Assembly: GCA_017454905.1 (NCBI GenBank)
Contig: JAFTCB010000007.1
Span: 62,001 to 126,000, forward strand
Source of the DNA: Bacteroidales bacterium
GTDB lineage: Bacteria; Bacteroidota; Bacteroidia; Bacteroidales; UBA932
Direction: 5' to 3'
Length of the DNA: 64,000 nucleotides
How positions within the stretch are numbered: position 1 is the first letter of the stretch; each line of letters begins with the position of its first letter. The notes below the pieces were generated by a model, which had not been told where the DNA came from, searched no databases, and was given only the letters and a program-made list of their open reading frames with translations. This document shows positions 1-64,000 of the stretch, piece after piece. A program made the translations under genes and the position numbers.

Positions 1-232
1 GTTCGCCGGTGTGGAGCTTGACGCCCACGCGGCCGGAGATGTCTCCGTTCACCTGCTCATAGGCCTGGATGAGGCCTTCGGCAGAGAGGTTGCGGGTGAA
101 ATAGACGGTGGATTCCTCTCCGGTACGCTGGTCATAGGGAAGGTACTTGCTTCCGTCCGGAGCTTGTGTCTGTGTCTGCGGTGCGCCGCAGGCAGCGAAA
201 AGACAGGGGAGTAGCATAAGGATTCTTTTCAT
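1..232 (-). CDS. DUF362-like lipoprotein, N-terminal part (runs off left edge)
   Basis: Only the first 77 codons are in the window. They begin with a lipoprotein signal peptide (MKRILMLLPCLFAACG, lipobox Cys at residue 15) followed by a linker and the segment VYFTRNLSAEGLIQAYEQ and VGVKLHTGE, which resembles the start of DUF362 (ferredoxin-like, uncharacterised) proteins of Bacteroidetes. The start is the ATG at 232; a second in-frame ATG lies five codons in. It follows the DUF5723 gene by 13 nt on the same strand and is probably the last visible member of that operon. The family assignment rests on a short segment and is moderate. Confidence 0.6.
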   Translation of the reverse strand, partial: MKRILMLLPCLFAACGAPQTQTQAPDGSKYLPYDQRTGEESTVYFTRNLSAEGLIQAYEQVNGDISGRVGVKLHTGE

Positions 233-245
233 ATTGTCTTGTGGG

Positions 246-1592
246 TTATAGATCAAAGGTGAGTCCCGCGGAGATGACGCTGTTCCAGGGTTTCAGGTGG
301 AGGCGCAGGCGGGGAATGCGTCCGCCGAAGCTGTCAGACATGCTGACATGCAGCCGGAATTTGTGGGCCCGGACCGAAGCGGCAAAGCCCCAGCTCATCC
401 CGTAGGTGCCGTAGCCGAAATTGGCATTGAGGTCCAGCCAGTCCAGCGGGTTCACGCTGGTGCCCAGGCGCGTCTCCCAGAAACGGGTGGTCCGGAAAGA
501 AGTCATGTGGCCCGTCAGGCCGACGGAGAGCCGGTCGTAGAAGGGCATGGCATATTTGATCCCCAGGTTGAAACCACTCGGGATCCCGTGCACACGGAAG
601 CGCTTGGCCTTGGGAACGAAAGTCGCAGATTCTTCCATGTCGGACATGAGGCCGGTGATCAGGCCCAGACCGTCTTCTGCGTCCATATCGTCCGCTTCGA
701 AGTCCGTGAACTCGTTCAAGGAGAAGGAAGTGGACACCTGGCCGCCCATGGTGTAGGCCCAGCACAGGAAACCCAGGTCGATGGTCGAAAGGGACAGCGT
801 CAGATAAGGGTTGGGCTGGATGAGAATGCCGAAATCAACGGCCAGGCCGGCGCCGCGGACCAGGGGGAGGCGGAACGGTTGTTTCTCATACTCCGGATAC
901 AGGAAGGTGCCGTTGTTCTTGGGCCTGCGCCGGAATGTCAGATCCAGCTCGCTGCTGAAGGACATGCGGATATCATCGTCCATCCCGATCTCCAGCTGCT
1001 TGACGACAGCGTCCATGGACGCCAGCCCGACCAGCAATTTGGTCCGGAACCCCACGGAGACGATGTCGCTCATCTTCCGGGTGTATCCGTATGCCAGCTC
1101 GGCATACATGTCCGAGTGGATCCGGGTATCGCTGAAATCAAAACTGGTCTGCTGGAGGCCGGTCTTCATGAGCACGAAGAGATCCTTGGGCAGGTTGACT
1201 CCGCCTCTGTTCCGGATGTTCAGCTCCACGTTATGACTGGCTTGGCCGCGGTGAAAACCGTAGGAGAAGAGGTTGAACGTGTTGTCGGTCAGGAGGTAAT
1301 TGTTCTTCTGCAGTTTGTCCAGAAGGGTCTGCGAGGAGACGGAATCGTGGAGGCCGGTCACAGTTTTCTTCCCGTAATCATACAGGAAAGTCGTGGCTCC
1401 CACGTTGGCCCGGGAGTTGATGTCGATGCCGCCGATGCCGATGAAGTCGCCGGCGGGTGCGATGGCGGGGTTGTAGCGATATGCTGTCGGAGAACCGGTC
1501 AGGAAAAAACTGTCGGTATTCGTGGTCTGGGCATGGATAGACACCAGTCCCAGACAGGCGGCCAGCAGGATCAGGATACTTCTTTTATGCAT
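246..1592 (-). CDS. DUF5723 family outer-membrane beta-barrel protein
   Basis: A 448-residue protein with a cleavable signal peptide (residues 1-21, ending in IHAQ). After the signal comes SFFLTGSPTAYRYNPAIAP, the usual opening of DUF5723 and PorP/SprF-like proteins in Bacteroidetes, then alternating amphipathic strands to a C-terminal SAGLTFDL that ends in an aromatic-containing beta strand. Expected location is the outer membrane; function is unknown. It lies 29 nt after the flavodoxin gene and 13 nt before the DUF362-like gene on the same strand, so the three could be co-transcribed. Family call by sequence resemblance only. Confidence 0.75.
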   Translation of the reverse strand: MHKRSILILLAACLGLVSIHAQTTNTDSFFLTGSPTAYRYNPAIAPAGDFIGIGGIDINSRANVGATTFLYDYGKKTVTGLHDSVSSQTLLDKLQKNNYLLTDNTFNLFSYGFHRGQASHNVELNIRNRGGVNLPKDLFVLMKTGLQQTSFDFSDTRIHSDMYAELAYGYTRKMSDIVSVGFRTKLLVGLASMDAVVKQLEIGMDDDIRMSFSSELDLTFRRRPKNNGTFLYPEYEKQPFRLPLVRGAGLAVDFGILIQPNPYLTLSLSTIDLGFLCWAYTMGGQVSTSFSLNEFTDFEADDMDAEDGLGLITGLMSDMEESATFVPKAKRFRVHGIPSGFNLGIKYAMPFYDRLSVGLTGHMTSFRTTRFWETRLGTSVNPLDWLDLNANFGYGTYGMSWGFAASVRAHKFRLHVSMSDSFGGRIPRLRLHLKPWNSVISAGLTFDL

Positions 1593-1621
1593 ATTCTCCG
1601 GGTCTCTGATCCGTCAACTGA

Positions 1622-2158
1622 TTAAAGGGATTCCGCCCAGGCTTGCAGTTCCGCGGCGGTGGAGGCGTTCCCCAGGACCTTGCCGTCTTTCCAGACGAGG
1701 GCGGGGTAGGCTTCCTTGAATTCGGCGTTCGCCTGCGACAGGTCGCTGCCGCCGGAAGTGGCGAAGAGGATGACGGTCTTGCCCGAGAGGTCGTAGCTTT
1801 CCAGGAAGGTGTTGATCTCGCGGGGAGCGGTGCCCCACCAGACCGGGAAGCCGACATAGATGGTGCTGTAGGAGGCCGCGTCCTGCAGGTCCTTCACGAT
1901 GGCCGGACGGCAGGCGGGATCCTTCATCTCCAGGCTGCTGCGCGATTCCTGGTCACGCCAGTCCAGATCGGCGTCGGTGTAGCGCGTTTCAGGCTGGATT
2001 TCATACAAAGTGGCACCCGTCGCTTCGGCAAGGGTGGCTGCTACCTTCGCGGTGGTGCCGGTCGCGGAGAAATAGGCGACCAGGACTTTCTCGCTCTTCT
2101 GGGCACAGCCCGTCAGGGCGAGTGCGCAGGCGATGATGGTCAGAAGTGTTTTTTTCAT
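1622..2158 (-). CDS. Flavodoxin-fold lipoprotein
   Basis: The 178-residue product has a lipoprotein signal (LALTGCAQ, Cys at 19) and then a complete flavodoxin domain: the FMN phosphate loop is seen as YFSATGTTAKVA (about residues 29-40), followed by VGFPVWWGTAPREINTFLE and a third loop FATSGGSDLS that contact the flavin in this family. Known relatives are small FMN electron carriers or NAD(P)H-dependent reductases. Being lipid-anchored suggests it works at the outer face of the inner membrane or in the periplasm, which is unusual for flavodoxins but common among Bacteroidetes homologues. It is 37 nt after deoD. Confidence 0.85.
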   Translation of the reverse strand: MKKTLLTIIACALALTGCAQKSEKVLVAYFSATGTTAKVAATLAEATGATLYEIQPETRYTDADLDWRDQESRSSLEMKDPACRPAIVKDLQDAASYSTIYVGFPVWWGTAPREINTFLESYDLSGKTVILFATSGGSDLSQANAEFKEAYPALVWKDGKVLGNASTAAELQAWAESL

Positions 2159-2195
2159 GATGGTATATTAAGGTTGATTGGATTCGTTGCGGGGA

Positions 2196-2903
2196 CTAGA
2201 CCAGCGAGAGCGCGACTTCCATCATCTGCGTGAAAGTGGTGCGTCGCTGTTCGGAAGTGGTGACCTCTCCGGTGAGGATGTGGTCGGAGATGGTGTTGAT
2301 GACAAGGGCCCGCCTGCCGGCGCGGGCGGCGTTCATGTAGAGGGCGGTTGCCTCCATCTCCACGGCCAGCACGCCCATCTTGCGCCATTTCTCGGTCTGC
2401 GGATTGTCGGAGTAGAAGACATCCGAGGACAGGACGTTGCCCACCTTGTAGCGGAAGCCCTGTTTCTCGCAGAAATCGGCAGCCTGTCTCAGCAGGCTGA
2501 AATCGGCGATCGGGGCGAAAGTGCCGGGCAGGCCGAACTGCGCGCCGTAGTTGGAATCGGTGCAGGCCCCCATCGCCAGCACGAGGTCGCCCAGGTGGAG
2601 GTCCGGATCATAGGCGCCGGCGGAACCGACGCGGATGATGGTCTGGACGCCGTAGAAGTTGAACAGCTCGTAGGTATAGATGCCGATGGAGGGGATGCCC
2701 ATGCCGTGGCCCATCACGCTGACACGCCGGCCCTTCCAGGTGCCGGTGAATCCGAGCATGCCGCGGACGTTGTTGAACTGTACGGGATCCTTCAGGAAGT
2801 TTTCGGCCATGAACTGGGCGCGGAGCGGATCTCCGGCCATGATGACAGTTTCGGCGATCTCGCCGTATTGGGCATTGATGTGCGGGGTAGGGATGTTTGC
2901 CAT
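2196..2903 (-). CDS. deoD: Purine nucleoside phosphorylase DeoD-type
   Basis: The 235-residue protein is a full-length hexameric-type purine nucleoside phosphorylase. It opens with [21 protein letters not shown] (ribose/phosphate site), has [16 protein letters not shown] and [16 protein letters not shown] (phosphate-binding Arg and Ser), [10 protein letters not shown] (the VEME ribose-site Glu) and the catalytic Asp in [11 protein letters not shown]. It cleaves purine (deoxy)nucleosides with phosphate, in nucleoside salvage in the cytoplasm, fitting the nearby cytidine deaminase gene. It starts at the only sensible ATG, just downstream of a palindrome containing a -7-like box. Confidence 0.96.
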
Positions 2904-2909
2904 AAATAA

Positions 2910-2935
2910 TATCTTCGTACAAGAATACGAAGATA
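2910..2935. terminator. Perfect palindrome between mnmA and deoD (terminator and/or promoter)
   Basis: TATCTTCGTA, six-base spacer CAAGAA, then TACGAAGATA: a perfect 10-bp inverted repeat. Read on the minus strand it lies 22-47 nt after the mnmA stop and is followed by TTATTT, so it can end mnmA transcripts. Its minus-strand first arm TATCTTCG also differs from the -7 consensus TAnnTTTG by one base and sits 25 nt before deoD, so it may double as the deoD promoter. Confidence 0.5.
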
Positions 2936-2956
2936 CGAAAAAAAACTGAAATCTGA

Positions 2957-4231
2957 CTATTGCGCAATCACGCCGCTGCCGGGCATCTCCCCGTCAGGGG
3001 TGTACCAGACGGCGAACTGGCCGGGGGTGATGCTGCGCTGGGGCTGGTCGAAAAGGATGAAGAGGCCGTTCTCGCGCATCAGCAGCGTGGCATCCTGAAG
3101 GGGCTGGCGGTAGCGGATACGCACGCGGTAGCGGCGCTCCTCACCGACCTTCATCGCGAGGTCCGGCCGGATCCAGTGGATCTCGTCCGGGGCGATGCGC
3201 AGGCAGCTGCGCAGCAGGCCCGGATGGTTCTCTCCTTCACCGACATAGATGATGTTCCGCCCGATATCCATGGCGAGCACGAAGACCGGGTTGGCGTGGC
3301 CGCCGATGCCGAGTCCCTTACGCTGGCCGATGGTGTAGAACTGCGCCCCTTCGTGGCGGCCGATGCGTTTGGCCCAGGGGTTCTCCTTGTCGCGCGTCTT
3401 CTTGATATGGTGCTTGCCGGAGCGGTAGGTCTCCGTCTCGAAGCGGATGTCGGAATAATCGATGGGGGTGGACAATTCCTGGAGTTCCCCGTCGGTGAGG
3501 GCGGTGCCTTTCGCCGCCAGCTCCTGGTCGCGGCGGTACTTGGCGGAGTCGGCGTAGTAGGGGAGGTAGACTTCCACGACGTCGCCCTCGACGCTCTTGA
3601 GCTTCTGCTGGAGGAAGACCGGCAGGTCCACCTTGCCCACGAAGCAGATGCCCTGGGAGTCCTTTTTGTCGGCAGACGGGAGGTCCGCCTCCTTGGCGAG
3701 GCGCCGCACCTCCGGCTTGCAAAGGTCTCCGATGGGGAAGAGGGCTTTGGACAGCTGTTCCTGGTTCAGCTGGCAGAGGAAGTAGCTCTGGTCCTTGTTG
3801 GGATCGGTCCCCTCCAGGATGCGGCAGGTGCCGTCCGGCAGGGTTTCCTTGCGGCAATAGTGCCCGGTGGCCACGCAGTCCGCACCGAGGCGCTGCGCTG
3901 CCTCCAGGAAGGCGGCGAACTTGATCTCCCGGTTGCACAGGACGTCCGGGTTGGGCGTGCGGCCCTTGGCGTATTCGTCGAACATATAGTCCACGACGCG
4001 CTGCCGGTACACCTTGCTTAAGTCGATGAAATAGAATGGGATGCCAATCTTGCGGGCGACCATTTCCGCGACGAAGCGCTCTTCCTCCCACTCGCAGTCG
4101 CCGTGCAGGGTGCCCTCGGTGTCATGCCAGTTCTGCATGAACATCGCAAATACATCAAAACCCTGCCGCTTGAGCAGCAAGGCGGCCACGCTGGAGTCCA
4201 CGCCTCCGGAAAGTCCCACGCAAATCTTCAT
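2957..4231 (-). CDS. mnmA: tRNA-specific 2-thiouridylase MnmA
   Basis: The protein (424 residues) thiolates U34 of Lys, Glu and Gln tRNAs, with ATP. Visible: the PP-loop GLSGGVDSS at residues 6-14, the two catalytic cysteines Cys99 (in [12 protein letters not shown]) and Cys196 (in [10 protein letters not shown]), the family motif [14 protein letters not shown] at about 298-311 and the C-terminal beta-barrel domain. It is longer than the usual 350-370 residues because about 50 extra residues (roughly 218-292, charged, with [10 protein letters not shown] and [13 protein letters not shown]) sit between the Cys196 loop and [10 protein letters not shown]. The start is the ATG at 4231, seven nt after a good -7 box. 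Confidence 0.95.
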
Positions 4232-4239
4232 AATTGCTG

Positions 4240-4276
4240 CAAAGATACGACTTTCGCGGAAAAATTCTTACCTTTG
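4240..4276. promoter_or_regulatory. Divergent promoters of mnmA and cdd
   Basis: Two exact matches to the Bacteroidetes -7 box TAnnTTTG point away from each other: TATCTTTG on the minus strand at 4240-4247 (8 nt from the mnmA ATG) and TACCTTTG on the plus strand near 4269-4276 (20 nt from the cdd ATG). Confidence 0.7.
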
Positions 4277-4296
4277 AAAGGATTAACCACACAGCT

Positions 4297-4770
4297 ATGA
4301 CCGAACACGCAATCCACATCTCCTACCAGGAGTACGAATCGATCGAAGAACTCAATCCGGAGGACCGCGAACTGGCTGCCGAGGCCGTACAGGCGATGCA
4401 GAGTGCCTATGCGCCGTATTCGCATTTCCACGTGGGTGCCGCCGTCCGGTTGTCCAACGGGATCATCGTCCGGGGATCCAACCAGGAGAATGCCGCTTTC
4501 CCGTCCGGGCTCTGTGCCGAGCGGACGGCGATGTTCGCCGCCAGCGCCCAATATCCCGACGCGGACATGCTCAGCATCGCCATTGCGGGCGGGCCGGAGG
4601 GGCTGCTGGACCGTGTGCCCGCCACGCCCTGCGGGGCCTGCCGCCAGGTGATGGCCCAATATCAGGTCAAGTCCGGCAAACCGATGTCCATCCTGATGGT
4701 CGCTTCCGGGCAGGTCCTGAAATTTGAGAAAGTGGACGATATTCTCCCGTTAATTTTCAAAAGCATTTGA
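4297..4770 (+). CDS. cdd: Cytidine deaminase
   Basis: A 157-residue homotetramer-type cytidine deaminase that converts (deoxy)cytidine to (deoxy)uridine. The substrate motif YAPYSHFHVGAAV, the zinc site with catalytic Glu in GLCAERTAMF, and the second zinc motif TPCGACRQVM are all present, and the length is normal. The frame is open further upstream to 4234, but that extension covers the -7 box at 4269-4276, so the ATG at 4297 is the start. The promoter of the SRP RNA begins inside its last codons. Confidence 0.95.
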   Translation: MTEHAIHISYQEYESIEELNPEDRELAAEAVQAMQSAYAPYSHFHVGAAVRLSNGIIVRGSNQENAAFPSGLCAERTAMFAASAQYPDADMLSIAIAGGPEGLLDRVPATPCGACRQVMAQYQVKSGKPMSILMVASGQVLKFEKVDDILPLIFKSI

Positions 4771-4786
4771 TTTTTTGTTATCTTTG
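4754..4786 (+). promoter_or_regulatory. Promoter of SRP RNA
   Basis: TATCTTTG at 4779-4786 is an exact -7 box and lies 4 nt before the first base of the RNA stem. A T-rich TTTTC at 4754-4758 sits about 20 nt upstream, where the -33 element is expected. Most of the promoter overlaps the last codons of cdd. Confidence 0.65.
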
Positions 4787-4790
4787 TGGC

Positions 4791-4887
4791 GGGAAAGTCG
4801 TACACGACCAGCTCCCTCTGAATTCCCCCAGGGCCGGAAGGCAGCAAGGGTAGGAGGTCGTAGCGGTGCGATGTGCTAAGCTTTCCC
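4791..4887 (+). ncRNA. ffs: Small (4.5S-type) signal recognition particle RNA
   Basis: The near-universal SRP domain IV apical motif is present as GGGCCGGAAGGCAGCAAGGG around 4831-4850. The flanking sequence folds into one long hairpin: the 5' end GGGAAAG (from 4791) pairs with CTTTCCC at the 3' end (4881-4887), and GACCAGCTCC pairs with GGAGGTCG-type sequence on the other arm. A T-run (TTTTTTATTT) follows directly and would terminate transcription. The RNA binds Ffh and helps target membrane and secreted proteins. About 97 nt, normal for the small bacterial form. Confidence 0.93.
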
Positions 4888-4903
4888 TTTTTTATTTCCT
4901 CTT

Positions 4904-6799
4904 ATGAAAAGAATCCTTTCCCTGTTGTTCGCGGCGGCCCTGACGGCGGCCTGCAGCGGACCGGCTCCGCAAGCGGGCTATCCGATCGGGCAGGTGCCCT
5001 TCACCGATGTCAAGGTCTCCGATGCATTCTGGGGACGGCGCCTGAAGGCCAGCCGCGAGGTGACCATCCCGCTGGCTTTCAGCAAATGCGAGGAGACGGG
5101 GCGTTATGAGAATTTCGTGCGGGCCACGAAGCCGGATTCTACCTATCATGTGGGCGGATTCTCCTTCGACGATACCGATGTCTACAAGACCATCGAAGGG
5201 GCCAGCTACCTGCTCCAGACCTATCCGGATGCGAAGCTGGAGGCCTATATCGACAGCGTCCTGGTGCTCGTGGCGGCGGCCCAGGAGCCGGACGGCTACC
5301 TGAATACCGCCCGCCAGATGAATCCCTGGCATCCGCACCAGTGGATGGGCCCGGAGCGCTGGTCCCAGGTGGAGGAACTCAGCCACGAGTTCTACAACCT
5401 CGGCCACATGGTCGAAGGCGCCGTGGCGCATTGGCAGGCCACGGGCAAACGCAATTTCCTGGATATCGCGATCCGCTATGCAGACTGCGTCTGCGCTGCG
5501 ATCGGGGACGGGGAGGGACAGGTGGCCCGCGTGCCCGGGCACCAGATCGCCGAGATGGCCCTGTGCAAACTGTACCTGGCGACCGGGGATGCCAAATACC
5601 TTGCCCAGGCGAAGTACTTCCTGGACAAGCGGGGCCGCACGGCGCACCGCGATCCCTACAACCAGTCGCACCTGCCTGTCCTGGAGCAGGATGAGGCGGT
5701 GGGACATGCCGTCCGCGCCGAGTACATGTATTCGGGCATGGCGGACGTGGCGGCGCTGACGGGCGAGCAGGCTTACATCGATGCGATCGACCGTATCTGG
5801 GAGAATATCGTCACCAAGAAACTGTACCTGACGGGCGGCGTCGGTTCGCGCCATGCCGGGGAAGCCTTCGGCGACAACTACGAACTGCCAAACCTCTCCT
5901 CCTACTGCGAGACCTGCGCGGCGATCGGCAATGTCTATACCAACTACCGGATGTTCCTGCTGCACGGCGACGCCAAATACATCGACGTGCTGGAGCGGAC
6001 GCTCTATAACGGCGTGATCTCCGGCGTCTCGCTGGACGGCGGCGCCTTCTTCTACCCGAACCCGCTGGAATCCGACGGCCGCCACCACCGGCAGGCCTGG
6101 TTCGGCTGCGCCTGCTGCCCTTCGAACATCTGCCGTTTCATCCCGTCCGTGCCCGGCTACGTCTATGCCGCCAAGGACCGGGACCTCTATGTCAACCTCT
6201 ATATGGACAATACGGTGACGCACCGCCTCGGCGGGAAAGAGGTCACCGTCTCCCAGCATACGGACTATCCCTGGAGCGGCGCGGTGCGCCTGACGGTGGA
6301 TGCCAACAAGGCCGGGCGCTTCACCCTGCGTCTGCGCATTCCGGGCTGGGCGCGCGGCGAGGTGGTGCCGGGTGACCTGTACGCATTTGCCGACAGCAAG
6401 CCGGCAGACTGGTCGGTCCGCCTGAACGGGGAGACCCTGTCCGGCGAGCTGCAGGACGGCTATTTCTGCATCACGCGGGACTGGAAGGCCGGTGACGAGG
6501 TCGCGTTGGCGTTCCCGATGGAGCCACGGTTCGTGCGCGCCAACGAGGCGGTGGAGGCCGACCGCGGCCGCCTGGCCGTCGAGTGCGGTCCGCTGGTGTA
6601 CTGCGCCGAGTGGCCGGACAATGCCGGCGATGTGCTGGAAGCGCAGGTCTCCGCCGCGGATGAGCTGACGCCGGAGTTCCGCGAGGACCTGCTCTGCGGT
6701 GTCCGCGTGATCCGGGACGGCGAGCTGACGCTGATCCCTTATTATGCCTGGAACCACCGGGGTGCCGGGCACATGGAAGTCTGGATGAAGGAGAAATAG
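4904..6799 (+). CDS. Glycoside hydrolase family 127 lipoprotein (beta-L-arabinofuranosidase type)
   Basis: A 631-residue lipoprotein (signal MKRILSLLFAAALTAAC, Cys17) with a full GH127 (formerly DUF1680) catalytic domain. The family's zinc/thiolate site is conserved: Glu336 and Cys338 in SSYCETCAAIGN, and Cys404-Cys405 in FGCACCPSNICR, the first of the pair being the expected nucleophile. Characterised GH127 enzymes release beta-L-arabinofuranose from plant glycans; related specificities are possible. Expected location is the periplasm or outer membrane. The start is the ATG at 4904, 16 nt after the SRP RNA terminator; the stop is directly followed by the next ATG, so the two genes are translationally coupled. 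Confidence 0.9.
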   Translation: MKRILSLLFAAALTAACSGPAPQAGYPIGQVPFTDVKVSDAFWGRRLKASREVTIPLAFSKCEETGRYENFVRATKPDSTYHVGGFSFDDTDVYKTIEGASYLLQTYPDAKLEAYIDSVLVLVAAAQEPDGYLNTARQMNPWHPHQWMGPERWSQVEELSHEFYNLGHMVEGAVAHWQATGKRNFLDIAIRYADCVCAAIGDGEGQVARVPGHQIAEMALCKLYLATGDAKYLAQAKYFLDKRGRTAHRDPYNQSHLPVLEQDEAVGHAVRAEYMYSGMADVAALTGEQAYIDAIDRIWENIVTKKLYLTGGVGSRHAGEAFGDNYELPNLSSYCETCAAIGNVYTNYRMFLLHGDAKYIDVLERTLYNGVISGVSLDGGAFFYPNPLESDGRHHRQAWFGCACCPSNICRFIPSVPGYVYAAKDRDLYVNLYMDNTVTHRLGGKEVTVSQHTDYPWSGAVRLTVDANKAGRFTLRLRIPGWARGEVVPGDLYAFADSKPADWSVRLNGETLSGELQDGYFCITRDWKAGDEVALAFPMEPRFVRANEAVEADRGRLAVECGPLVYCAEWPDNAGDVLEAQVSAADELTPEFREDLLCGVRVIRDGELTLIPYYAWNHRGAGHMEVWMKEK

Positions 6800-8158
6800 A
6801 TGAAGTCGGAGATCGTTGTCATTGGAGGGGGAGCCTCGGGCTTGATGGCGGCTTATCATGCCGCCAGGACCCTCGTGGATGCCGGACTGGCCGCGCAGGT
6901 CACGCTCCTGGAGAAGATGCCGCGTCCGGCCCGCAAGGTGATGATCACCGGGAAGGGACGCTGTAATTTTACGAACGTGAAGGACTGGAACGAGTTCTCC
7001 GCGCACGTCCGCTCGAAGGCGAATTTCGTGAAGTCGGCGTTTTACAACCTGCCCTCGCAGGCTGTCGTAGACTGGTTCGAGGGCTTCGGGATGCCGACTG
7101 TCGTGGAGCGCGGCGACCGGGCGTTCCCGGCCTCGCACCACGCCTCGGACGTCGTTGATACCCTCGTCGCCGCCTGCCACTCGCTCGGCGTCAAGATCGT
7201 CACCGAGGCGGAAGTCGCCTCGATAGAGCCGGGCTTCACCGTGACGCTGACCGATGGCCGGGAATGGAAATGCGCGCGGCTGATCGTGGCGACGGGCGGC
7301 CTGAGCTACCCGACGACCGGTTCGACCGGCGACGGCCTGCGCTGGGCGGAGGCCCTCGGCCACCGGATCGTGCCGACCTTCCCTTCGCTGACGGCCCTGG
7401 TCCCGAGGGGCTACAAACTGACGGAAGACAAAGACCTGCACATCGACCGCAGCACCCCGCTCTCCGAGCTCGGACAGTCCCTGTGCGGCGTCCAGCTCAA
7501 GAACATCCAGCTGTCCCTAAGCATCGAGGGCACCGAAACGGACAGTGAATTCGGCGACATCGACTTCACCGACGGCGGCCTCGAGGGACCGGTGGGCTTC
7601 CAGCTCAGCCGCAAGGCTGTCAAGGCCCTCGTGAACGGCTCGCGCGTGTCGCTGGTCCTGGACCTCAAGCCGGGCGTCGATCTGACGGAACTGACCGTCC
7701 GCGTCAAAGAACTCTGGGCGGAAATCGAAAAGGACCCGCGTTCCCGACACGTCCGCGAGAAGGAACGCTGCCGCATCCTGCTGGGCAAACTGATGCCCTG
7801 GGATCTTATTCCGGGATTCACTGCGACGCATCCCGAAATCATCACCCTGGAGCGGCGGGGGAGAGCGGATACCAAGGTCTGGGTCAATCTGGTCAGCATT
7901 GCCAAGGCGCTGAAAGCCTGGCAATTCGAGATAGTCGGATACGTTGGCTACGAACGCGCGGTGGTCACGGCCGGCGGCGTCTCGACCGACGATTTCGTCG
8001 CCAAGACGATGGAATCCCGGGTCGTCCCCGGTCTCTATCTCTGCGGAGAGGTGCTGGACATCGACGCAGACACCGGCGGTTACAATCTCCAGCTGGCCTT
8101 CTCGACCGGCGCCCTCGCGGGGCTGAATGCCGCCAAATCCCTGCCGTCCGTCGATTGA
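6800..8158 (+). CDS. HI0933/YhiN-like FAD-dependent oxidoreductase
   Basis: The 452-residue flavoprotein has an N-terminal dinucleotide-binding loop VVIGGGASGLMAAYHA (residues 5-20), the family signature KVMITGKGRCNFTN (about 47-60), ATGGLSYPTTGSTGDG (about 165-180) and the C-terminal FAD motif GLYLCGEVLDIDADTGGYN. Members of this family (also called aminoacetone oxidase family) have no firmly established physiological substrate. Length is normal though slightly longer than the E. coli protein. It begins immediately after the GH127 stop and is followed by a rho-independent terminator. Confidence 0.9.
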   Translation: MKSEIVVIGGGASGLMAAYHAARTLVDAGLAAQVTLLEKMPRPARKVMITGKGRCNFTNVKDWNEFSAHVRSKANFVKSAFYNLPSQAVVDWFEGFGMPTVVERGDRAFPASHHASDVVDTLVAACHSLGVKIVTEAEVASIEPGFTVTLTDGREWKCARLIVATGGLSYPTTGSTGDGLRWAEALGHRIVPTFPSLTALVPRGYKLTEDKDLHIDRSTPLSELGQSLCGVQLKNIQLSLSIEGTETDSEFGDIDFTDGGLEGPVGFQLSRKAVKALVNGSRVSLVLDLKPGVDLTELTVRVKELWAEIEKDPRSRHVREKERCRILLGKLMPWDLIPGFTATHPEIITLERRGRADTKVWVNLVSIAKALKAWQFEIVGYVGYERAVVTAGGVSTDDFVAKTMESRVVPGLYLCGEVLDIDADTGGYNLQLAFSTGALAGLNAAKSLPSVD

Positions 8159-8177
8159 CGCCTGCCGCTTGATATCC

Positions 8178-8210
8178 CCCGTCCGTTCACCCCGAGCGGA
8201 CGGGCTTTTT
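8178..8210 (+). terminator. Rho-independent terminator after the flavoprotein gene
   Basis: CCCGTCCG (8178-8185) pairs with CGGACGGG (8197-8204) around an 11-nt loop, followed by CTTTTT. It separates the housekeeping genes from the accessory block. Confidence 0.85.
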
Positions 8211-8233
8211 GTTTGGAAAGAGCAGAAAATGTT

Positions 8234-8241
8234 TATTTTTG
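8234..8241 (+). promoter_or_regulatory. Promoter of the first (decayed) cassette
   Basis: TATTTTTG matches TAnnTTTG exactly, with TTTG at 8212-8215 about 18 nt upstream as a possible -33 element. It drives the remnant Sel1-like gene (ATG 8270) and probably the intact TerB gene behind it. Confidence 0.6.
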
Positions 8242-8269
8242 TATTTTGATAACACACATCCAATCAGCC

Positions 8270-8702
8270 ATGAAGAGAGAGTGGCGTTTTCTGGTCATAG
8301 ACGTGGATTACCATCCCTGTGATCCCGGTAGCACCAAATGGTTCTGCGAAAGGGCCCGCTACCGGAAGGCCGACCTGCAGGCAGGCCGCGCCCTCCGGTA
8401 TGAAGATCCCAGCGGGCTGCTTGCGGGGATCCGCCTGGTGCTGCCTGCTGGGGGCCGATATGAGCGAAGAGGCATTCATCTCCCTCCCGGAAGACAAGTG
8501 CAAGCAGCTGCCCCGGGAATTGAAGGACCGGCTGCTCCGGGGTGTAAAGAAGGGCGTCGGACGCTGCGCGTATTATCTGGGTGAGCTGTACGCCTTCGGC
8601 TCCCTGGGCTTCCCGGAGGACCGGGAGGAAATCGAAGCATACTGGCTGCCCGCGGAAGACGATGCCCGGGACGACGACGGCCGCTGGGATGCTTATGCCT
8701 GA
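8270..8702 (+). pseudogene. Decayed copy of the Sel1-like gene at 11481 (two internal deletions, frameshift)
   Basis: From the ATG at 8270 the frame reads a clear homologue of the first 56 residues of the 475-residue protein at 11481 (shared VDYHPCDPG, YEDP, GIR). After about 8437 homology continues in another frame: DMSEEAFISLPEDK through GRCAYYLGELYAFGSLGF matches residues near 325-375 of the intact protein, and EIEAYWLP...DDGRWDAYA matches its last 20 residues. So about 270 and then about 80 codons have been lost, the first loss also shifting the frame. Neither short open frame is likely to be functional alone. The intact neighbour downstream (TerB protein) shows the copy was once a working operon. 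Confidence 0.85.
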
Positions 8703-8732
8703 GACAGTATCAACCACTAAATGATTCTTTAT

Positions 8733-9947
8733 ATGACAACAACAATTGAAACACTTGCCGGTATCGTTTGTCTATCCAAAACGTTCATGCACATCGATGG
8801 TGCGTATACCGAAGAGGAACTCAAGCACATGACCGAGTTTCTCGGCACTTTTGATGGTATGGACCGGGATACCTTGAAACAGATTCTCTCTGCTGCGGAT
8901 GAGATGGAGCTCGACCATGCCGTAGAGCTCATCGCCGGCTTGGACGACGAAGGCAAGCAGGAAGTCTCCGACCTCTTCGCCCGGATCGTCCTGGCCGACG
9001 GGAAACTGGCCGATGAAGAGAAATCCATGTACTGGAAGGTACGGGAACTCTGCGGCCTGCCTGATCCCGGGAATGACGGAAGCGGGGAAGAGACTAAGGC
9101 GAAAGCCGAAGAAGAGAAAGACGAGGATGAAATCATCCCGGCGTTCCTGATGGTCAATTACCACGGCATCGCCACCCTGCACCAGAGCGAAAAGGAAGAC
9201 TGGTCCGCCCTGGGGGACGAGATTGCCTCCTGGATGGGCTGCGACCGGGTGGAGGTGGTCCGCTACACCGCACCGCTCAATGCGCTCACCGAAAAGCTGG
9301 ATCTCAACGAACGCCACCTGGTCTTCATGGTCGCGCGCAACGGCTACGGCGACAAGACCGTGGGCGACAACATGCCCGCCACGCTCCTCTACGGCCGCGG
9401 ATATCCCATCTTCGGCAACATGGTCATCGCCCTGGAGACCGACGAAGGCTACACCATCGAAGGCATCCGGACCCAGAGCCTGGTCACCGAGACGCTGAAC
9501 GCCGTCAACGATGCCGTCGGCGGCCTGATCCGGGTCGGGGAGCAGGAGGAAAAGCCAGCCGCCACCGAAGTGAAAGCGTCGGGCCCCGACACCTTCGAAG
9601 GCCTGGCTGCGGTGATTGCGGTCTGCATGGGGATGGCCCGCGTGGACGGCAGTTTCACGGAGAGCGAGTTCAAAGAGATCCTGGCAGGCTTGAAGGATCA
9701 ATACAAATTCGAGGATCGTGACGAACTGCTGGAGGCTTACATCAAGGCGGCCGACGAGATGGATATCAAGAAGGCCATCGACATCATCAAGGCCTTCGGC
9801 CCGTCCGAGAAGCAGTTCGCGTCCGACATGCTATTCCGCACCGTCGTCGCGGACGGCAAGCTGGCGGACGAAGAAAGTGATACCTACCGGGAGATCCTGG
9901 AGGTATGCGAACTTCCGATGTTTACGGGCGCTGACAAGGTGAATTGA
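8733..9947 (+). CDS. Two-TerB-domain protein (paralogue of the gene at 12936)
   Basis: The 404-residue protein has three parts. Residues about 1-112 form a TerB-like helical domain with paired acidic motifs (HIDGAYTEEEL and VLADGKLADEEK). A middle alpha/beta domain (about 145-260) contains RVEVVRYTAPLNALTEKL and MPATLLYGRGYPIFGNMVIA; it weakly recalls DUF3846, which I cannot confirm. Residues about 290-400 form a second TerB-like domain (ARVDGSFTESEFKE, VVADGKLADEES). TerB domains are helical, acidic, metal-associated modules found in stress and conflict operons. The start at ATG 8733 (MTTTIETLA) is chosen because the paralogue begins the same way (MTVTIRTLA); an ATG four codons upstream is possible. 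Its stop overlaps the next ATG by one base. Confidence 0.8.
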   Translation: MTTTIETLAGIVCLSKTFMHIDGAYTEEELKHMTEFLGTFDGMDRDTLKQILSAADEMELDHAVELIAGLDDEGKQEVSDLFARIVLADGKLADEEKSMYWKVRELCGLPDPGNDGSGEETKAKAEEEKDEDEIIPAFLMVNYHGIATLHQSEKEDWSALGDEIASWMGCDRVEVVRYTAPLNALTEKLDLNERHLVFMVARNGYGDKTVGDNMPATLLYGRGYPIFGNMVIALETDEGYTIEGIRTQSLVTETLNAVNDAVGGLIRVGEQEEKPAATEVKASGPDTFEGLAAVIAVCMGMARVDGSFTESEFKEILAGLKDQYKFEDRDELLEAYIKAADEMDIKKAIDIIKAFGPSEKQFASDMLFRTVVADGKLADEESDTYREILEVCELPMFTGADKVN

Positions 9948-10064
9948 TGGACGAACGGTCGAGAATCCGGGAACGGACCGGGACCTGGGACGCAGCAAGG
10001 GCGGACACCCGGGCGGCCGATGCCGCCGGGGTGTGTCCGCATTGCGGCGCGCCCCTGGAGCGGG
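9947..10064 (+). pseudogene. Truncated copy of the zinc-ribbon gene at 14299
   Basis: The frame starting at ATG 9947 reads DERSRIRERTGTWDAA then GVCPHCGAPLERDG, matching the first about 40 residues of the 277-residue zinc-ribbon protein (GEKTRIRERVATQTA, GRCPHCGADVG). Only one CxxC knuckle survives, so no zinc ribbon can form. Homology ends near 10064, where a scrap of kinase sequence begins in another frame; the frame itself stays open to 10150 with unrelated residues. Together with the two upstream genes this reproduces the order Sel1-like, TerB, zinc ribbon of the intact cassette. Confidence 0.75.
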
Positions 10065-10127
10065 ATGGAATATCTTCCGGCCGGCAACGCTTCCTCGGCC
10101 GGCCTCAACGCCGCGAAATCCCTATGA
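10065..10127 (+). pseudogene. Twenty-codon remnant of the Ser/Thr kinase gene
   Basis: In the frame starting at 10065 the sequence encodes MEYLPAGNASSAGL followed by NAAKSL and a stop. The first 14 residues align with LEYIPGGNAASAGL, residues 144-157 of the kinase encoded at 15136, and NAAKSL recalls AAKTAMSL slightly further on in the same kinase. It directly follows the zinc-ribbon stub, just as the kinase gene follows the zinc-ribbon gene in the intact cassette. I read it as what is left of the second kinase copy after a large deletion. The stop codon abuts the stop of the convergent peptidase gene. Confidence 0.7.
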
Positions 10128-11333
10128 GATCGCGTCCAGACTGGGCGTGAAGTTTTGCTGGATCATGCCGGCGAAGGTGAGCGAAATCTCTTTGGGACTC
10201 AGACCCAGCTGCCGGCCGATGTTGTAGATGAAATTGACCTCGTTGTCGGCAATGTCCTTGTCGGCGAGCACGACGCTGATCATGTATTGCAGCAGCGTGT
10301 TCTTCAAGCCCGGATTGATCTCCAGAATCTTGTTTACCGAGTCCTCGAATAATTTGTCCACGTCATTCTGGACGACCCTGTCAAGGAAGGCCTTCGGGAA
10401 GATGTGGCGGCTGGAGAGGTTCCGGATGATGTGCTCGAACTCCTCCTGCGTCACCTTGCCGTCGAGATTGGCGACAATGATGCCGGCGGTGGCGATGAAG
10501 ATGGACATGGGCTCGTCCAGCGGGTTGTTGCCTATCTTCAGCAGGATCTGGATCAGTTCGTCCATTCCTTTATCCAGCTCCTCCTGGCTCCCGGCGTTGG
10601 CAAACAGGTTGATGGCCTGGACGCGGATGGGGTTGACGGGGTGGTCGTATTGACTCATGCCGCCTCCCTTGAGGAAGTAATCCAGGTGCTTGCTGTTGTC
10701 GGTCAGGAGATCTTCGATGCTGACCTGCATCTTTTCGAGATCCAGGCCGGACGCCATCTTGAAGAAAGAGGTGACGCAAGCGTCCAGGTTCCCGCAGGCG
10801 AGGTAGCCGTAGCGGTCGGCGACCAGTTCGGCCAGGTTGTCGTGCAGGTGGATCTTGAACTGCAGGGTGACGGGCGGCGTGGTGTTCTGCGGCGGATAGA
10901 CGAAGTAGATGAGGCGCTTGAGCGCGGTGTCCAGGTTGATCAGATGCCCCAGCTCGTGGCCGATGACGAATCGCAGTTCATCCTCGCTCATCAGGTTGAA
11001 CAGCTCGGAGTTGACGTTTACGATATGGGGGTGCTCCGCGTCTTCCGATGCGATGGAAAAGGCGTTGATGGTTGAATCCCCAGTCACGTAGAAATCCACC
11101 GGTTCGTTGAAACCCAGGCGTTCCTTGACCCCATGGCAGAGGCGGTAGAAATTGCCCAGCAGGTTCTGGTCGGCTTTCATGCAGTGACCTTCCATCCGGC
11201 TGCGCCAGTACTCATCCTCCGTGGTCTCGTCGGCATGTTTGAGGATGTACTTCACGACGTCGCCCTGGAGGGCACGGTAGATCTGTGCGGCAAGCTCTTT
11301 TTCGAGCTTGATTTCGGGATTCAGGCAGTTCAT
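10122..11333 (-). CDS. M48-like zinc peptidase with C-terminal TerB-like domain
   Basis: About 403 residues. The N-terminal part (to about 230) is an M48-type metallopeptidase: HELGHLI carries the HExxH zinc site and ELVADRYG supplies the third ligand Glu and the conserved Asp. No membrane segment is evident, so a cytoplasmic peptidase is likely. The C-terminal part (about 290-400) has the TerB pattern: ANLDGKVTQEEFEHI and VVLADKDIADNEVNFIY. This tail links it to the TerB genes on either side. The reading frame is open to a TTG at 11363, but a perfect -7 box covers that codon, so I place the start at the ATG at 11333 (MNCLNPEIKL). Transcribed away from the intact cassette. Confidence 0.8.
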   Translation of the reverse strand: MNCLNPEIKLEKELAAQIYRALQGDVVKYILKHADETTEDEYWRSRMEGHCMKADQNLLGNFYRLCHGVKERLGFNEPVDFYVTGDSTINAFSIASEDAEHPHIVNVNSELFNLMSEDELRFVIGHELGHLINLDTALKRLIYFVYPPQNTTPPVTLQFKIHLHDNLAELVADRYGYLACGNLDACVTSFFKMASGLDLEKMQVSIEDLLTDNSKHLDYFLKGGGMSQYDHPVNPIRVQAINLFANAGSQEELDKGMDELIQILLKIGNNPLDEPMSIFIATAGIIVANLDGKVTQEEFEHIIRNLSSRHIFPKAFLDRVVQNDVDKLFEDSVNKILEINPGLKNTLLQYMISVVLADKDIADNEVNFIYNIGRQLGLSPKEISLTFAGMIQQNFTPSLDAIS

Positions 11334-11360
11334 ATCGAAAGGAATTTCGTTCAACTCGGA

Positions 11361-11368
11361 CAAAAATA
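11361..11368 (-). promoter_or_regulatory. Promoter of the M48/TerB gene
   Basis: TATTTTTG on the minus strand matches TAnnTTTG. It overlaps the upstream TTG that would otherwise be taken as a start codon and leaves a leader of about 20 nt before the ATG at 11333. Confidence 0.6.
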
Positions 11369-11445
11369 ATAAATATTTTTAACAACTCTCGCTCGGGTTT
11401 TACCGATAAATTTTGAATCGGAGGTGTATCCATGCCGATTTTTAT

Positions 11446-11453
11446 TATATTTG
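11446..11453 (+). promoter_or_regulatory. Promoter of the intact signalling cassette
   Basis: TATATTTG, exact match to the -7 box, 27 nt before the ATG at 11481. It is the only clear promoter motif I see in front of the 17-kb gene series, which would then be one very long transcript. No convincing -33 element at the usual spacing. Confidence 0.65.
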
Positions 11454-11480
11454 CAAGGAAAGGCGTGACCTCCTGAATAT

Positions 11481-12908
11481 ATGCGACAATGGACACGATT
11501 GATCATTGACGTGGATTATCATCCCTGCGATCCCGGCAACAGCACCTGGTATTGCGAGCGGACTGCTTTTTCGAAATCTGACCTGTGTGCCGGAAAAGTC
11601 CTGTCCTACGAGGATCCGGGCGGTCTTTTCGGGGGGATCCGTGTTGATTCCGTGTCGGAGGACGGTTTGGTGCTGAGCTATGGAACCAAGCTGTATTCCA
11701 TCAATATGAAGCATCCACACCTGCCCCTTGACAAGGGCGGTCGGGATTACACGGAGTTCGAGCTCAACCTGTTCCTGGAGAGTGCCATTGTCGTAGAGGA
11801 TACGCCGGCTTTCTACCGACAGTTCTATACTCGGGATCAAGTGGCCAGGCTGCGCGGCAGCGATATCCGGGCGCTGGAAGCGTCCGATGCGCCCGCTGCC
11901 CGCTTTGCACTGGGTCGCTGGCATTACTTACTTATGCCCGAAGAGGACTCCTGCGCACAGGCGGAAAAACTGTTCCGTGAAGCGGCGGAGGCGGGCGTCG
12001 CGGATGCCTTCTCCGCCTTGTCCATGATGTACGTCTATGGCGACACGCGTGAAGACCGCCTTGACCTGGACGAAATGGTTCGCTGGCGCGATGAGGCACT
12101 TGCCCGGGGAAGTGAACTCGCGGCGTACCGCTACGCCCGGAACCGTATCGGCGGTGACCTCCTGGCTCCGAAAGAACCGGACGTTGTCCGGGACGAGGTG
12201 GAAAAACGGCTTGCCACGGAGACCGATGTCTGGCCGGAATGGTACGCCGTCCTCGGTGATGCCTATGCGGCGCTGGACAAGCCTGAGAAAGCGCGGGAAG
12301 TCTATCTGGCCGGCGTGGAGCATGGGAGCCTCCGCTGCTATCCGGAGCTGGCTATGATGGCCCGGGAGCGGGAGGATGACAAGGAATACCGCTCCTGGAT
12401 GGAGAAGGGTATGGCGGCTGGCTGCGGCTGGTGTTTCATCTTGGACGGCGATTTGGATGAGGAACGCTTCCAAGCGGGAGATTCAAGATTTAAGAACCTG
12501 GTGTCCAGACAGTTCCAGGAGCGCTTCGAACAGGGGCTTCGCCGGGGCGAAGGCTTGTGTGCCTATTACCTGGGATTCCATTCCTTTACGGGAACGCTTG
12601 GATTTACCATAGACGAAGAGGATGCCTTCCGCTATCTGCGAAAAGGTGTGGCCTTAGGTGATTGCTACTCCTGCTCGTTGCTGGCGGACATCCTGGAGGA
12701 CCGGGCTGAGACGCCGGCGGCGAAGAAAGAGGTCGCCAGGCTGCGGCTCAAGGCCGTCCGTTACGGGAAGGATGACGATCGGGAACAGCTGGCGCAGGAT
12801 TACCGGGACGGCCTGCTGGACGAATACAGGGATGAAATCGAAGAATACTGGCTGCCTGATGACGATGATGTGGACGAAGATGACGGTCGTTGGGACGCTT
12901 ATGCATAA
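11481..12908 (+). CDS. Sel1-like repeat protein, first gene of the signalling cassette
   Basis: A 475-residue soluble protein without signal peptide. Residues 1-130 form an unrecognised domain with RLIIDVDYHPCDPGNSTWYC and SYEDPGGLFGGI. From about 135 on it is helical with Sel1/TPR-like units (for example EKLFREAAEAGVADAFSALS, KAREVYLAGVEHGS, AFRYLRKGVALGDCYSCSLL), a scaffold type often used for protein-protein contacts. The last 20 residues are very acidic and end in DDGRWDAYA, a tail also kept in the decayed copy at 8270. Start ATG at 11481. It is 27 nt from the TerB gene ATG. Biochemical role unknown; a docking or adaptor role is inferred from the repeats. Confidence 0.75.
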   Translation: MRQWTRLIIDVDYHPCDPGNSTWYCERTAFSKSDLCAGKVLSYEDPGGLFGGIRVDSVSEDGLVLSYGTKLYSINMKHPHLPLDKGGRDYTEFELNLFLESAIVVEDTPAFYRQFYTRDQVARLRGSDIRALEASDAPAARFALGRWHYLLMPEEDSCAQAEKLFREAAEAGVADAFSALSMMYVYGDTREDRLDLDEMVRWRDEALARGSELAAYRYARNRIGGDLLAPKEPDVVRDEVEKRLATETDVWPEWYAVLGDAYAALDKPEKAREVYLAGVEHGSLRCYPELAMMAREREDDKEYRSWMEKGMAAGCGWCFILDGDLDEERFQAGDSRFKNLVSRQFQERFEQGLRRGEGLCAYYLGFHSFTGTLGFTIDEEDAFRYLRKGVALGDCYSCSLLADILEDRAETPAAKKEVARLRLKAVRYGKDDDREQLAQDYRDGLLDEYRDEIEEYWLPDDDDVDEDDGRWDAYA

Positions 12909-12935
12909 TGTTTTCAATTATTGATCTATCCAATT

Positions 12936-13712
12936 ATGACTGTTACTATTAGAACCCTTGCTGCTATTTGGCGAATTACCAAGTATCTCATGCATGCCGA
13001 CGGATCGGTGACGGACGACGAGATCAAGCCGGTCTATGATTTCTTCAAGACCTTTGGTGAGATGAATGATGAGATTTTCCTCCAAATCATGCGTGAAGCT
13101 GAAGATCTGTCGAACGAGGAAACCATTCGCCTCGTTGGCGCGTTGGATGAGGCTGCCAAACAGCAAATTTCCGACCTCTTTGCCAGCATCGTGCTTGCGG
13201 ACGGTGAGGTTCACGAAAAGGAACGTGAACTGTACCAAACAATTAACGAGGCATGCGGCCTGCCTGATCCCCAGTCTGATGAAGAAGAAGCAACGGATGA
13301 TGACGCGATCGAACCTGCCTTCTTCATCGTGAAGGACAATGGACATGTCGAACTGCGTCAGAGCGAAAACGAAGATTGGAACACGCTTGGGGCTGAACTT
13401 GCATCCTGGGTGGGTACGAGGCGTGTGGAAGTGGTCCGCTTCACAGAGCCCCTCAATGCAATCACGGAGAAACTGGGTCTCGTGAACCATCATTTGATCT
13501 TCATGATCGGGGTGGGCGGCAACAGGGATGCCGGTGATAATGCGCCGGCCACCATCCTGTACGGTGGCGGTATTCCGCTCTACGGCGACATTATTATTGC
13601 GCTCGAGTCCAACGATGATTACGAGATTGAAGGATTCCGCTTCAAGAACCTGGCCACCCATGCGATTCACTTTGTGAATCTGGCGGTGGATGAACTCCTT
13701 ATCTATGATTAG
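12936..13712 (+). CDS. Single-TerB-domain protein (paralogue of the gene at 8733)
   Basis: The 258-residue protein has one N-terminal TerB-like domain (residues about 1-110: MHADGSVTDDEI and VLADGEVHEKERELYQ) and the same middle alpha/beta domain as the gene at 8733 (RVEVVRFTEPLNAITEKLGL, APATILYGGGIPLYGDIII), but it lacks the second TerB domain. The frame opens at a TTG at 12921; the ATG at 12936 (MTVTIRTLA) is preferred by comparison with the paralogue. By eye this gene is richer in A and T than its neighbours. The stop is 3 nt from the next ATG. Role unknown; TerB suggests a metal or stress-linked regulatory part. Confidence 0.75.
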   Translation: MTVTIRTLAAIWRITKYLMHADGSVTDDEIKPVYDFFKTFGEMNDEIFLQIMREAEDLSNEETIRLVGALDEAAKQQISDLFASIVLADGEVHEKERELYQTINEACGLPDPQSDEEEATDDDAIEPAFFIVKDNGHVELRQSENEDWNTLGAELASWVGTRRVEVVRFTEPLNAITEKLGLVNHHLIFMIGVGGNRDAGDNAPATILYGGGIPLYGDIIIALESNDDYEIEGFRFKNLATHAIHFVNLAVDELLIYD

Positions 13713-13715
13713 CGC

Positions 13716-14297
13716 ATGGATGCAAGGGTTGCTGCCATCATAGCCGCTGTGGACGAGATGCGCCGCAACGGCGAAGATCAGAAGATCCACAAGAACCTGC
13801 CCCTGGCGGAAAAGGTCCTTTCCAGTCTGGAAACGCTGGACGATCCGGAGGAAGGCCCGCTTGGAAAGGCCTTGGCTTGCCAGGCCGCCGTGGACCTGCT
13901 CCCGGAATATGACGTTCCACGCCTGGTGCTGAAGATGTTGCGCCGAGAACTGGCATGGCTGGAAGAATCCGATGAGGAGAGCGAGAGCCTGACCGTGAAG
14001 GATGTCCAGGCACACATCGCGCGGCTCGAGGATTACATTGATGTCGACCAGGTGACGACAGAGGAATTCTGCAGCAAATACGGCCGTCACCTGAAATTCG
14101 ATCCCGTGGAACGGACGCAGAAATGGGAGGAGATCTACCCTGAGGTGGAAGAAGAGTGCGACCGTCGCCTGGAAGGCGTCCCCCGCGGGATGGGCTTCTG
14201 CTTTGGCTATTGGGCGGCCCGGCACGACATCCTGCTCCGGTATGGAATCGATTGGAAATCCCCGCACATGATGAATCCGCGGGTGATGTTTGACTGA
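13716..14297 (+). CDS. Conserved-looking protein of unknown function in the cassette
   Basis: A 193-residue acidic, mainly helical protein that I do not recognise. Residues 1-110 are predicted helices rich in Leu, Glu and Asp; the C-terminal third is less charged and carries a distinctive RGMGFCFGYWAARHDILL then YGIDWKSPHMMNPRVMFD, which looks like a conserved signature. No signal peptide, membrane segment or zinc cluster. It lies 3 nt after the TerB gene and its stop is one base from the zinc-ribbon ATG. It has no counterpart in the decayed copy, where the zinc-ribbon stub follows the TerB gene directly, so it was either gained here or lost there. Confidence 0.65.
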   Translation: MDARVAAIIAAVDEMRRNGEDQKIHKNLPLAEKVLSSLETLDDPEEGPLGKALACQAAVDLLPEYDVPRLVLKMLRRELAWLEESDEESESLTVKDVQAHIARLEDYIDVDQVTTEEFCSKYGRHLKFDPVERTQKWEEIYPEVEEECDRRLEGVPRGMGFCFGYWAARHDILLRYGIDWKSPHMMNPRVMFD

Positions 14298-14298
14298 T

Positions 14299-15132
14299 AT
14301 GGGAGAGAAAACCAGAATTCGCGAACGTGTCGCGACGCAAACGGCGGTCGAGACCGAGACCCGGGAAAACGAATCCACCGGAAGGTGCCCGCATTGCGGT
14401 GCCGACGTAGGTCCGGATTATGAAATCTGCCCCGTGTGCGGGTGGAAGATGGTGGATTACTGCACCTTCTGCGGGGCGCCGATGCTCCCCGACGATGTGG
14501 ACTGTCCCGAATGCGGCATGCCGGCAGACGGTGTGCTTTGTCCTACTTGCAACATCCTCAATTTCAGGTGCTTCTGTCGACAGTGCGGACAGCCGCTCTC
14601 CCGCGCGGCCCGGCATGCTGTGGAGAAGGCCCGGCAGGATCCGAAGGTGAAGGAGTCGGCGCGGCTGTTGACGCGCATCGCCGAACTGGAAGCGGAACTG
14701 GCGGGCGACCTGCCGGGAAATGAGGGAGCGGATGAGCCCGCTGAACCCACGGAAGGGGAGTTGCGACTGCGTGAATTGATGTCCCACATGGGCTTCTCGT
14801 TCACCGAACAGCCTAAAGCGACCCGGCGAAGCATGGGACGCAGCCGGGAGGCCGTGATGGAAGAGTACCAGCGGGCGGTCGAAGAAGCGAATCAAGTGCT
14901 GGAGAGCATGCTTCCTCCTGCCGGCTCCACGCCGCAGGAGCAGCGCAATTACTACACGGCCCGCAAGGTGGCCGTGACGGAATTGATGGAGGTGACGGGC
15001 CTGGTGGGCTGGATTTGCAACTGGTGCCATTGTTTCCATGAGCATCCCTCTCAGTGCTACCGGCCGTGGCTGGGCGGTACTTGGCAATACGGCACGACCC
15101 AGAAAGTAGTTACCACGTACAAAAAAGTATAA
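14299..15132 (+). CDS. Multi-zinc-ribbon protein
   Basis: The 277-residue protein has a cluster of CxxC knuckles between residues about 34 and 105: CPHCG, CPVCG, CTFCG, CPECG, CPTC and CRQCG, enough for three zinc ribbons of the double-ribbon type. A charged helical segment with coiled-coil character follows (KVKESARLLTRIAELEAELA), and a C-terminal domain has CNWCHCFHEHPSQC and a YRPWLGGTWQYGTT tail. Such ribbons usually mediate protein or nucleic-acid contacts. The start is ATG 14299 rather than the TTG at 14290. It sits one base after the preceding gene and 3 nt before the kinase. A truncated paralogue lies at 9947. Confidence 0.75.
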   Translation: MGEKTRIRERVATQTAVETETRENESTGRCPHCGADVGPDYEICPVCGWKMVDYCTFCGAPMLPDDVDCPECGMPADGVLCPTCNILNFRCFCRQCGQPLSRAARHAVEKARQDPKVKESARLLTRIAELEAELAGDLPGNEGADEPAEPTEGELRLRELMSHMGFSFTEQPKATRRSMGRSREAVMEEYQRAVEEANQVLESMLPPAGSTPQEQRNYYTARKVAVTELMEVTGLVGWICNWCHCFHEHPSQCYRPWLGGTWQYGTTQKVVTTYKKV

Positions 15133-15135
15133 AAC

Positions 15136-18100
15136 ATGGCTGAAAAAGACAACAACTTGACGCCTCAGAAAACGGCTGTAGCCCCTCAGAAAAATGCGAC
15201 CGCTCCTCAAAAGACCGCTGTCTTTTCCCAAAAAACAGCGGTGTTTCCCCAAAAGACTGCGGCCGCTCCGCAGAAAACGGCTGCGGCGCCGCATATGCCC
15301 GGCATGGCCGCGCCCTCCGGTGGCGGCACTTATGCTCCCGGAGAAACAGTAAAAGTCGGCGGCAACAGCTATACCGTTGAGAAACTGATGGGCAGCGGGT
15401 CGGAAGGCGACATTTATATCGTTTCCGCTCACAAGCGGAAATATGCGCTCAAGTTGTGTCACCCCGGGTTCCATACCAATGTCAAGGTCATGCCCGCCAT
15501 GCAGAAGCTGAACGGGCAGGGCTACATCTCGGATATCGTGGATTACGGCGATGATTTTGAACTTCTGGAATACATCCCTGGCGGTAATGCCGCGTCAGCG
15601 GGGTTGAAGGGAAATGCCGAAGCCATCCTGATCATTGCGGCCAAGACCGCCATGTCCCTGTCCATGATCCATCAGGCCGGCGTCCTCCACAAGGATGTGA
15701 AACCGGCCAATATCCTTATCAAGGACAGCCGGATTTGGGACTGCGTCCTTTGTGATTTCGGCATCGCCGATAAGATCGATGTGGACGGCAGTTGTGTGAC
15801 CAAGCAGTTCCGAACCCCCATCTATGCGGCCCCGGAAGTCTATACGACGACCGTCACGCTCCCGGATGGGAACTATACGGAGTTGACCCCCAAGGCAGAT
15901 TTCTTCTCACTGGGCATGACCATCCTGTCCCTGTGGATGGGTGAGGAAGTGTTCGAGGCAAACGAGCCGGCCATGGCGATTGACAAGGTGAAAGGGCGGA
16001 TTGCCGTCCCGGCGGACATGCCGGATCCGCTCGCCAGGATCTGCCGGGGCCTGCTCATCAAGAACCCCGTCAAGCGCTGGGACTACGATGAGATCCTGCG
16101 AACCGTTAAGGGCGAGGACGTCCCGGTGGAAGAAGATGAGATCATCGAGGACCTCGGCATTACCTTCAATGCCTCCCGGCATCTGATGGCCAATACGCCG
16201 GAGGAACTGGCTCAATGTATGGTCGAGGACCAGGACCTGGCCGTCAAGTACCTCTATCGCGGACAGGTCGAGAAGTGGCTCAAACCCTATCCGGAACTGG
16301 CCCTCGAGATCCAGGAGATTGTGGAAACACGTTATCCCCAGGATCAGCAGATGGGCCTGCATGCCGCCGTCTATCTGTTGGATCCGACCTGGCCGCTCCG
16401 GCTGGTCGGCATCAACCGCGAAACAGGGGAAGAAGAGGAGCTTTCTGCCGTTACGATTAAGGATATCAGCAATTTCTGTCATCGGGCCATTCCGGATTCA
16501 GTTACGGCCAGTACGTTGTCTTCCGATGTTTTCGTGGAGTGGGTTCGTGCCCGCAACAAGACGCTGGCTGCGTCTTTGCCGGCCGAGAACGGGCAGACAT
16601 CCTGCTATATGCTGCGTGTGCAGACGATAGATCCGCTCTCGGATATCAACCTGCGAAACGACCCCGACGAGCCCGACTATGCGATGACTCAGGAAGGAAT
16701 CGGGCGTTTCCTGAACAAGGTGTACACCATTTTCTGGTCCCACTGCGAAGGCGATCCATCCAGGATCGACGGGGTGTGGAATCGCCCGGAACACGCTCCG
16801 ATGAACCGTATGATTCCCACAGCGGTCGTGGCGAACACTGCGGCTTGTTTCCTCTTTCCGGATCAGTACCACTACTTGACGGATTTTATGGCCACCAAGG
16901 GCCAGCGCTTCCAGCAGCAACGCTCCTGGGTCATGTACTGCACCGATTGGAACAGCGACGATAATCGCCGGAAAGCCGGGCCGAAAGACGCGGACTTCCA
17001 AGCTCAGGCCAGCTGGATGAAGGTGATCAAGGGTTTCGGCGTCACGCCGGAATACGAATTGGTGGATGTCGCCGAGAAGGTAACGACGCGGGATGAGCTC
17101 TTTTCCCACAAAAAGAAGGAGCTGGCCCATGAATTCTACCATCGGGGCCTGGCCGGTTGGCTCGCCGTGCAGCATCAGGAGAATCCCGATGCGGACCTCT
17201 CGGAAGAGTACGCCTACGAAGATCTGCTCCTGGATTATTTGGATGACATTGAGGAAATTGACGACAAGGCAATGCCCGTGGAGCGCTTCTACAAGGCGCA
17301 GGGCGAAGCGGACGATATTCTTTCCTCCGGCAAGGCCCGCATTCGCGGCCTCAGCGTCCGGAGTATGTTGCAGCATGTGTTGACCATCGTCTTTGCGATC
17401 CTGCCCGCCATCGTTCTGCTGGGCGTGCTGATCTTCTCCATTATTGACAACCCGGTCCTGGACACCTCCGGCATGCGGCTGGAACGCTTCTTCTGGCCGG
17501 TCGGCCTGATTGTGGCCGCCATCCTGTTCTTCGCTTCTGACAGCGAAGGATGCCTGATTCCATTAATCGGCGGAGCCATCGGTGCGGTCCTCGTCTTCCT
17601 GCTGGTCAAGTTCCTGGGTGCTTATATCCTGTATCTCTACGCTTTGATCGTGCTGGGTGCCCTGGTCTTCTTCAGCATCAAGACCATCTTCTTCCACAGC
17701 CAGTTCGCCCGGGACGCCCGGCGCTTCAACAAGCCGGGATTCGAAGAAAGGGTCCTGGAGCCGCTTTACTACGCCTTCAGTGACGAGACGAGATTCGACT
17801 CCTCCCTCAATGGTACGTTCGACGAATTCAAGATGGGCGCCTGGAAGAGCGATCTGAAGACGCGTCGCATCCACATGCTGATTTTCATCGGCGTCACCTG
17901 GGCGCTGGTTGCTTTCAGTCTGCTAATCCCCAAGAGCGAGCGCTTTGAGCGCTTCTCCGCGCCGTTCATTGAGAAGATCATGCCGGCGCGGCAGGCGACT
18001 GCGCAGCCGGACCTGCTGGAATTCGAGAGCCTGGAACCGGGCGCCCGGGGAGAAGAGGTGCTGGCTCTGCAGCGCTATCTCAAGGAGGCCGGCTATCTGC

Positions 18101-18270
18101 GGGGGACCGTGGACGGCGATTATGGCCGCGGAACGCAGGCGGCCGTGTCCGCGTTCCAGAAAGCCAATGGCCTGGAGGCGACGGGGCATGCTGACAAGGA
18201 AACGATACAAACTATCAACCGGCTGGCCGCCGAGGCTGCCCGGGAGGCTGAACAACAAAACAAGGAATAG
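15136..18270 (+). CDS. Membrane Ser/Thr protein kinase with peptidoglycan-binding C-terminus
   Basis: 1044 residues. Residues 9-52 are Thr-containing PQKTA-type repeats. The kinase domain (about 78-320) has a Gly loop GSGSEG (86-91), the ATP-site Lys106 in YALKL, a catalytic loop LHKDVKPANIL (Asp187; HKD instead of the usual HRD), DFG at 207-209 and APE at 232-234, so it should be active. A long cytoplasmic linker follows (320-740, no family recognised). About five transmembrane helices lie at 747-932, putting the C-terminus outside the cytoplasm. Residues about 966-1028 are a PG_binding_1 domain (GARGEEVLALQRYLKEAGYL, VDGDYGRGTQAAVSAFQ). It could sense the cell wall and signal inwards; that is inference. 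It is 3 nt before and 2 nt after its neighbours. Confidence 0.88.
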   Translation: MAEKDNNLTPQKTAVAPQKNATAPQKTAVFSQKTAVFPQKTAAAPQKTAAAPHMPGMAAPSGGGTYAPGETVKVGGNSYTVEKLMGSGSEGDIYIVSAHKRKYALKLCHPGFHTNVKVMPAMQKLNGQGYISDIVDYGDDFELLEYIPGGNAASAGLKGNAEAILIIAAKTAMSLSMIHQAGVLHKDVKPANILIKDSRIWDCVLCDFGIADKIDVDGSCVTKQFRTPIYAAPEVYTTTVTLPDGNYTELTPKADFFSLGMTILSLWMGEEVFEANEPAMAIDKVKGRIAVPADMPDPLARICRGLLIKNPVKRWDYDEILRTVKGEDVPVEEDEIIEDLGITFNASRHLMANTPEELAQCMVEDQDLAVKYLYRGQVEKWLKPYPELALEIQEIVETRYPQDQQMGLHAAVYLLDPTWPLRLVGINRETGEEEELSAVTIKDISNFCHRAIPDSVTASTLSSDVFVEWVRARNKTLAASLPAENGQTSCYMLRVQTIDPLSDINLRNDPDEPDYAMTQEGIGRFLNKVYTIFWSHCEGDPSRIDGVWNRPEHAPMNRMIPTAVVANTAACFLFPDQYHYLTDFMATKGQRFQQQRSWVMYCTDWNSDDNRRKAGPKDADFQAQASWMKVIKGFGVTPEYELVDVAEKVTTRDELFSHKKKELAHEFYHRGLAGWLAVQHQENPDADLSEEYAYEDLLLDYLDDIEEIDDKAMPVERFYKAQGEADDILSSGKARIRGLSVRSMLQHVLTIVFAILPAIVLLGVLIFSIIDNPVLDTSGMRLERFFWPVGLIVAAILFFASDSEGCLIPLIGGAIGAVLVFLLVKFLGAYILYLYALIVLGALVFFSIKTIFFHSQFARDARRFNKPGFEERVLEPLYYAFSDETRFDSSLNGTFDEFKMGAWKSDLKTRRIHMLIFIGVTWALVAFSLLIPKSERFERFSAPFIEKIMPARQATAQPDLLEFESLEPGARGEEVLALQRYLKEAGYLRGTVDGDYGRGTQAAVSAFQKANGLEATGHADKETIQTINRLAAEAAREAEQQNKE
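15160..15291 (+). repeat. Degenerate tandem repeat coding for PQKTA units in the kinase
   Basis: Six to seven in-frame units of about 21-24 bases encode PQKTAV, PQKNAT, PQKTAV, SQKTAV, PQKTAA and PQKTAA. The units differ at third positions, so this is an old protein repeat rather than a recent slippage product. Five Thr residues in the same context could be autophosphorylation sites for the FHA protein of the same operon (inference). Confidence 0.8.
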
Positions 18271-18272
18271 TC

Positions 18273-21200
18273 ATGGTCTGTAAACAATGCGGGAAAGATA
18301 ACCGTCCGGAAGCGAAATACTGTCGCTTCTGCGGCGAGCGGTTGGAGGTAAAAGCGTCCTCCCAGAAGGGCCTGATCGGCAAGGACAACATCGTCCCTTT
18401 GCTGGAGGAACTCGACCGGAAACTCATCGTGGCCCAGCGCTTTGCCAGCAATGGCACGAAGATCGGCATGGACTGCCTCGTCCTGGGAGACAGTGGAACC
18501 GGCAAGACTTTCGTCGCGGACATCATCACCCGCAAGATGATGGATGCCGGAATCGTGAAGGTGCCGCCGAAGAAGGTTGACGCCGCTGACTGGGGCGATT
18601 TCTGCAAGGAGTTTGACAAGAATGTCGCGGCGCTCAAGGATGGTATCCTGCTGATTACCAACGCACAGAAGCTCCTGCCTACGGACAAGGCTTCGAATGT
18701 AAATCAGTTGGACAAGCTCTTCACGCGCATGCGTGGAACGGAAGGCGCTCCAATAGTGGTCCTGTGCGGCCTGCTGAACGAGATGAGCAAATTCCTGGAG
18801 AATAACAAGGATGTTGCACGCCTTTTCGAGCTGGAGTTCAACCTGACGGCCTTCGGCACGCCGGAGCTGACGGAGCTCACTTTGTCTATCCTTCAGGAAA
18901 CATATAAATTGGACGCCTCGGAGGGGCTTCCTGACATCCTTGCGAGCCATTTCCAGTGGTTTATGCGTCAGCCGGATCTGAGTCATCTCAACGGCCACCT
19001 GGCCGAGAAGGTCGCGGAGAACCTCTCCGTCAAGGCAGCCCTGCGCGGCAGGAATACCGTGACGGAAGAAGATGTCCCTGCCGGTGAGCGTTTTACGCCC
19101 AAGTCAGAAGAGGAAATCCTGGCTGAACTGAACAACTACATCGGCCTGCAAAGCGTCAAGGATAAGATTCTCGAAATTGTCCGGAATGTGAAGACCCGCA
19201 AGAAAAATGGTGTGAAGGCCAATAGCCTGCTCACGGACCACTATCTCTTCACCGGCAATCCGGGGACCGGCAAGACCACTTTCGCCCGCAAGCTCGGCGA
19301 AGTGCTCGGCACGATCGGCGCCCTGCCCACGGGACAGTTCGTGGAAGTGTCCGCCAAGGATTTCATCGGGCAGGTGGTCGGGGACACGGAGGCGAACGTG
19401 AAGCGTTATGTCAACAAGGCCATCGGCGGCGTGCTTTTCATCGATGAGGCCTATGCACTCACCCAGGGTACCTCGGCCGGCGACGGCGGCAGTTTCGGCA
19501 TGGACGCCATCAATACGCTGCTTACCCTGCTGGAGAACCGGCGTGGCGAATTCGTTTGCATCATGGCGGGTTATACCAAGGAGATGAACGAGTTCGTGCG
19601 CAAGAATCCCGGCATCCCGTCCCGCTGCAACGTGACCATCGAATTCCCGGACTACAACGCTCGCGAGCTGGAGCAGGTCTTCCGTATGCAGCTCCTCCGA
19701 AACGATGAGAAAGTGGAATATACCTTGGACGCTACGGCGGAAGAGATGCTCCCCAAGGTCTTCGACCGCATGTATGCCAGACGCATTGACACCTTCGGTA
19801 ACGCCCGCGCGGTGCGAAACCTGTTCTCTGAGGCCGTAGGACGCCACAATGCCCGCGGCTGCGGAGACAATATTCTCAGCTATTCCGATATCGTGGGCGA
19901 GGAAATGACCGGCGAGATCTCCGTTGAGGACATCATGAAGGAGCTGGACGGCCTGGTGGGTATGAAGTCCGTCAAGGACGCGATCCGCCGCATCGCCAAC
20001 GAAATGGCCGTCCAGAAACGACTCATTGAGCTGGGCGAAAGCGCAGAGGGCCTCACCAAGTTCAATTTCGTGCTGACCGGTAATCCCGGCACCGGCAAGA
20101 CCACGGTGGCTCGCATGATGGGCAAGATCTTTAAGGCGATGGGGATTCTCTCTACCGACCGGGTCACTGAAAAGACCCCCAAGTCCATCCTTTCCCAGTA
20201 CCAGAACCAGAGTGCGCAGAACATGAACGACGCCATCACGGAAGCCATGGGCGGCGTGCTCTTCCTGGATGAAGCCTACGACATTGATCCGAAGGATGCT
20301 GCCGGCCAGAGTGTCAGCAGGGAGGGCAATGAAGCCATCCAGGCCTTGCTGACCCGCATGGAGAACGAGGCTGGCAAGTTTGTTGTGGTTTGTGCCGGTT
20401 ACCCCAAGGAGATGGAAGACTTCATGAATTCAAACCCCGGCCTGCGAAGCCGTTTCTCGCATTTCATCCACATTGACGACTACTCGGCCGACGAACTGCT
20501 GGAAATCTTCGAGCGCGCCGCCAAGGGCAAGAGTTACAACTTTACGCTTGCCAACGATGAAGTGCGCGCACGCGTGCTCCGCATGTTCCAGAACATGGTG
20601 GCCATGAAGGACGCGAAATTCGGCAATGCCCGGGAGGCCATGAAAAAGCTGGCGGAGACCAAAACGAATATCTACAACCGTATCAAGGCGCTCCCGCAGG
20701 ACCAGTGGACGCCGGAGAACATCCATTCGGTGTTCCTGGAGGATGTCCCTTACGAGGAGCCCAAGAAGATCTCCGTGGACGAGTGCCTGGAGGAACTCAA
20801 CAAACTTATCGGCCTGGAGGGCGTGAAGTCCTCGCTCACCAAGCTGGCGCACACCATCAACAACGAGATCGAGAGCGCCCGGCTGGAGAACCGCCGTCCG
20901 GAGATCCCGCTGGGACATTATCTGTTCCTAGGCAATCCCGGCACCGGCAAAACCACCGTGGCGCATCTGATGGGCAAGATCCTGTATTCCATGGGCGCCC
21001 TGCCGAGCCCTTATGTCAAGGAAGTGGGGAAGGCCGACCTGGTCGGCCGTTTCGTCGGCGACACGGAGGCAATCACTTCGCATGTGATCGACTCGGCCAT
21101 GGGCGGCATTCTGTTCATCGACGAGGCCTACCAACTGATGACCGACCAGTTCGGGCAGGCGGCGCTGGAGACGCTCCTGACCCGCTTGGAGAACGACCGG

Positions 21201-21578
21201 GGCAAGTTCGTCTGCATCGCCGCGGGCTATTCTCACGAGATGCAGGCCTTCATCAACGGCAACAGCGGTATTCCGTCGCGCTTCCCTCAGCGGAACTGGA
21301 TCACCTTCGAAGATTACGATCCGGAAGAGCTCTTCCAGATTTTCATGATCTATGCCCGCAAGGGCGGATACACCCTCGATCCGATGGCGGAAACCGCCGT
21401 GCAGGCCAAATTCACGATGATGTACAAAAATCGCGGCCGGACCTTCGGCAACGGCCGCGAGGCCCGCAACCTCTTTGACGAGGTCAAGAGCAATCTGGCG
21501 GCCCGTCTGGCCGACGACGGGCAGACGCATACCCCGGAAGAACGTAAAACCATTATGATGGAGGACGTTACGCTATGA
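18273..21578 (+). CDS. Zinc ribbon plus four tandem AAA+ modules (CbbX/SpoVK-like)
   Basis: 1101 residues. An N-terminal zinc ribbon (CKQCG and CRFCG, residues 3-22) is followed by four ATPase modules. Module 1 has a Walker A (GDSGTGKT, 72-79) but a Walker B without the acidic pair (GILLITNAQK), so it may bind without hydrolysing. Modules 2-4 have Walker A loops at 328-336, 603-611 and 887-895 (GNPGTGKTT) and Walker B as GGVLFIDEAYAL, GGVLFLDEAYDI and GGILFIDEAYQL, with SRF/SRC-type sensor regions. They resemble the CbbX/SpoVK AAA branch, which remodels proteins as ring assemblies. Three such active modules plus one degenerate one in a single chain is unusual. The stop overlaps the next start (ATGA). 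Confidence 0.88.
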   Translation: MVCKQCGKDNRPEAKYCRFCGERLEVKASSQKGLIGKDNIVPLLEELDRKLIVAQRFASNGTKIGMDCLVLGDSGTGKTFVADIITRKMMDAGIVKVPPKKVDAADWGDFCKEFDKNVAALKDGILLITNAQKLLPTDKASNVNQLDKLFTRMRGTEGAPIVVLCGLLNEMSKFLENNKDVARLFELEFNLTAFGTPELTELTLSILQETYKLDASEGLPDILASHFQWFMRQPDLSHLNGHLAEKVAENLSVKAALRGRNTVTEEDVPAGERFTPKSEEEILAELNNYIGLQSVKDKILEIVRNVKTRKKNGVKANSLLTDHYLFTGNPGTGKTTFARKLGEVLGTIGALPTGQFVEVSAKDFIGQVVGDTEANVKRYVNKAIGGVLFIDEAYALTQGTSAGDGGSFGMDAINTLLTLLENRRGEFVCIMAGYTKEMNEFVRKNPGIPSRCNVTIEFPDYNARELEQVFRMQLLRNDEKVEYTLDATAEEMLPKVFDRMYARRIDTFGNARAVRNLFSEAVGRHNARGCGDNILSYSDIVGEEMTGEISVEDIMKELDGLVGMKSVKDAIRRIANEMAVQKRLIELGESAEGLTKFNFVLTGNPGTGKTTVARMMGKIFKAMGILSTDRVTEKTPKSILSQYQNQSAQNMNDAITEAMGGVLFLDEAYDIDPKDAAGQSVSREGNEAIQALLTRMENEAGKFVVVCAGYPKEMEDFMNSNPGLRSRFSHFIHIDDYSADELLEIFERAAKGKSYNFTLANDEVRARVLRMFQNMVAMKDAKFGNAREAMKKLAETKTNIYNRIKALPQDQWTPENIHSVFLEDVPYEEPKKISVDECLEELNKLIGLEGVKSSLTKLAHTINNEIESARLENRRPEIPLGHYLFLGNPGTGKTTVAHLMGKILYSMGALPSPYVKEVGKADLVGRFVGDTEAITSHVIDSAMGGILFIDEAYQLMTDQFGQAALETLLTRLENDRGKFVCIAAGYSHEMQAFINGNSGIPSRFPQRNWITFEDYDPEELFQIFMIYARKGGYTLDPMAETAVQAKFTMMYKNRGRTFGNGREARNLFDEVKSNLAARLADDGQTHTPEERKTIMMEDVTL

Positions 21579-22132
21579 TTCAGTGTCCCGAATGCAGAAA
21601 CATGATTCCCGACGACAGCGCCTTTTGCGACCAGTGCGGGAAAGAATTGAAATGGTGCCCGACCTGCAAGCGGCCCAAGCGCGGCACGGAATGTCCGGTC
21701 TGCGGCAGCGACTTGATTCCCGGGCGGAAATACCTGGCCGGGGGAGCCACCGTGGAGCAGAAGCCTGCTGCGGCGTCGTCCACCATCCAGGAGAAGCCGG
21801 CCCCGGAGACGCCCGCCGGCCCCAGGTCCCAGGCGACGGCGGTCCAGGCATCCGGCGGACCGACCCGTCTGGTCGGAAACGGCTGGTCGCTCCCGCTCCA
21901 GCCCGGCGGCTTCGGCCGGCGGGGCGGCATCTGGCCGGAACTGGCCAGCTGCCAGTATGTATCCGGCAGCCACGGAGAAATCAGCCGCGGCTCGGATGGC
22001 TGGATCCTTGTCGACATCGGCTCTACCAACGGCACTTTCGTGAACGGTCAGCGCCTGGAATCCGGCCGAGGATTTCCTCTGAAGAAAGGAGACCGTGTCC
22101 GCATTGCAACCCTTGATTTCACTGTAGAATGA
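21575..22132 (+). CDS. Zinc-ribbon/FHA domain protein
   Basis: A 185-residue protein with two N-terminal zinc ribbons (CPEC, CDQCG, CPTC, CPVCG; residues 4-48), a Pro/Ala-rich linker (about 55-90) and a C-terminal FHA domain (about 98-185) with the conserved GRRGGIWPE, SGSHGEISR and DIGSTNGTFVNGQRL strands, including the Ser and Asn that contact phosphothreonine. FHA domains read pThr, so it probably docks on the kinase encoded upstream or its targets. Both the start and the stop overlap neighbouring genes by 4 nt (ATGA), implying coupled translation with the AAA+ and PP2C genes. Confidence 0.88.
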   Translation: MIQCPECRNMIPDDSAFCDQCGKELKWCPTCKRPKRGTECPVCGSDLIPGRKYLAGGATVEQKPAAASSTIQEKPAPETPAGPRSQATAVQASGGPTRLVGNGWSLPLQPGGFGRRGGIWPELASCQYVSGSHGEISRGSDGWILVDIGSTNGTFVNGQRLESGRGFPLKKGDRVRIATLDFTVE

Positions 22133-22863
22133 AACTCGATATCCAGGCCATCTGCCACAAAGGTCTTGTGCGGGATAACAACGAGGATGCGCTGTCCGTC
22201 GGCGGTGTGATCCTGCGCGATGACGCCACCAACCTGGTGGTCACCATATCTCCCGAAGGCTTCTTCTACCTGCTGGTCGCCGATGGCATGGGCGGCCATG
22301 AGCACGGGGAAGTGGCCAGCCGCTTCGCCCTGGAGGAGATGGAAGAGCAACTGTCGCTGCACCAGATCCAGCCGGACAGTTTCGAAGACGATGCACGCGA
22401 AGCGGCGCACTACATCGCCGTGAAGCTCAACCGTACCGCCGCCGATCAGAGCCAGGCGCTTCCGATGGGCTGCACGCTCACGGGCGTGGTCTGGCACTAC
22501 GGCCGAACCTGGCTGCTGAACGCGGGCGACAGCCGGACCTACCGCTTCCGGGGCGGCATGCTCCGCCAGCTGACGACCGACGAAACGGAGCGCGGCTACA
22601 CCGGTGATCCGACGGCGAGCAAACTGCTGCTGAATTGCTTGGGCGGTGGCACTGAAGGCCACCTGGCCGTAAACTCCCTGGACGGGAAACTGCTCGAAGG
22701 AGACGTGCTGCTGGTCTGCTCCGACGGACTCTGCGACATGGTTCCGGACGAGACGATCGAAACGGCGCTTGCGGACGGAGCCGGTGCGGAGGATCTTCTC
22801 CGGATGGCCTGCGATGCGGGCGGTGTCGACAACATCTCCATTATCTTGGCTAAAATTCTGTAA
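22129..22863 (+). CDS. PP2C-family protein phosphatase
   Basis: A 244-residue PP2C/PPM phosphatase that removes phosphate from Ser/Thr residues using two metal ions. Motifs seen: RDNNEDAL near the start, VADGMGGHEHGEVAS (metal-binding Asp and the GG pair), AGDSRTYRFRGG, SDGLCDMVPDE and GGVDNISIILAKI at the end (last metal-binding Asp). No membrane segment. Coupled with the FHA gene by ATGA overlap and 3 nt from the DUF4062 gene, it is the evident counter-enzyme of the kinase at 15136. Confidence 0.93.
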   Translation: MKLDIQAICHKGLVRDNNEDALSVGGVILRDDATNLVVTISPEGFFYLLVADGMGGHEHGEVASRFALEEMEEQLSLHQIQPDSFEDDAREAAHYIAVKLNRTAADQSQALPMGCTLTGVVWHYGRTWLLNAGDSRTYRFRGGMLRQLTTDETERGYTGDPTASKLLLNCLGGGTEGHLAVNSLDGKLLEGDVLLVCSDGLCDMVPDETIETALADGAGAEDLLRMACDAGGVDNISIILAKIL

Positions 22864-22866
22864 ACG

Positions 22867-25800
22867 ATGAGTACATCAAGTCCCTCTGGCTGGCGCCGAT
22901 ACAACATTTTCATTTCGTCCACGTTCAAGGACATGGACTTCGAGCGGGACATCATCAAGTTCCGCATCATCCCGGCCCTGAACCGTCGTTTCCGCGACCG
23001 GCGGGTCGAGCTCCAGGCCATCGATCTCCGCCTGGGCGTGAACACCTCGGACATGACCGAGGCGGAGAGCGAGCGCAAGGTGCTTTCCGTGTGCACCTCC
23101 TGTATCGACAGCGCCCGGCCTTTCTTCATCGGACTGATCGGCAAACGCTACGGCTGGATCCCGCCCATGGAGCGCTGGCAGGAGTTTACCGCCAAACTCT
23201 CGGACGAGGAGCAGGCGCTGCTGGCCGGTACGGCCGGGTGCAGCGTGACGGAGATGGAAATCGTCTACGGCGCCCTCTCGCAAGAGAGTTTCGATACATC
23301 CCACGTCCTGTTCTACCTGCGGGATGACAGTTCCTACGAGGGACTGCCGGAAGATTTGCTGCCGGCCTTCTGCGACAGCGATCCGGACCTCCTCCGGAAG
23401 CTGGATGCGCTCAAGGACAAGGTCCGCCGGCTCTTCGGCGCGATGGGCGGCGAGGACGACCGCTGCACGCCGTATAGACTGGCTTGGCGCGACGGCCACT
23501 TCGAGGGGGAAGACTTTGAACGGGTTGTGACGGAGCAGCTGGCCCTGCAGATAGAGCTGGAGACCGCCCGGGAGGAGGAAGCCGGTGCTGCAAGCTGGTG
23601 GGTGCAGGAGAAGGAGCTGGAAGAATCCACGTTGTTGCGCCTGCTGCCGGGTTCGGTGGAAACCTCCCTGGCTCAGGATCCCGACGAGAAAAAGAGCGAA
23701 GAAGAGGATTCCTCCGACCGGGTGGCCTGGTATGTACCGGGCATAGGCGCCAGTACGCACATGGCACAGGAATATGCCAGCTGGGACGAAGATGCGGATG
23801 TGGTGCGGCTGCTGGCCGTGTTCGGCCTGTCGGAATACAGCAATGCCATGCGTCCGGTACTGGCTCGCTGGATCCATGAGCTCGCGCTGGTCACGGGTCG
23901 GGAGGAGATCCCGGACGACGACCTGTTGCTGGGCAAATTGCCTGAGACGGAGTTAAATGCCCTGTTCGCTTCGCTCGTACAGGAAGTTCGCGACGCAGAC
24001 AAATATATCTACATTTTCCTCGACGACGTCGAGGCCCTCGAGACAACGGCAGCCAAGGACCTGTACATGCCCTGGCTTGACCGGGTGGCGGATCAGGTGA
24101 ACATCCTGGTGAACCTGCAGGATGAGAGCGAGGCCCGCACGAAATTCCTCTCGGCGCACGCATACCCGGCCCGGTTGATGGTGCCCGGCATCGTGGATTC
24201 GGAGGATGCGGAGGCGCTGATTTCCCGCTATGAGAAGACGTATTTCCTGGAATTGCCCGCAGCCGTCCGGAAGGCCATGCTGGATGCGGCGGAAGGTGAT
24301 CATGATTGCCTGTTGCCGATCAAGGTACATAGTGTCTTCCGTCTTTTCGAATCCCTCACCCAGGAGGATTTCAAGCGGATCCGCGCCAGCGACGGCAGCC
24401 AGATCGACGCCATCAACGGCTATCTCGAAGAGATCTGGGGTGAGATGCCGGATACCCCTTACGACCTGATGACCCATATGGTCAACAATATTCTCTACAA
24501 CCTCGGGCTGGGGGAGCAGATGCGCCAGGCTTTCTGGTACATTGCTGCGGCCCCGGGAGGTCTCCGGGAGAGCGATATCGCCCATTTTGCCGGGGAGGAC
24601 TGGGATGTGGTCCAGTTCTACCGGGCGATGAATTTCCTGCAGGATTTCTTCTACGAGGACCGGACCCGCCATCTGTGGCGCGCAAAATACATCACGCAGG
24701 CTGAAGACGGCCTGCAGAAGCGCCAGAAGGAGATTTCGTCCTATCTGCTGACGCTGGATCCCGCAGATTCCCTGCGGGAGACGATGGGCCTGTATTACGC
24801 GCTCAAGAGCGGCGATCCCGGGCATTTCCCGTCCTATCTGGTCGAAGGAGACTATATTCACGGCCAACAGATAAAAGACTTGCTGCGTTTCTACAGTCCC
24901 CAGGTCCGCCAGTTGGCACGGGAGGGCTTTTTCGACAGCCCGGATTTTGAACAATACTGTCGGGCGCTGACGCCTTCCGTCAGGTTGCAATTGTTCTTGG
25001 ATATCTTGACCGGGATGTCAGACCTGCAGGAAGAGTTGCATCTGCTGACTAAACGGATGGGAGAGTGGCTGGAAGATGTCCGTTTGGATGACCTGTCGGT
25101 CATGGATGCGTTTACCTATGCGTCCATCCTGGCTATGCCCCAGGATTCAATACCCCATCTGGAACTGGCGCTGAAGGCGGCGCGACGCTGCGCAGAAGAG
25201 GGTTTTGAAACCGCGCAGCAGTTGGTTTCCGGCGTGTCCGCCCCCCTGTTGGCCCTGTACAAGAAGAAAGGACAGCAGTCCAAGGCGAGAATTCTCCGCA
25301 AGGAGATGGACGAAGCGGAAGGTGCTCAGACCAGCCTGAAAGCGCGGTATATGGCACTGATTCGCATTATCCACGAAGCCAGGAGCCGCCGCGGGCTGTT
25401 CCGCAGAAAGGACGCGGATCTTTCGCTGCTCGACAGTTTCTTTGATAAATACTATGCTATTTGTCAGGATTTAGACACGGGCAAGGAGAGTTTCGAAGCT
25501 TTCTTCATGTCCACCCAACTGATGATGATGGCGTTGGATGTGCTGCAGGAGGAGAAGGCATATGATCGTTTTCTGGAAGAGTGGGTCCGCTTCGAACCCT
25601 GGATGGAGTCGCTTTATGAGATGGACAGTTTCTTCAGCTACAAGCCTTGTGTGGAACGCTTCTTAGATTACAACTCTGCTTTATTTTTGGTTCTCTCCAA
25701 TATGAAACCGTCCGGAAACCGGAAAGACCTGTTGGCGCAAATGCTTGATTTCACTTCGCAGGCGTGTTTCAGCGCTGTCGACCGACTGAAGGAACTGGAT

Positions 25801-25929
25801 TCAGACCATCCGCTGATCGCGATGTTCCGGGAGAAAAAGGCCCGCTTGCCGGAGACAGAAATGGACGTGCCGGTTGAGGAGATTGACAAGAAGATTGTAG
25901 AACTGTATAAAGAATATTGCGAACAATGA
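22867..25929 (+). CDS. DUF4062 protein with STAND-like region lacking the P-loop lysine
   Basis: 1020 residues. Residues about 10-120 are a DUF4062 domain (YNIFISSTFKDMDFERDII, FIGLIGKRYGWIP), a module at the front of many NTPase-containing sensor proteins. The next part resembles a STAND-type NTPase but where the Walker A should be it reads WYVPGIGASTHMAQ, without the Lys; a Walker B-like YIYIFLDDVEAL is present. A winged-helix-like and then an all-helical C-terminal half (about 550-1020) follows, with no repeat family I can name. STAND proteins are typical sensors in bacterial immunity and signalling; the missing Lys suggests a nucleotide-independent or binding-only role. The stop overlaps the RyR gene start by ATGA. 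Confidence 0.78.
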   Translation: MSTSSPSGWRRYNIFISSTFKDMDFERDIIKFRIIPALNRRFRDRRVELQAIDLRLGVNTSDMTEAESERKVLSVCTSCIDSARPFFIGLIGKRYGWIPPMERWQEFTAKLSDEEQALLAGTAGCSVTEMEIVYGALSQESFDTSHVLFYLRDDSSYEGLPEDLLPAFCDSDPDLLRKLDALKDKVRRLFGAMGGEDDRCTPYRLAWRDGHFEGEDFERVVTEQLALQIELETAREEEAGAASWWVQEKELEESTLLRLLPGSVETSLAQDPDEKKSEEEDSSDRVAWYVPGIGASTHMAQEYASWDEDADVVRLLAVFGLSEYSNAMRPVLARWIHELALVTGREEIPDDDLLLGKLPETELNALFASLVQEVRDADKYIYIFLDDVEALETTAAKDLYMPWLDRVADQVNILVNLQDESEARTKFLSAHAYPARLMVPGIVDSEDAEALISRYEKTYFLELPAAVRKAMLDAAEGDHDCLLPIKVHSVFRLFESLTQEDFKRIRASDGSQIDAINGYLEEIWGEMPDTPYDLMTHMVNNILYNLGLGEQMRQAFWYIAAAPGGLRESDIAHFAGEDWDVVQFYRAMNFLQDFFYEDRTRHLWRAKYITQAEDGLQKRQKEISSYLLTLDPADSLRETMGLYYALKSGDPGHFPSYLVEGDYIHGQQIKDLLRFYSPQVRQLAREGFFDSPDFEQYCRALTPSVRLQLFLDILTGMSDLQEELHLLTKRMGEWLEDVRLDDLSVMDAFTYASILAMPQDSIPHLELALKAARRCAEEGFETAQQLVSGVSAPLLALYKKKGQQSKARILRKEMDEAEGAQTSLKARYMALIRIIHEARSRRGLFRRKDADLSLLDSFFDKYYAICQDLDTGKESFEAFFMSTQLMMMALDVLQEEKAYDRFLEEWVRFEPWMESLYEMDSFFSYKPCVERFLDYNSALFLVLSNMKPSGNRKDLLAQMLDFTSQACFSAVDRLKELDSDHPLIAMFREKKARLPETEMDVPVEEIDKKIVELYKEYCEQ

Positions 25930-27764
25930 TACGCCGTAGAATGGATCGTATCCTCGCCCAAGGCGAGGGAAAACAGCTGGCCTGGCTGGTGGGCATCGTG
26001 CTGGTGCTGTATGGCATCTTTTGCCTGGTCGGCCGGATCTGGGGCCTGGATTGGACGGATATCCTGATGTTGTACCTGGACCCGGGCAATTTCCCGATCG
26101 ACCACCAGGCCAATGATTTCTTCAGCCTGATCGTCACGTTGAGCGGCATCCTGATCCTGTCCGCGCTGATGATTTCGGTGTTCTCCAACGTGTTCTCCAA
26201 CATCGCCGAGGCCTACCGTAAGGGCGAGCGGCGCTACCGCTTCAGCGGCCATGTGCTGATCCTGGGCGGCGGCCATCCGCTGGTTGACATGCTGAAAGCC
26301 CTGCAGAAACATCCTGATTTCGTGGACAAGGACATTGTCGTCATGACTTCCTCTGACGTGGAGGCTCTCCGGGCCACGATGGAGACGGCCCTTGACGATG
26401 CTGCCTTCTGCCGCCGGATCACCTGGTACCGGGGCAAGCGGGACAACCGGGAAGACCTCCTCGGCGCCCGGGCGTTCCTGGCACGCTGCATTTATCTGAT
26501 CGGGGAGGACGATGAAGCGGCGCATGACTCGCTGAATGTCGGGGCCATGGACCTTCTCCGGGACATCTGCGGCGGGGAGGGCTCGGCCATCCCGTGCTAC
26601 ATTACCCTGGAGATGCGCTCCAGCCAGGATGTGTTCCAGTATCTTCCGAAGGAGGGAGATTCCCGCCTGCGCGTCGAGATCGTCAATACCAGTGATTACT
26701 TGGCTGAGCAGCTCCTCGTGGATACGCCTTTCCTGCCGGTTCCCGGGGCAGGGCAGCACCTGCACATCGTGATTGCGGGCAACGGCCGGACGGCCCGGTC
26801 GTTTGCCGCCGTGGCGGCGCAGGTCTGCCATTTCCCGGATTTCGCGCAGAGCGGGTGCAGGACGCTGATCTCATTTATAGACAGTGACATCCGAAAGGAG
26901 ATGGATGATTTCGTGGCGAACCGCCAGGGCCTGTTTGACCTCTCGCACTATGCCTATGTGTCCCCGGCAGGGCGCGAAGACCATGCGCCGAAGGAGGCCT
27001 TCGGCGATTTCCTGGACCTCGAATGGGAGTTCATTGACAGCCATCTCTCCTCGCCTTTTGTCCGGGAACAACTGGAGACCTGGGCCGCTGACCCGGCGCA
27101 GAAGCTCGTGGTGGCAATCTGCCCCGAGGACGCTGCGACGGCGCTATCCGCCGCCCTGCACCTGCCGAAGGCGGTTCTCAAGGCGGATATCCCCGTTGCG
27201 GTCTATCAGAAAGACCATGCGGAATTGCTGGATAAGGCCGTCTCCACGGGCATGTTCGGGCAGGTCCGCTGCTATGGCGAGGCGATGCCCGAGACCGATG
27301 CGCTGCTCCTGCGCCGCTCCGAGCGCGGCCAGCGGGTCAACTACCTCTATGATTTGGAATATGGCAACCCGCCCGCCGCCTCGGCTGCCGAGGCCTGGGC
27401 GGGCCTTTCCTTCGCCCACCAGCTTTCCAGCATCGCGAGTGCCAATTCCATCCCCATGAAGCTACGCGCCTTCGGGCTGGAGCCCACTCGGGCGTCAGTC
27501 GATGCGCTGGATGCCGAAGCGCTGGAGGCGCTCTCGGAAGTGGAGCATCGCCGCTGGATGACCACCGTGCTGCTGGCGGGCTATCGGGCGGCTCCCAAGT
27601 GCGAACGATCCGACCGTAGCCGCTTCAAAGAGTTGAAAAACAAGGAGTTCATCCATCTGGACATCGCGCCCTATGATGAACTCGCCCACGAAGCCGACAA
27701 GGATCGGCTGATCGTTCAGAATATTCCGTATATCATGAATGGAGAGGAGATTGTTCGCATATGA
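25926..27764 (+). CDS. Two-TM protein with two TrkA-N-like Rossmann domains and a RyR domain
   Basis: 612 residues. Two membrane helices (about 18-38 and 63-87) flank an external loop without a recognisable K+ filter. Two Rossmann-like domains follow, with nucleotide loops HVLILGGGHPL (about 105) and HIVIAGNGRTARS (about 280), as in TrkA-N/RCK channel regulators. The C-terminus (about 530-605) is a ryanodine-receptor (RyR) domain: LSEVEHRRWMTTVLLAGYR, then IPYIM. RyR with TrkA-N modules is known from bacterial proteins thought to sense a ligand. A role as a gated membrane effector is inference. ATG at 25926 overlaps the previous stop; a TTG three codons upstream is less likely. Confidence 0.82.
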   Translation: MIRRRMDRILAQGEGKQLAWLVGIVLVLYGIFCLVGRIWGLDWTDILMLYLDPGNFPIDHQANDFFSLIVTLSGILILSALMISVFSNVFSNIAEAYRKGERRYRFSGHVLILGGGHPLVDMLKALQKHPDFVDKDIVVMTSSDVEALRATMETALDDAAFCRRITWYRGKRDNREDLLGARAFLARCIYLIGEDDEAAHDSLNVGAMDLLRDICGGEGSAIPCYITLEMRSSQDVFQYLPKEGDSRLRVEIVNTSDYLAEQLLVDTPFLPVPGAGQHLHIVIAGNGRTARSFAAVAAQVCHFPDFAQSGCRTLISFIDSDIRKEMDDFVANRQGLFDLSHYAYVSPAGREDHAPKEAFGDFLDLEWEFIDSHLSSPFVREQLETWAADPAQKLVVAICPEDAATALSAALHLPKAVLKADIPVAVYQKDHAELLDKAVSTGMFGQVRCYGEAMPETDALLLRRSERGQRVNYLYDLEYGNPPAASAAEAWAGLSFAHQLSSIASANSIPMKLRAFGLEPTRASVDALDAEALEALSEVEHRRWMTTVLLAGYRAAPKCERSDRSRFKELKNKEFIHLDIAPYDELAHEADKDRLIVQNIPYIMNGEEIVRI

Positions 27765-28390
27765 TAAGTATCCAGACGCAACCCGCTGAGGAGAATCTCC
27801 TTGGCCAGAGCAAGTGGTGGGGCTTCCCGGACCTTCCGGAGGAGCTGGACTGGCCGTCTGTGCCGGTCAATGACGACGGGGACGTGTACGACGACCCGCT
27901 GACCTTCATCTGCCAGATCCGTTGCGAGGAGCTGGCGCCGTTCGACCCGGAAGGACTGCTGCCGCATACCGGCATGCTGTGGTTCTTCGCCTCGCTGGAT
28001 TATTTCCTCGGCAATCCGGACGCCGTCTGCCCGGGGATGGGGGAATGGGAGTACGCGTATTTCCGCGTGCTCTATTCGAACGACCTGGATTCGCTGCACG
28101 AGCACACGTTGCTTTACGACGACGGCACGCCCGCCGTCTTGCCGGCCGAGGCCATCCATTTCTCGCGCGTGACGCGCGATGAGGACAGCTATACGCGTTT
28201 GCTGGGGCAACCCTTCTTCGAGGAAGTGTCCGGCGAACTGCCCGGCCTGATCTCCCTGCTGCAGCTGGACGAAGACGACCGCTGGGGCCTGCGCTTCTTC
28301 GACAGCGGCATGCTCAATTTCATGATTTCACCCGAAGATCTCGCCGCCCGCCGCTTCGGCGCCGTGCGCACCTGGCTCCATTCCGCCTGA
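27761..28390 (+). CDS. DUF1963 (YwqG-like) protein, last gene of the cassette
   Basis: The 209-residue soluble protein has the DUF1963 pattern: SKWWGFPDLPEELDWPSVPV near the N-terminus, FICQIRCEELAPFDPEGLLP and TGMLWFFASLDYF, followed by a variable second half. The family (Bacillus YwqG and relatives) has no known activity but often occurs in toxin/immunity and polymorphic toxin settings. It overlaps the RyR gene by 4 nt (ATGA), so it belongs to the operon. Downstream the convergent hipT gene ends only 10 nt away; no terminator hairpin is visible between them. Confidence 0.8.
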   Translation: MISIQTQPAEENLLGQSKWWGFPDLPEELDWPSVPVNDDGDVYDDPLTFICQIRCEELAPFDPEGLLPHTGMLWFFASLDYFLGNPDAVCPGMGEWEYAYFRVLYSNDLDSLHEHTLLYDDGTPAVLPAEAIHFSRVTRDEDSYTRLLGQPFFEEVSGELPGLISLLQLDEDDRWGLRFFDSGMLNFMISPEDLAARRFGAVRTWLHSA

Positions 28391-28400
28391 CGCCAGGATG

Positions 28401-29348
28401 TTATAAACGCCCTAACCGGTTTTCTATCAGCCGGCAGTAATCCGCCTTCATCTTCTCCGACAGGAAAGACTTGGCAATCAGTTCTTTCCATATAGGGAGG
28501 AAACCCTTCATGCGCTCAATGATTCTATCTGCCACGGGGGCAGGGATGCCGCTTTGGGTGAATGCGGTAAGAAAAGTGTTCCGGTCAAAGCCGGTCCTGG
28601 CGCCGCCGACGGTAAAACTCAGCGCCATTTCTTCGGAATCGGCAGGATCGGCAAGCAACACGGCCAGCAGATCGTAGGCAGGAGCCAGGACGTATTCTCC
28701 ATTTCCCTCCTTATCCATCAGGGAGAAATTCTTGCAATGCATGTCGGAGTTGCCGGTAATCCACGAAAACAGGACCACCTCCCAATAGCGTTGCACATCC
28801 AGCATGGGGGCGGAGGAGTATCTCTTCACCGTATCGGCCAACTGCTGGTAGGTGCCGTTGTACTTGTGTTCGGTGAGCCGGTTGCTTAGCTGGCACATAT
28901 CCAGCAGGGATATTTTCTCTCCTTTCCGACCCCTGTCCATCCGAAGGATAAGATATCCCAGCTCTCCATCGGCAAGCCGGATGAGCGTATGGCGGGCCGT
29001 CCGGATATGGGCGGCATCAGCCATTTTCATCGTGAGGTCTTCCAGCTCCGGCAAACAAGGGTATTTCCCGCTTTGCGGCTTGAAGATATATTTCCCCCAA
29101 AGGCCCACGATCGTGAATATGGCCGGTTCTTTCTTTTTCCCACGGTCCACGTCCAGCGACATTTTTGCTTGTACACCCGTGACGGACGTACTGGTACGGA
29201 TCACTTTCCGGGCCAGTTCGGACATGTTGTCCCTGGTGTACGGAAGAAGGGGTGCGTTTTCGCTGCCGAAGAAAGTGCGGGCGCAGCCCGGATGGAAATC
29301 CACCTGACCTTCCTCCAACTCCTGATAACAATACAAACACTTACTCAT
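28401..29348 (-). CDS. hipT: HipT-like toxin kinase (short HipA)
   Basis: A 315-residue HipA-family Ser/Thr kinase that lacks the N-terminal subdomain, which is encoded separately. It starts with a zinc-knuckle-like segment (CLYCYQEL, HPGC), then a Gly-rich loop TSTSVTGVQAK, catalytic GNSDMHCKNFSL and metal-binding APAYDLLAV. In characterised HipBST systems the toxin phosphorylates an aminoacyl-tRNA synthetase (TrpS for the E. coli protein) and is controlled by Ser autophosphorylation in this loop; the target here is unknown. Its start overlaps hipS by 8 nt. The symbol follows gene order and domain split, not a database match. Confidence 0.85.
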   Translation of the reverse strand: MSKCLYCYQELEEGQVDFHPGCARTFFGSENAPLLPYTRDNMSELARKVIRTSTSVTGVQAKMSLDVDRGKKKEPAIFTIVGLWGKYIFKPQSGKYPCLPELEDLTMKMADAAHIRTARHTLIRLADGELGYLILRMDRGRKGEKISLLDMCQLSNRLTEHKYNGTYQQLADTVKRYSSAPMLDVQRYWEVVLFSWITGNSDMHCKNFSLMDKEGNGEYVLAPAYDLLAVLLADPADSEEMALSFTVGGARTGFDRNTFLTAFTQSGIPAPVADRIIERMKGFLPIWKELIAKSFLSEKMKADYCRLIENRLGRL

Positions 29349-29664
29349 GGCTGAGCGGTTTTACGCTGATGTTCCCGATACAGTCTTTGCAGCAGGCGAT
29401 AAGAAGTGACATCCTGTCCCGTGGGTCAATTTTCCAGGACGAAGAGGCAATATCCAGCAGCCAGCCTTCCGGAATAAGTCCGTCGAAGACAGGGAACATG
29501 ATTTCCTTTTCATATGCCTGCTCCTGCAGCGGCATGGTTGGGCTCACCGGCACGGCACCGGGCCTTGCCAGATAATCTTTTCCGTAAACAAAGTGAAAGC
29601 CCTCTTCATCCTCTGTGAGAATCCCGCAGAAGATGTCATTCACATAGATGCCCGCCTGTTTCAT
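29341..29664 (-). CDS. hipS: HipS-like antitoxin (HipA N-terminal subdomain)
   Basis: This 107-residue protein corresponds to the N-terminal subdomain that is fused to the kinase in classical HipA: VNDIFCGILTEDEEGFHFVY, ARPGAVPVSPTMPL and FPVFDGLIPEGWLL are the usual landmarks. In HipBST systems this separate piece is the antitoxin that blocks the kinase. It overlaps hipB upstream (ATGA) and hipT downstream (8 nt), so the three proteins are made from one coupled transcript. Confidence 0.85.
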   Translation of the reverse strand: MKQAGIYVNDIFCGILTEDEEGFHFVYGKDYLARPGAVPVSPTMPLQEQAYEKEIMFPVFDGLIPEGWLLDIASSSWKIDPRDRMSLLIACCKDCIGNISVKPLSHE

Positions 29665-29861
29665 ACAATGTCAACTTTAACCGGTCCCAGACATTCCCCA
29701 AAAAGGGCAAGGACTTCATTTACCTTGTCCATTCTCAGCGTTTGTTTTCCCTGTTCCAGATCCCGGACAAAGCGGAGTCCTACGCCGGCACGTTCTGCCA
29801 ATTCGACCTGTGTGAGGCCGGTTTTCTTCCTTTTTTGCTTGATATGATCAGATAAACTCAT
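29661..29861 (-). CDS. hipB: HipB-like Xre-family DNA-binding protein
   Basis: The product (66 residues from the ATG at 29861) is a single helix-turn-helix of the Xre type: LSDHIKQKRKKTGLTQVELA, GVGLRFVRDLEQGKQ and VNEVLALFG. It is expected to repress its own operon by binding the palindromes upstream. The frame also opens at ATG 29876 (five more codons), but that codon lies immediately at the predicted transcription start behind the -7 box, so 29861 is the more likely start. First gene of the hipBST operon. Confidence 0.85.
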   Translation of the reverse strand: MSLSDHIKQKRKKTGLTQVELAERAGVGLRFVRDLEQGKQTLRMDKVNEVLALFGECLGPVKVDIV

Positions 29862-29870
29862 AATGATTAT

Positions 29871-29968
29871 ACCCATTCGGGTGCAAATATAATGTTTTTA
29901 TCTGTTATTATATCAGTTCGGGGATAGTATTATATCAATTATTTGATTTTATACCCGATGTGGTATAA
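29871..29968 (-). promoter_or_regulatory. hipBST promoter with HipB-type operators
   Basis: Minus-strand TATATTTG at 29884-29891 is an exact -7 box. Upstream lie a TATC-N8-GATA site (29911-29926), the same layout as the E. coli HipB operator TATCC-N8-GGATA, and a perfect palindrome TTATACC-N6-GGTATAA (29949-29968). ATTATATCA also occurs twice as a direct repeat in this stretch. Binding by HipB is inferred. Confidence 0.6.
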
Positions 29969-30053
29969 TTCTTACTTCGCCACTTCTGAAGTGAAGGCTG
30001 CGTCCGCCTGACCGGGAAGCCCCGTGCTCCTGCGGGAATGGAATTCGCACCAA

Positions 30054-30094
30054 AACAATAACGGAATGGCCGAATCGACCATTCCGTTATTGTT
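30054..30094 (-). terminator. Strong hairpin terminator after the YpfJ-like gene
   Basis: AACAATAACGGAATGG pairs perfectly over 16 bp with CCATTCCGTTATTGTT around a 9-nt loop. On the minus strand it lies 31 nt after the stop of the metallopeptidase gene and ends in T-rich sequence. The stem core ACGGAATGG is shared with the nhaA terminator at 33554. Confidence 0.8.
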
Positions 30095-30124
30095 TCCGCC
30101 CGTTTTTCGGAACGGACACCGACT

Positions 30125-30991
30125 CTACAGCTGGTTGTAGTTCATGGAGAAGGTGTCTCCCTGGCTGAGGTCACCGGTGCGGTAGCCTTTGAGGAGCCAG
30201 CGCTTGCGCTGCTCGGAGGTGCCGTGGTTGAAGGACTCGGGCTGGACATAACCGCGGGCTTTCTTCTGCAGGTAGTCGTCGCCGATCTTGGCGGCGAGGT
30301 CGATGCCTTCTTCGAGGTCGCCCTCTTCCAGGGAACGGAACAACTCGTTCTCATAGCGGGCCCAGACGCCGGCCAGGAAGTCGGCCTGGAGCTCGATCTT
30401 CACGCTCATCCGGTTGCTCTCCGTCTCGCTCATCCGCGCCATCTGCTGGTGGGCCTGCTGAAGCGTGCCCAGCAGGTACTGCACGTGGTGGCCGATCTCG
30501 TGTGCGATCACATAAGCATACGCGAAATCACCGTCAGCACCGATCTGCTGCCGCATCGTGGAGAAGAAGGACAGGTCGATATAGACGCACTGGTCGCCGC
30601 TGTTGTAGAACGGGCCCATCTGGGCGGACGCCGTGCCGCTGGCCGTCTGCACATAGTCATTGTAAAGGACGAGCTGCGGCGGGGTATATTTCCGGCCGTA
30701 TTGGGCCAGGACCTTGGTCCAGACGTCCTCGGTGCTGGCAAGGATCTGCTTGGTGAATACGGCGAGTTCCTCTTCCTCCGCAGTCGGGGTACGGCCGCTC
30801 TGGGAAACGATCTCAGACCCGCCCATCTGGGTCACCGTCTCAATGACGTCTCCGGGATTGCCGCCCATCAGGAGCGTGATCAGACCGATGATGATCAGGC
30901 CTCCGAGGCCCACGCCGCCGGCGACTTTGCCGCCGGACATACCACGCCGGTCATCGACGTTGGTACTCTGTCTTCTTCCGTCAAGTTGCAT
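30125..30991 (-). CDS. YpfJ-like neutral zinc metallopeptidase
   Basis: 288 residues from the ATG at 30991 (MQLDGRRQSTNVDDRRG). One membrane helix (about 32-48, GLGGLIIIGLITLLMGG) precedes the peptidase domain with AYVIAHEIGHHVQYLLG (HExxH zinc site) and ELQADFLAGVWAR (third ligand Glu), the hallmarks of the KPN_02809/YpfJ family. The C-terminus YVQPESFNHGTSEQRKRW is also typical. Physiological substrate unknown. The frame is open upstream through the tRNA-Thr gene, which is clearly not coding. A deleted copy lies at 32048 on the other strand. Confidence 0.9.
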   Translation of the reverse strand: MQLDGRRQSTNVDDRRGMSGGKVAGGVGLGGLIIIGLITLLMGGNPGDVIETVTQMGGSEIVSQSGRTPTAEEEELAVFTKQILASTEDVWTKVLAQYGRKYTPPQLVLYNDYVQTASGTASAQMGPFYNSGDQCVYIDLSFFSTMRQQIGADGDFAYAYVIAHEIGHHVQYLLGTLQQAHQQMARMSETESNRMSVKIELQADFLAGVWARYENELFRSLEEGDLEEGIDLAAKIGDDYLQKKARGYVQPESFNHGTSEQRKRWLLKGYRTGDLSQGDTFSMNYNQL

Positions 30992-31031
30992 AAAATCGTG
31001 GTTGTAATTGGCACAAAGATAGTAAAAATCC

Positions 31032-31061
31032 GAAAAAGCCCGGCAATTGCCGGGCTTTTTC
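31032..31061. terminator. Perfect 30-bp palindromic terminator after tRNA-Thr
   Basis: GAAAAAGCCCGGCAA followed by its exact reverse complement TTGCCGGGCTTTTTC. It starts 2 nt after the tRNA on the minus strand and carries A/T tracts on both sides, so it can work in both directions. Confidence 0.85.
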
Positions 31062-31062
31062 G

Positions 31063-31135
31063 AGCCACTTAACAGACTTGAACTGTTGACCTGCGCGTTA
31101 CGAATGCGCTGCTCTACCGACTGAGCTAAAGTGGC
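31063..31135 (-). tRNA. tRNA-Thr (anticodon CGU)
   Basis: Reading the minus strand: acceptor GCCACTT/AAGTGGC, D-arm GCTC/GAGC, anticodon stem GCGCA/CGCGC with one A-C mismatch next to the loop, loop TTCGTAA (anticodon CGT, decodes ACG), T-arm AACAG/CTGTT with TTCAAGT loop, and T at the discriminator position. 73 nt; CCA is not encoded. Confidence 0.92.
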
Positions 31136-31145
31136 AATGGGATTA

Positions 31146-31153
31146 CAAAGGTA
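31146..31153 (-). promoter_or_regulatory. Promoter of tRNA-Thr
   Basis: TACCTTTG on the minus strand, exact match to the -7 box, 10 nt before the mature tRNA 5' end. Confidence 0.65.
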
Positions 31154-31260
31154 GTAAAAATATTGAAATCTCCTAAATCTTTGCGTTATTTTTCTTGCGC
31201 CACTTCCGCGTACATCCACTTAAAAAAGGGACGACCGGACGAGAATAGCGAATTTATTAC

Positions 31261-31268
31261 TATATTTG
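31261..31268 (+). promoter_or_regulatory. Promoter of the lipoprotein gene at 31297
   Basis: TATATTTG, exact -7 box, 28 nt before the ATG. Confidence 0.6.
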
Positions 31269-31296
31269 TCCTTGATAACCACATTTGTAAGCATTC

Positions 31297-31998
31297 ATGA
31301 AAGCAATCCATCTCTTTTTCGGCACCCTTGTCCTTCTGGCGATGACCGCTTGCGGCGTCTCCCGTCACACCGCCGCCGACGTCAACCTGTCTTCTATCCG
31401 TGAATTCGCATTCATCCAACCCCACGCGTACATCGTTTGCTACGGCGATGACGGAAAAGGATATCTGGATCCGGCAGATGGCCGCAAGGCGGTCGATATC
31501 ATCACGACCATCATCAATGCCGAACGTTTCCCCTTCTCCGATATGATCCCGGTAGACTACGATGAAGATTCTTCCCTTCGGAAATGGGTGGAGAATTTCA
31601 CGGATGTCGATCCGGCCAAGATCGACCGGCTCCGCGTTCCCAGGTCCCTGTGCAAACGCATTGAGGAAAGCGGCCATCGCTACGGCATCGTCCTCTTCTC
31701 CTACGGATATGTCCAGACCGTCAAAGGCTACCAGCGGGAGAAAGTGACGAAGGCTGCCCAGAAAGCCATTGACGGTGTCATCAAGAGCATCACCGGCATC
31801 TCCGGCCTGACCAATCCTTCCCAGAACTACTATGTAAGCTCTCCCTATGGGAATGTGCTCTACTGCGCAATCATCGATTCCGAAACGGACCGGGTCGTGC
31901 ATTTCGTCGAGGAAGTCCCCACCCTGGCATCGCACCCGAAGGAAACGAGAGATGTCAACGAACTGTTGCATAAGCTCTTGAAGGAATTCATCCGCTAG
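31297..31998 (+). CDS. Lipoprotein of unknown function
   Basis: A 233-residue protein with a lipoprotein signal (LVLLAMTACG, Cys19). I do not recognise the mature part. It is mixed alpha/beta, with AYIVCYGDDGKGYLDPADGR, a central GIVLFSYGYVQTVKGYQ and a C-terminal half with NVLYCAIIDSETDRVVHF, compatible with a compact periplasmic or outer-membrane-anchored domain. It is monocistronic as far as can be seen: tRNA-Thr is divergent upstream and the region downstream holds only a pseudogene. Confidence 0.7.
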   Translation: MKAIHLFFGTLVLLAMTACGVSRHTAADVNLSSIREFAFIQPHAYIVCYGDDGKGYLDPADGRKAVDIITTIINAERFPFSDMIPVDYDEDSSLRKWVENFTDVDPAKIDRLRVPRSLCKRIEESGHRYGIVLFSYGYVQTVKGYQREKVTKAAQKAIDGVIKSITGISGLTNPSQNYYVSSPYGNVLYCAIIDSETDRVVHFVEEVPTLASHPKETRDVNELLHKLLKEFIR

Positions 31999-32047
31999 GC
32001 CTGTACAAGCTCGCATCATTGTTTTTTCAAAAATAGTATTCCATGAG

Positions 32048-32227
32048 AGTACCAACGTCGATGACCGGCGTGGCATGTCCACCGGCAAGGTAGCCGGCGG
32101 CTATACCGTGCCCGAATCATTCAACCACGGCACTTCCGCCCAGCGCCAGCGCTGGTTGAAGAAAGGTGCCACCACCGGCGATATCCGCCAGGGTGACACC
32201 TTCTCCCCCGCCTACAACCAGTTGTAG
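32048..32227 (+). pseudogene. Internally deleted, start-less copy of the YpfJ-like gene
   Basis: The open frame reads STNVDDRRGMSTGKVAGG and then directly GYTVPESFNHGTSAQRQR to a stop after AYNQL. The first part matches residues 9-26 and the second the last about 45 residues of the metallopeptidase at 30125; about 220 residues in between, including the zinc site, are missing without loss of frame. There is no in-frame start codon upstream. It lies on the opposite strand to the intact gene, about 1 kb away. Confidence 0.85.
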
Positions 32228-32233
32228 CGGCGC

Positions 32234-33511
32234 TTATTTCTTGTGGGTCATGATGTCGAGGACCATCTTGTCGGTCTCCTGCATACCCACGGACCCCAGG
32301 CGGGTCAGATTGTGGATGCAACGGTCGACGTCATCCTCGATCAGTCCTTCGTAGCTACTTACCGTGTGATTCTGCACGGCCAGCATCGCGCTCAGGACAG
32401 CAGTTGACACACCGCTGCTGACCTTGAGCGCGCAACTGGGTTTGGCGCCGTCACAGACCATGCCCGCGAGGTTCGCGATCATGTTCTTGACGCTGTAGGA
32501 GACCTGCTCATAGCCGCCCCCCATCAGGTAGGTAATCCCGCAACTGCTGCCGGTAGAAGCCACCACGCAGCCGCACAGGCAGCTCAGCCGCCCCAGGCTC
32601 TGCTTGATGTAGATGGCCGTCAGGTGGCTCAGAACCAGGGCTCGGGTCAATTCTTCTTCCGTATTGTGATTCTCCCGGGCAAATACGACCACGGGCAGCG
32701 TGGCGGCGATGCCCTGGTTACCGCTGCCGGAATTGCTCATCACCGGGATCTTCGCACCCGCCATCCTCGCATCGCAGGCGCAGGAAGTGGCGCTGATGAT
32801 GTGGCTGAAGATCGAATCGCCCATGATGCCCTTGCCGAGCGGGCGGGAAAGAGTCTTGCCAAGTTCGTGCCCGTAATTGCCCTTCAGGGCCTCCTCCGCA
32901 GCCGCCTCATTGAGCCTGCGGGACTCGTTGATGAATTCGATATCCTCCAGGGGCGCCGTGGTGGCGAAATCGTAAACCCGGCGCAGGGTAAGCTCTTCGT
33001 CCGCTGCCTCCTCAGCCTGTGCACCCAGGCTGCCGCGCAGGTCGACAGGCTCCACACAAGGGCCCTCCAGGAAAACCAGCCGCGTATGGTCGCGGGCGAT
33101 AATGGCCCGCGAGCACTTCCCGCCACCCTTGCAGCTCACCTCGATATAAAGCACTTCTTTGCTTTCATGGGTCAGCCCGACGCAGATCCTGTCGCTAGCC
33201 AGCCACGCCTTCGCATCGTTGACGGCCTGCGGATTGACATCCTTGAGCACTTCCAGCTGATAGCAGCTCTTGCCGATCAGGGCGCCGAGGGCGATGGCGA
33301 TCGGCAGGCCGGTCATTCCCGTACCGGGAATACCGACGCCCATGGCGTTCTTGAGCATATTGGCACTGAGTTGCACGTCAATATGCTCCGGGCGCATGCC
33401 GAGCGCCTCCGTGGCATAGGCGGTGCAGAGGGCGACCGCCGCAGGCTCCGTGCAGCCAATGGCCGGCACGACCTCCCGCTTGATCAAGGCGATGATTTGC
33501 TGATTGTCCAT
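32234..33511 (-). CDS. UPF0597 / L-cysteine desulfidase-like protein
   Basis: 425 residues. The start region VVPAIGCTEPAAVALCTAYA carries the first cluster Cys, and further Cys residues at SCACDARM, GRLSCLCGC and GSSCGITYL fit an oxygen-sensitive [4Fe-4S] enzyme of the serine dehydratase alpha/CdsB type. Relatives degrade L-cysteine to pyruvate, ammonia and sulfide; other UPF0597 members are uncharacterised. The frame extends six codons upstream to 33529, but the -7 box covers those bases, so the start is the ATG at 33511. Cytoplasmic. It is transcribed separately from nhaA, whose terminator lies just upstream. Confidence 0.85.
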   Translation of the reverse strand: MDNQQIIALIKREVVPAIGCTEPAAVALCTAYATEALGMRPEHIDVQLSANMLKNAMGVGIPGTGMTGLPIAIALGALIGKSCYQLEVLKDVNPQAVNDAKAWLASDRICVGLTHESKEVLYIEVSCKGGGKCSRAIIARDHTRLVFLEGPCVEPVDLRGSLGAQAEEAADEELTLRRVYDFATTAPLEDIEFINESRRLNEAAAEEALKGNYGHELGKTLSRPLGKGIMGDSIFSHIISATSCACDARMAGAKIPVMSNSGSGNQGIAATLPVVVFARENHNTEEELTRALVLSHLTAIYIKQSLGRLSCLCGCVVASTGSSCGITYLMGGGYEQVSYSVKNMIANLAGMVCDGAKPSCALKVSSGVSTAVLSAMLAVQNHTVSSYEGLIEDDVDRCIHNLTRLGSVGMQETDKMVLDIMTHKK

Positions 33512-33516
33512 ATCTG

Positions 33517-33524
33517 CAAAGATA
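33517..33524 (-). promoter_or_regulatory. Promoter of the UPF0597 gene, giving an almost leaderless mRNA
   Basis: TATCTTTG on the minus strand, only 5 nt before the ATG at 33511. The transcript should therefore begin at or within a few bases of the start codon. Confidence 0.6.
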
Positions 33525-33553
33525 AGCATTCCGTTCCGGAAAACGGGTATAAA

Positions 33554-33589
33554 TGAGAACGGAATGGCAAAACTGCCATTCCGTTCTCA
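33554..33589 (-). terminator. Hairpin terminator after nhaA
   Basis: TGAGAACGGAATGGC pairs perfectly over 15 bp with GCCATTCCGTTCTCA around a 6-nt loop, 28 nt after the nhaA stop, followed by TTTAT on the minus strand. Shares the stem core ACGGAATGG with the hairpin at 30054. Confidence 0.8.
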
Positions 33590-33616
33590 AAAAGGGGCCG
33601 TTTCCGTGACGGCAAT

Positions 33617-35026
33617 CTATTTCCGTTTCGCCCCGATCTTCGAGACGATGCTGATCAGCACCGAGCCGAGGATGCCCGCGCAGACGGAGCCCATCAGGAC
33701 GGCAATCTTGCCGGCGTCGCGCAGGTGCATCATCACGTCCGGGGCCGTCTCCCCGAAGGAGAGCGTATCCACGAAGATAGACATCGTGAATCCGATACCG
33801 CCCAGGCAGGCCACGGCGAAGAACATCGGCCAGGTGGCCTTCTCCGGCATAGCACCCACCTTGCACTTGATGGCGAGCCAACTGAAAAGGGTGATGCCGA
33901 GCGGCTTGCCGAGCAGCAGGCCCAGGAAAATGCCCATCGAGACGCTGCCCAGGGCGGCGTCGTAGCTGAAAACATTGAAATAAGAAGGATCGCTGATCAC
34001 CACGCCGGCGTTGGCCAGGGCGAAGATCGGCATGATCAGGAAATTCACCCACGGGGTGAGGGCGTGCTCGACGCGGTAGCTCATGTCCATCGTACCGTGG
34101 GCAATCTGCTCCAGCTTGCGCAGGGCATGCTTCTGCGGCCCGTTGGGGAAGGGCTCCTCGTCAATGCCTTCCATCTTTTCGAGCAGCTCGAGATAGTGGT
34201 TGCGCTTGTGGATGTACTGGGCCTTGTTGTACAGCGAATGGGAAGGGATCAGGAAGGCCATCACCACACCGGACATCGTGGCGTGGATGCCGCTGTAGTA
34301 GAAGAGACCCCACACCGCGGCAGCGCAGAGGAGATAGGGGAACATCCGCTTCTCTCCGAGGCGGCGCAGCAGCAGGGCCAGCAGGATCACGAGCACGGCG
34401 ATGCCGAGCAGGACGAAATTGATCTTGCCGCCGTAGAAGAGGGCCACGACCAGGATGGCGATCAGGTCATCCGCAATGGCGAGGGCCGTCAGGAAGACTT
34501 TAAGCGATACGGGGACCTTGTCGCCCAGCATGGAGAGGATGCAGACGGCGAAGGCGATATCCGTCGCCGTCGGGATGCCCCAGCCGCTGGCGGCCTGCGT
34601 CCCGTGGTTGATCAGCGTGTAGATGAGCGCCGGGGCGATCACGCCGCCGAATGCGGCAATCACCGGCAGCATCGCCTTCTTGGGGGAGGAAAGCTCCCCG
34701 TGGGCAATCTCACGCCGGATCTCCAGACCGACCGTGAAGAAGAAGATCACCATCAGGATGTCGTTAATGAACTTCTCGACGGTCAGGTCGCGCGGGAAGA
34801 GCACATCCACCAGTCCGTCTTCGCTGTGGAAGTGAAGCTGGATGTGGGTCTCCAGGATATCGTGGTAGAGTTCACGGGTGAAGGGGAGGTTGGCGAGCAG
34901 CATCGCCACGAGCACGCAGACCATCAGCAGGACGCCCTGGAACCAGGGCTTTTTCGTCAATCGGTCGCTGCGTTTGTTGAATTGCAATACACCTTTGTTC
35001 CAGGTGTATATCGGAATCAGTCTCAT
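33617..35026 (-). CDS. nhaA: Na+/H+ antiporter NhaA
   Basis: A 469-residue inner-membrane antiporter that exchanges internal Na+ for external protons. Around a dozen hydrophobic helices, with the ion-binding Asp pair in ALAIADDLIAILVVAL, the unwound-helix motif PTATDIAFAVCIL and the conserved VGLEIRREIAHGEL. A hydrophilic loop (HKRNHYLELLEKMEGIDEE) in the middle and a roughly 80-residue extension over the E. coli protein are normal for Bacteroidetes members. The start is the ATG at 35026, behind a -7 box embedded in the palindrome at 35036. Confidence 0.95.
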   Translation of the reverse strand: MRLIPIYTWNKGVLQFNKRSDRLTKKPWFQGVLLMVCVLVAMLLANLPFTRELYHDILETHIQLHFHSEDGLVDVLFPRDLTVEKFINDILMVIFFFTVGLEIRREIAHGELSSPKKAMLPVIAAFGGVIAPALIYTLINHGTQAASGWGIPTATDIAFAVCILSMLGDKVPVSLKVFLTALAIADDLIAILVVALFYGGKINFVLLGIAVLVILLALLLRRLGEKRMFPYLLCAAAVWGLFYYSGIHATMSGVVMAFLIPSHSLYNKAQYIHKRNHYLELLEKMEGIDEEPFPNGPQKHALRKLEQIAHGTMDMSYRVEHALTPWVNFLIMPIFALANAGVVISDPSYFNVFSYDAALGSVSMGIFLGLLLGKPLGITLFSWLAIKCKVGAMPEKATWPMFFAVACLGGIGFTMSIFVDTLSFGETAPDVMMHLRDAGKIAVLMGSVCAGILGSVLISIVSKIGAKRK

Positions 35027-35035
35027 ATCAAAAAT

Positions 35036-35068
35036 GCTACCTTTGCGTGAAGCGGGCGCAAAGGTAGC
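35036..35068. terminator. Palindrome acting as dnaN-operon terminator and carrying the nhaA -7 box
   Basis: GCTACCTTTGCG, 9-nt spacer, CGCAAAGGTAGC: a perfect 12-bp inverted repeat. On the minus strand it lies 28 nt after the exonuclease stop and is followed by ATTTTTG, a terminator layout. The same arm contains TACCTTTG (35059-35066 on the minus strand), an exact -7 box 33 nt before nhaA. Confidence 0.6.
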
Positions 35069-35095
35069 ACTTTATCTGCGAAAAACCAACCGGAC

Positions 35096-35956
35096 TCAGA
35101 ACAGCCGGCCGTTCCATTTGGCGGCCAGCCGCTCACGCTTGAACTGCTCTTCGAGCTTAGCGAACTGGGCCTTGGTGTCGAGGGTGAAACTGCCTTGCTG
35201 GATCCATGCGAAATAGGAAGGATCCGTGTCGAATACCTGCTTGGCGGTCTTGCCCTTGTGCTTGCCGAAATTGATCAGGATCTCGCCTTTGTCGTCCTGG
35301 ATCAGGTGTCCGGAGAAGTCCACGTATTTCTTGCCGACGAAGGCGGCGAGGGAAGCGACATCGTTCTTGAGGACCTGCTCCCGGTGCTTGTCGGGCTCCT
35401 GGTAGCGGTCGAGCTGGGCCTTGAGCACCTCGTAGGTCGCCACCGTGTCGGCTTCGGCACTGTGGGCGTTCTCGAAGTCTTCGCCACCGCAGTAGAAACG
35501 GTAGGCGGCGCGCAGGTTGCGCGGCTCCATCGCGTGGTAGATGTTCTGCACGTCCACCATCAGCGGGCTGTGCAGGTCCACCTGGAGGTCCTTGCCGGCC
35601 AGTTTGACACGCTCGAACTCCTCGGCCAGCATCGGAAGGTCGAACTTCGCGGAATTGAATCCCGCGAGGTCGCTGTCGCGGAGCCAGTCCGCGACCTCTT
35701 CCGCCACGGCGAAGAAGGTCGGGCAGTCCACCAGCATGTCATCGGTGATGCCGTTGACCTTGGAAGCCTCGGGGTTGATGGGACGCTGGCAGCGGCGCTC
35801 ATAGTCCCAGGGCTTGATGCGCCAGGTCTTGATACGCTCCTCCCCGCCTGGGAAAACCTTCACGAAACTGAGTTCGATGATGGAATCCGCGGGGATGTTG
35901 AGGCCGGTGCTCTCGATATCGAAGAAAAGCAGCGGCCGGGTCAGATTCAGTTGCAT
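35096..35956 (-). CDS. DEDDh 3'-5' exonuclease (DnaQ-like) with DUF3820-like tail
   Basis: 286 residues. The exonuclease core shows LLFFDIESTG (ExoI with Asp and Glu), GITDDM, GFNSAKFDLPML (ExoII) and HSAEADTVATYEV (ExoIII, DEDDh type). Residues about 215-260 form a small DUF3820-like module (LINFGKHKGKTAKQVF, YFAWIQQ) common in this protein's Bacteroidetes relatives. It probably trims or proofreads DNA 3' ends; a role as polymerase proofreading subunit is suggested by its position 9 nt after dnaN. Confidence 0.9.
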   Translation of the reverse strand: MQLNLTRPLLFFDIESTGLNIPADSIIELSFVKVFPGGEERIKTWRIKPWDYERRCQRPINPEASKVNGITDDMLVDCPTFFAVAEEVADWLRDSDLAGFNSAKFDLPMLAEEFERVKLAGKDLQVDLHSPLMVDVQNIYHAMEPRNLRAAYRFYCGGEDFENAHSAEADTVATYEVLKAQLDRYQEPDKHREQVLKNDVASLAAFVGKKYVDFSGHLIQDDKGEILINFGKHKGKTAKQVFDTDPSYFAWIQQGSFTLDTKAQFAKLEEQFKRERLAAKWNGRLF

Positions 35957-35965
35957 AAGAATACC

Positions 35966-37087
35966 TTAGGACACCATGATCGGCATCAGGATGCCGCAGA
36001 TCTTCTCGCTCTCTTCCTCCTCTTCCGCCGGGACGATCAGGGCGGCGCGGCGCGGGTCCGCAAACTTCATCACGACGGTCCCGCAGGTCATGTTGCTGAG
36101 GATCTCGATGAGGAACGAGGACTTGAACCCGATCCCGAGTTCGGCGCCGTTGTAGTCGCAGGAGAGTTTCTCATAGGCGGCCAGGGCGAAGCCGAGGTCC
36201 TGGGCGGTGATTTCGATCTGTCCGGGCTTGAGGTCGAACTTGATGTGGTTGGATGCCTTGTTGGCGCAGACGGCGACGCGACGGACCGTGTTGAGCAGCT
36301 GCGCGCGGTCGATCTTGAGGATGTTGGCGTTGTTCTGCGGGATGACCTTGCGGTACTCCGGGAATTTGCCGACGATCAGGCGGCAGACCATCATCGTCTC
36401 GCCGATGGTGAAGACCACGGTGGAGGAGTCGAAGGCGATGGTAACGTCCTCGTCGTCCTTGTCGATGATGCTCTTGAGCACGCCGGCCGGTTTCTTGTGG
36501 AGGATGAAGGAAGCCTTCTCCGCCGTCTTGAAGGCGCGGGTGGTGTAGCAGATGAGCTTGTGGGAGTCGGAGGCCACGAGCGTGGTGCTCTCGACGTCCA
36601 TGTCGAAGAAGATACCGTTCATCGCGGGACGCATCTCGTCATCCGCGGTCGCATAGATCGTATTGCTGATGCCTTCGGCGAGGACCGAAGCCGGCACGCT
36701 GGCGCTGAGGGCGTCTTCGCCGGCCCCCTTGATCTCGGGGTAATCCGCCGCCGGGAAATAGGGGAGGGAGGAATTACCGTTGCTCCAGATGCACTCGAAG
36801 GATCCTTCGCCGGCCGTCTTGATGGTGACGGGCTGGTCGGGCAGGGCCTTCAGCAGGTCGATCATCTGCCGGGCCGGGACGGCGATGCTTCCTTCTTCGG
36901 CCGTACCTTCCACGGGCACCACCGTCCGGAGCGTCAGCTCCTGGTCGGAGGCAGTGATCTCGAGCTGCCCGTCCTTGAGGACGAAGAGAAAATTCTCCAG
37001 GATGGGGAGGGCGGTTTTGGCGGGGATCGCCTTGGAGACATCCAGGACGCCCTTGAGCAGTCCGGCACTAGAAACGTTGAATTCCAT
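35966..37087 (-). CDS. dnaN: DNA polymerase III beta sliding clamp
   Basis: The 373-residue protein is a full-length beta clamp with the three repeated domains and landmarks VSKAIPAKTALPILENFLF, VPARQMIDLLKALPD and the C-terminal PIMVS (usual MPM-type end). It holds the replicative polymerase on DNA. It is the first gene of an operon with the exonuclease and has a clear -7 box 45 nt upstream; it is not next to dnaA in this window. Confidence 0.96.
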   Translation of the reverse strand: MEFNVSSAGLLKGVLDVSKAIPAKTALPILENFLFVLKDGQLEITASDQELTLRTVVPVEGTAEEGSIAVPARQMIDLLKALPDQPVTIKTAGEGSFECIWSNGNSSLPYFPAADYPEIKGAGEDALSASVPASVLAEGISNTIYATADDEMRPAMNGIFFDMDVESTTLVASDSHKLICYTTRAFKTAEKASFILHKKPAGVLKSIIDKDDEDVTIAFDSSTVVFTIGETMMVCRLIVGKFPEYRKVIPQNNANILKIDRAQLLNTVRRVAVCANKASNHIKFDLKPGQIEITAQDLGFALAAYEKLSCDYNGAELGIGFKSSFLIEILSNMTCGTVVMKFADPRRAALIVPAEEEEESEKICGILMPIMVS

Positions 37088-37131
37088 ATCAGATTCTTTT
37101 AATAATTCAATTGGTTAAAACTTCATTCTCG

Positions 37132-37139
37132 CAAAATTA
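37132..37139 (-). promoter_or_regulatory. Promoter of dnaN
   Basis: TAATTTTG on the minus strand matches TAnnTTTG; leader of roughly 40 nt. Confidence 0.55.
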
Positions 37140-37210
37140 ACAAATTATTCTCTTATTTTGGCATATATTTTGACTTTTTAAGACGCGGACAAAACTTAAA
37201 ATCATATAAT

Positions 37211-38632
37211 ATGAAGAAAGGCATTCTTACAGTTGTTCTTTCGGTGCTTTTGAGCGGCCTGACCGCTTACGGTATCGTGAAATCCACGGCGCCCGCCCAG
37301 AGCGAGGCGCAGCAAGTCGTTTATTCTCCTGACGGCCAGACCGTCCGTACTGTCAATTTGTCACTGTCCGACTATCCCGACTTTACCTATGCGGCCGAGA
37401 ACGCCGTCGAGGCGGTCGTCTACGTCAAGGTGACCGTCAAGTCCCAGCAGCAACAGCAGTACATCGACCCGTTCTTCCGTTTCTTCTTCGGCGACGAGGG
37501 GATGGGCGGCGGCCGTGAGCGCCAGGGCAGCGGGTCCGGTGTCATCATCCGCCCGGACGGCTATATCGTGACGAACAACCACGTGGTCAGCAACGCGACC
37601 AAGATCGAGGTGACCCTCAATAACAACAAGACCTACGAAGCCACCGTCATCGGGACAGACCCGGCAACGGACGTCGCCCTGATCAAGATCGACGCCAGCG
37701 GCCTGCCCGTCGTGCAGTTCGCCGACTCCGACAAGCTCCGCCTGGGCGAGTGGGTGCTGGCCATCGGCAGCCCGCTGGGCGAGGAGCTCCGCTCCACCAT
37801 CACCGCCGGTATCGTGAGCGCCAAGGGCCGCTCGATGCCCAACTACGACGGTGAATTCAAGATCGAATCCTTCATCCAGACCGATGCGGCCGTCAATCCG
37901 GGCAACTCCGGCGGCGCCCTGGTCAACAAGGAGGGCGAACTGGTGGGTATCAACACCGCCATCGTCTCCACGACCGGTTCCTATACGGGCTATTCCTTCG
38001 CGGTCCCTTCCAATATCGTCAAGAAGGTGGTCAGCGACCTGATCGACTTCGGTTCCGTCAAGCGCGCCATGCTGGGCATCACCGGCGGTACGATCACTGA
38101 GGAACTTGCCAAGAAGCTGAATCTCTCCAGCCCGGAGGGCGTCTATGTGAGCGAGATCGTCAAGGGGGCCGCGGCCGACAAGGCCGGCATCAAGGCCGAG
38201 GACGTGATCCTCAGCATCGACGGGACCAAGACCGCCACGATGCCCGAACTCCAGGCCAAGGTGAATTCCTACCATCCCGGCGACAAGGCCAGCGTGCAGG
38301 TCTTCCGCGGCGGCAAGACGATGGACGTCCAGGTCGAATTCACGGACGGCAGCGTCAAGGACGGTACGGTGAGCAGCGATGGGACCGTGGCCTTCTACGG
38401 CGCCCAGCTCAAGGCGGTCGAGAACGGCGTGCTGATCGTCTCTGCCGGCAACGGCAAGGTGGCCCGCGCCGGCGGCGAGGACGGCTTCATCATCCGCTAT
38501 GTCAACGACCAGAAGGTCAGCAAGCCGCAGGATGTTATCGACATCGCCAAGAAGAGCAAGCGCTCCATCTTCATCGAGGGCGTCACGGCCAACGGCCGTC
38601 CGGGCTACTTCGGCTTCGGCAAGGACGAGTAG
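37211..38632 (+). CDS. HtrA/DegP-type periplasmic serine protease
   Basis: 473 residues with a signal or anchor helix at the N-terminus (ILTVVLSVLLSGLTAYGIV). The trypsin-like domain has the catalytic triad His in VTNNHVVS, Asp in TDPATDVALIKI and Ser in NPGNSGGALVN, followed by PDZ domain 1 (LNLSSPEGVYVSEIV, ADKAGIKAEDVILSIDG) and a second, weaker PDZ-like region. It degrades or refolds misfolded envelope proteins. A T-rich TATATTTTG lies about 40 nt upstream but does not match the -7 box exactly. A hairpin terminator separates it from rpoD. Confidence 0.94.
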   Translation: MKKGILTVVLSVLLSGLTAYGIVKSTAPAQSEAQQVVYSPDGQTVRTVNLSLSDYPDFTYAAENAVEAVVYVKVTVKSQQQQQYIDPFFRFFFGDEGMGGGRERQGSGSGVIIRPDGYIVTNNHVVSNATKIEVTLNNNKTYEATVIGTDPATDVALIKIDASGLPVVQFADSDKLRLGEWVLAIGSPLGEELRSTITAGIVSAKGRSMPNYDGEFKIESFIQTDAAVNPGNSGGALVNKEGELVGINTAIVSTTGSYTGYSFAVPSNIVKKVVSDLIDFGSVKRAMLGITGGTITEELAKKLNLSSPEGVYVSEIVKGAAADKAGIKAEDVILSIDGTKTATMPELQAKVNSYHPGDKASVQVFRGGKTMDVQVEFTDGSVKDGTVSSDGTVAFYGAQLKAVENGVLIVSAGNGKVARAGGEDGFIIRYVNDQKVSKPQDVIDIAKKSKRSIFIEGVTANGRPGYFGFGKDE

Positions 38633-38655
38633 GCTGTTGAAAACTAATCGGAAAA

Positions 38656-38688
38656 AATCCCGCGGAAGTGTGAAACTTACGCGGGATT
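38656..38688 (+). terminator. Hairpin terminator after the htrA-type gene
   Basis: AATCCCGCG (38656-38664) pairs with CGCGGGATT (38680-38688); the inner bases AAGT and ACTT add to the stem. Only a weak T-run follows. It is 23 nt after the stop codon. Confidence 0.65.
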
Positions 38689-38707
38689 GTTCCGTATAAT
38701 TGGGTGT

Positions 38708-39568
38708 ATGAGACAGCTGAAAATCACAAAATCCATTACCAACCGCGAGAGCGCATCCCTGGATAAATACCTCCAGGAGATCGGCCGCGAAGAGTTGGTG
38801 TCCCCCGAAGAGGAAGTTGAACTTGCCCAGCGCATCCGCAAGGGTGACGAAGAGGCCCTGGAGAAACTGACGCGCGCGACCCTGCGTTTCGTCGTCTCCG
38901 TCGCGAAACAGTACCAGAACCAGGGCCTGAGCCTGCCCGACCTGATCAACGAGGGCAACCTCGGCCTGATCAAGGCCGCCGAGAAATTCGACGAGACCCG
39001 CGGCTTCAAATTCATCTCCTATGCCGTGTGGTGGATCCGCCAGTCCATCCTGCAGGCCCTTGCCGAGCAGAGCCGCATCGTGCGTCTCCCGCTCAACCAG
39101 GTGGGCTCGCTGAACAAGATCAACAAGGCCCTCGGCAAATTCGAGCAGGAAAACGAGCGCCAGCCGTCCACCGATGAGCTGGCCGACATGATCGATATCC
39201 CCAAGGACAAGATCGCCGATACGCTCCGCGTGTCCGGCCGCCACGTCAGCGTGGACGCCCCGTTCGTCGAGGGCGAAGACAACAGCCTGCTGGACGTGCT
39301 GCCCAACGATGACTCTCCGAGCGCCGACCGGGGCCTGACCAACGAGTCCCTCAGCACGGAGATCGAGCGTGCGCTGCAGATCCTCACCCCGCGTGAGCGC
39401 GAAATCATCAAGTCCTTCTTCGGCATCGGCTGCCAGGAGATGACCCTGGAAGAGATCGGCGAGAAACTGGACCTGACCCGCGAACGCGTGCGCCAGATCA
39501 AGGAGAAGGCGATCCGCAAGCTCAAGAAACCCTCTGCCAGCAAACTTCTCAAGACCTACCTCGGCTGA
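38708..39568 (+). CDS. rpoD: Primary RNA polymerase sigma factor, Bacteroidetes type
   Basis: 286 residues starting [20 protein letters not shown], the standard N-terminus of the short Bacteroidetes sigma-70 (no region 1.1 or large insertion). Region 2 shows [20 protein letters not shown] and [15 protein letters not shown], region 3 follows, and region 4 has [14 protein letters not shown] and [15 protein letters not shown]. It directs transcription from the TAnnTTTG promoters seen across the window. The ATG at 38708 is chosen over an upstream TTG in the same frame. The stop overlaps the argS start. Confidence 0.97.
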
Positions 39569-41298
39569 TGACACCGGAGCAATTCCTTGCCGCGAAGGCC
39601 TCAGAGGCCATCAAGGCGCTTTATAACGCCGATGTCGATCCCGCCACCCTCCAGGTTCAGGTGACCCGGAAGGAGTTCGAAGGAGATTTCACCCTGGTCG
39701 TCTTCCCGCTGCTGCGCGTGACGCGCCAGAGTCCGGATGCGACGGGCTGCGCCCTGGGCGACTGGCTGGTAGCCAACTGCCCGGAAGTGAGCGCATACAA
39801 CTCCGTCAAGGGCTTCCTGAACCTCAGCCTTTCCAATATCTATTGGCGCGAGGCCCTGGCGGCGATTGCCGGGGATCCCGCGTACGGACAGCTGCCCTCC
39901 ACGGGTCGCCGCGTGATGGTCGAGTTCTCCTCGCCCAACACCAACAAGCCCCTGCATCTCGGCCATATCCGCAACAACCTGCTGGGCGCCTCCGTGTCCG
40001 ACCTGCTCAAGGCGGCCGGCGACGAGGTGATCAAGGCCACGCTGGTCAACGACCGCGGCGTGCACATCTGCAAATCGATGTACGCCTGGGAGCAGCGTTT
40101 CAACGGCGCCACGCCGGAGAGCACCGGCAAGAAGGGCGACCACCTCGTGGGCGATTGCTACGTGGAGTTCGCCAAGATGGAGAAGGAAGACCCTTCCGTG
40201 ATGGACAAGGTCCACGAGATGCTGGTCAAGTGGGAGGAGGGCGATCCTGCCGTCCGCCGTCTCTGGGAGATTATGAACGGCTGGGTGTTCGCCGGCTTCG
40301 AGCAGACCTACAAGGCCCTCGGCATCACCTTCGACCGCACGTATTACGAGCATGAGACCTACCTGCTCGGCAAGGAACTGGTGCAGCGGGGCCTGGACAT
40401 GGGTGTCTTCGTCAAGGATCCGGACGGATCCGTGTGGTGCGACCTCACCGCCGACGGACTGGACCGCAAGCTCCTGCTCCGCTCCGACGGCACCTCCGTG
40501 TATATCACGCAGGACCTCGGCACGGCCGAGCGCCGCTTCAGCGAATACAAGCTGGACTCCCATATCTATGTGGTCGGCGATGAGCAGAACTACCATTTCC
40601 AGGTGCTCAAGCTGATCCTGAAGAAACTCGGTTTCGACTGGGCCGACCAGATCTTCCACCTGTCCTATGGGATGGTGGAGCTCCCCGAGGGCAAGATGAA
40701 GTCTCGCGAGGGGACGGTCGTGGACGCTGACGACCTGATCGAGAAGATGTACGAGGAAGCCAAGGCGACTTCCGAGGAGAGCGGCAAACTCGAGGGGATC
40801 AGCGACGAGGAGAAGGAGCGGCTCTACCGCCAGATCGGGCTGGGCGCGCTCAAGTACTTCATCCTCAAGGTGGATCCCAAGAAGAAGATGCTCTTCAACC
40901 CGAAGGAGTCCATCGACTTCAACGGCAACACGGGGCCCTTCATCCAGTATACGCACGCCCGCATCTGCTCCATCCTGCGCAAGGCGGAGGAGCAGCTGAT
41001 CACCGCGGCGCTCAATCCCGAAGTGGAGCTGAGCCCCAAGGAGGTGCGCCTGGTCAAGATCCTGGGGGCCTACCCGCAGAAGGTAGCCGAGGCTGCTGCT
41101 GCGCTCTCTCCCGCCGTCATCGCGAACTACTGCTATGACCTGGCGAAGGAGTTCAACCAGTATTATCACGAAACTCCGGTCCTCAAGGAGCCCGACCGGG
41201 AGGTCCTCAAGATGCGTCTCGAACTGATCTCCACGCTGGCTTCCGTGCTGCGCCGGGGCATGAAGATCCTGGGCATTGACTTACCGGACAGAATGTAA
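39568..41298 (+). CDS. argS: Arginyl-tRNA synthetase
   Basis: The 576-residue class I synthetase charges tRNA-Arg. The N-terminal additional domain precedes the HIGH-type motif SSPNTNKPLHLGHIRNN (about residues 118-134); the KMSKS-equivalent is the degenerate KMKSREGTVVDADDL usual for ArgS; the C-terminal anticodon-binding domain ends LRRGMKILGIDLPDRM. ATG overlaps the rpoD stop by one base (TGATG), and its own 3' end overlaps ygiQ by 23 nt. Confidence 0.97.
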   Translation: MTPEQFLAAKASEAIKALYNADVDPATLQVQVTRKEFEGDFTLVVFPLLRVTRQSPDATGCALGDWLVANCPEVSAYNSVKGFLNLSLSNIYWREALAAIAGDPAYGQLPSTGRRVMVEFSSPNTNKPLHLGHIRNNLLGASVSDLLKAAGDEVIKATLVNDRGVHICKSMYAWEQRFNGATPESTGKKGDHLVGDCYVEFAKMEKEDPSVMDKVHEMLVKWEEGDPAVRRLWEIMNGWVFAGFEQTYKALGITFDRTYYEHETYLLGKELVQRGLDMGVFVKDPDGSVWCDLTADGLDRKLLLRSDGTSVYITQDLGTAERRFSEYKLDSHIYVVGDEQNYHFQVLKLILKKLGFDWADQIFHLSYGMVELPEGKMKSREGTVVDADDLIEKMYEEAKATSEESGKLEGISDEEKERLYRQIGLGALKYFILKVDPKKKMLFNPKESIDFNGNTGPFIQYTHARICSILRKAEEQLITAALNPEVELSPKEVRLVKILGAYPQKVAEAAAALSPAVIANYCYDLAKEFNQYYHETPVLKEPDREVLKMRLELISTLASVLRRGMKILGIDLPDRM

Positions 41299-43237
41299 TA
41301 TTCCGACCTCCGTCAAGGAGGTCCAGAAACTGGGCTGGGACTGGATCGACGTCATCCTTTTCACGGGGGACGCGTTCGTGGACCATCCGAGTTTCGGCAC
41401 GGCCTGCATCGCGCGGTACCTGGAGAAAGCCGGGTACCGCGTGGCGGTCGTGCCCCAGCCGAACTGGCGGGATGACCTGCGGGATTTCCGCAAGCTGGGC
41501 GCGCCGCGGCTGTATTTCGCGGTCAACGCGGGCGCGATGGATTCGATGGTGAACCACTACACCGCCGCGAAGCGCCTGCGCCACGACGACGCCTATACGC
41601 CGGAGGGGAAGATCGGCCAGCGGCCGGACCGCGCCGTGACCGTTTATACCAAGATCCTCAAGCAGTTGTGGCCGGAGGTGCCGGTGGTGATCGGGGGTGT
41701 GGAGGCTTCGCTGCGGCGCCTGACGCATTACGATTACTGGGATGACCGGCTGATGCCTTCGATCCTGGTGGACAGCGGCGCCGACTGGCTTTGCTACGGG
41801 ATGGGGGAGCGGCCGATGCTGGAGCTCACCCGCGCGATCGAGGCCGGCCGCAATTTGCGGCAAATCGAAAAAATCCCCCAGATTGCGTTTTATCGCACCG
41901 GCAAGGCCGCCGCTCGCTTCGTTACACAGAATCTGTCCGCGGAAACTTCGCTTCGCTCATCCCTCCCACAGCCTTCGGCTGCGGGCCCCTCCCGTTCACG
42001 AGACCACGGGCGGCCACGGTTTCCGCAGGCAGATTCTGCTTCCACTTCGCCGGCGGCGTCCGAAGGATCCGGACAGGGTGCGGCCGGGCAGGCATTTCCG
42101 CAGCGGAGCGAGGACGCTTTTCTGCCTGCAAGGCCGCAGCCCTGCCGGTCCGAAGAGCCACTGGTGCTGCATTCTTACGAGGAGTGCTGCAAGGATAAAA
42201 AGGCGTTTGCGGAGAATTTCCGGGAGATCGAGATCCAAGCCAACGTGCTGCATCCCAGGACGTTGATCGAGCCGGTGAGGGACGGTTACATCCAGGTCAA
42301 TCCGATGTACCCGCCCGCCACCACCGAAGAGATGGACGCCTGCTGGGATCTGCCCTTCACCAAGCTCCCGCACCCCCGCTACAAGGGCAAACGCATCCCG
42401 GCCTACGACATGATCAAGGACTCGATCATCACCCACCGGGGCTGCTTCGGCGGCTGCAACTTCTGCACGATCGCCGCGCATCAGAGCAAATTCATCCAGT
42501 CCCGCAGCGAGAAATCCATCCTGGAGGAAGTCCGCAAACTGGCTGCGATGCCGGAATTCCACGGCAATATCTCCGACCTGGGCGCTCCGTCGGCCAACAT
42601 GTACGGCATGCGCGGACGCAACCAGGACCTGTGTGCCAAATGCCGCCGGCAGTCCTGCATCTTCCCGGGTGCCTGTCCCAACCTGGACCGCTCCCATGAG
42701 CGCCTGCTGAAACTCTACCGTGCCGTGGACGCCGTCAAGGGCGTGCGCCATTCCTACATCAGCAGCGGCGTGCGCTACGACCTTTTCCTGGACGAGAAAG
42801 GCTTCCTCGACGAAACGGGCAAGCCGTACCTGCGCGAGTTGATGCTCAAGCACACATCCGGCCGCCTCAAGGTGGCGCCGGAGCATACAGAGGACAAGGT
42901 CCTGAAATACATGGGAAAACCCTCCTTCCGCCTCTTCGAGCGGCTCCGGACTGAGTTCGACAAGATCAACCGCGAGAACGGCACGCATACCGAACTGGTC
43001 CCGTACTTCATCTCCTCGCACCCCGGATGCACCCTCGAGGACATGCGGCGGCTCGCGTCAAATCCCTGCCTGAAAGGAATCTGGATGGAACAGGTGCAGG
43101 ACTTCATGCCTACGCCGATGACCACCTCCTCCGTCATGTTTTACAGCGGCATCGACCCGCGGACGATGAAACCGGTCTTCGTTGAGCGAGATTCTTCGAA
43201 AAAAAAGGCGCAGAAGGCTTTATTTTTCAAGAAATAG
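41276..43237 (+). CDS. ygiQ: YgiQ family radical SAM protein with in-frame palindromic insertion
   Basis: 653 residues. Typical YgiQ start PTSVKEVQKLGWDWIDVILF, radical SAM cluster motif HRGCFGGCNFC (CxxxCxxC) and family C-terminus IWMEQVQDFMPTPMTTSSVM. Members' reaction is unknown. Residues about 210-292 (TGKAAARFV through RSEEP) are low-complexity Ser/Pro/Arg/Ala-rich sequence without counterpart in relatives; the DNA there is a pair of palindromic elements. The flanks continue in frame, so the protein may still be made with an extra loop. The start is a TTG at 41276 inside argS; no in-frame ATG is close to the conserved N-terminus. Confidence 0.9.
   Translation: MTYRTECNIPTSVKEVQKLGWDWIDVILFTGDAFVDHPSFGTACIARYLEKAGYRVAVVPQPNWRDDLRDFRKLGAPRLYFAVNAGAMDSMVNHYTAAKRLRHDDAYTPEGKIGQRPDRAVTVYTKILKQLWPEVPVVIGGVEASLRRLTHYDYWDDRLMPSILVDSGADWLCYGMGERPMLELTRAIEAGRNLRQIEKIPQIAFYRTGKAAARFVTQNLSAETSLRSSLPQPSAAGPSRSRDHGRPRFPQADSASTSPAASEGSGQGAAGQAFPQRSEDAFLPARPQPCRSEEPLVLHSYEECCKDKKAFAENFREIEIQANVLHPRTLIEPVRDGYIQVNPMYPPATTEEMDACWDLPFTKLPHPRYKGKRIPAYDMIKDSIITHRGCFGGCNFCTIAAHQSKFIQSRSEKSILEEVRKLAAMPEFHGNISDLGAPSANMYGMRGRNQDLCAKCRRQSCIFPGACPNLDRSHERLLKLYRAVDAVKGVRHSYISSGVRYDLFLDEKGFLDETGKPYLRELMLKHTSGRLKVAPEHTEDKVLKYMGKPSFRLFERLRTEFDKINRENGTHTELVPYFISSHPGCTLEDMRRLASNPCLKGIWMEQVQDFMPTPMTTSSVMFYSGIDPRTMKPVFVERDSSKKKAQKALFFKK
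41906..42157. repeat. Two palindromic elements inserted in frame in ygiQ
   Basis: Element 1 (about 41906-42058, 153 nt): CAGAATCTGTCCGCGGAAAC (41927-41946) is matched at 18 of 20 positions by the reverse complement of 42019-42038; outside it GCCGCCGC faces GCGGCG, and inside it CCCACAGCC/GGCTGCGGG forms a smaller hairpin. Element 2 (about 42059-42157): CAGGGTGCGGCC (42074-42085) faces GGCCGCAGCCCTG (42132-42144). Both leave the reading frame open, like palindromic elements that insert into protein genes in Rickettsia. Confidence 0.75.
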
Positions 43238-43268
43238 TACTTATACTTGCATGCAAAATCTAACCGCT

Positions 43269-43637
43269 ATGGCCCAAGACAATAAAAAACGTCACATCAT
43301 CAGCTACGAGAATATGTCACCTGAACTCGCTGCGGCATTCGCAGAGAAATACCCGAAAGGCTTCAGTGATTATCTCCCCGACCTTACCAAATATACCAAA
43401 CCGGACGGCACCCCTTTCTATGCCGTGCTGATCGAACTTCCCGCCGATCTCTACCTGGTCAAGATCAAGGTCCAGATCGACAATCCCGACGACATCGAGC
43501 GCTGGCTCGAGGGTGAGGAGGAAGCGGAAGTCGAGTCCGTGGCCGGCACCAGCGGAGCTTCCGACTCCGAGGGGGAGACCCTCCCTGATGACAATATCTC
43601 CCAATACGGGGGAGATGATGACGGAGCGGATGCGTAG
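43269..43637 (+). CDS. Small conserved hypothetical protein
   Basis: 122 residues from the ATG at 43269. The N-terminal 80 residues (KRHIISYENMSPELAAAFAE, YPKGFSDYLPDL, PDGTPFYAVLIE, DLYLVKIKVQID) look like a compact conserved domain; the last 35 residues are an acidic, probably disordered tail. I recognise it only as a protein of unknown function seen in Bacteroidales. The open frame upstream of 43269 overlaps ygiQ and is basic and unlike the rest, so it was not used. The stop overlaps the GTG start of the CLC gene by one base, so the two are coupled. Confidence 0.75.
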   Translation: MAQDNKKRHIISYENMSPELAAAFAEKYPKGFSDYLPDLTKYTKPDGTPFYAVLIELPADLYLVKIKVQIDNPDDIERWLEGEEEAEVESVAGTSGASDSEGETLPDDNISQYGGDDDGADA

Positions 43638-45379
43638 TGGATTTCTCGCTGAAACATATCTCCGAACGCAATAAATTACTGTTGCTCAGTTTGATGGTCG
43701 GCGTGCTCTCAGGGTGCGCCGCCGTTATTCTTGACTGGACCATCCATGCCGTGAAGAGCCTGCTCAACCAGGGTTTCCACGGCGATTATGACTGGCAGTA
43801 TCTGGTCCTTCCGGGCATCGGCATGCTGATCTCGCTGCTGCTGGTCCGCTACGTGATCCGGGACAATATCGGCCACGGGGTGACAAAGGCCTTGCTGGCT
43901 GTCTCCCGGGGCGATTCGAAGATCAAGCCCCACAACACCTGGTCCTCGGTCCTGACTTCCAGCATTACGATCGGTTTCGGCGGATCCGTGGGTGCCGAGG
44001 CGCCGATCGTCTATACCGGCGCGGCCATCGGTTCCAACCTCGGACGCCTTTTCGGCTTGTCTTACCGGGGCATCACGCTGATGCTGGGCTGCGGCGCGGC
44101 TGCTGCCGTGGCGGGCATCTTCAAGGCGCCGCTGGCCGGTGTGCTCTTCACGCTGGAGATCCTGCTGTTCAATGTGTCCATGCAGTCGCTGCTGCCGCTG
44201 CTGATCGCGACGATCTCGGCGACGGTGGTCTCGTATATCTTCCGGGGGCAGACGCCGGTTTTCGCCTGCACGCTGACTCCGTTTTCGATGGGAAATATCC
44301 CGTTCTACATCCTCCTGGGCGTGGTCGGCGGCTTCGGGGCGCTGTATTTCATGCGGACCACGCTGCGCCTGGAGGACCGCATCGGCAAACTTGCGAATCC
44401 CTATTTGCGCTGGGGGATCTGTGCCGTGACGCTGGGCCTGCTGATCTTCCTTTTCCCGCCCTTGTACGGGGAAGGGTATGATTCGCTCGGCGACCTGCTC
44501 AACGGGCGGGACTTGGAGTTGGAAGGCCGCAGTGTACTGTCCTTCCTGCTGGACTGGCGCTGGGGTGTCCCGGTGTTTTTTACGCTGATCTTTTTCCTGA
44601 AGGTGCTGGCGATGACCGCAACCAATGCCGGAGGGGGCGTCGGCGGCACCTTCGGTCCGACGCTGTTTGCCGGGGCGATCCTCGGTTTCGTGGTGGCGCG
44701 GAGCCTCAACCTGCTGGGTGCCGACGTGCCGGAGCAGAATTTCGTGCTTGTCGGGATGGCGGCGCTGATGGCCGGTGTGATGCAGGCACCGATGACCGCC
44801 ATCTTCCTCATCGCCGAGATTTCCGGAGGTTACGAGCTCCTGATTCCCTTGATCCTGACGGCGACCGTCGCCTTCGGCACGGTGCGCATTTTTGAGAAAT
44901 ACTCCATCTACACGAAGCGTATCGCCCAGAGCGGGGACCTGCTCACGCACGACAGCGACCAGGCCGTGCTGACGCTGATGCACGTGGATTCCCTGATCCG
45001 GGACAAGTATCCCCGGGTGCAGATCGACGCGACGCTCCGCGAGGTCGTCTCGATTGTCTCTCAGACGGATGCGGCCGTGATGGCGGTGATCGATTCGAAG
45101 GGGCGGTTCCAGGGGATGGTGGACATCTCCACGGCGCGCAAAGTGCTGTTCGATACATCCAAGTACGACACGTTCCATGTCTACAACATCATGGAATCTG
45201 CGCCGGATTATATCTACGCGGGGGAGAAGATGGAGTCGGTGATGGCCAAGTTCGACCGGACGGGCGCCTGGCGGCTGCCGGTAGTCGATGCCGACCGCAA
45301 GTATCTGGGATTCATCTCCAAATCACGCCTGCTGACCGCCTACCGCGAGGAGCTCAAGGCGATTGCATCCGAAGACTGA
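43637..45379 (+). CDS. CLC-family chloride channel/antiporter with CBS domains
   Basis: 580 residues with a GTG start overlapping the upstream stop. About ten to twelve membrane helices carry the CLC signatures GSVGAEAPIVYTGAAIGS (variant of GSGIP-type and GxEGP regions), GIFKAPLAGVLFTLEI and AGGGVGGTFGPTLFAGA. Residues about 455-570 form two CBS domains (IDATLREVVSIVSQTDAAVM, MVDISTARKVLF; MEKMESVMAKF-like, RLPVVDADRKYLGFIS) which bind adenine nucleotides in homologues. It transports Cl- across the inner membrane; whether it is a channel or a H+ exchanger cannot be read here. Confidence 0.92.
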   Translation: MDFSLKHISERNKLLLLSLMVGVLSGCAAVILDWTIHAVKSLLNQGFHGDYDWQYLVLPGIGMLISLLLVRYVIRDNIGHGVTKALLAVSRGDSKIKPHNTWSSVLTSSITIGFGGSVGAEAPIVYTGAAIGSNLGRLFGLSYRGITLMLGCGAAAAVAGIFKAPLAGVLFTLEILLFNVSMQSLLPLLIATISATVVSYIFRGQTPVFACTLTPFSMGNIPFYILLGVVGGFGALYFMRTTLRLEDRIGKLANPYLRWGICAVTLGLLIFLFPPLYGEGYDSLGDLLNGRDLELEGRSVLSFLLDWRWGVPVFFTLIFFLKVLAMTATNAGGGVGGTFGPTLFAGAILGFVVARSLNLLGADVPEQNFVLVGMAALMAGVMQAPMTAIFLIAEISGGYELLIPLILTATVAFGTVRIFEKYSIYTKRIAQSGDLLTHDSDQAVLTLMHVDSLIRDKYPRVQIDATLREVVSIVSQTDAAVMAVIDSKGRFQGMVDISTARKVLFDTSKYDTFHVYNIMESAPDYIYAGEKMESVMAKFDRTGAWRLPVVDADRKYLGFISKSRLLTAYREELKAIASED

Positions 45380-45380
45380 T

Positions 45381-45535
45381 CCCTCAGTTCCGGGAAGCCC
45401 GGGACCGGACTCGGCGTCCATCCTCGCTTCCCGCTGCGCGGGAACCGGAGCCGGCGCCACGGCTCCTGCTGCGGCTGAGCTTTCGCCCGGTCCCGGGCTT
45501 CCCGGTCCCGGCTGAGTTTTGGGATTCAGGGACAA
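45381..45535. repeat. Large intergenic palindromic element with nested hairpins
   Basis: GGGAAGCCCGGGACCGG (45392-45408) is the perfect reverse complement of 45487-45503. Outside it CCCTCAG faces CTGAG; inside are TTCCCGC/GCGGGAA and GGAGCC/GGCTCC hairpins. It begins 2 nt after the CLC stop and fills most of the 201-nt gap before the next gene, which otherwise holds no feature I can see. Could be a terminator, a REP-like repeat or a structured RNA. Confidence 0.7.
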
Positions 45536-45580
45536 ATTGCCTAAATTGCAGGACCATTCATCGACAGGTATTCAGGTAAA

Positions 45581-46198
45581 ATGAAAAGAATTGTTTTTTT
45601 ATTGGCGCTGACTGCGCTGGTCTTTTCCTCTTGCGGGACCAGGAAGGAGGTTTTGTTCAATGGAGAGAACCTCGACGGCTGGTTCAGCATGACCCGGGAT
45701 CCGGAGCCGGACCAGGTGCTCACGGAGCCCACGTTCAGCGTCCGCGACGGGGCGCTGCATATCAGCGGACAGCCGTACGGCTATATCCGCACGGAGAAGA
45801 AGTACGGGGATTACACCCTCCATGTGGAGTGGCGCTGGACTGGCACGCGTGCCGACAGCGGCCTCTTCAACCGCCTGCAGGACGGCGACAAGGTCTGGCC
45901 GAGCGGCATCCAGATGCAGATGCGCGAGCGGGATTTCGGCTTCTTCTTCAGCGGGATTCCCCTGGAGGGGGTTGAAGGCGAGACTTCTTGGCGCAAGCCG
46001 CCGGTAGCGGGACTGGATCCGGAATTGCCTGACGGGCAGTGGAACGAGACGATCATCGTCTGCCGGGGCGGGCACATTTCCGCCACGGTCAACGGCGTGC
46101 TGGTCAATGAGGCTGTCGCCGAGGCCACTGAAGGCTATATCGGCTTCCAGAGCGAGGGCGGCGCCATCGAGTTCCGCAACATTTATCTGACATTCTGA
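45581..46198 (+). CDS. DUF1080 (3-keto-disaccharide hydrolase fold) lipoprotein
   Basis: 205 residues with a lipoprotein signal ([10 protein letters not shown], Cys18). The mature part is a single concanavalin-like DUF1080 domain: [13 protein letters not shown] at the start, [38 protein letters not shown] and [19 protein letters not shown] at the end. Relatives bind or hydrolyse glycosides (3-keto-glycoside chemistry in characterised members); the substrate here is unknown. The stop overlaps the dtd start (TGATG). Confidence 0.9.
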
Positions 46199-46650
46199 TG
46201 CGCGTAGTCATCCAGCGGGTATTGTCTGCGTCCGTGACAATCGGCGGGGTGCAGAAATCGGCCATCGGGCCGGGACTGCTGATCCTGCTGGGGATCGGCC
46301 CGGAAGACGGGCCGGAGGATATCGACTGGCTGGTCCGTAAGGTCGCGGGCCTGCGGATCTTCGACGACGAGGCCGGGGTGATGAACCGGAGCGTCGTGGA
46401 GGCCGGGGGAGAGGCGTTGGTGGTGAGCCAGTTCACCCTGATGGCTTCCACGAAGAAAGGCAACCGGCCGTCCTATATCGGAGCGGCCGGTCACGAGATT
46501 GCAATCCCGCTTTACGAAGCCTTCTGCACAGCCCTCTCGGACGCTATCGGAAAGCCGGTCGGCACCGGCGAATTCGGCGCGGACATGCAGGTGGCCCTGG
46601 TCAACGACGGCCCGGTGACCATCTGCATGGATTCCCGCAACCGGGGATAA
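46198..46650 (+). CDS. dtd: D-aminoacyl-tRNA deacylase
   Basis: A 150-residue DTD that removes D-amino acids mischarged on tRNA. The two active-site motifs are intact: SQFTLMAS and the cross-subunit Gly-Pro motif [14 protein letters not shown]. Conserved N-terminus [17 protein letters not shown]. It acts as a dimer in the cytoplasm. Start ATG overlaps the preceding stop by one base. Confidence 0.96.
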
Positions 46651-46658
46651 GGAATCCC

Positions 46659-46740
46659 TCGCCCGGAAACCCCAGTCAAAACGGGCGACCCCTCCTGAAA
46701 TCGAAGGGGGAGGCCCGGAAACCCTATCTTTTCCGGGCGA
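46659..46740. terminator. Hairpin between convergent dtd and thioredoxin-like genes
   Basis: TCGCCCGGAAA (46659-46669) is the exact reverse complement of TTTCCGGGCGA (46730-46740), enclosing a second hairpin CCCCTCC/GGGGGAGG. It fills the gap between two converging genes and probably terminates both. Confidence 0.65.
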
Positions 46741-46743
46741 AGC

Positions 46744-47820
46744 TTAAAGATATTCTTCCAGGACCTGGCCGACCTGCGCGCCGTGGAGGTGACGCCGCAG
46801 GATGGTGCCGTCCGGTCCGAAGAGGATGATGTGCGGAATGCCACTGATGCCATAGGTTTCCATGGCCTCCAGGGTAGGGCAGCAGATCTGGTCCCAGGGA
46901 AGCCCGAGCTCTTGCGCGGCAGCCCGGGAGACTTCCGGCTTCTCATAGTTCGAGATGCCCAGGAGAATGACATCCGCTCCGTTGTATTTCTTATAGACTT
47001 CTTTCAGGTAGGGCATCTCGGCAATGCAGGGCTGGCACCAGCTGGCCCAGAAGTCGGCGACGACATATTTCCCTTTGCCGACGTAGTCGGAAAGACTGAC
47101 GGTACCGTTCCCGGTGTCAACGTGAAAATCGGCAAACGGCATTCCTTCCCGGGTCCGGAGCCGGGCCTGGACATCATGAAGCAGCATCTGGATGCGTGCC
47201 GTTTCCACGACTTCGGGAGCCAGGGTGCGGATCAGGGAATCCAGTTGTTCGTCCGAATACAGGCCTTGCAGATAGGAGATCCCTTGAACGCTCAGGTAAT
47301 TGTCTTTTTGCTCGTCGATATTCTTGCGGTGGCGCTCTAGCAGGCTTTCAAGCACGGGACGAGCCAAAACCGCCACGGAATCAATCTGTGCCCTGGGCGC
47401 GCCTTCCCGCTGCAGTGCCATCTGATTTGAACTCAGGCGGCGCATTTCAGCGTTGATCTGCTCAGTCTCCTGCATTTTGTAGTTGAGGGACTTCCGGTTG
47501 GACGAACGGATACTCGTCCCGTCCGGCCGGAAAGTCAGGGTCAGTTCGGACCCGTCCGGGATGACAGGCAGATTCACTTCCTTGCCGTCAATGCGGCAGG
47601 TGAATGTGGCGACCACGGCCTTATTGGTCGGGAGTTCGTAAGAGAATCCGTTGTCTTTCAATTCAATCTGCTCGTTGAGATTGCCGTCCATCATGTAGAC
47701 GCCGGCACGGTCTGCCGTGCCTCCCTCGACGCGCCCGGTGATCCGGGTGGTCTCGGAGACTTTCGGGGTGCAAGCCGTAATAAGCAGCAGGAGGGACAGG
47801 GGGAGGAAAACCGTTTTCAT
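46744..47820 (-). CDS. TlpA-like thioredoxin-fold lipoprotein with DUF4369-like N-terminus
   Basis: 358 residues. Lipoprotein signal (LLLLITACTP, Cys17). Residues about 24-110 are a beta-rich DUF4369-like domain (TRITGRVEGGTADRAGVYMM, ELTLTFRPD), about 115-215 is helical, and about 225-358 is a thioredoxin fold with the redox motif WASWCQPCIAEMPYL and cis-Pro loop ISGIPHIILFGPDG. Such proteins of Bacteroidetes are envelope thiol-disulfide reductases. CQPC is a variant of the usual CxPC. A TTTG-containing element lies in the 52-nt gap upstream, without a full -7 match. Confidence 0.88.
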   Translation of the reverse strand: MKTVFLPLSLLLLITACTPKVSETTRITGRVEGGTADRAGVYMMDGNLNEQIELKDNGFSYELPTNKAVVATFTCRIDGKEVNLPVIPDGSELTLTFRPDGTSIRSSNRKSLNYKMQETEQINAEMRRLSSNQMALQREGAPRAQIDSVAVLARPVLESLLERHRKNIDEQKDNYLSVQGISYLQGLYSDEQLDSLIRTLAPEVVETARIQMLLHDVQARLRTREGMPFADFHVDTGNGTVSLSDYVGKGKYVVADFWASWCQPCIAEMPYLKEVYKKYNGADVILLGISNYEKPEVSRAAAQELGLPWDQICCPTLEAMETYGISGIPHIILFGPDGTILRRHLHGAQVGQVLEEYL

Positions 47821-47872
47821 AACAATATGAGGATGTGTATTTATTAATTAGACGCTGAACCTGCAAATATTG

Positions 47873-49045
47873 TTACAAATTTCCGGACTTTTCTGACATG
47901 AATATCATTGCCGTCATCCGCTCCACGCCGCCGTCCGCTATATCGCGGCCGCGGGAGCCGGGGGCGAAGGCCGCCTGGGCCTTTTTGAACCAGGCGAGGG
48001 CGGTTTTATAGTCCCGTTTGTATTCGTAGCATTGCGCGATCATGTAATAGGCGGAATAGTGCTTCGGACTATACTCCAGCATCTTGTTGTATTGCTCGAT
48101 GCAGAGGTCCCAGCGGCCGCTTTTATAGGCCGTCAGGGCATAATTCTGATGGGCGATAGCGGTGTTCGCGAGGACTTTGGGATCCGGGCGGAGACGCTCG
48201 AGCGCCTTGTCGTACCACTCCTCCCATCCCGGCTTGAACAGGTCTCCCAACAACTTGCCGATGGTGATGGCCAGGCCGATATCCGTCGAGTCCCGCTGCC
48301 AAGCAAGCTCGAACTCCTGCTCCGCTGCCCAGGTCCTGCCGAAATGCTGCGCGCATTGTCCCAGATAATAGTGGACGGCATAACCGTCCTCGCCGAGCTT
48401 GTTCATCCGGGAGAAATCTTCCTCTGCTTCCTGGAAATGCCCTTTTGAGAAATGGGCCAGGCCGCGTACCGGCAGGATGGTCAGATTGTCCGGCTCTTCG
48501 CTGAGGAATGCGCTTGTCAGCGAAAGAACCTCATCGAATTGCTCCCGGCCCAGCAGGATACCGCAGAGCCTGTTGAGTACCGGTTCATTGTGCGCCCGGC
48601 GTGAGAGCGCCCGGCGGTAATACCATTCTGCGGAATCCCGCCGCTCCAGCTGGTTGAAGGCATCGCCGACCAGCGAAAGCACTTGGGTGATGGAGTCCCG
48701 CTGCAGGACATCGTGTCCGAGGCCGACGACCGGCTCATACTGCTTGCCGCGGTACAGCAGGCTCATCAGGCGGAGTTTATAGAGCAGGTTGTCCGGCAGG
48801 AGTCCGGAGAGTTGCGTATAGAGCTCCAGGGCGCCGGCGGTATTCCCGCTCTGGTAATGGCAGTCCGCCAGCTCTTCCAGCAGCGCCGGCTGCGGCCCCT
48901 GCTCCCGGATCATGTCCGAGAGCAGGGCCGTCGCTTCGTCATATTTCCAGAACTGCTTGAGGTCCCGCACGGCCGTCAGATCCTGCGCACACAAGACTGC
49001 CTGCATCAGTAGCACCAGGCAGGCTATGAATATGTTTTTCCTCAT
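47873..49045 (-). CDS. Exported tetratricopeptide-repeat protein
   Basis: 390 residues with a cleavable signal peptide (LVLLMQAVLCAQ) and about eight TPR units from residue 28 to the end, for example EELADCHYQSGNTAGALELY, LVGDAFNQLERRDSAEWYY and YMIAQCYEYKRDYKTALAWF. TPR solenoids bind partner proteins; no catalytic domain is present. Periplasmic by its signal. It precedes the TlpA-like gene by 52 nt on the same strand and follows a terminator hairpin. Confidence 0.85.
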   Translation of the reverse strand: MRKNIFIACLVLLMQAVLCAQDLTAVRDLKQFWKYDEATALLSDMIREQGPQPALLEELADCHYQSGNTAGALELYTQLSGLLPDNLLYKLRLMSLLYRGKQYEPVVGLGHDVLQRDSITQVLSLVGDAFNQLERRDSAEWYYRRALSRRAHNEPVLNRLCGILLGREQFDEVLSLTSAFLSEEPDNLTILPVRGLAHFSKGHFQEAEEDFSRMNKLGEDGYAVHYYLGQCAQHFGRTWAAEQEFELAWQRDSTDIGLAITIGKLLGDLFKPGWEEWYDKALERLRPDPKVLANTAIAHQNYALTAYKSGRWDLCIEQYNKMLEYSPKHYSAYYMIAQCYEYKRDYKTALAWFKKAQAAFAPGSRGRDIADGGVERMTAMIFMSEKSGNL

Positions 49046-49063
49046 TTTTAAAGAGTTACGGAT

Positions 49064-49091
49064 TAACCTTCGGCGTTTTTGCCGAAGGTTA
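49064..49091 (-). terminator. Hairpin terminator after the gene at 49127
   Basis: TAACCTTCGGC and GCCGAAGGTTA form a perfect 11-bp stem with a 6-nt loop, 36 nt after the stop of the gene at 49127 on the minus strand. Confidence 0.75.
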
Positions 49092-49126
49092 TTGTGTAAG
49101 TAATTGAGAATCAGTGCTGCAGCTTG

Positions 49127-49837
49127 TCATTTCTTTTCGTATTTCAGCCCCAGGATGTAGTAGTGGGGAAGATACTTGAGGATCTCGCTGGATAGTTCGG
49201 GGTCAATTTCCTTCTCCCCGCAAAAGCGGATGATGTTGTTACGCTCGTCCAGCCAGCCGGATCCGTAGAGATAGAGGGGGATGAAATCCTCTTTCGTTTC
49301 TTTCAGGACGCTGGTTTTGAAGGGAAGGGCATGATAGAAATAAACGGGCTTCGGATCCTCTGCGAAATGGATGGGATGCAGATCCAAATTCCGGTTGAGC
49401 CGCATCGCATCCTGGACGGAGACGTGAATGCGGCCGATACTGTCAGTCCGGGAGGGAAGGGTACTGATGGTCAGTTTCCGGCTAGTGCGGTAAACTCCGT
49501 GCTCAGGATCTTCCGCCTTACCTTCGTGGACAATCTTTTGCCACTGCTCTTCCGAACCGAAATCCTCCCGGGTGCGCCGGCTGGGAAAAGCCCCCAGCAT
49601 GACTTCCCCTTTCAACTCTCCGTGGTCATAGGTTCGGCAGACCAGGCTTATCCACCAGGTTTGTCCTTCAAAAGCGGAGAGGTCGAAGGTATAAGCAGTG
49701 TAACCGGCGGCTTCCAGAATGGACTGGAAATCTTCAAAACGGGTTGGAACCTGCCGTATTTCCTGTGCTGCAAGGGATTCGGTGACGATAAGTGCAGTCG
49801 CCAGCCAGCCAAGTTGAAGTGCGTTTCTAGTCATCAT
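49127..49837 (-). CDS. Exported protein of unknown function in the blaI operon
   Basis: 236 residues with a signal peptide (residues 1-24, ending in SLAAQE). I cannot place the mature domain with certainty; it begins RQVPTRFEDFQSILEAAGY and has two beta-rich halves (WWISLVCRTYDHGELKGEVM, IGRIHVSVQDAMRLN, PVYFYHALPFK). It may be one of the DUF families that accompany M56 peptidases in Bacteroides. The start overlaps the M56 gene stop by 4 nt (ATGA), so it belongs to the same operon and is probably regulated by BlaI. Confidence 0.7.
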   Translation of the reverse strand: MMTRNALQLGWLATALIVTESLAAQEIRQVPTRFEDFQSILEAAGYTAYTFDLSAFEGQTWWISLVCRTYDHGELKGEVMLGAFPSRRTREDFGSEEQWQKIVHEGKAEDPEHGVYRTSRKLTISTLPSRTDSIGRIHVSVQDAMRLNRNLDLHPIHFAEDPKPVYFYHALPFKTSVLKETKEDFIPLYLYGSGWLDERNNIIRFCGEKEIDPELSSEILKYLPHYYILGLKYEKK

Positions 49838-51534
49838 TTGATGGAAGGTACCGTGGATGAATCAACGACGTCCTGTTTGAAGATCAACGGGAACTGGTAG
49901 GTGACCTTGACGGGCTTGCCGTCCTGGATGCCGGGCTCCCACTTCGGGGAGGAACTGATGACGCGGATCGCTTCGGCGTCCAGCGCTTCGTTCACGCCGC
50001 GCAGGACCTTGACATTCCGGACCGCGCCGTCCTCGCAGATATCGAAGGCGATCATCACGCGGCCTTCGATGCCGGCTTTTTTGGCATCTTCGGGATAGTT
50101 CAGGTGCTGGGCGACCCATTTGGAGAAGGTGTTGGCGTTTCCGCCCTGGAAGGTCGGTTTCTGCTCAATCAGGCTGAAAGGGACGCTGCCCGAACGGTCG
50201 TTCTCTACAGAAAGTTTCTGGAACGAATGGGTCTCCTGCCCGGTCTCGTTGTTGACGGACCGTGCTTCGGAACCGAGGGTTACTTTGTTGTCCCGGAGCA
50301 TGAAGATGACCGGGAACTGGAAGGTGACCTTGACGGGTTTGCCGTCCTGGATGCCGGGTTTCCAGTCGGGGGAGGAGGAGATGACGCGGAGGGCTTCGGC
50401 GTCCAGCGCTTCGTTCACGCCGCGCAGGACCTTGACATTGCGGACTGCGCCGTCGTCGCAGACATCGAAGGCAACCATTACACGGCCCTGGACGCCGGCT
50501 TCGGCTGCCTCTTTCGGATAGACCAGGTTGGCCTGTACCCATTTGTTGAATACGTTGGCATCGCCGCCCTGGAAGGTCGGTTTCTGCTCAATCAGGCTGA
50601 AAGGGACGGTCCGGCCCGTGGTATCCGGCATTGCGGCAAGTTCGTCGTCGGCGATGATTCCGCGGGGGGACTGTGCCGGATTCTGTACATGCGCCCGGAC
50701 AGGGTTGCACAGGAACATGGTCCCTGCGAGGAAGGGGAGGAGCGCCAGGTAGGCGAGGCGCATCCAGCCCGAAGTGGGTTTGTGCTGCATCATGTTGATT
50801 CGTTGTTTGAGTTTGGCGTGGTTGAAGCCGTTGGCCAGGGAGAAGCGTTGCTCTCCCACGGCTTTCCGCACCAGAAGTAATTGATATTGTGTAGCATCTA
50901 TGCCTTGGTTGAGCAGGCCCTCATCGGCCTCGTATTCGTGCAGGAGCCGCAGCTCCGCCCGGGCGATCCACACCAGCGGGTTGAACCAGTGGAGCGCCGC
51001 GACTGCCGTCATCAGCAGCACGTCCAGTGAGTGGCGGCAGCGGATATGCTGCTTCTCATGCGCCAGGATGGCAGGGTGTTTCTCATAGTCAGGTCGACTC
51101 ATCACGATCCGGCGGCCCCAGCTGAAGGAGGGGATGTCGCGGTCCACGAGGGTCAGGCGGCAGCCTTCGCAGGGCTCCGGTGTGCCCTGGCGGATCAGGC
51201 GCAGCATCCGCAGGGCGGACAGCAAGCAGAGCAGCAGGACGGCGGCGATGCCCGTGAGATAGAGCACCGTGAGCCAGGGGAAGGGCGCCGCTGCCGCGGA
51301 AACGGGGACGGCGGCTTCCCGCGCCGGAAGCTCCGCGGTCATCGGCTCCGTTGCGGGAAGCTCGACCGTGCGCAGGCGCAGCAGCGGCAGCAGGTGGCAG
51401 AGCACCGTGCCGAGCAGCAGCGCCGCGCGGTTGAAGCGGAAGAGCGAGGTGCGCCGCATCACCAGCAGGTAGAAGGCGTAGAAGATGGCCAGATAGAGGC
51501 TGGCGCGCGCCATATACAGGAGGAACGGTGTCAT
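49834..51534 (-). CDS. M56 (BlaR1-like) membrane peptidase with two TonB C-terminal domains
   Basis: 566 residues. Three or four N-terminal membrane helices (about 8-26, 36-52, 87-107, 262-282) and between them an M56 peptidase with the zinc motif AILAHEKQHIRCRHSLD (HExxH). Outside, residues about 310-420 and 460-555 are two TonB-C-like domains that are near duplicates: both contain VPFSLIEQKPTFQGG, VKVLRGVNEALDAEA and GIQDGKPVKVT. BlaR1-type proteins sense an envelope signal and cleave the BlaI repressor. Its start overlaps the blaI gene stop (ATGA). Confidence 0.92.
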   Translation of the reverse strand: MTPFLLYMARASLYLAIFYAFYLLVMRRTSLFRFNRAALLLGTVLCHLLPLLRLRTVELPATEPMTAELPAREAAVPVSAAAAPFPWLTVLYLTGIAAVLLLCLLSALRMLRLIRQGTPEPCEGCRLTLVDRDIPSFSWGRRIVMSRPDYEKHPAILAHEKQHIRCRHSLDVLLMTAVAALHWFNPLVWIARAELRLLHEYEADEGLLNQGIDATQYQLLLVRKAVGEQRFSLANGFNHAKLKQRINMMQHKPTSGWMRLAYLALLPFLAGTMFLCNPVRAHVQNPAQSPRGIIADDELAAMPDTTGRTVPFSLIEQKPTFQGGDANVFNKWVQANLVYPKEAAEAGVQGRVMVAFDVCDDGAVRNVKVLRGVNEALDAEALRVISSSPDWKPGIQDGKPVKVTFQFPVIFMLRDNKVTLGSEARSVNNETGQETHSFQKLSVENDRSGSVPFSLIEQKPTFQGGNANTFSKWVAQHLNYPEDAKKAGIEGRVMIAFDICEDGAVRNVKVLRGVNEALDAEAIRVISSSPKWEPGIQDGKPVKVTYQFPLIFKQDVVDSSTVPSIK

Positions 51535-51896
51535 TTGCGCTTGCTTTCGATGGAGGCGATCAGTTGCTTGAGCTCGTCGAGGTCCATCTTGTCGTCTTCG
51601 ACGAACTGGGACACGAGCAGGGAGTAGGAGTTGTCGTAGTAGCGCGCGACGAGGTCGCCCACCGTGCTGCCGCGGTATTCTTTTTCGCTGATGGCGGGGG
51701 AGTAGCAGAAGCTGTTGGCCATCGGTTTGCGGGAGAGGAAGCCTTTCTCTTCCAGGAACTTGACCTGGGTGGCGACGGTGTTGTAGCTGGGTTTGGGGTC
51801 GGGGATGCGGGCGACGATATCGCGGATGAAGAGTTCGCCGGTTGCCCAGACGATCTGCATGATTTCTTCTTCTTTGGCTGTGAGTCTTACTTTCAT
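51531..51896 (-). CDS. BlaI/MecI/CopY family repressor
   Basis: 121 residues. Winged-helix DNA-binding domain (LTAKEEEIMQIVWATGELFI, PSYNTVATQVKFLEEKGFLS) and a helical dimerisation region. In the characterised Bla/Mec systems the repressor is cut by the M56 partner encoded next door, so this is the control gene of the operon with the M56/TonB protein and the protein at 49127. The operator at 51941 lies directly upstream of its promoter. Confidence 0.93.
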   Translation of the reverse strand: MKVRLTAKEEEIMQIVWATGELFIRDIVARIPDPKPSYNTVATQVKFLEEKGFLSRKPMANSFCYSPAISEKEYRGSTVGDLVARYYDNSYSLLVSQFVEDDKMDLDELKQLIASIESKRK

Positions 51897-51916
51897 TTCC
51901 TATTGGTTTTCTTTTG

Positions 51917-51959
51917 CAAATATAGACATAATTCCCATATCTCCTAATTTTGTTAGGAG
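51917..51959 (-). promoter_or_regulatory. Promoter and putative operator of the blaI operon
   Basis: Minus-strand TATATTTG at 51917-51924 is an exact -7 box, 20 nt before the ATG. CTCCTAA-TTTTG-TTAGGAG (51941-51959), a perfect 7-bp inverted repeat, covers the -33 region and is the best candidate BlaI binding site. Confidence 0.6.
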
Positions 51960-52152
51960 TTTTCTTATAAAATTTCGGATTTTCTTTTATTGCGCCTCAG
52001 TCGGAACGCGAAAAAAGCGTTCCTCCTTCGGCTTTTCCTCTTATATTCCAGTCTGATCCGCTCTGTTATATCGGTTCTGTTCGCCGGCGAAAGCAGGACT
52101 GCCGTTTCCGGCTCCTGGAAGGGAAGGGCTTCGGGATGTCCGGAGAATTGTG

Positions 52153-52160
52153 TATCTTTG
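52153..52160 (+). promoter_or_regulatory. Promoter of the GT4 gene
   Basis: TATCTTTG, exact -7 box, 19 nt before the ATG at 52180. The preceding gap from 51960 holds no gene I can support. Confidence 0.65.
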
Positions 52161-52179
52161 CACACTTATCTGTGATGGA

Positions 52180-53334
52180 ATGAAGGTCCTATTTGTTTGC
52201 AACAATGCATATAATCCCGGAAACGGTCTGAGCGTTTCCATTCACAATACGATCCGGAAACTGCGGGAACACGGCGTGGACGCCCGTCTGATGGCGGTAC
52301 GCAACCCGGATCCCGACGGCGCCCAGCCAGATTTCCCCCTGGGGCATTTCAAGTTCCCGATTTTCGAGCCGATCATCTATGCCAACGGCTTCGCTTATGC
52401 CAAGATTGACCGGAAGAAGATCACCGAGGCGCTGGAGTGGGCGGACATCGTACATGTCCAGGAAGCAATGCCGCTGGAGAACGTGGTGGTCCGGATGGCC
52501 CGGAGAATGGGAAAAGTCCTGACCGCGACCTTCCATCTGTACCCACAGAACGTCCTGGCCAACCTGGGTTTCCCCAAGAAGAACTTTGTCAATCCTTTCC
52601 TGCTGGATAACTGGCGGGGCCTCGTCTTTAACCGCTGCTCGGATATCCAATGTCCGACGACGGTGGTCTGGGATTATCTGACGAAACATCGTTTCAAGGC
52701 GCGCTTGCACGTCATTTCCAACGGGATTGACATCCCCGCGGAGCCGGTCAAGGCCGTGCCGGTGGAGCCCGCTCCGGTTGTCGAGATCCTCTGCACCGGA
52801 CGGATGGCATCCGAGAAGTCGCAGAAGACCCTGCTGCAGGCGATGCGCTACAGCCGCTATGCCGACCGGATCCACCTGGTCTTCGCCGGCCGCGGCCCCA
52901 AGGCGAAGTTTTATGAGAAAATGGCCCGGCGCCTGGAGGCGGAAGGGGTCCTGAAGATCCCGGCTTCTTTCGGCTTCTACTCGCATGAGGAGTTGAAAGA
53001 CCTCGCCCGCAAGTCCTATCTGTATGTGCATTGCGCCTGGGTGGAAGTCGAGGGTCTGTCCTGCCTGGAGGCGATGCGTGAGGGCTGCGTTCCCGTGATT
53101 GCTGAAGGGGACATGGTCGGTACGTCCGTTTTTGCCCGCTGTCCCGAGAGCCTGTATCCCGTCTATGACAGCCGGGCGCTGGCGGAGCGCATTGACTGGT
53201 GGATCGAGCACCCGGCGGAGCGGAACCGGATGGCGCAGCGCTATGCGGACGCCGCACGTGAATACGATAACGAACGCACCATCGAATCCCTGATCGGGAT
53301 GTTCGAGGAAGCGCTCGAGAAACACCCGCGATGA
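52180..53334 (+). CDS. GT4-family glycosyltransferase
   Basis: 384 residues, GT-B fold. N-terminal Rossmann half starts MKVLFVCNNAYNPGNGLSVS with the acceptor-side glycine loop; the C-terminal half has EILCTGRMASEKSQKTLLQA, IHLVFAGRGPKAKFY and the donor-site SYLYVHCAWVEVEGLSCLEA (the E-x7-E region). It transfers a sugar from a nucleotide donor; acceptor unknown. No signal peptide or membrane helix. The frame is open ten codons further up, but the promoter lies there. Its end overlaps the esterase gene by 4 nt. Confidence 0.9.
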   Translation: MKVLFVCNNAYNPGNGLSVSIHNTIRKLREHGVDARLMAVRNPDPDGAQPDFPLGHFKFPIFEPIIYANGFAYAKIDRKKITEALEWADIVHVQEAMPLENVVVRMARRMGKVLTATFHLYPQNVLANLGFPKKNFVNPFLLDNWRGLVFNRCSDIQCPTTVVWDYLTKHRFKARLHVISNGIDIPAEPVKAVPVEPAPVVEILCTGRMASEKSQKTLLQAMRYSRYADRIHLVFAGRGPKAKFYEKMARRLEAEGVLKIPASFGFYSHEELKDLARKSYLYVHCAWVEVEGLSCLEAMREGCVPVIAEGDMVGTSVFARCPESLYPVYDSRALAERIDWWIEHPAERNRMAQRYADAAREYDNERTIESLIGMFEEALEKHPR

Positions 53335-54206
53335 GAAAGCTGCTGCCGCTGCTCCTGGTGGCCGTCCTGGCCTGCTCCTGCTCCGCGGCCCGTTATGCCC
53401 GCGGCCCGAAGACGGAGGAAATCCCTGTCCGCTATGGCGGGAAGGGGATCCTGGAGGCCGTGAATTATCCCAGCGGTGAGTCGGACCTGGACCACCGCCG
53501 GATGGTGGTCTATTTGCCGGAGGACTATTACCGCGACAGCCTCCGGCGCTACCCGGTCCTGTATCTTTTCCATGGCGCGCGGGGCAATGAGGTGACCTGG
53601 ATCGACAGTGCTTCCGTGCTGCATGCGCTCGATTCGCTGCGCGGGGAGGGGAAGGCCCGGGATTTCATCCTGGTGATGCCCAATATGAACAATTATTTCG
53701 GGCAGCGGGACTATAAGGACGGTCATGCCGTCAATGCCGTGCGCGCTTTCTGGTCCGTGGACGGGGAGGTGGAGCGGCATTTTGTGCAGGATGTCGTGAT
53801 GCGGGTGGACAGCCTCTACCGGACGGTCCGCGCCAAGTCCGGGCGTGCTGTGGCCGGAATGTCCAGCGGCGCGCTGCAGGCACTGTATCTGTCCGCCACC
53901 TATCCGGATGCGTTTGATTATGTCGGACTGTTCTCGCCCTACGCGTATAACAGCGTGGCGGCGATCAACCATGAGGATATCTACGGCGCGCTCTGGCGAA
54001 AACTCCGGCGGCAGTTCGCCGTGCCGCCCAGAAGCTATTCGATCTATATCGGGCGGACGGATTTCTTTTATCCGCACATGGTCCTGTTCGACAAGCGCCT
54101 GACGCGCAAGGGTTATCCGCACCGCTTCGTCCTCGCGGAAGGCGGGCACGAGTGGTACAACTGGTCCGATTTCTACACGGACTTCTGCCAGCAGCTATTT
54201 CAGTAA
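53331..54206 (+). CDS. Esterase-family alpha/beta-hydrolase lipoprotein
   Basis: 291 residues, lipoprotein signal (LLLVAVLACSCSA). Alpha/beta-hydrolase of the feruloyl-esterase/EsteraseD type: RYPVLYLFHGARGNEVTW (oxyanion region), nucleophile Ser in VAGMSSGALQALYLS, acid in YIGRTDFFYPH and His in LAEGGHEWYNW. It probably cleaves ester side chains in the envelope or outside. The ATG overlaps the GT4 stop (ATGA); the 3' end overlaps the convergent tex gene by 12 nt. Confidence 0.88.
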   Translation: MRKLLPLLLVAVLACSCSAARYARGPKTEEIPVRYGGKGILEAVNYPSGESDLDHRRMVVYLPEDYYRDSLRRYPVLYLFHGARGNEVTWIDSASVLHALDSLRGEGKARDFILVMPNMNNYFGQRDYKDGHAVNAVRAFWSVDGEVERHFVQDVVMRVDSLYRTVRAKSGRAVAGMSSGALQALYLSATYPDAFDYVGLFSPYAYNSVAAINHEDIYGALWRKLRRQFAVPPRSYSIYIGRTDFFYPHMVLFDKRLTRKGYPHRFVLAEGGHEWYNWSDFYTDFCQQLFQ

Positions 54207-56330
54207 GCGGAGGGAGATGCGGCCGCGGTCGAGGTCGACGGCGGTGACGGCGACACGCACCTGCTGGTGCAGTTTGACGACCCGGGTCGGATCGGTGCCG
54301 CGCGGCCCCATCTGGGAGACATGCACCAACCCGTCATCGTGGATGCCGATGTCCACGAACGCCCCGAAATTGGTGATGTTCGTCACGATCCCCGGGAGTT
54401 CCATACCGACTTTCAGGTCCTCGATGGTGTGGATGTCCTCGGCGAAGGCAAACTCGGCGGCTTGCTCACGCGGGTCCAGGCCCGGTTTGGCCAGTTCCTT
54501 GAGGATATCCCGGACGGTCGGCAGGCCGGCCTCCTTCGTCACGAAGTCTTCGGCCTGGATCCTGGCGCAGAGTTCGGCATTGCCCACGAGTTCTTTTGTG
54601 GTGACGCCCAGCGAGCGGGCCATCCGGTCTACGATGCCGTAGGACTCCGGGTGCACCGCCGAATTGTCCAGGGGGTTCTCCGCCCCGCGGATGCGAAGGA
54701 ACCCCGCGCACTGCTCGAAGGCTTTCGGCCCGAGGCGCGGCACCTTTTTGAGTTCCGCGCGGCTGGTGAAAGCGCCGTTCTCGCTGCGCCAGGCGACGAT
54801 ATTTCCCGCCAGGGCGGGACCGATGCCGGACACGTAGGCCAGCAGGTAGGGGGAGGCGGTGTTGAGGTTCACGCCCACGGCATTGACGCAGCTCTCCACC
54901 GTGTTGTCCAGTTGCTCTTTGAGCAGGGCCTGGTCCACGTCGTGCTGGTACTGGCCGATGCCGAGGTTCTTGGGGTCGATCTTGACCAGTTCTGCGAGCG
55001 GGTCCATCAGGCGGCGGCCGATGGAGACGGCGCCGCGCACGGTCACATCTTCGTCCGGAAACTCCTCGCGGGCGATTTCGGAGGCGCTGTAGATGGATGC
55101 ACCGTCTTCGCTGACTGTCCAGACCTTGCAGCCCTCGGGCAGCCGGATGCGGCGCAGGAAGTCCTCGGTCTCGCGCGAAGCGGTCCCGTTGCCGATGGCC
55201 ACGGCCTGGATGCCGTAGCGGTCGATCATCTGCTGGACGGCCATGATGGCTTTGACCTTGTCGTTCTGCGGCGGGTGCGGGTAGATGATGGTGTGGTAGA
55301 GCAGGGCGCCCTGTTCGTCCAGGCATGCGATCTTGCATCCGTTGCGGAAGCCCGGGTCGATGGCCATCGTGCGCTTCGCACCCACGGGGGCGCTCAGCAG
55401 GAGCTGGCGCAGGTTTTCGCCGAACACCCGGATGCTCTCCCGGTCGGCTTTCTCCTTGGCTTCGCGCAGGACTTCGCCGCTGATGGAGGGCTCCAGCAGG
55501 CGCTTGAATGCGTCCGCGACCGCTTCTTTGATCTGGTCGGCGAGGGGGCCGGCGGGATAGCCGTGCTCCTGGCAGAAGTCGTAATAGATCTTGGCGCCGC
55601 ATTTTTCGGCATCCGCATCGATCCCGATGTTCAGGAATCCTTCATTCTGCGCGCGCAGGATGGCGAGCAGGTTGTGCGACGGGATGCGGTCCAGCGGCAT
55701 CTTGAAGTCGAAGTAGCTGCGGTATTTCGCCGCCTCGGCGCTGTCCCGGCCGGCTTTGGTGACCCCGGCCGTGATCCGCCTGCGGCGGAAAATGCCGCGC
55801 AGGTTTTCCCGGATCCCCGCAGTCTCGCTGAGCCGTTCGGCGACGATGTCGCGGGCGCCGGCGAGGGCGGCATCGGTGTCCGCCACCTTGCCTTTCACGA
55901 ACTTGGCGGCGTCCTGCTGCGGGTTGCGGGTCTTGACATTCCACATCAGGTCCGCGAGCGGCTCCAAGCCCAGTTCGCGGGCTACCGTCGCGCGGGTGCG
56001 GCGTTTGGGCCGCCAGGGGAGGTAGAGGTCCTCGAGCTCCGTGGACGAGACGCAGTTCTCGATCCGCGTGCGCAGTTCGTCCGTCAGGGCGCCGGCTTCC
56101 TCGATGGTCCGCAGGATGGTCTCCTTGCGCTTTTCCATCTCGGCGAAGACGTCCACCCAGTGGCGGACTTCCGCCACCTCGACATCGTCCATGCCACCGG
56201 TTTTCTCCTTGCGGTAGCGGCTGATGAAGGGGATGGTGTCGCCGTCCTCGAAGAGTCCGGCGCAATTCTCGACCTGCCAGTCCTTCAGCGAGAGGAGGCC
56301 GGCGATGTGCTGGATATAGATTTCTTTCAT
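54195..56330 (-). CDS. tex: Transcription accessory protein Tex
   Basis: 711 residues, full-length Tex/YhgF: N-terminal helical domain, YqgF/RuvC-like domain (MAIDPGFRNGCKIACLD, IGNGTASRETEDFL), helix-hairpin-helix pair (NTASPYLLAYVSGIGPALA, LKKVPRLGPKAFEQCAGFLR) and a C-terminal S1 RNA-binding domain (MELPGIVTNITNFGAFVDIG, GLVHVSQMG). It binds RNA/RNA polymerase and affects transcription. It overlaps the upstream GT2 gene by ATGA and the convergent esterase gene tail by 12 nt. Confidence 0.95.
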   Translation of the reverse strand: MKEIYIQHIAGLLSLKDWQVENCAGLFEDGDTIPFISRYRKEKTGGMDDVEVAEVRHWVDVFAEMEKRKETILRTIEEAGALTDELRTRIENCVSSTELEDLYLPWRPKRRTRATVARELGLEPLADLMWNVKTRNPQQDAAKFVKGKVADTDAALAGARDIVAERLSETAGIRENLRGIFRRRRITAGVTKAGRDSAEAAKYRSYFDFKMPLDRIPSHNLLAILRAQNEGFLNIGIDADAEKCGAKIYYDFCQEHGYPAGPLADQIKEAVADAFKRLLEPSISGEVLREAKEKADRESIRVFGENLRQLLLSAPVGAKRTMAIDPGFRNGCKIACLDEQGALLYHTIIYPHPPQNDKVKAIMAVQQMIDRYGIQAVAIGNGTASRETEDFLRRIRLPEGCKVWTVSEDGASIYSASEIAREEFPDEDVTVRGAVSIGRRLMDPLAELVKIDPKNLGIGQYQHDVDQALLKEQLDNTVESCVNAVGVNLNTASPYLLAYVSGIGPALAGNIVAWRSENGAFTSRAELKKVPRLGPKAFEQCAGFLRIRGAENPLDNSAVHPESYGIVDRMARSLGVTTKELVGNAELCARIQAEDFVTKEAGLPTVRDILKELAKPGLDPREQAAEFAFAEDIHTIEDLKVGMELPGIVTNITNFGAFVDIGIHDDGLVHVSQMGPRGTDPTRVVKLHQQVRVAVTAVDLDRGRISLRLLK

Positions 56331-57052
56331 TTCGCGGGACGGAGTTTGCGGAAGCGCAGGGCGAGCACGCCCCAGAATGCTTCGCCGAAGATGCTGCCGG
56401 ACATCTTGGAGGTGCCCTCCTTGCGGTTGACAAAGATCACGGGGACCTCGGCGATGCGGAAGCCCAGGCGGTGGGCGGTGTATTTGAGCTCGATCTGGAA
56501 GCCGTAGCCTTTCATCCGGACGGCGTCCAGGTCAATGGTTTCCAGGACCTTGCGGGAATAGCAGACGAAACCGGCCGTACTGTCGTATATCTTGACCCCG
56601 AGGACGGTGCGGACATAGATGGAGGCGCAGTAGGACATCAGGATGCGCCCCATCGGCCAGTTGACGACGTTGACACCGTCGCAGTAGCGCGAGCCGACGG
56701 ACATGTCGGCGCCGTCCTTGCGGCAGGCGTCCAGCAGGCGGGGCAGGTCGTCGGGGTTGTGGGAAAAGTCTGCGTCCATCTCGAAGATGTAGTCGAAATC
56801 ACGTTCCAGCGCCCAGCGGAAGCCCGCCACGTAGGCGGTCCCGAGGCCGAGTTTGCCGCTCCGCTCGATCAGGAACAGACGCTCCGGAAACTCCTGCTGC
56901 AGGGTTTTGACTGCGGCTGCGGTGCCGTCCGGCGAACCGTCGTCGATGACCAGGACGTGAAAGTTCCCTTCCAGGGCGAAGACGGCCCGGATGATCTTGG
57001 TGATGTTCTCGATCTCGTTGTAGGTCGGGATGATGACGAGTTTCTTTTCCAT
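56327..57052 (-). CDS. DPM1-like polyprenol-phosphate glycosyltransferase (GT2)
   Basis: 241 residues. GT-A catalytic domain with KKLVIIPTYNEIENITKII, the metal site VIDDGSPDGT and FEMDADFSHNPDDL, and QIELKYTAHRLGFRIAEVPV at the end. It matches dolichol-/polyprenol-phosphate mannosyltransferase-like enzymes that make lipid-linked sugars for envelope glycosylation; the sugar cannot be read from the sequence. Good -7 box 11 nt upstream; it forms an operon with tex. Confidence 0.92.
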   Translation of the reverse strand: MEKKLVIIPTYNEIENITKIIRAVFALEGNFHVLVIDDGSPDGTAAAVKTLQQEFPERLFLIERSGKLGLGTAYVAGFRWALERDFDYIFEMDADFSHNPDDLPRLLDACRKDGADMSVGSRYCDGVNVVNWPMGRILMSYCASIYVRTVLGVKIYDSTAGFVCYSRKVLETIDLDAVRMKGYGFQIELKYTAHRLGFRIAEVPVIFVNRKEGTSKMSGSIFGEAFWGVLALRFRKLRPAK

Positions 57053-57062
57053 ATCTATCCTA

Positions 57063-57070
57063 CAAATATA
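57063..57070 (-). promoter_or_regulatory. Promoter of the GT2-tex operon
   Basis: TATATTTG on the minus strand, exact -7 box, 10 nt before the ATG at 57052. Confidence 0.65.
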
Positions 57071-57079
57071 ATAAAAAAC

Positions 57080-57110
57080 AAAAGTCCTGCGCCAATTGCA
57101 CAGGACTTTT
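57080..57110 (-). terminator. Terminator after the outer-membrane protein gene
   Basis: AAAAGTCCTG and CAGGACTTTT form a perfect 10-bp stem with an 11-nt loop, followed on the minus strand by a T-rich tract, 21 nt after the stop at 57132. Confidence 0.8.
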
Positions 57111-57131
57111 CATTTCCGGAGCGTGACGGAC

Positions 57132-57665
57132 TCAGAACCGGACGCGCAGCCCGCCGAGCAGGAAGCCTTGCTGGCCGATGCCGCCTTCGGCGAACACGCG
57201 GACCGTGCGGCCGACTTCCAGACCCAGCAGGGAGGCCTGCATGCCGAACTTGAGAGATGTTTCCGCATCTTCTTTATCAATCACGGCACCTGCACCTAAC
57301 TTAGAATAAGCACTGAACCACTCCCGCTGGTACCAGTGGAACTTGACGGAGGGCAGGATGGCGAAACTGTTCTCGACGCTCTTCGTGCCGTCGGCGGTAG
57401 TGGTCACCTTATAATAAGCCATGCCGGCGCCAACGCTGACCAGGTCGCCGAGGCGGCGGAAATACTCCAGGCTGAAGGAACCGCTGCCGCTGACCTCGGG
57501 CAGATCTTCTCCGAACAGTTCCTGGCCGATGACAGTCATCATTGCATAAGCGAACTGGCCGGTGGAGAAGCCGTAAGAGACGGCAATCTCATTGTTGCGG
57601 GTGTTCTGTGCGAAACCGGTCGACGCCAGGAGTGCCAGAAGGGAGGTAAGAAGGAGTTTTTTCAT
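57132..57665 (-). CDS. Small outer-membrane beta-barrel-like protein
   Basis: 177 residues with a signal peptide (LLALLASTGFAQ). The mature part is made of alternating amphipathic strands (EIAVSYGFSTGQFAYAM, FSLEYFRRLGDLVSVGAGM, FAILPSVKFHW) and ends LLGGLRVRF, a C-terminal strand with final Phe as recognised by the barrel-assembly machinery. Likely an eight-stranded barrel of unknown role. Exact -7 box about 25 nt upstream and its own terminator, so monocistronic. Confidence 0.8.
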   Translation of the reverse strand: MKKLLLTSLLALLASTGFAQNTRNNEIAVSYGFSTGQFAYAMMTVIGQELFGEDLPEVSGSGSFSLEYFRRLGDLVSVGAGMAYYKVTTTADGTKSVENSFAILPSVKFHWYQREWFSAYSKLGAGAVIDKEDAETSLKFGMQASLLGLEVGRTVRVFAEGGIGQQGFLLGGLRVRF

Positions 57666-57690
57666 TTTATTTCCATATTGGTTCTCGTTG

Positions 57691-57698
57691 CAAAAATA
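57691..57698 (-). promoter_or_regulatory. Promoter of the outer-membrane protein gene
   Basis: TATTTTTG on the minus strand, exact -7 box, 25 nt before the ATG at 57665. Confidence 0.6.
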
Positions 57699-57717
57699 GG
57701 AAAAAAAGAGATGCGTG

Positions 57718-57749
57718 TTGTAGAAATTAAAAAATAATATCTATATTTG
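57718..57749 (+). promoter_or_regulatory. Promoter of tRNA-Ser
   Basis: TTG at 57718-57720 and TATATTTG at 57742-57749, 21 nt apart: the best complete Bacteroidetes promoter in the window. The mature tRNA starts 11 nt later. Confidence 0.75.
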
Positions 57750-57760
57750 CAGTCCCGTTT

Positions 57761-57848
57761 GGAGAGATGCTCGAGTGGCTGAAGAGGCACGTCTGGAAAG
57801 CGTGTGACCGTCCAAAGCGGTTCCAGGGTTCGAATCCCTGTCTCTCCG
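57761..57848 (+). tRNA. tRNA-Ser (anticodon GGA)
   Basis: Acceptor GGAGAGA/TCTCTCC, anticodon loop CTGGAAA in a CACGT/GCGTG arm (anticodon GGA, decodes UCC and UCU), long variable arm GACCGTCC...GGTTCC as expected for a class II tRNA, and T-loop GGTTCGAATCC. 88 nt including the G discriminator; CCA is not encoded. Confidence 0.95.
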
Positions 57849-57906
57849 CTGAAATCCCCTGCAGAATGGTCTGTGGGGGATTTTCTATGAAAGTGTGCCA
57901 ACGGTG

Positions 57907-58092
57907 TCATATCACGCGGTTGTATTGTTCCCGGTAGGCATAACCCCCGCTTGCGAGGATGCGGTCCATCTCTTTCCGCTCCACGTTGAAGCAGTAGCAG
58001 ATCTGGTCCAGGTTGTCGAATTCCTCGTCCCGGAGCAGGAAGTTGATGCTCGACACCAGCATCGGTATGTCCGTCAGCGGCAAATGGTCCAT
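57907..58092 (-). CDS. DUF4250 protein
   Basis: 61 residues. The small helical domain PMLVSSINFLLRDEEFDNLD then GGYAYREQYNRVI fits DUF4250, whose members have a helix-turn-helix-like middle (DQICYCFNVERKEMDRIL). Function unknown. It lies 2 nt after the YciI-like gene on the same strand and is probably co-transcribed with it. Confidence 0.75.
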   Translation of the reverse strand: MDHLPLTDIPMLVSSINFLLRDEEFDNLDQICYCFNVERKEMDRILASGGYAYREQYNRVI

Positions 58093-58094
58093 AC

Positions 58095-58376
58095 CTAGCG
58101 TTTCGGGATGACGACGTTCATCCGCTCGACCTCGATTTTCTCCCAGACTTGCTCCTGTACGTAGGGCTCGTCAGCCAGGTAAGCATCCAACTCACTGCGG
58201 TCCGCGAAATCCAAGACCAGCACGGATCCTTTCATCTTGCCGGAGGAGTCCAACAACCCGCCTGCACAGATGACATGTTCGCCCAGGCGCGCCATTCCCT
58301 CCAGGTGACGGGGACGGACCATCAGCCGCTTCTCCAGCATGCCTTCTCCGTCATAGGCTTTGACCAAAAAATGCAT
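58095..58376 (-). CDS. YciI-like protein
   Basis: 93 residues from the ATG at 58376 (MHFLVKAYDGEGM). Ferredoxin-like YCII fold with RPRHLEGMARLGEHVICAGG (conserved His) and GSVLVLDFADRSELDAYLAD. Family members are small dimeric proteins with a His/Asp pair and no settled reaction. The frame continues eight codons upstream to 58400, but the family alignment begins at MHFLVKA. Confidence 0.85.
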   Translation of the reverse strand: MHFLVKAYDGEGMLEKRLMVRPRHLEGMARLGEHVICAGGLLDSSGKMKGSVLVLDFADRSELDAYLADEPYVQEQVWEKIEVERMNVVIPKR

Positions 58377-58413
58377 AATTCTACAAATGATATGTAACAA
58401 GGGACAAAGGTAA

Positions 58414-59592
58414 TCAATAGATGAATCCGAACATCCAGATGGGTATGGAGCGTCCCGCGGCGAATTCCAGATCGTCTTTTACGAGATATCCAACCTCGGC
58501 GTCTTTGATCTGCTTTCCCTTCTTGCTCTTTCCGCCGACCTCGAAGGTGATGCCGTCTATCTCAAAATCGGATAGCTTGGAGGAAGTGACCTTGTGGACC
58601 TGCGAGGTCCAGGCTAGAAAGTTCGTCTCCCTCATGTTTCCGGAATCAATGACACCGTCTTCGGAAAGCGCCAGGGCAATGTTGCTGTTGCCAAGATACA
58701 GTTTCTCCACTTTAATGAGGAGATTGTCGCTGTGCCCGGGCTCGTGCAGGGCATTGAAGAGGCCCGATTTGGTAAGGTATTCTATGTAATCGGGCACACT
58801 GTTTCTGCTAATGCCAAGGTCGCGGCCCAGGGTGTCGTTGCTGGGCTTGTAGGGTACACTCTTGGAAAGGATGTACATCAGTTTCTTCAGTTTTGCTGCT
58901 GCCGCGACAGTCATTTTCGCGTAGGTGGGGATGTCCACATCCACCGTGCTGTTTACGGAATTCTCCAGGCGGATGGGCGCATCGCCTTCCAGGAAGAAGG
59001 GATAAAAGCCGGTCTTGCAGTATTCTCTGTAATAGACGAGAGGTCTATGCTCCCCGTAGGGGAAGTCAACACGTCCGTGGAGGATGTCGTCCAGTGAGGC
59101 CGGTTTCAGGGACCAGCCGCAGCGGATATTGAGGTACTCGCGGAAGGAAAGGGCGGGCATTGTGTACGGAATGACGCGGCGGCTGAGGTCGGCGTTGTTT
59201 CCTCTCTGGAGAGCCAGCAGCGAACTTCCGGAATAGACAACCTGCAGGAGCGGAATATCGTCGTAGATGTTCTTGATCTCAGTGGACCAGGGCTTGTATT
59301 TGTGGATTTCGTCGATGTACAGGCGCTTTCCTCCGGCTTTGAAAAAGGATTGTGCCAGGTCATAGAGGGTATGGCCGGAGAAATAGATGTTGTCTGCCGT
59401 GACATACAGGGTCTCTTCCAGGTTGTCGAATTTCTTGATGTGCTGTAGGATCATGGTGGATTTGCCCACTCCCTTCTGTCCCATGATACAGATGAGACGG
59501 TTTTTCCAGTTGATTCCGTCGTGGAATTCCCTGACATAGTCCATCGGGGTCAGGGAGAGTTTGAGGCGGAAGGTATTGAACAGTTGTTCCAT
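58414..59592 (-). CDS. AAA ATPase of the AAA_14/DUF4143 type
   Basis: 392 residues from the ATG at 59592. Walker A IMGQKGVGKSTMIL, Walker B KRLYIDEIHKY and sensor VVYSGSSLLALQRG form an AAA_14 ATPase; a winged-helix (TLGRDLGISRNSVPDYIEYL) and a C-terminal DUF4143 region with a nuclease-like SDFEIDGITFEVGGKSKKGK (Asp, Glu, Lys) follow. These proteins are abundant in Bacteroidetes, in many divergent copies, and their role is unknown. The frame is open to 59661 but a -7 box lies in that part. Confidence 0.85.
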   Translation of the reverse strand: MEQLFNTFRLKLSLTPMDYVREFHDGINWKNRLICIMGQKGVGKSTMILQHIKKFDNLEETLYVTADNIYFSGHTLYDLAQSFFKAGGKRLYIDEIHKYKPWSTEIKNIYDDIPLLQVVYSGSSLLALQRGNNADLSRRVIPYTMPALSFREYLNIRCGWSLKPASLDDILHGRVDFPYGEHRPLVYYREYCKTGFYPFFLEGDAPIRLENSVNSTVDVDIPTYAKMTVAAAAKLKKLMYILSKSVPYKPSNDTLGRDLGISRNSVPDYIEYLTKSGLFNALHEPGHSDNLLIKVEKLYLGNSNIALALSEDGVIDSGNMRETNFLAWTSQVHKVTSSKLSDFEIDGITFEVGGKSKKGKQIKDAEVGYLVKDDLEFAAGRSIPIWMFGFIY

Positions 59593-59609
59593 ACGGGTTT
59601 GTTTTTCTG

Positions 59610-59673
59610 CAAATATAGCACTTTGCACCGAAAATAGTGCAGGATCTTGAAAAATCTGCACTAAAAACAGTGC
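59610..59673 (-). promoter_or_regulatory. Promoter and palindromic operator-like sites of the ATPase gene
   Basis: TATATTTG on the minus strand (59610-59617) is an exact -7 box. Two GCACT...AGTGC inverted repeats follow upstream: 59618-59640 (13-nt spacer) and 59658-59673 (GCACT-N6-AGTGC), one helical turn class apart, suggesting a repressor site. Confidence 0.55.
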
Positions 59674-59699
59674 GAGACGAGCGTAACTATTGCGTTGAA

Positions 59700-59976
59700 C
59701 AAGTTTGGTAAGGTCTTTTTGCTTAGGAGATGATCAGTTCCTGAAGGCCGTTTTCCTCGAGAATCCGGTTGGTCTGCTCGATGGAATCGAGGCCTCCGGG
59801 AGGTTATTGTTGATTGTCAATTCCCCTTCAACATTACCAGTGTCAGCGGATCCCGTTGTCCTCCGTAGAACGTGTCCAATACTTGCGCAAAGATGTCCAC
59901 GGATTGTCTCAAATTATGAGACAGCCTCGAAAAAGTTTGTGACTCATGCCTGGTTACCGCAAGCACGAAAAAACTG
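59700..59976. other. Intergenic stretch without a supported gene
   Basis: Nothing convincing is coded here. On the minus strand a short open stretch ends at a TAA at 59723-59725 and reads DSIEQTNRILEENGLQELIIS, which looks like the tail of a lost gene, but it is too short to name. Confidence 0.4.
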
Positions 59977-59984
59977 TATCTTTG
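59977..59984 (+). promoter_or_regulatory. Promoter in front of the frameshifted membrane-protein gene
   Basis: TATCTTTG, exact -7 box, 19 nt before the ATG at 60004. It also serves the intact gene at 60231. Confidence 0.6.
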
Positions 59985-60003
59985 CAGGAGAAATCCCTGT
60001 GAC

Positions 60004-60230
60004 ATGAAGCTGCTTCTCAAAATCCTGACCTTGTTTGTCGCCATCGGTGCCATCGGCGGTGCCGTGATAATGTGTGGATGGACCCCAGCGGCGTCAGCTG
60101 GGGCAGCGAACCGATGCTCTGGATTGTCGTGGAGTGGTATGTCTGGGGGTTCGTAGCGCTCAGCAACATCTTCTTCGTGCTGGGACTGGTGGAGGCTATA
60201 GCAGCCATGATCTTCATCAGGAGACATTGA
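60004..60230 (+). pseudogene. Small membrane protein gene broken by a frameshift
   Basis: The ATG at 60004 opens a hydrophobic helix (LLLKILTLFVAIGAIGGAVI) but this frame turns into low-complexity sequence and stops at 60154. From 60078 another frame continues sensibly: MDPSGVSWGSEPMLW, then a second helix FVALSNIFFVLGLVEAIAAM and a stop at 60228-60230. Shifting the frame near 60070-60077 joins them to a two- or three-helix protein of about 75 residues. The DPSG motif after the first helix is typical of a small Bacteroidetes membrane-protein family. The stop abuts the next ATG. Confidence 0.65.
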
Positions 60231-61367
60231 ATGGATGCAAATGATTCAACGATAACGATAATGTTCAACAAACACGATATCTCCCGTGACGCCTGCCAGC
60301 TGTTCGGCGCGCAGGCCGGCAAGGGCTACGACTGGTGGTGGCATTCTTTTACGGCGCACGATGCCGAGACGGGGGAGGCCAAACCTTTCTTCATCGAATT
60401 CTTCCTCTGTAATCCCGACCTGGGCGGCGACGAACCGGTCTTCGGCCAGATCCCGGGCAAGCCGCAGAAGCCGTCCTACCTGATGGTCAAGGCCGGTGCC
60501 TGGGGCGAAGACGCCGCGCAGTTGCACCGCTTCTGGGGCTGGAAACGCATCCGGGTGGACTGGGGCGTCCCGTTCAGCGTGGAGGCGGACGACTGCTTCC
60601 TGACCGAAGACCGTACCCGCGGCCACGTGAAAGTGGCCGGCGCGGCCTCGCATCCGGAATGGATGTGCCAGGACGGCGAAATGTCCTGGGACCTCAGCAT
60701 CCGCAAGATTACCGCCTTCAACGTGGGCTTCGGGGCGGATGAGGTCTTCCGCCACGCCGAGGCTTTCGAGATGTTCTGGCATGCCGAAGGGATGAAGAGC
60801 GAGTTCGAGGGGGAAGTGACCTGGAACGGCCGGCGCTATCTGGTCCGGCCGGAGGACTGCTACGGCTATGCCGACAAGAACTGGGGCAGGGACTTCACCA
60901 GCCCCTGGGTATGGCTCTCCTCCAACAACCTCACCAGCGAGATCACGGGCAGGAAACTGAAGGACAGCGTGTTCGATATCGGCGGCGGCCGCCCGAAGGT
61001 GGGACATCTGGCGCTGCCGCGCAAATTGCTGTCGGCCTTTTGGTACGAAGGGAAGCCTTACGAGTTCAATTTCTCGAAAGCCTGGACCGGCGTCCATACG
61101 GAGTTCGAGTGCCGGGAGACCGAAACGCAGATCGTCTGGCATGTCGAACAACGCTCCGTCTCCGGCAGGATGATCACCGACATCACCTGCGAGAAAAAGG
61201 ACATGCTGCTCGTCAATTATGAGGCCCCCGATGGCGTCAAGCGCCACAACCGCCTCTGGAACGGCGGCAACGGCCGGGGGACCGTGCAGCTCTTCGACCT
61301 GAGAGGCAAACTCATCGACCGCATCCATGCCGAGAATGTCGGCTGCGAGTATGGAGAGTATTGCTGA
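60231..61367 (+). CDS. Tocopherol-cyclase-like protein
   Basis: 378 residues. The sequence is beta-rich with the tocopherol cyclase-like signature GYADKNWGRDFTSPWVWLSSNN, an N-terminal KGYDWWWHSFTAHDAETGE and FFIEFFLCNP, and C-terminal GTVQLFDLRGKLIDRIHAEN. In plants the family cyclises tocopherol precursors; bacterial homologues outside phototrophs have lipocalin-like folds and unknown, probably lipid-related, roles. No signal peptide. The ATG at 60231 follows the upstream stop directly; a second ATG ten codons later (MFNKHDIS) is possible. Confidence 0.75.
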   Translation: MDANDSTITIMFNKHDISRDACQLFGAQAGKGYDWWWHSFTAHDAETGEAKPFFIEFFLCNPDLGGDEPVFGQIPGKPQKPSYLMVKAGAWGEDAAQLHRFWGWKRIRVDWGVPFSVEADDCFLTEDRTRGHVKVAGAASHPEWMCQDGEMSWDLSIRKITAFNVGFGADEVFRHAEAFEMFWHAEGMKSEFEGEVTWNGRRYLVRPEDCYGYADKNWGRDFTSPWVWLSSNNLTSEITGRKLKDSVFDIGGGRPKVGHLALPRKLLSAFWYEGKPYEFNFSKAWTGVHTEFECRETETQIVWHVEQRSVSGRMITDITCEKKDMLLVNYEAPDGVKRHNRLWNGGNGRGTVQLFDLRGKLIDRIHAENVGCEYGEYC

Positions 61368-61383
61368 TTGTTGTATGAATGAT

Positions 61384-61556
61384 ATGAAGCGAAATGAGAA
61401 TCGGGTCCTGATCCGTGATGCCAGGCCGGATGATGCCCCGTTCCTGGCCAAATGCATCATGGCCGGGATGCCGCAAAGGAAATCGATTTCCCCGACAGCT
61501 CCACCCATGGCCAGAGCCGGCGGATGCGGTACACGGATGAAGGTACCTGGCTGTTG
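61384..61556 (+). pseudogene. Remnant of a GNAT acetyltransferase gene
   Basis: From the ATG at 61384 the frame reads NRVLIRDARPDDAPFLAKCI then MAGM, the usual first strand and helix of a GNAT N-acetyltransferase. After that the sequence loses resemblance and the acetyl-CoA site (Q/RxxGxG/A) is absent in any frame, so most of the gene has been deleted. Confidence 0.6.
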
Positions 61557-61559
61557 AGG

Positions 61560-61793
61560 ACTGGAAACACCTCGGCCCCGTCACGCCCATATTCCGGGCT
61601 CCGGAGACATGGGCGATGAGTTGCGGCTCACAGCCCGGAAGGGCCGAGATGGCACTGACGGTGACGATTTCCCGGTCGGCAAAATCCCGTTTTGCAGGCC
61701 TAACCGCTTTACGGATTTATCAACCAGTTTTACGGAAATTGCCCTGAAAATACGGAAAAGGGGCTGGCCAACAGGTGTTTTTCCGCGCGGCCG
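61560..61793. other. Intergenic stretch, no feature seen
   Basis: No gene, RNA or clear hairpin can be supported here; it is probably the degraded remainder of the acetyltransferase gene and its flank. Confidence 0.4.
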
Positions 61794-62855
61794 CTAGCGC
61801 TCCGTCCGGTCCAGGGTCTGGATCATCTGGATGACTTCATAGTAATTGGCCGTGCCGGAGCGGATGCTGTTGCTCTTCAGGAACAGGTCGTAGAACCATG
61901 CGTGGATGCGGCCGACCAGGGGAGAGTAGCGTTCTGCCCAATAGGCCCGTTCCGCCCGGTACACCTCCACCACTTCCGGCCGGAGGCTTTCCAGCCAGCG
62001 GGCGTATTCGTCTGCCGGCAGGGAAGATTTTGCATTGCCCAGCACATAGGGGAGCAGCGACTGCAGCGCGGCATAGCGGATCTCCGGCCAGGCGGAGGCC
62101 GAGCAGGAGCGCCAGGCCCAGTAGTTGGCTTCCGCCTCGCTGCTCACGCCCATCAGGTGCGACAGTTCGTGGGCATACAGGAAAGGATATTGGTGGGAAG
62201 GGGCCGCTTCGTTGATCTGGATTTCCGCGAGGAAGGGGCCGACATAGCCGGACACGCCGACGGCGGAATACAGCCAGCCGAAGAGCAGGTGCTTGGGACG
62301 CTGCCACGGCTTCGGCTCGGCCAGGCCCCAGCGGTCGGGAAGGGAAGCGTAGTACTGCTTGATCTCCTGTTCGAACAGTTCCTTGTCCACATCGACCTCC
62401 GGCTGCCAGCTATCGTTGATCGCCTCGGCGTAGTCCTCCAGGAACTGGCGGAAGCGTCCGGGATCGTAGGCCTCCGGCTGCGTCCCGGCACGGTCGTAGA
62501 TGCTGCTGCGGAAATAGTTGAGCCCCCAGCCCGCGTAGAACCAGACGACGATCCACAGCACGATGCCGACCAGGGCGATCCAGCGCTTGCGGAGCCGGAA
62601 CAGGCAGAAAACCACGGCGATAGCGGCGCCGACGACGATGACCTCCTCCAGGGAAAACGGCACAAGTGCGCTGATCCGGGACGCGATGCCCGACCAGGCC
62701 GGGTAGAAATGCAAGGCATAGCCGTCGGCCCAGGCCGTCCGGGAACGGAAGAGCGGCAAGAGGCAGAGCAGCAGTGCCGGCGGGAGGACGGAGCGGAACA
62801 GGCGGCGCCAGGGCCGGGATTTCCGGCTGCCGTCAGGCGGGGAGGATCGTTTCAT
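61794..62855 (-). CDS. DUF3810 membrane protein with a zinc-peptidase-like motif
   Basis: 353 residues from the ATG at 62855. Three N-terminal membrane helices (about 22-38, 65-85, 93-115), then a soluble part with LYAHELSHLMGVSSEAEANY, i.e. an HExxH motif with a downstream Glu as in gluzincins. DUF3810 is a Bacteroidetes/Firmicutes family without known substrate; proteolytic activity is an inference from the motif. The frame runs on upstream into the reverse transcriptase gene, so the later ATG in front of the basic segment KRSSPPDGSRKSRPWRR was chosen. Confidence 0.85.
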   Translation of the reverse strand: MKRSSPPDGSRKSRPWRRLFRSVLPPALLLCLLPLFRSRTAWADGYALHFYPAWSGIASRISALVPFSLEEVIVVGAAIAVVFCLFRLRKRWIALVGIVLWIVVWFYAGWGLNYFRSSIYDRAGTQPEAYDPGRFRQFLEDYAEAINDSWQPEVDVDKELFEQEIKQYYASLPDRWGLAEPKPWQRPKHLLFGWLYSAVGVSGYVGPFLAEIQINEAAPSHQYPFLYAHELSHLMGVSSEAEANYWAWRSCSASAWPEIRYAALQSLLPYVLGNAKSSLPADEYARWLESLRPEVVEVYRAERAYWAERYSPLVGRIHAWFYDLFLKSNSIRSGTANYYEVIQMIQTLDRTER

Positions 62856-62883
62856 GTCAGCGACGAGTATGCCAACGAAATTA

Positions 62884-64000
62884 CTACAATTCCGGCAGAC
62901 GGCCAAATCCGGGCCGGCCGGAAAGGGGTGCGTAGAATTCATGCACCAGGCTGCGGTATCCCAGCGATTTCAGCGTCCCGTATCGGACGCTGAAATTCTT
63001 CTTGTTGTGACGGCCCGTCGCGAGGAAGCGCAATTGCTCCTGGAAATAGCGGTCGATCCGGCGCAGGCCGTCCGTTTCCGTGAGGAGGGGGAAGAACCAG
63101 CGCGACCAGGTGAGCGAACCGGGATCGTCGCCTTCGAAGAATTTGGTGTTGAAATGCCGGATCATGGCCCGCATGGCGGCTTCCGGCGCGACATCCTGCT
63201 TCCGGCGCCAGCGCAGCAGGGCATGGGCCTTGCGCCGGATCTTGTCCTGCATCTTGCGCCGCGTGGCATCCGCGATGTCGATGCGGCTGCCCAGGCATTT
63301 GAAACCCAGGAAATCCCAGGCCTCTCCGGGCGCGAAGATCCGTTCCTTGTCGGGATTGGCCTGCAGGCAGTATTTTTCCAGGAAAGACGCCAGCGCGGCG
63401 ATATGCCGGTCGAGCGACTGCCGGTCGCGGGCAAAGAGGATCATGTCGTCGGAATAGCGGGCATACAGGACACCGGCCTGCTCGAAATGCCGGTCTACTT
63501 CCGTGAGGTAGATGTCTGCCAGGAATGGCGCCGTGGGCGTGCCCGCCATCACGCCGTGCTGCTCATGGATGACGCCGCCGTCCCACCAGACACGGTCGTC
63601 GCTGAGCATCGTCTCGAAAAAGCGGTACAGCGGCGGATCGTCTGCGAGCACCTGCTGCAGGATGGGAAGCAGCAGGGGAATGGAAATCGAATTGAAATAG
63701 TCGTGGATGTCCAGCTTGTAGGCCCAGACCGGTTCTTCGCCGACGGAGCGGACCAGCCGCATGACGGCGTCATGGGCTGTCAGGCCGCGCCGGAAGGAAT
63801 AGCAGTTGGGGCTGATCCGGCCGTCGTAGCGATAGAGCAGGTGGGCGATGACCTTGAGGACGGTCATCTCCTCCGGCGGGAAACTGTACACGATGCGCTT
63901 CCGGCCTGTCCCCATCTTGTTGATCTGGTGCCGGACAGGGATGCCGGGCGCGCCGCCGTGGGCGAAGCGCTCCGCCACGGGCAGGTAGTCTGCGTCCGCG
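62884..64000 (-). CDS. Reverse transcriptase, C-terminal part (runs off right edge)
   Basis: 372 codons are in the window and the frame is open at the edge; the GTG at 63978 is internal sequence, not a start. RT motifs: TGRKRIVYSFPPEEMTVLKV (RT2 region), AYKLDIHDYFNSIS (RT3 with catalytic Asp), GVMAGTPTAPFLADIYL (RT4) and LYARYSDDMILFA (RT5, YxDD as YSDD), then a thumb region. There is no maturase X or HNH endonuclease domain; the C-terminus (FLATGRHNKKNFSVRYGTLK, YRSLVHEFY) is a short own domain. It fits a stand-alone RT rather than a group II intron; retron, DGR or defence-type class cannot be decided. Confidence 0.85.
   Translation of the reverse strand, partial: ADADYLPVAERFAHGGAPGIPVRHQINKMGTGRKRIVYSFPPEEMTVLKVIAHLLYRYDGRISPNCYSFRRGLTAHDAVMRLVRSVGEEPVWAYKLDIHDYFNSISIPLLLPILQQVLADDPPLYRFFETMLSDDRVWWDGGVIHEQHGVMAGTPTAPFLADIYLTEVDRHFEQAGVLYARYSDDMILFARDRQSLDRHIAALASFLEKYCLQANPDKERIFAPGEAWDFLGFKCLGSRIDIADATRRKMQDKIRRKAHALLRWRRKQDVAPEAAMRAMIRHFNTKFFEGDDPGSLTWSRWFFPLLTETDGLRRIDRYFQEQLRFLATGRHNKKNFSVRYGTLKSLGYRSLVHEFYAPLSGRPGFGRLPEL

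What the first reader, a model, noticed from the sequence alone, without database searches (positions are those of the whole stretch)
11481..28390. Eleven-gene kinase/phosphatase/FHA/AAA+/DUF4062/RyR cassette, probably an undescribed signalling or conflict system
Seen: eleven co-directional genes with gaps of at most 27 nt and five ATGA overlaps, one promoter at the front, and a complete phospho-Thr writer (kinase), eraser (PP2C) and reader (FHA). Known: TerB, PP2C and kinase genes co-occur in TerY-P type stress systems, and DUF4062/STAND, RyR-TrkA and DUF1963 domains recur in bacterial sensing and conflict loci. Not known to me: any system joining these with a four-module AAA+ protein and a Sel1-like scaffold. 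Inference: an envelope-sensing kinase sets the phosphorylation state of zinc-ribbon/FHA adaptors, which control the AAA+ machine and a membrane effector (RyR protein). No vWA (TerY) or TerD gene is present.
Basis: partly seen in the sequence, partly recalled or inferred. Interest (0 to 1): 0.88.

Follow-up and report, generated by a model that had tools for sequence, protein, structure and literature searches.

The report
Phospho-switch operon with NADase–channel pair
A bacterial gene cluster combines a conserved five-gene phosphorylation switch with an inserted pair of genes that look like an NAD-splitting enzyme and an ion channel with a ryanodine-receptor-type domain; similar enzyme and membrane-protein pairs occur elsewhere, so it may be a bacterial parallel of NAD-derived signalling to ion channels.

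Summary
The eleven genes are real but are two modules plus variable extras. (1) Genes 4–8 (zinc ribbon, kinase, four-module AAA+, zinc-ribbon/FHA, PP2C) are a conserved core: all five in the same order in 26 of 41 loci brought in by the AAA+ protein; four more are cut by contig ends, 11 show only an AAA+ match. The kinase N-terminus is Thr-rich in 32 of 32 kinases, often as repeats: a likely FHA docking site. (2) Genes 9–10 are a cassette. Gene 9 has a DUF4062 domain matching the human TEP1 TIR-like NADase and keeps the presumed catalytic Glu. Gene 10 resembles a CASTOR-type RCK channel (filter-like LDPGN) ending in a RyR domain with the four residues that hold ADPR in phage RyDEP (my mapping). 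RCK–RyR genes lie within 8 kb of TIR/DUF4062 genes in 8 of 12 genomes (0.14 expected), and beside them on Arcobacter, Butyrivibrio and Sinorhizobium plasmids; several of those relatives lack the CASTOR-like filter. Best reading: gene 9 splits NAD+ and an ADPR-type product gates gene 10. Enzyme activity, channel activity, ligand and control by the core are inferred. My searches found no described system of this make-up.

The parts
11481..12908 (+). gene 1: Sel1-like protein, variable periphery
   Evidence: Sel1 21 bits, below cut-off; 63% identical in L018, where genes 4-8 are 96-100%
12921..13712 (+). gene 2: TerB protein, variable periphery
   Evidence: PF05099 35.6 bits; mostly missing in L021
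13716..14297 (+). gene 3: no known family, variable periphery
   Evidence: no Pfam or NCBIfam match
14290..15132 (+). core gene 4: double zinc-ribbon protein
   Evidence: PF12773; first gene of the core
15136..18270 (+). core gene 5: Thr-repeat N-terminus, Ser/Thr kinase, membrane segments (seen by eye), C-terminal peptidoglycan-binding domain
   Evidence: PF00069 7.9e-25, PF01471 3.3e-19; Thr-rich N-terminus
18273..21578 (+). core gene 6: N-terminal CxxC pairs + four AAA+ modules (CbbX/SpoVK/EccA type)
   Evidence: PF00004, four stretches; invariant C3, C6, C17, C20; NCBIfam
21575..22132 (+). core gene 7: zinc ribbon + FHA
   Evidence: PF00498 1.4e-13, PF12773
22129..22863 (+). core gene 8: PP2C phosphatase
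   Evidence: PF13672 8.5e-13
22867..25929 (+). gene 9: DUF4062 TIR-like domain (presumed catalytic E131), middle with degenerate Walker A, allelic C-terminal third
   Evidence: PF13271; TEP1 structure 11gz E=8.3e-23; Glu invariant in 14 rows; Walker A; swap
25926..27764 (+). gene 10: two hydrophobic segments with LDPGN between them, RCK-like region, C-terminal RyR domain
   Evidence: BLASTP to a Castor_Poll_mid channel 7e-11 and to a TrkA_N-RyR protein 4e-18; RyR profile 36.9 bits
27761..28390 (+). gene 11: DUF1963 protein; directly follows PP2C in loci without genes 9-10
   Evidence: PF09234 6.4e-22; L023, L032, L180
10122..11363 (-). M48 peptidase-TerB protein, divergent neighbour kept beside the cluster in L018, L021 and L013
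24796..25995 (+). stretch encoding the C-terminal third of gene 9 (and the start of gene 10), replaced in the otherwise close L018
   Evidence: four 300-base blocks at 49-63% DNA identity; blocks before 90-100%, after 86-99%

Best explanation
The locus is a composite. Genes 4-8 are a conserved phospho-threonine switch: the membrane kinase phosphorylates its own Thr-rich N-terminus (inferred), the zinc-ribbon/FHA protein docks there (inferred), PP2C resets it (inferred), and the output goes to the four-module AAA+ machine (inferred). Genes 9-10 are an inserted conflict-type effector cassette: gene 9 is a receptor whose variable C-terminus senses a trigger (inferred from allele swapping) and whose TIR-like domain splits NAD+ (inferred from homology to experimentally shown NADases); an ADP-ribose-type product binds the RyR domain of gene 10 and opens a CASTOR-type cation channel (inferred), so that NAD+ loss and ion flux stop the cell or raise an alarm. 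Whether the core controls the cassette is open; the shared operon and kept linkage suggest it. Shown here: gene order, homologies, residue conservation, allele swap and neighbourhood recurrence only.
For: Core: all five genes in order in 26 of 41 loci; in four (L094, L095, L096, L099) of six fetched distant neighbourhoods, of which L094 appears to be the same contig as L041; and in four further relatives, one with the kinase moved to the end. Thr: 11.3% in the kinase N-terminus vs 4.8% in the rest, higher in 32 of 32 kinases and over 1.5-fold in 29; Ser 5.6 vs 5.7%; motifs PQKTA, DKTIR, DQTIR, STAIA by lineage. Cassette: PP2C is followed directly by DUF1963 without genes 9-10 in L023, L032 and L180. 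DUF4062 vs TEP1 8.3e-23; DUF4062 NADase activity: PMC13174449. Channel; predicted CASTOR filter AD265S(A)GNHA, D265N dead: PMC6697748. RyR: H541, W544, H577, D593 invariant in both alignments, by motif and spacing the counterparts (my mapping) of H75, W78, H100, D117 of RyDEP, reported as conserved in animal RyR R12 domains (PMC13232231). RCK-RyR genes with TIR or DUF4062 within 8 kb in 8 of 12 genomes, 0.14 expected, P about 6e-14 by a simple model; adjacent on Arcobacter, Butyrivibrio and S. meliloti plasmids.
Against: No biochemistry. Four of 12 RCK-RyR genomes have no nearby TIR/DUF4062 (G056, G060, G004, G039; G004's gene lies near a contig end). The profile that found seven of the 12 contained three TIR-linked members, and the 8-kb window was set after some loci had been seen. 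The filter-like motif was absent from three of nine N-termini scanned (L170, L171, L173) and not seen in the L104 alignment, so RCK-RyR partners of TIR genes need not be channels. The EHxxW motif was found in 17 of 22 RyR sequences scanned; RCK-RyR protein L172 and four small RyR proteins lack it. Published DUF4062 enzymes gave linear ADPR, whereas the RyR work concerns 2'/3'cADPR. Pfam RyR, TrkA_N and Castor_Poll_mid do not call gene 10. Gene 9's Walker A is degenerate. L021 keeps gene 9 with most of gene 10 missing. No structure model could be made. The neighbours scanned are mostly housekeeping genes, not a clear defence island.
Confidence: 0.5

Rival explanations
1. One integrated eleven-gene system: the kinase core directly controls gene 10 and the DUF4062 protein as its effectors.
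For: One operon-like run with overlaps; genes 4-11 in the same order in L018, L019 (with one gene inserted between 7 and 8) and L020; in L013 (G006) genes 9-11 still lie beside core genes after rearrangement.
Against: Gene 9 is full length in 4 of 26 complete core loci and gene 10 in 3, within the stretches fetched; related pairs occur without the core.
Confidence: 0.25
2. The core is a housekeeping envelope or stress regulator, and genes 9-11 are passengers in a permissive operon.
For: In Prevotella and the Ignavibacteriales MAG the core stands among genes for metabolism, transport and peptidases; other genes are inserted between FHA and PP2C in L019 and L022.
Against: Genes 9-11 stay beside core genes in L013 despite inversion. 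An AAA+ match is in only 7 of 61 relatives, one of them partial, which is unlike housekeeping, though many of these genomes are incomplete.
Confidence: 0.35
3. Gene 9 is a stand-alone abortive-infection NADase and gene 10 is its inhibitor or signal sink (RyR as sponge or glycosidase), not an effector.
For: Phage RyR proteins bind or cleave cADPR signals; small stand-alone RyR genes sit beside some RCK-RyR genes; several RCK-RyR relatives lack the filter-like motif.
Against: Gene 10 keeps two hydrophobic segments and a CASTOR-like filter motif, which a soluble sponge would not need; L021 keeps gene 9 with gene 10 mostly missing (a misassembly is possible).
Confidence: 0.2

Closest known systems
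Swarozyc / TEP1 DUF4062 TIR-like NADases (PMC13174449)
   Same: DUF4062 domain, presumed catalytic Glu, SVTEME motif shared with TEP1
   Different: gene 9 has a long middle with degenerate Walker A and an allelic C-terminus, and is paired with a membrane protein; the paper's main text holds none of the words RyR, TrkA, channel
Thoeris (TIR + nucleotide-gated effector)
   Same: works like it: NAD+-using enzyme beside a protein with a domain known to bind ADPR-family nucleotides
   Different: no PF13676 TIR found in G000, an 82%-complete genome; the partner would be an RCK-RyR protein, for which PADLOC 2023 gave no match
CASTOR/POLLUX RCK channels (PMC6697748)
   Same: two hydrophobic segments, D-x-G-N filter-like motif, RCK-like region
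   Different: Castor_Poll_mid not matched; a RyR domain is added
TerY-P kinase/PP2C systems (recalled)
   Same: kinase, PP2C, TerB nearby
   Different: no vWA or TerD match shown; FHA and four-module AAA+ instead
CbbX/SpoVK/EccA AAA+ proteins
   Same: AAA + AAA_lid_6 modules
   Different: four modules, in a kinase/FHA/PP2C operon

Membership tests
DUF4062 TIR-like NADases | DUF4062 domain over cut-off | tested here: met
   39.6 vs 24.7 bits
DUF4062 TIR-like NADases | conserved catalytic Glu | tested here: met
   E131 invariant in 14 aligned rows, which include close strains and one gene twice; aligns with a TEP1 Glu; that this is E1008 is my inference from chain length
DUF4062 TIR-like NADases | NAD+ hydrolysis | not testable with these tools
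   needs purified protein
Swarozyc | KpSwz-type auxiliary domain recognising the portal | not tested
   no KpSwz sequence or model compared
Thoeris | canonical TIR (ThsB) gene | tested here: not met
   0 PF13676 matches in G000 (genome 82% complete, other TIR families not searched genome-wide)
CASTOR/POLLUX channels | Castor_Poll_mid domain PF06241 | tested here: not met
   absent from gene 10 at E<=1
CASTOR/POLLUX channels | pore with acidic D-x-G-N filter | tested here: met
   LDPGN at 51-55; homology to channel L105 7e-11
RyR (R12) domain | match to Pfam PF02026 | tested here: not met
   no match at E<=1
RyR (R12) domain | homology and the four ligand residues | tested here: met
   profile made without gene 10 gives 36.9 bits; H541, W544, H577, D593 invariant, compared
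TerY-P | TerY vWA gene | tested here: not met
   no vWA match shown for the 20 proteins scanned: genes 1-11 and nine neighbours
type VII secretion EccA | secretion partners (EccC, WXG100) | tested here: inconclusive
   none shown among the 20 proteins scanned; not searched genome-wide

The most novel reading that the evidence does not exclude
A bacterial counterpart of the cADPR-ryanodine-receptor pathway: a TIR-type NADase makes an ADP-ribose messenger that opens a CASTOR-like calcium or cation channel through an R12-type RyR domain, here placed inside a phospho-threonine/AAA+ operon; the wider family (TIR or DUF4062 enzyme with an RCK-RyR membrane protein) reaches Bacteroidota, Campylobacterota, Bacillota and Pseudomonadota, not all of its members being channels. 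(Lowered from 0.35 to 0.3 on re-checking, because several TIR-linked relatives lack the filter-like motif.)
Probability: 0.3. Interest if true: 0.95.

Novelty: new variant of a known kind. Interest (0 to 1): 0.8.

Why it matters
Whether cADPR gates ryanodine receptors directly has long been argued in animals (recalled). A compact bacterial enzyme and membrane-protein pair whose RyR domain keeps the nucleotide-contacting residues would make this directly testable, and could explain why phages carry RyR proteins that remove such signals. It would add an ion channel to the possible effectors of TIR-type immunity. The five-gene core is a second phospho-signalling module of Bacteroidota that I did not find described.

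Tried and rejected
TerY-P membership: rejected, no vWA shown. A type VII secretion role from the EccA-like AAA+: not pursued for lack of partners among scanned genes; the NCBIfam cut-offs for SpoVK, EccA and CbbX are all passed, probably because four modules add up. One eleven-gene system: weakened. Mobile spread of gene 10: no plasmid match, no viral-contig relative, one partial phage-record match. An early impression that every RCK–RyR gene has a TIR neighbour was corrected (8 of 12).

Rows dropped before the count of 12. Of 26 genomes, five were kept (G276, G062, G073, G094, G149); 20 of one genus (g84) were dropped as another architecture, judged from one member (L109) and frame lengths, and their TIR neighbours were not examined; G156 was cut by a contig end. 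Of 21 genomes, seven were kept; G000, G006 and G020 were dropped (already found through DUF4062), eight with only N-terminal or RCK matches, and G010, G036, G005 (other architectures). G010 has a TIR 2.8 kb away on the other strand; with these three it would be 9 of 15. In G055 only the C-terminal part matched the profile; G039's gene is split in two frames; G149's RyR match is under the Pfam cut-off; in G094 the TIR frame has a stop. Methylobacterium and Acinetobacter RyR proteins were not counted.

The first paper search gave nothing useful. Burroughs et al. 2015 (recalled as relevant to RyR and TIR domains) is not held, so an earlier mention of this pairing cannot be excluded.
Full report
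What is there. The window is part of an uncultured genome of 2.4 Mb; the nearest named relatives are Bacteroidales MAGs, many from rumen. Eleven forward genes run from 11481 to 28390 with gaps of -13 to +12 nt. Domains were confirmed for most of them.

A conserved five-gene core. The one genome-contig scan with the AAA+ protein gave 41 loci. In 26 of 41 all of genes 4–8 lie in the same order; four (L028, L033, L036, L048) are cut by contig ends; 11 have only an AAA+ match, one of them on a 4-kb contig. The 26 include rumen Bacteroidales, Prevotella, Muribaculaceae and an Ignavibacteriales MAG. In 395 genomes of the phylum, 20 had an AAA+ match at 1e-100 and seven matched nearly end to end, one in two pieces, the window's own genome among them. 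Of the six other neighbourhoods, four have all five genes, one lacks a called FHA gene, and one starts at a contig end; one of the four (L094) appears to be the Ignavibacteriales contig L041 again. In 61 relatives the AAA+ protein is in seven, one partial; four newly fetched neighbourhoods have all five core genes, one with the kinase moved to the end, and G006 shows AAA+, FHA and PP2C up to the end of the fetched stretch. The core is old, ordered and patchy, with the caution that many of these genomes are incomplete.

How the core may work. The alignment of 11 kinases keeps the catalytic Lys, HxD and DFG motifs. The N-terminus is Thr-rich, often as short repeats with one Thr each: PQKTAVAPQKTA in the window lineage, STAIA in Muribaculaceae, two or three DQTIR/TLRVA-type motifs in Prevotella, DKTIRP or EKTIRL repeats in distant genomes; one (L095) has no clear repeat. 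N-terminal Thr is 11.3% against 4.8% in the rest, higher in 32 of 32 kinases and over 1.5-fold in 29; Ser is unchanged. The set holds close strains and one contig twice, and one kinase truncated by its contig was dropped. FHA domains read phospho-Thr (established knowledge), so a self-phosphorylated docking array for gene 7, erased by gene 8, is the simplest reading. That the AAA+ machine is the output is inference. The C-terminal peptidoglycan-binding domain of the window kinase has no counterpart in the Prevotella and Ignavibacteriales rows of the alignment.

Genes 9–10 are a cassette. PP2C is followed directly by DUF1963 without them in L023, L032 and L180. Among the 26 core loci gene 9 is full length in four and gene 10 in three, within the stretches fetched; L022 has a 20-residue piece of gene 9 at its edge. 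In L013 (G006) genes 9–11 lie beside inverted core genes. In L021 gene 9 stays while most of genes 10 and 2 is missing; a misassembly cannot be excluded. A DUF4062 match to gene 9 was in 4 of 61 relatives, but a close orthologue only in G006 besides the window's own genome.

Gene 9. Its DUF4062 domain matches the solved TIR-like domain of human TEP1 at 8.3e-23, sharing SVTEME. A 2026 preprint (PMC13174449; parts 1 and 2 of 6 read, plus passages) shows that DUF4062 proteins include active NADases and that bacterial ones (Swarozyc) give abortive infection; three other human DUF4062 proteins tested there were inactive. The second Glu of the motif, E131, is invariant in all 14 aligned rows (several are close strains and one gene appears twice); if the 220-residue TEP1 chain ends at residue 1113, it is TEP1 E1008 (inference). 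The middle has a degenerate Walker A in the window lineage, intact in L014. The C-terminal third is swapped: against L018, 300-base blocks of DNA are 90–100% identical up to 24.8 kb, 49–63% in the next four blocks, then 86–99%. Proteins are 98% identical in the TIR-like part and 40% in the C-terminal part, while L020 keeps the window allele at 91%. This is what a recognition domain under conflict looks like (inference).

Gene 10. Two hydrophobic segments flank LDPGN. Residues 2–195 match a channel that carries Castor_Poll_mid at 7e-11; residues 186–611 match a TrkA_N–RyR protein at 4e-18. In CASTOR the predicted filter is AD265S(A)GNHA and D265N abolishes current (PMC6697748, Discussion and passages). 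Pfam does not call RyR, but a profile from five other loci does, at 36.9 bits; the relative L104 matches animal ryanodine receptors in the PDB at up to 5.8e-11, and a RyR1 chimera at 1.8e-16. In phage RyDEP, H75, W78, H100 and D117 contact the ligand and are said to be conserved in animal RyR R12 domains (PMC13232231, passages and one section). By motif and spacing (my mapping) these are H541, W544, H577 and D593, invariant in both alignments made. Not every relative agrees: the EHxxW motif is in 17 of 22 RyR sequences scanned, and the filter-like motif in 6 of 9 N-termini scanned; L104 shows none in the alignment.

The pairing recurs. Adjacent or in one same-strand cluster: a ThsB-like TIR gene in G276, a TIR–WD40 gene in G062, the same type in G073, a TIR frame with a stop in G094, TIR genes in G149, G026, G057 and G055, and DUF4062 in G020 (found through DUF4062). 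On named plasmids: TrkA_N, RyR and DUF4062 genes in a row in Arcobacter; a TIR gene, then an RCK–RyR-like gene in Butyrivibrio; in S. meliloti a DUF4062 (23.6 bits, just under the 24.7 cut-off)–NB-ARC–TPR gene, then a TrkA_N–RyR gene whose RyR match is also under cut-off. In 12 Bacteroidota genomes picked by RyR or RCK–RyR searches, 8 have a TIR_2 or DUF4062 place within 8 kb, 0.14 expected (7 of 11 without the second member of one genus). Three cautions: the window size was set after some loci had been seen, one of the two profiles contained TIR-linked members, and the model treats positions as uniform. Four genomes have none; G056 and G060 have a small stand-alone RyR gene next door instead. 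PADLOC has no model matching genes 9 or 10 or the RCK–RyR proteins tested.

Reading. The strongest inference is an NADase whose ADPR-type product acts on an RCK–RyR membrane protein. Linear ADPR, cADPR isomers or simple NAD+ depletion remain open. Opposing facts: published DUF4062 enzymes gave linear ADPR, and channel activity of gene 10 rests on sequence alone.

Literature. The ten searches showed no described five-gene core and no DUF4062/TIR + RCK–RyR pair; I saw listings, and opened four papers. Kaur et al. 2020 (PMC7159879, passages) describe other kinase/PP2C/vWA associations. Subscription papers are mostly not held.

Changes on re-check. The swap is four blocks, not three; the PDB match to animal receptors is 5.8e-11; the missing filter motif and missing EHxxW in relatives are now told; the EccA test is now inconclusive; the novel-case probability went from 0.35 to 0.3.

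Noticed in passing
window 28401-29664 (-): HipA C-terminal and HipA N-terminal-type genes, a likely toxin-antitoxin locus, convergent with gene 11.
   Followed up: no
window about 8276-9947: Partial paralogous copy of genes 1-2, with gene-1-like pieces in two frames and an intact protein with two TerB stretches; absent at this place in L018 and L020 by DNA alignment.
   Followed up: partly
L169 9686+, L172 10872-, L174 3079-, L178 9099+: Small stand-alone RyR genes (about 87-105 aa) beside RCK-RyR or related genes; possible signal sinks.
   Followed up: partly
L109 7729-10401 (+): Protein with an AAA/STAND-type stretch ending in RyR; 20 genomes of the same genus (g84) in the phylum sample have RyR matches.
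   Followed up: no
L019 8399-9559; L022 8180-10395: Other genes (GNAT; two proteins of unknown function) inserted between FHA and PP2C of the core.
   Followed up: no
L014 6204-8444 (-): TIR_2 protein with hexapeptide repeats next to a DUF4062/RCK-RyR locus.
   Followed up: no
L013 7584-9494 (-): A second RyR-type membrane protein (19 bits, under the Pfam cut-off) divergent from gene 9 in G006.
   Followed up: no
L153: RyR protein on a Methylobacterium plasmid with a SIR2-family gene nearby.
   Followed up: no
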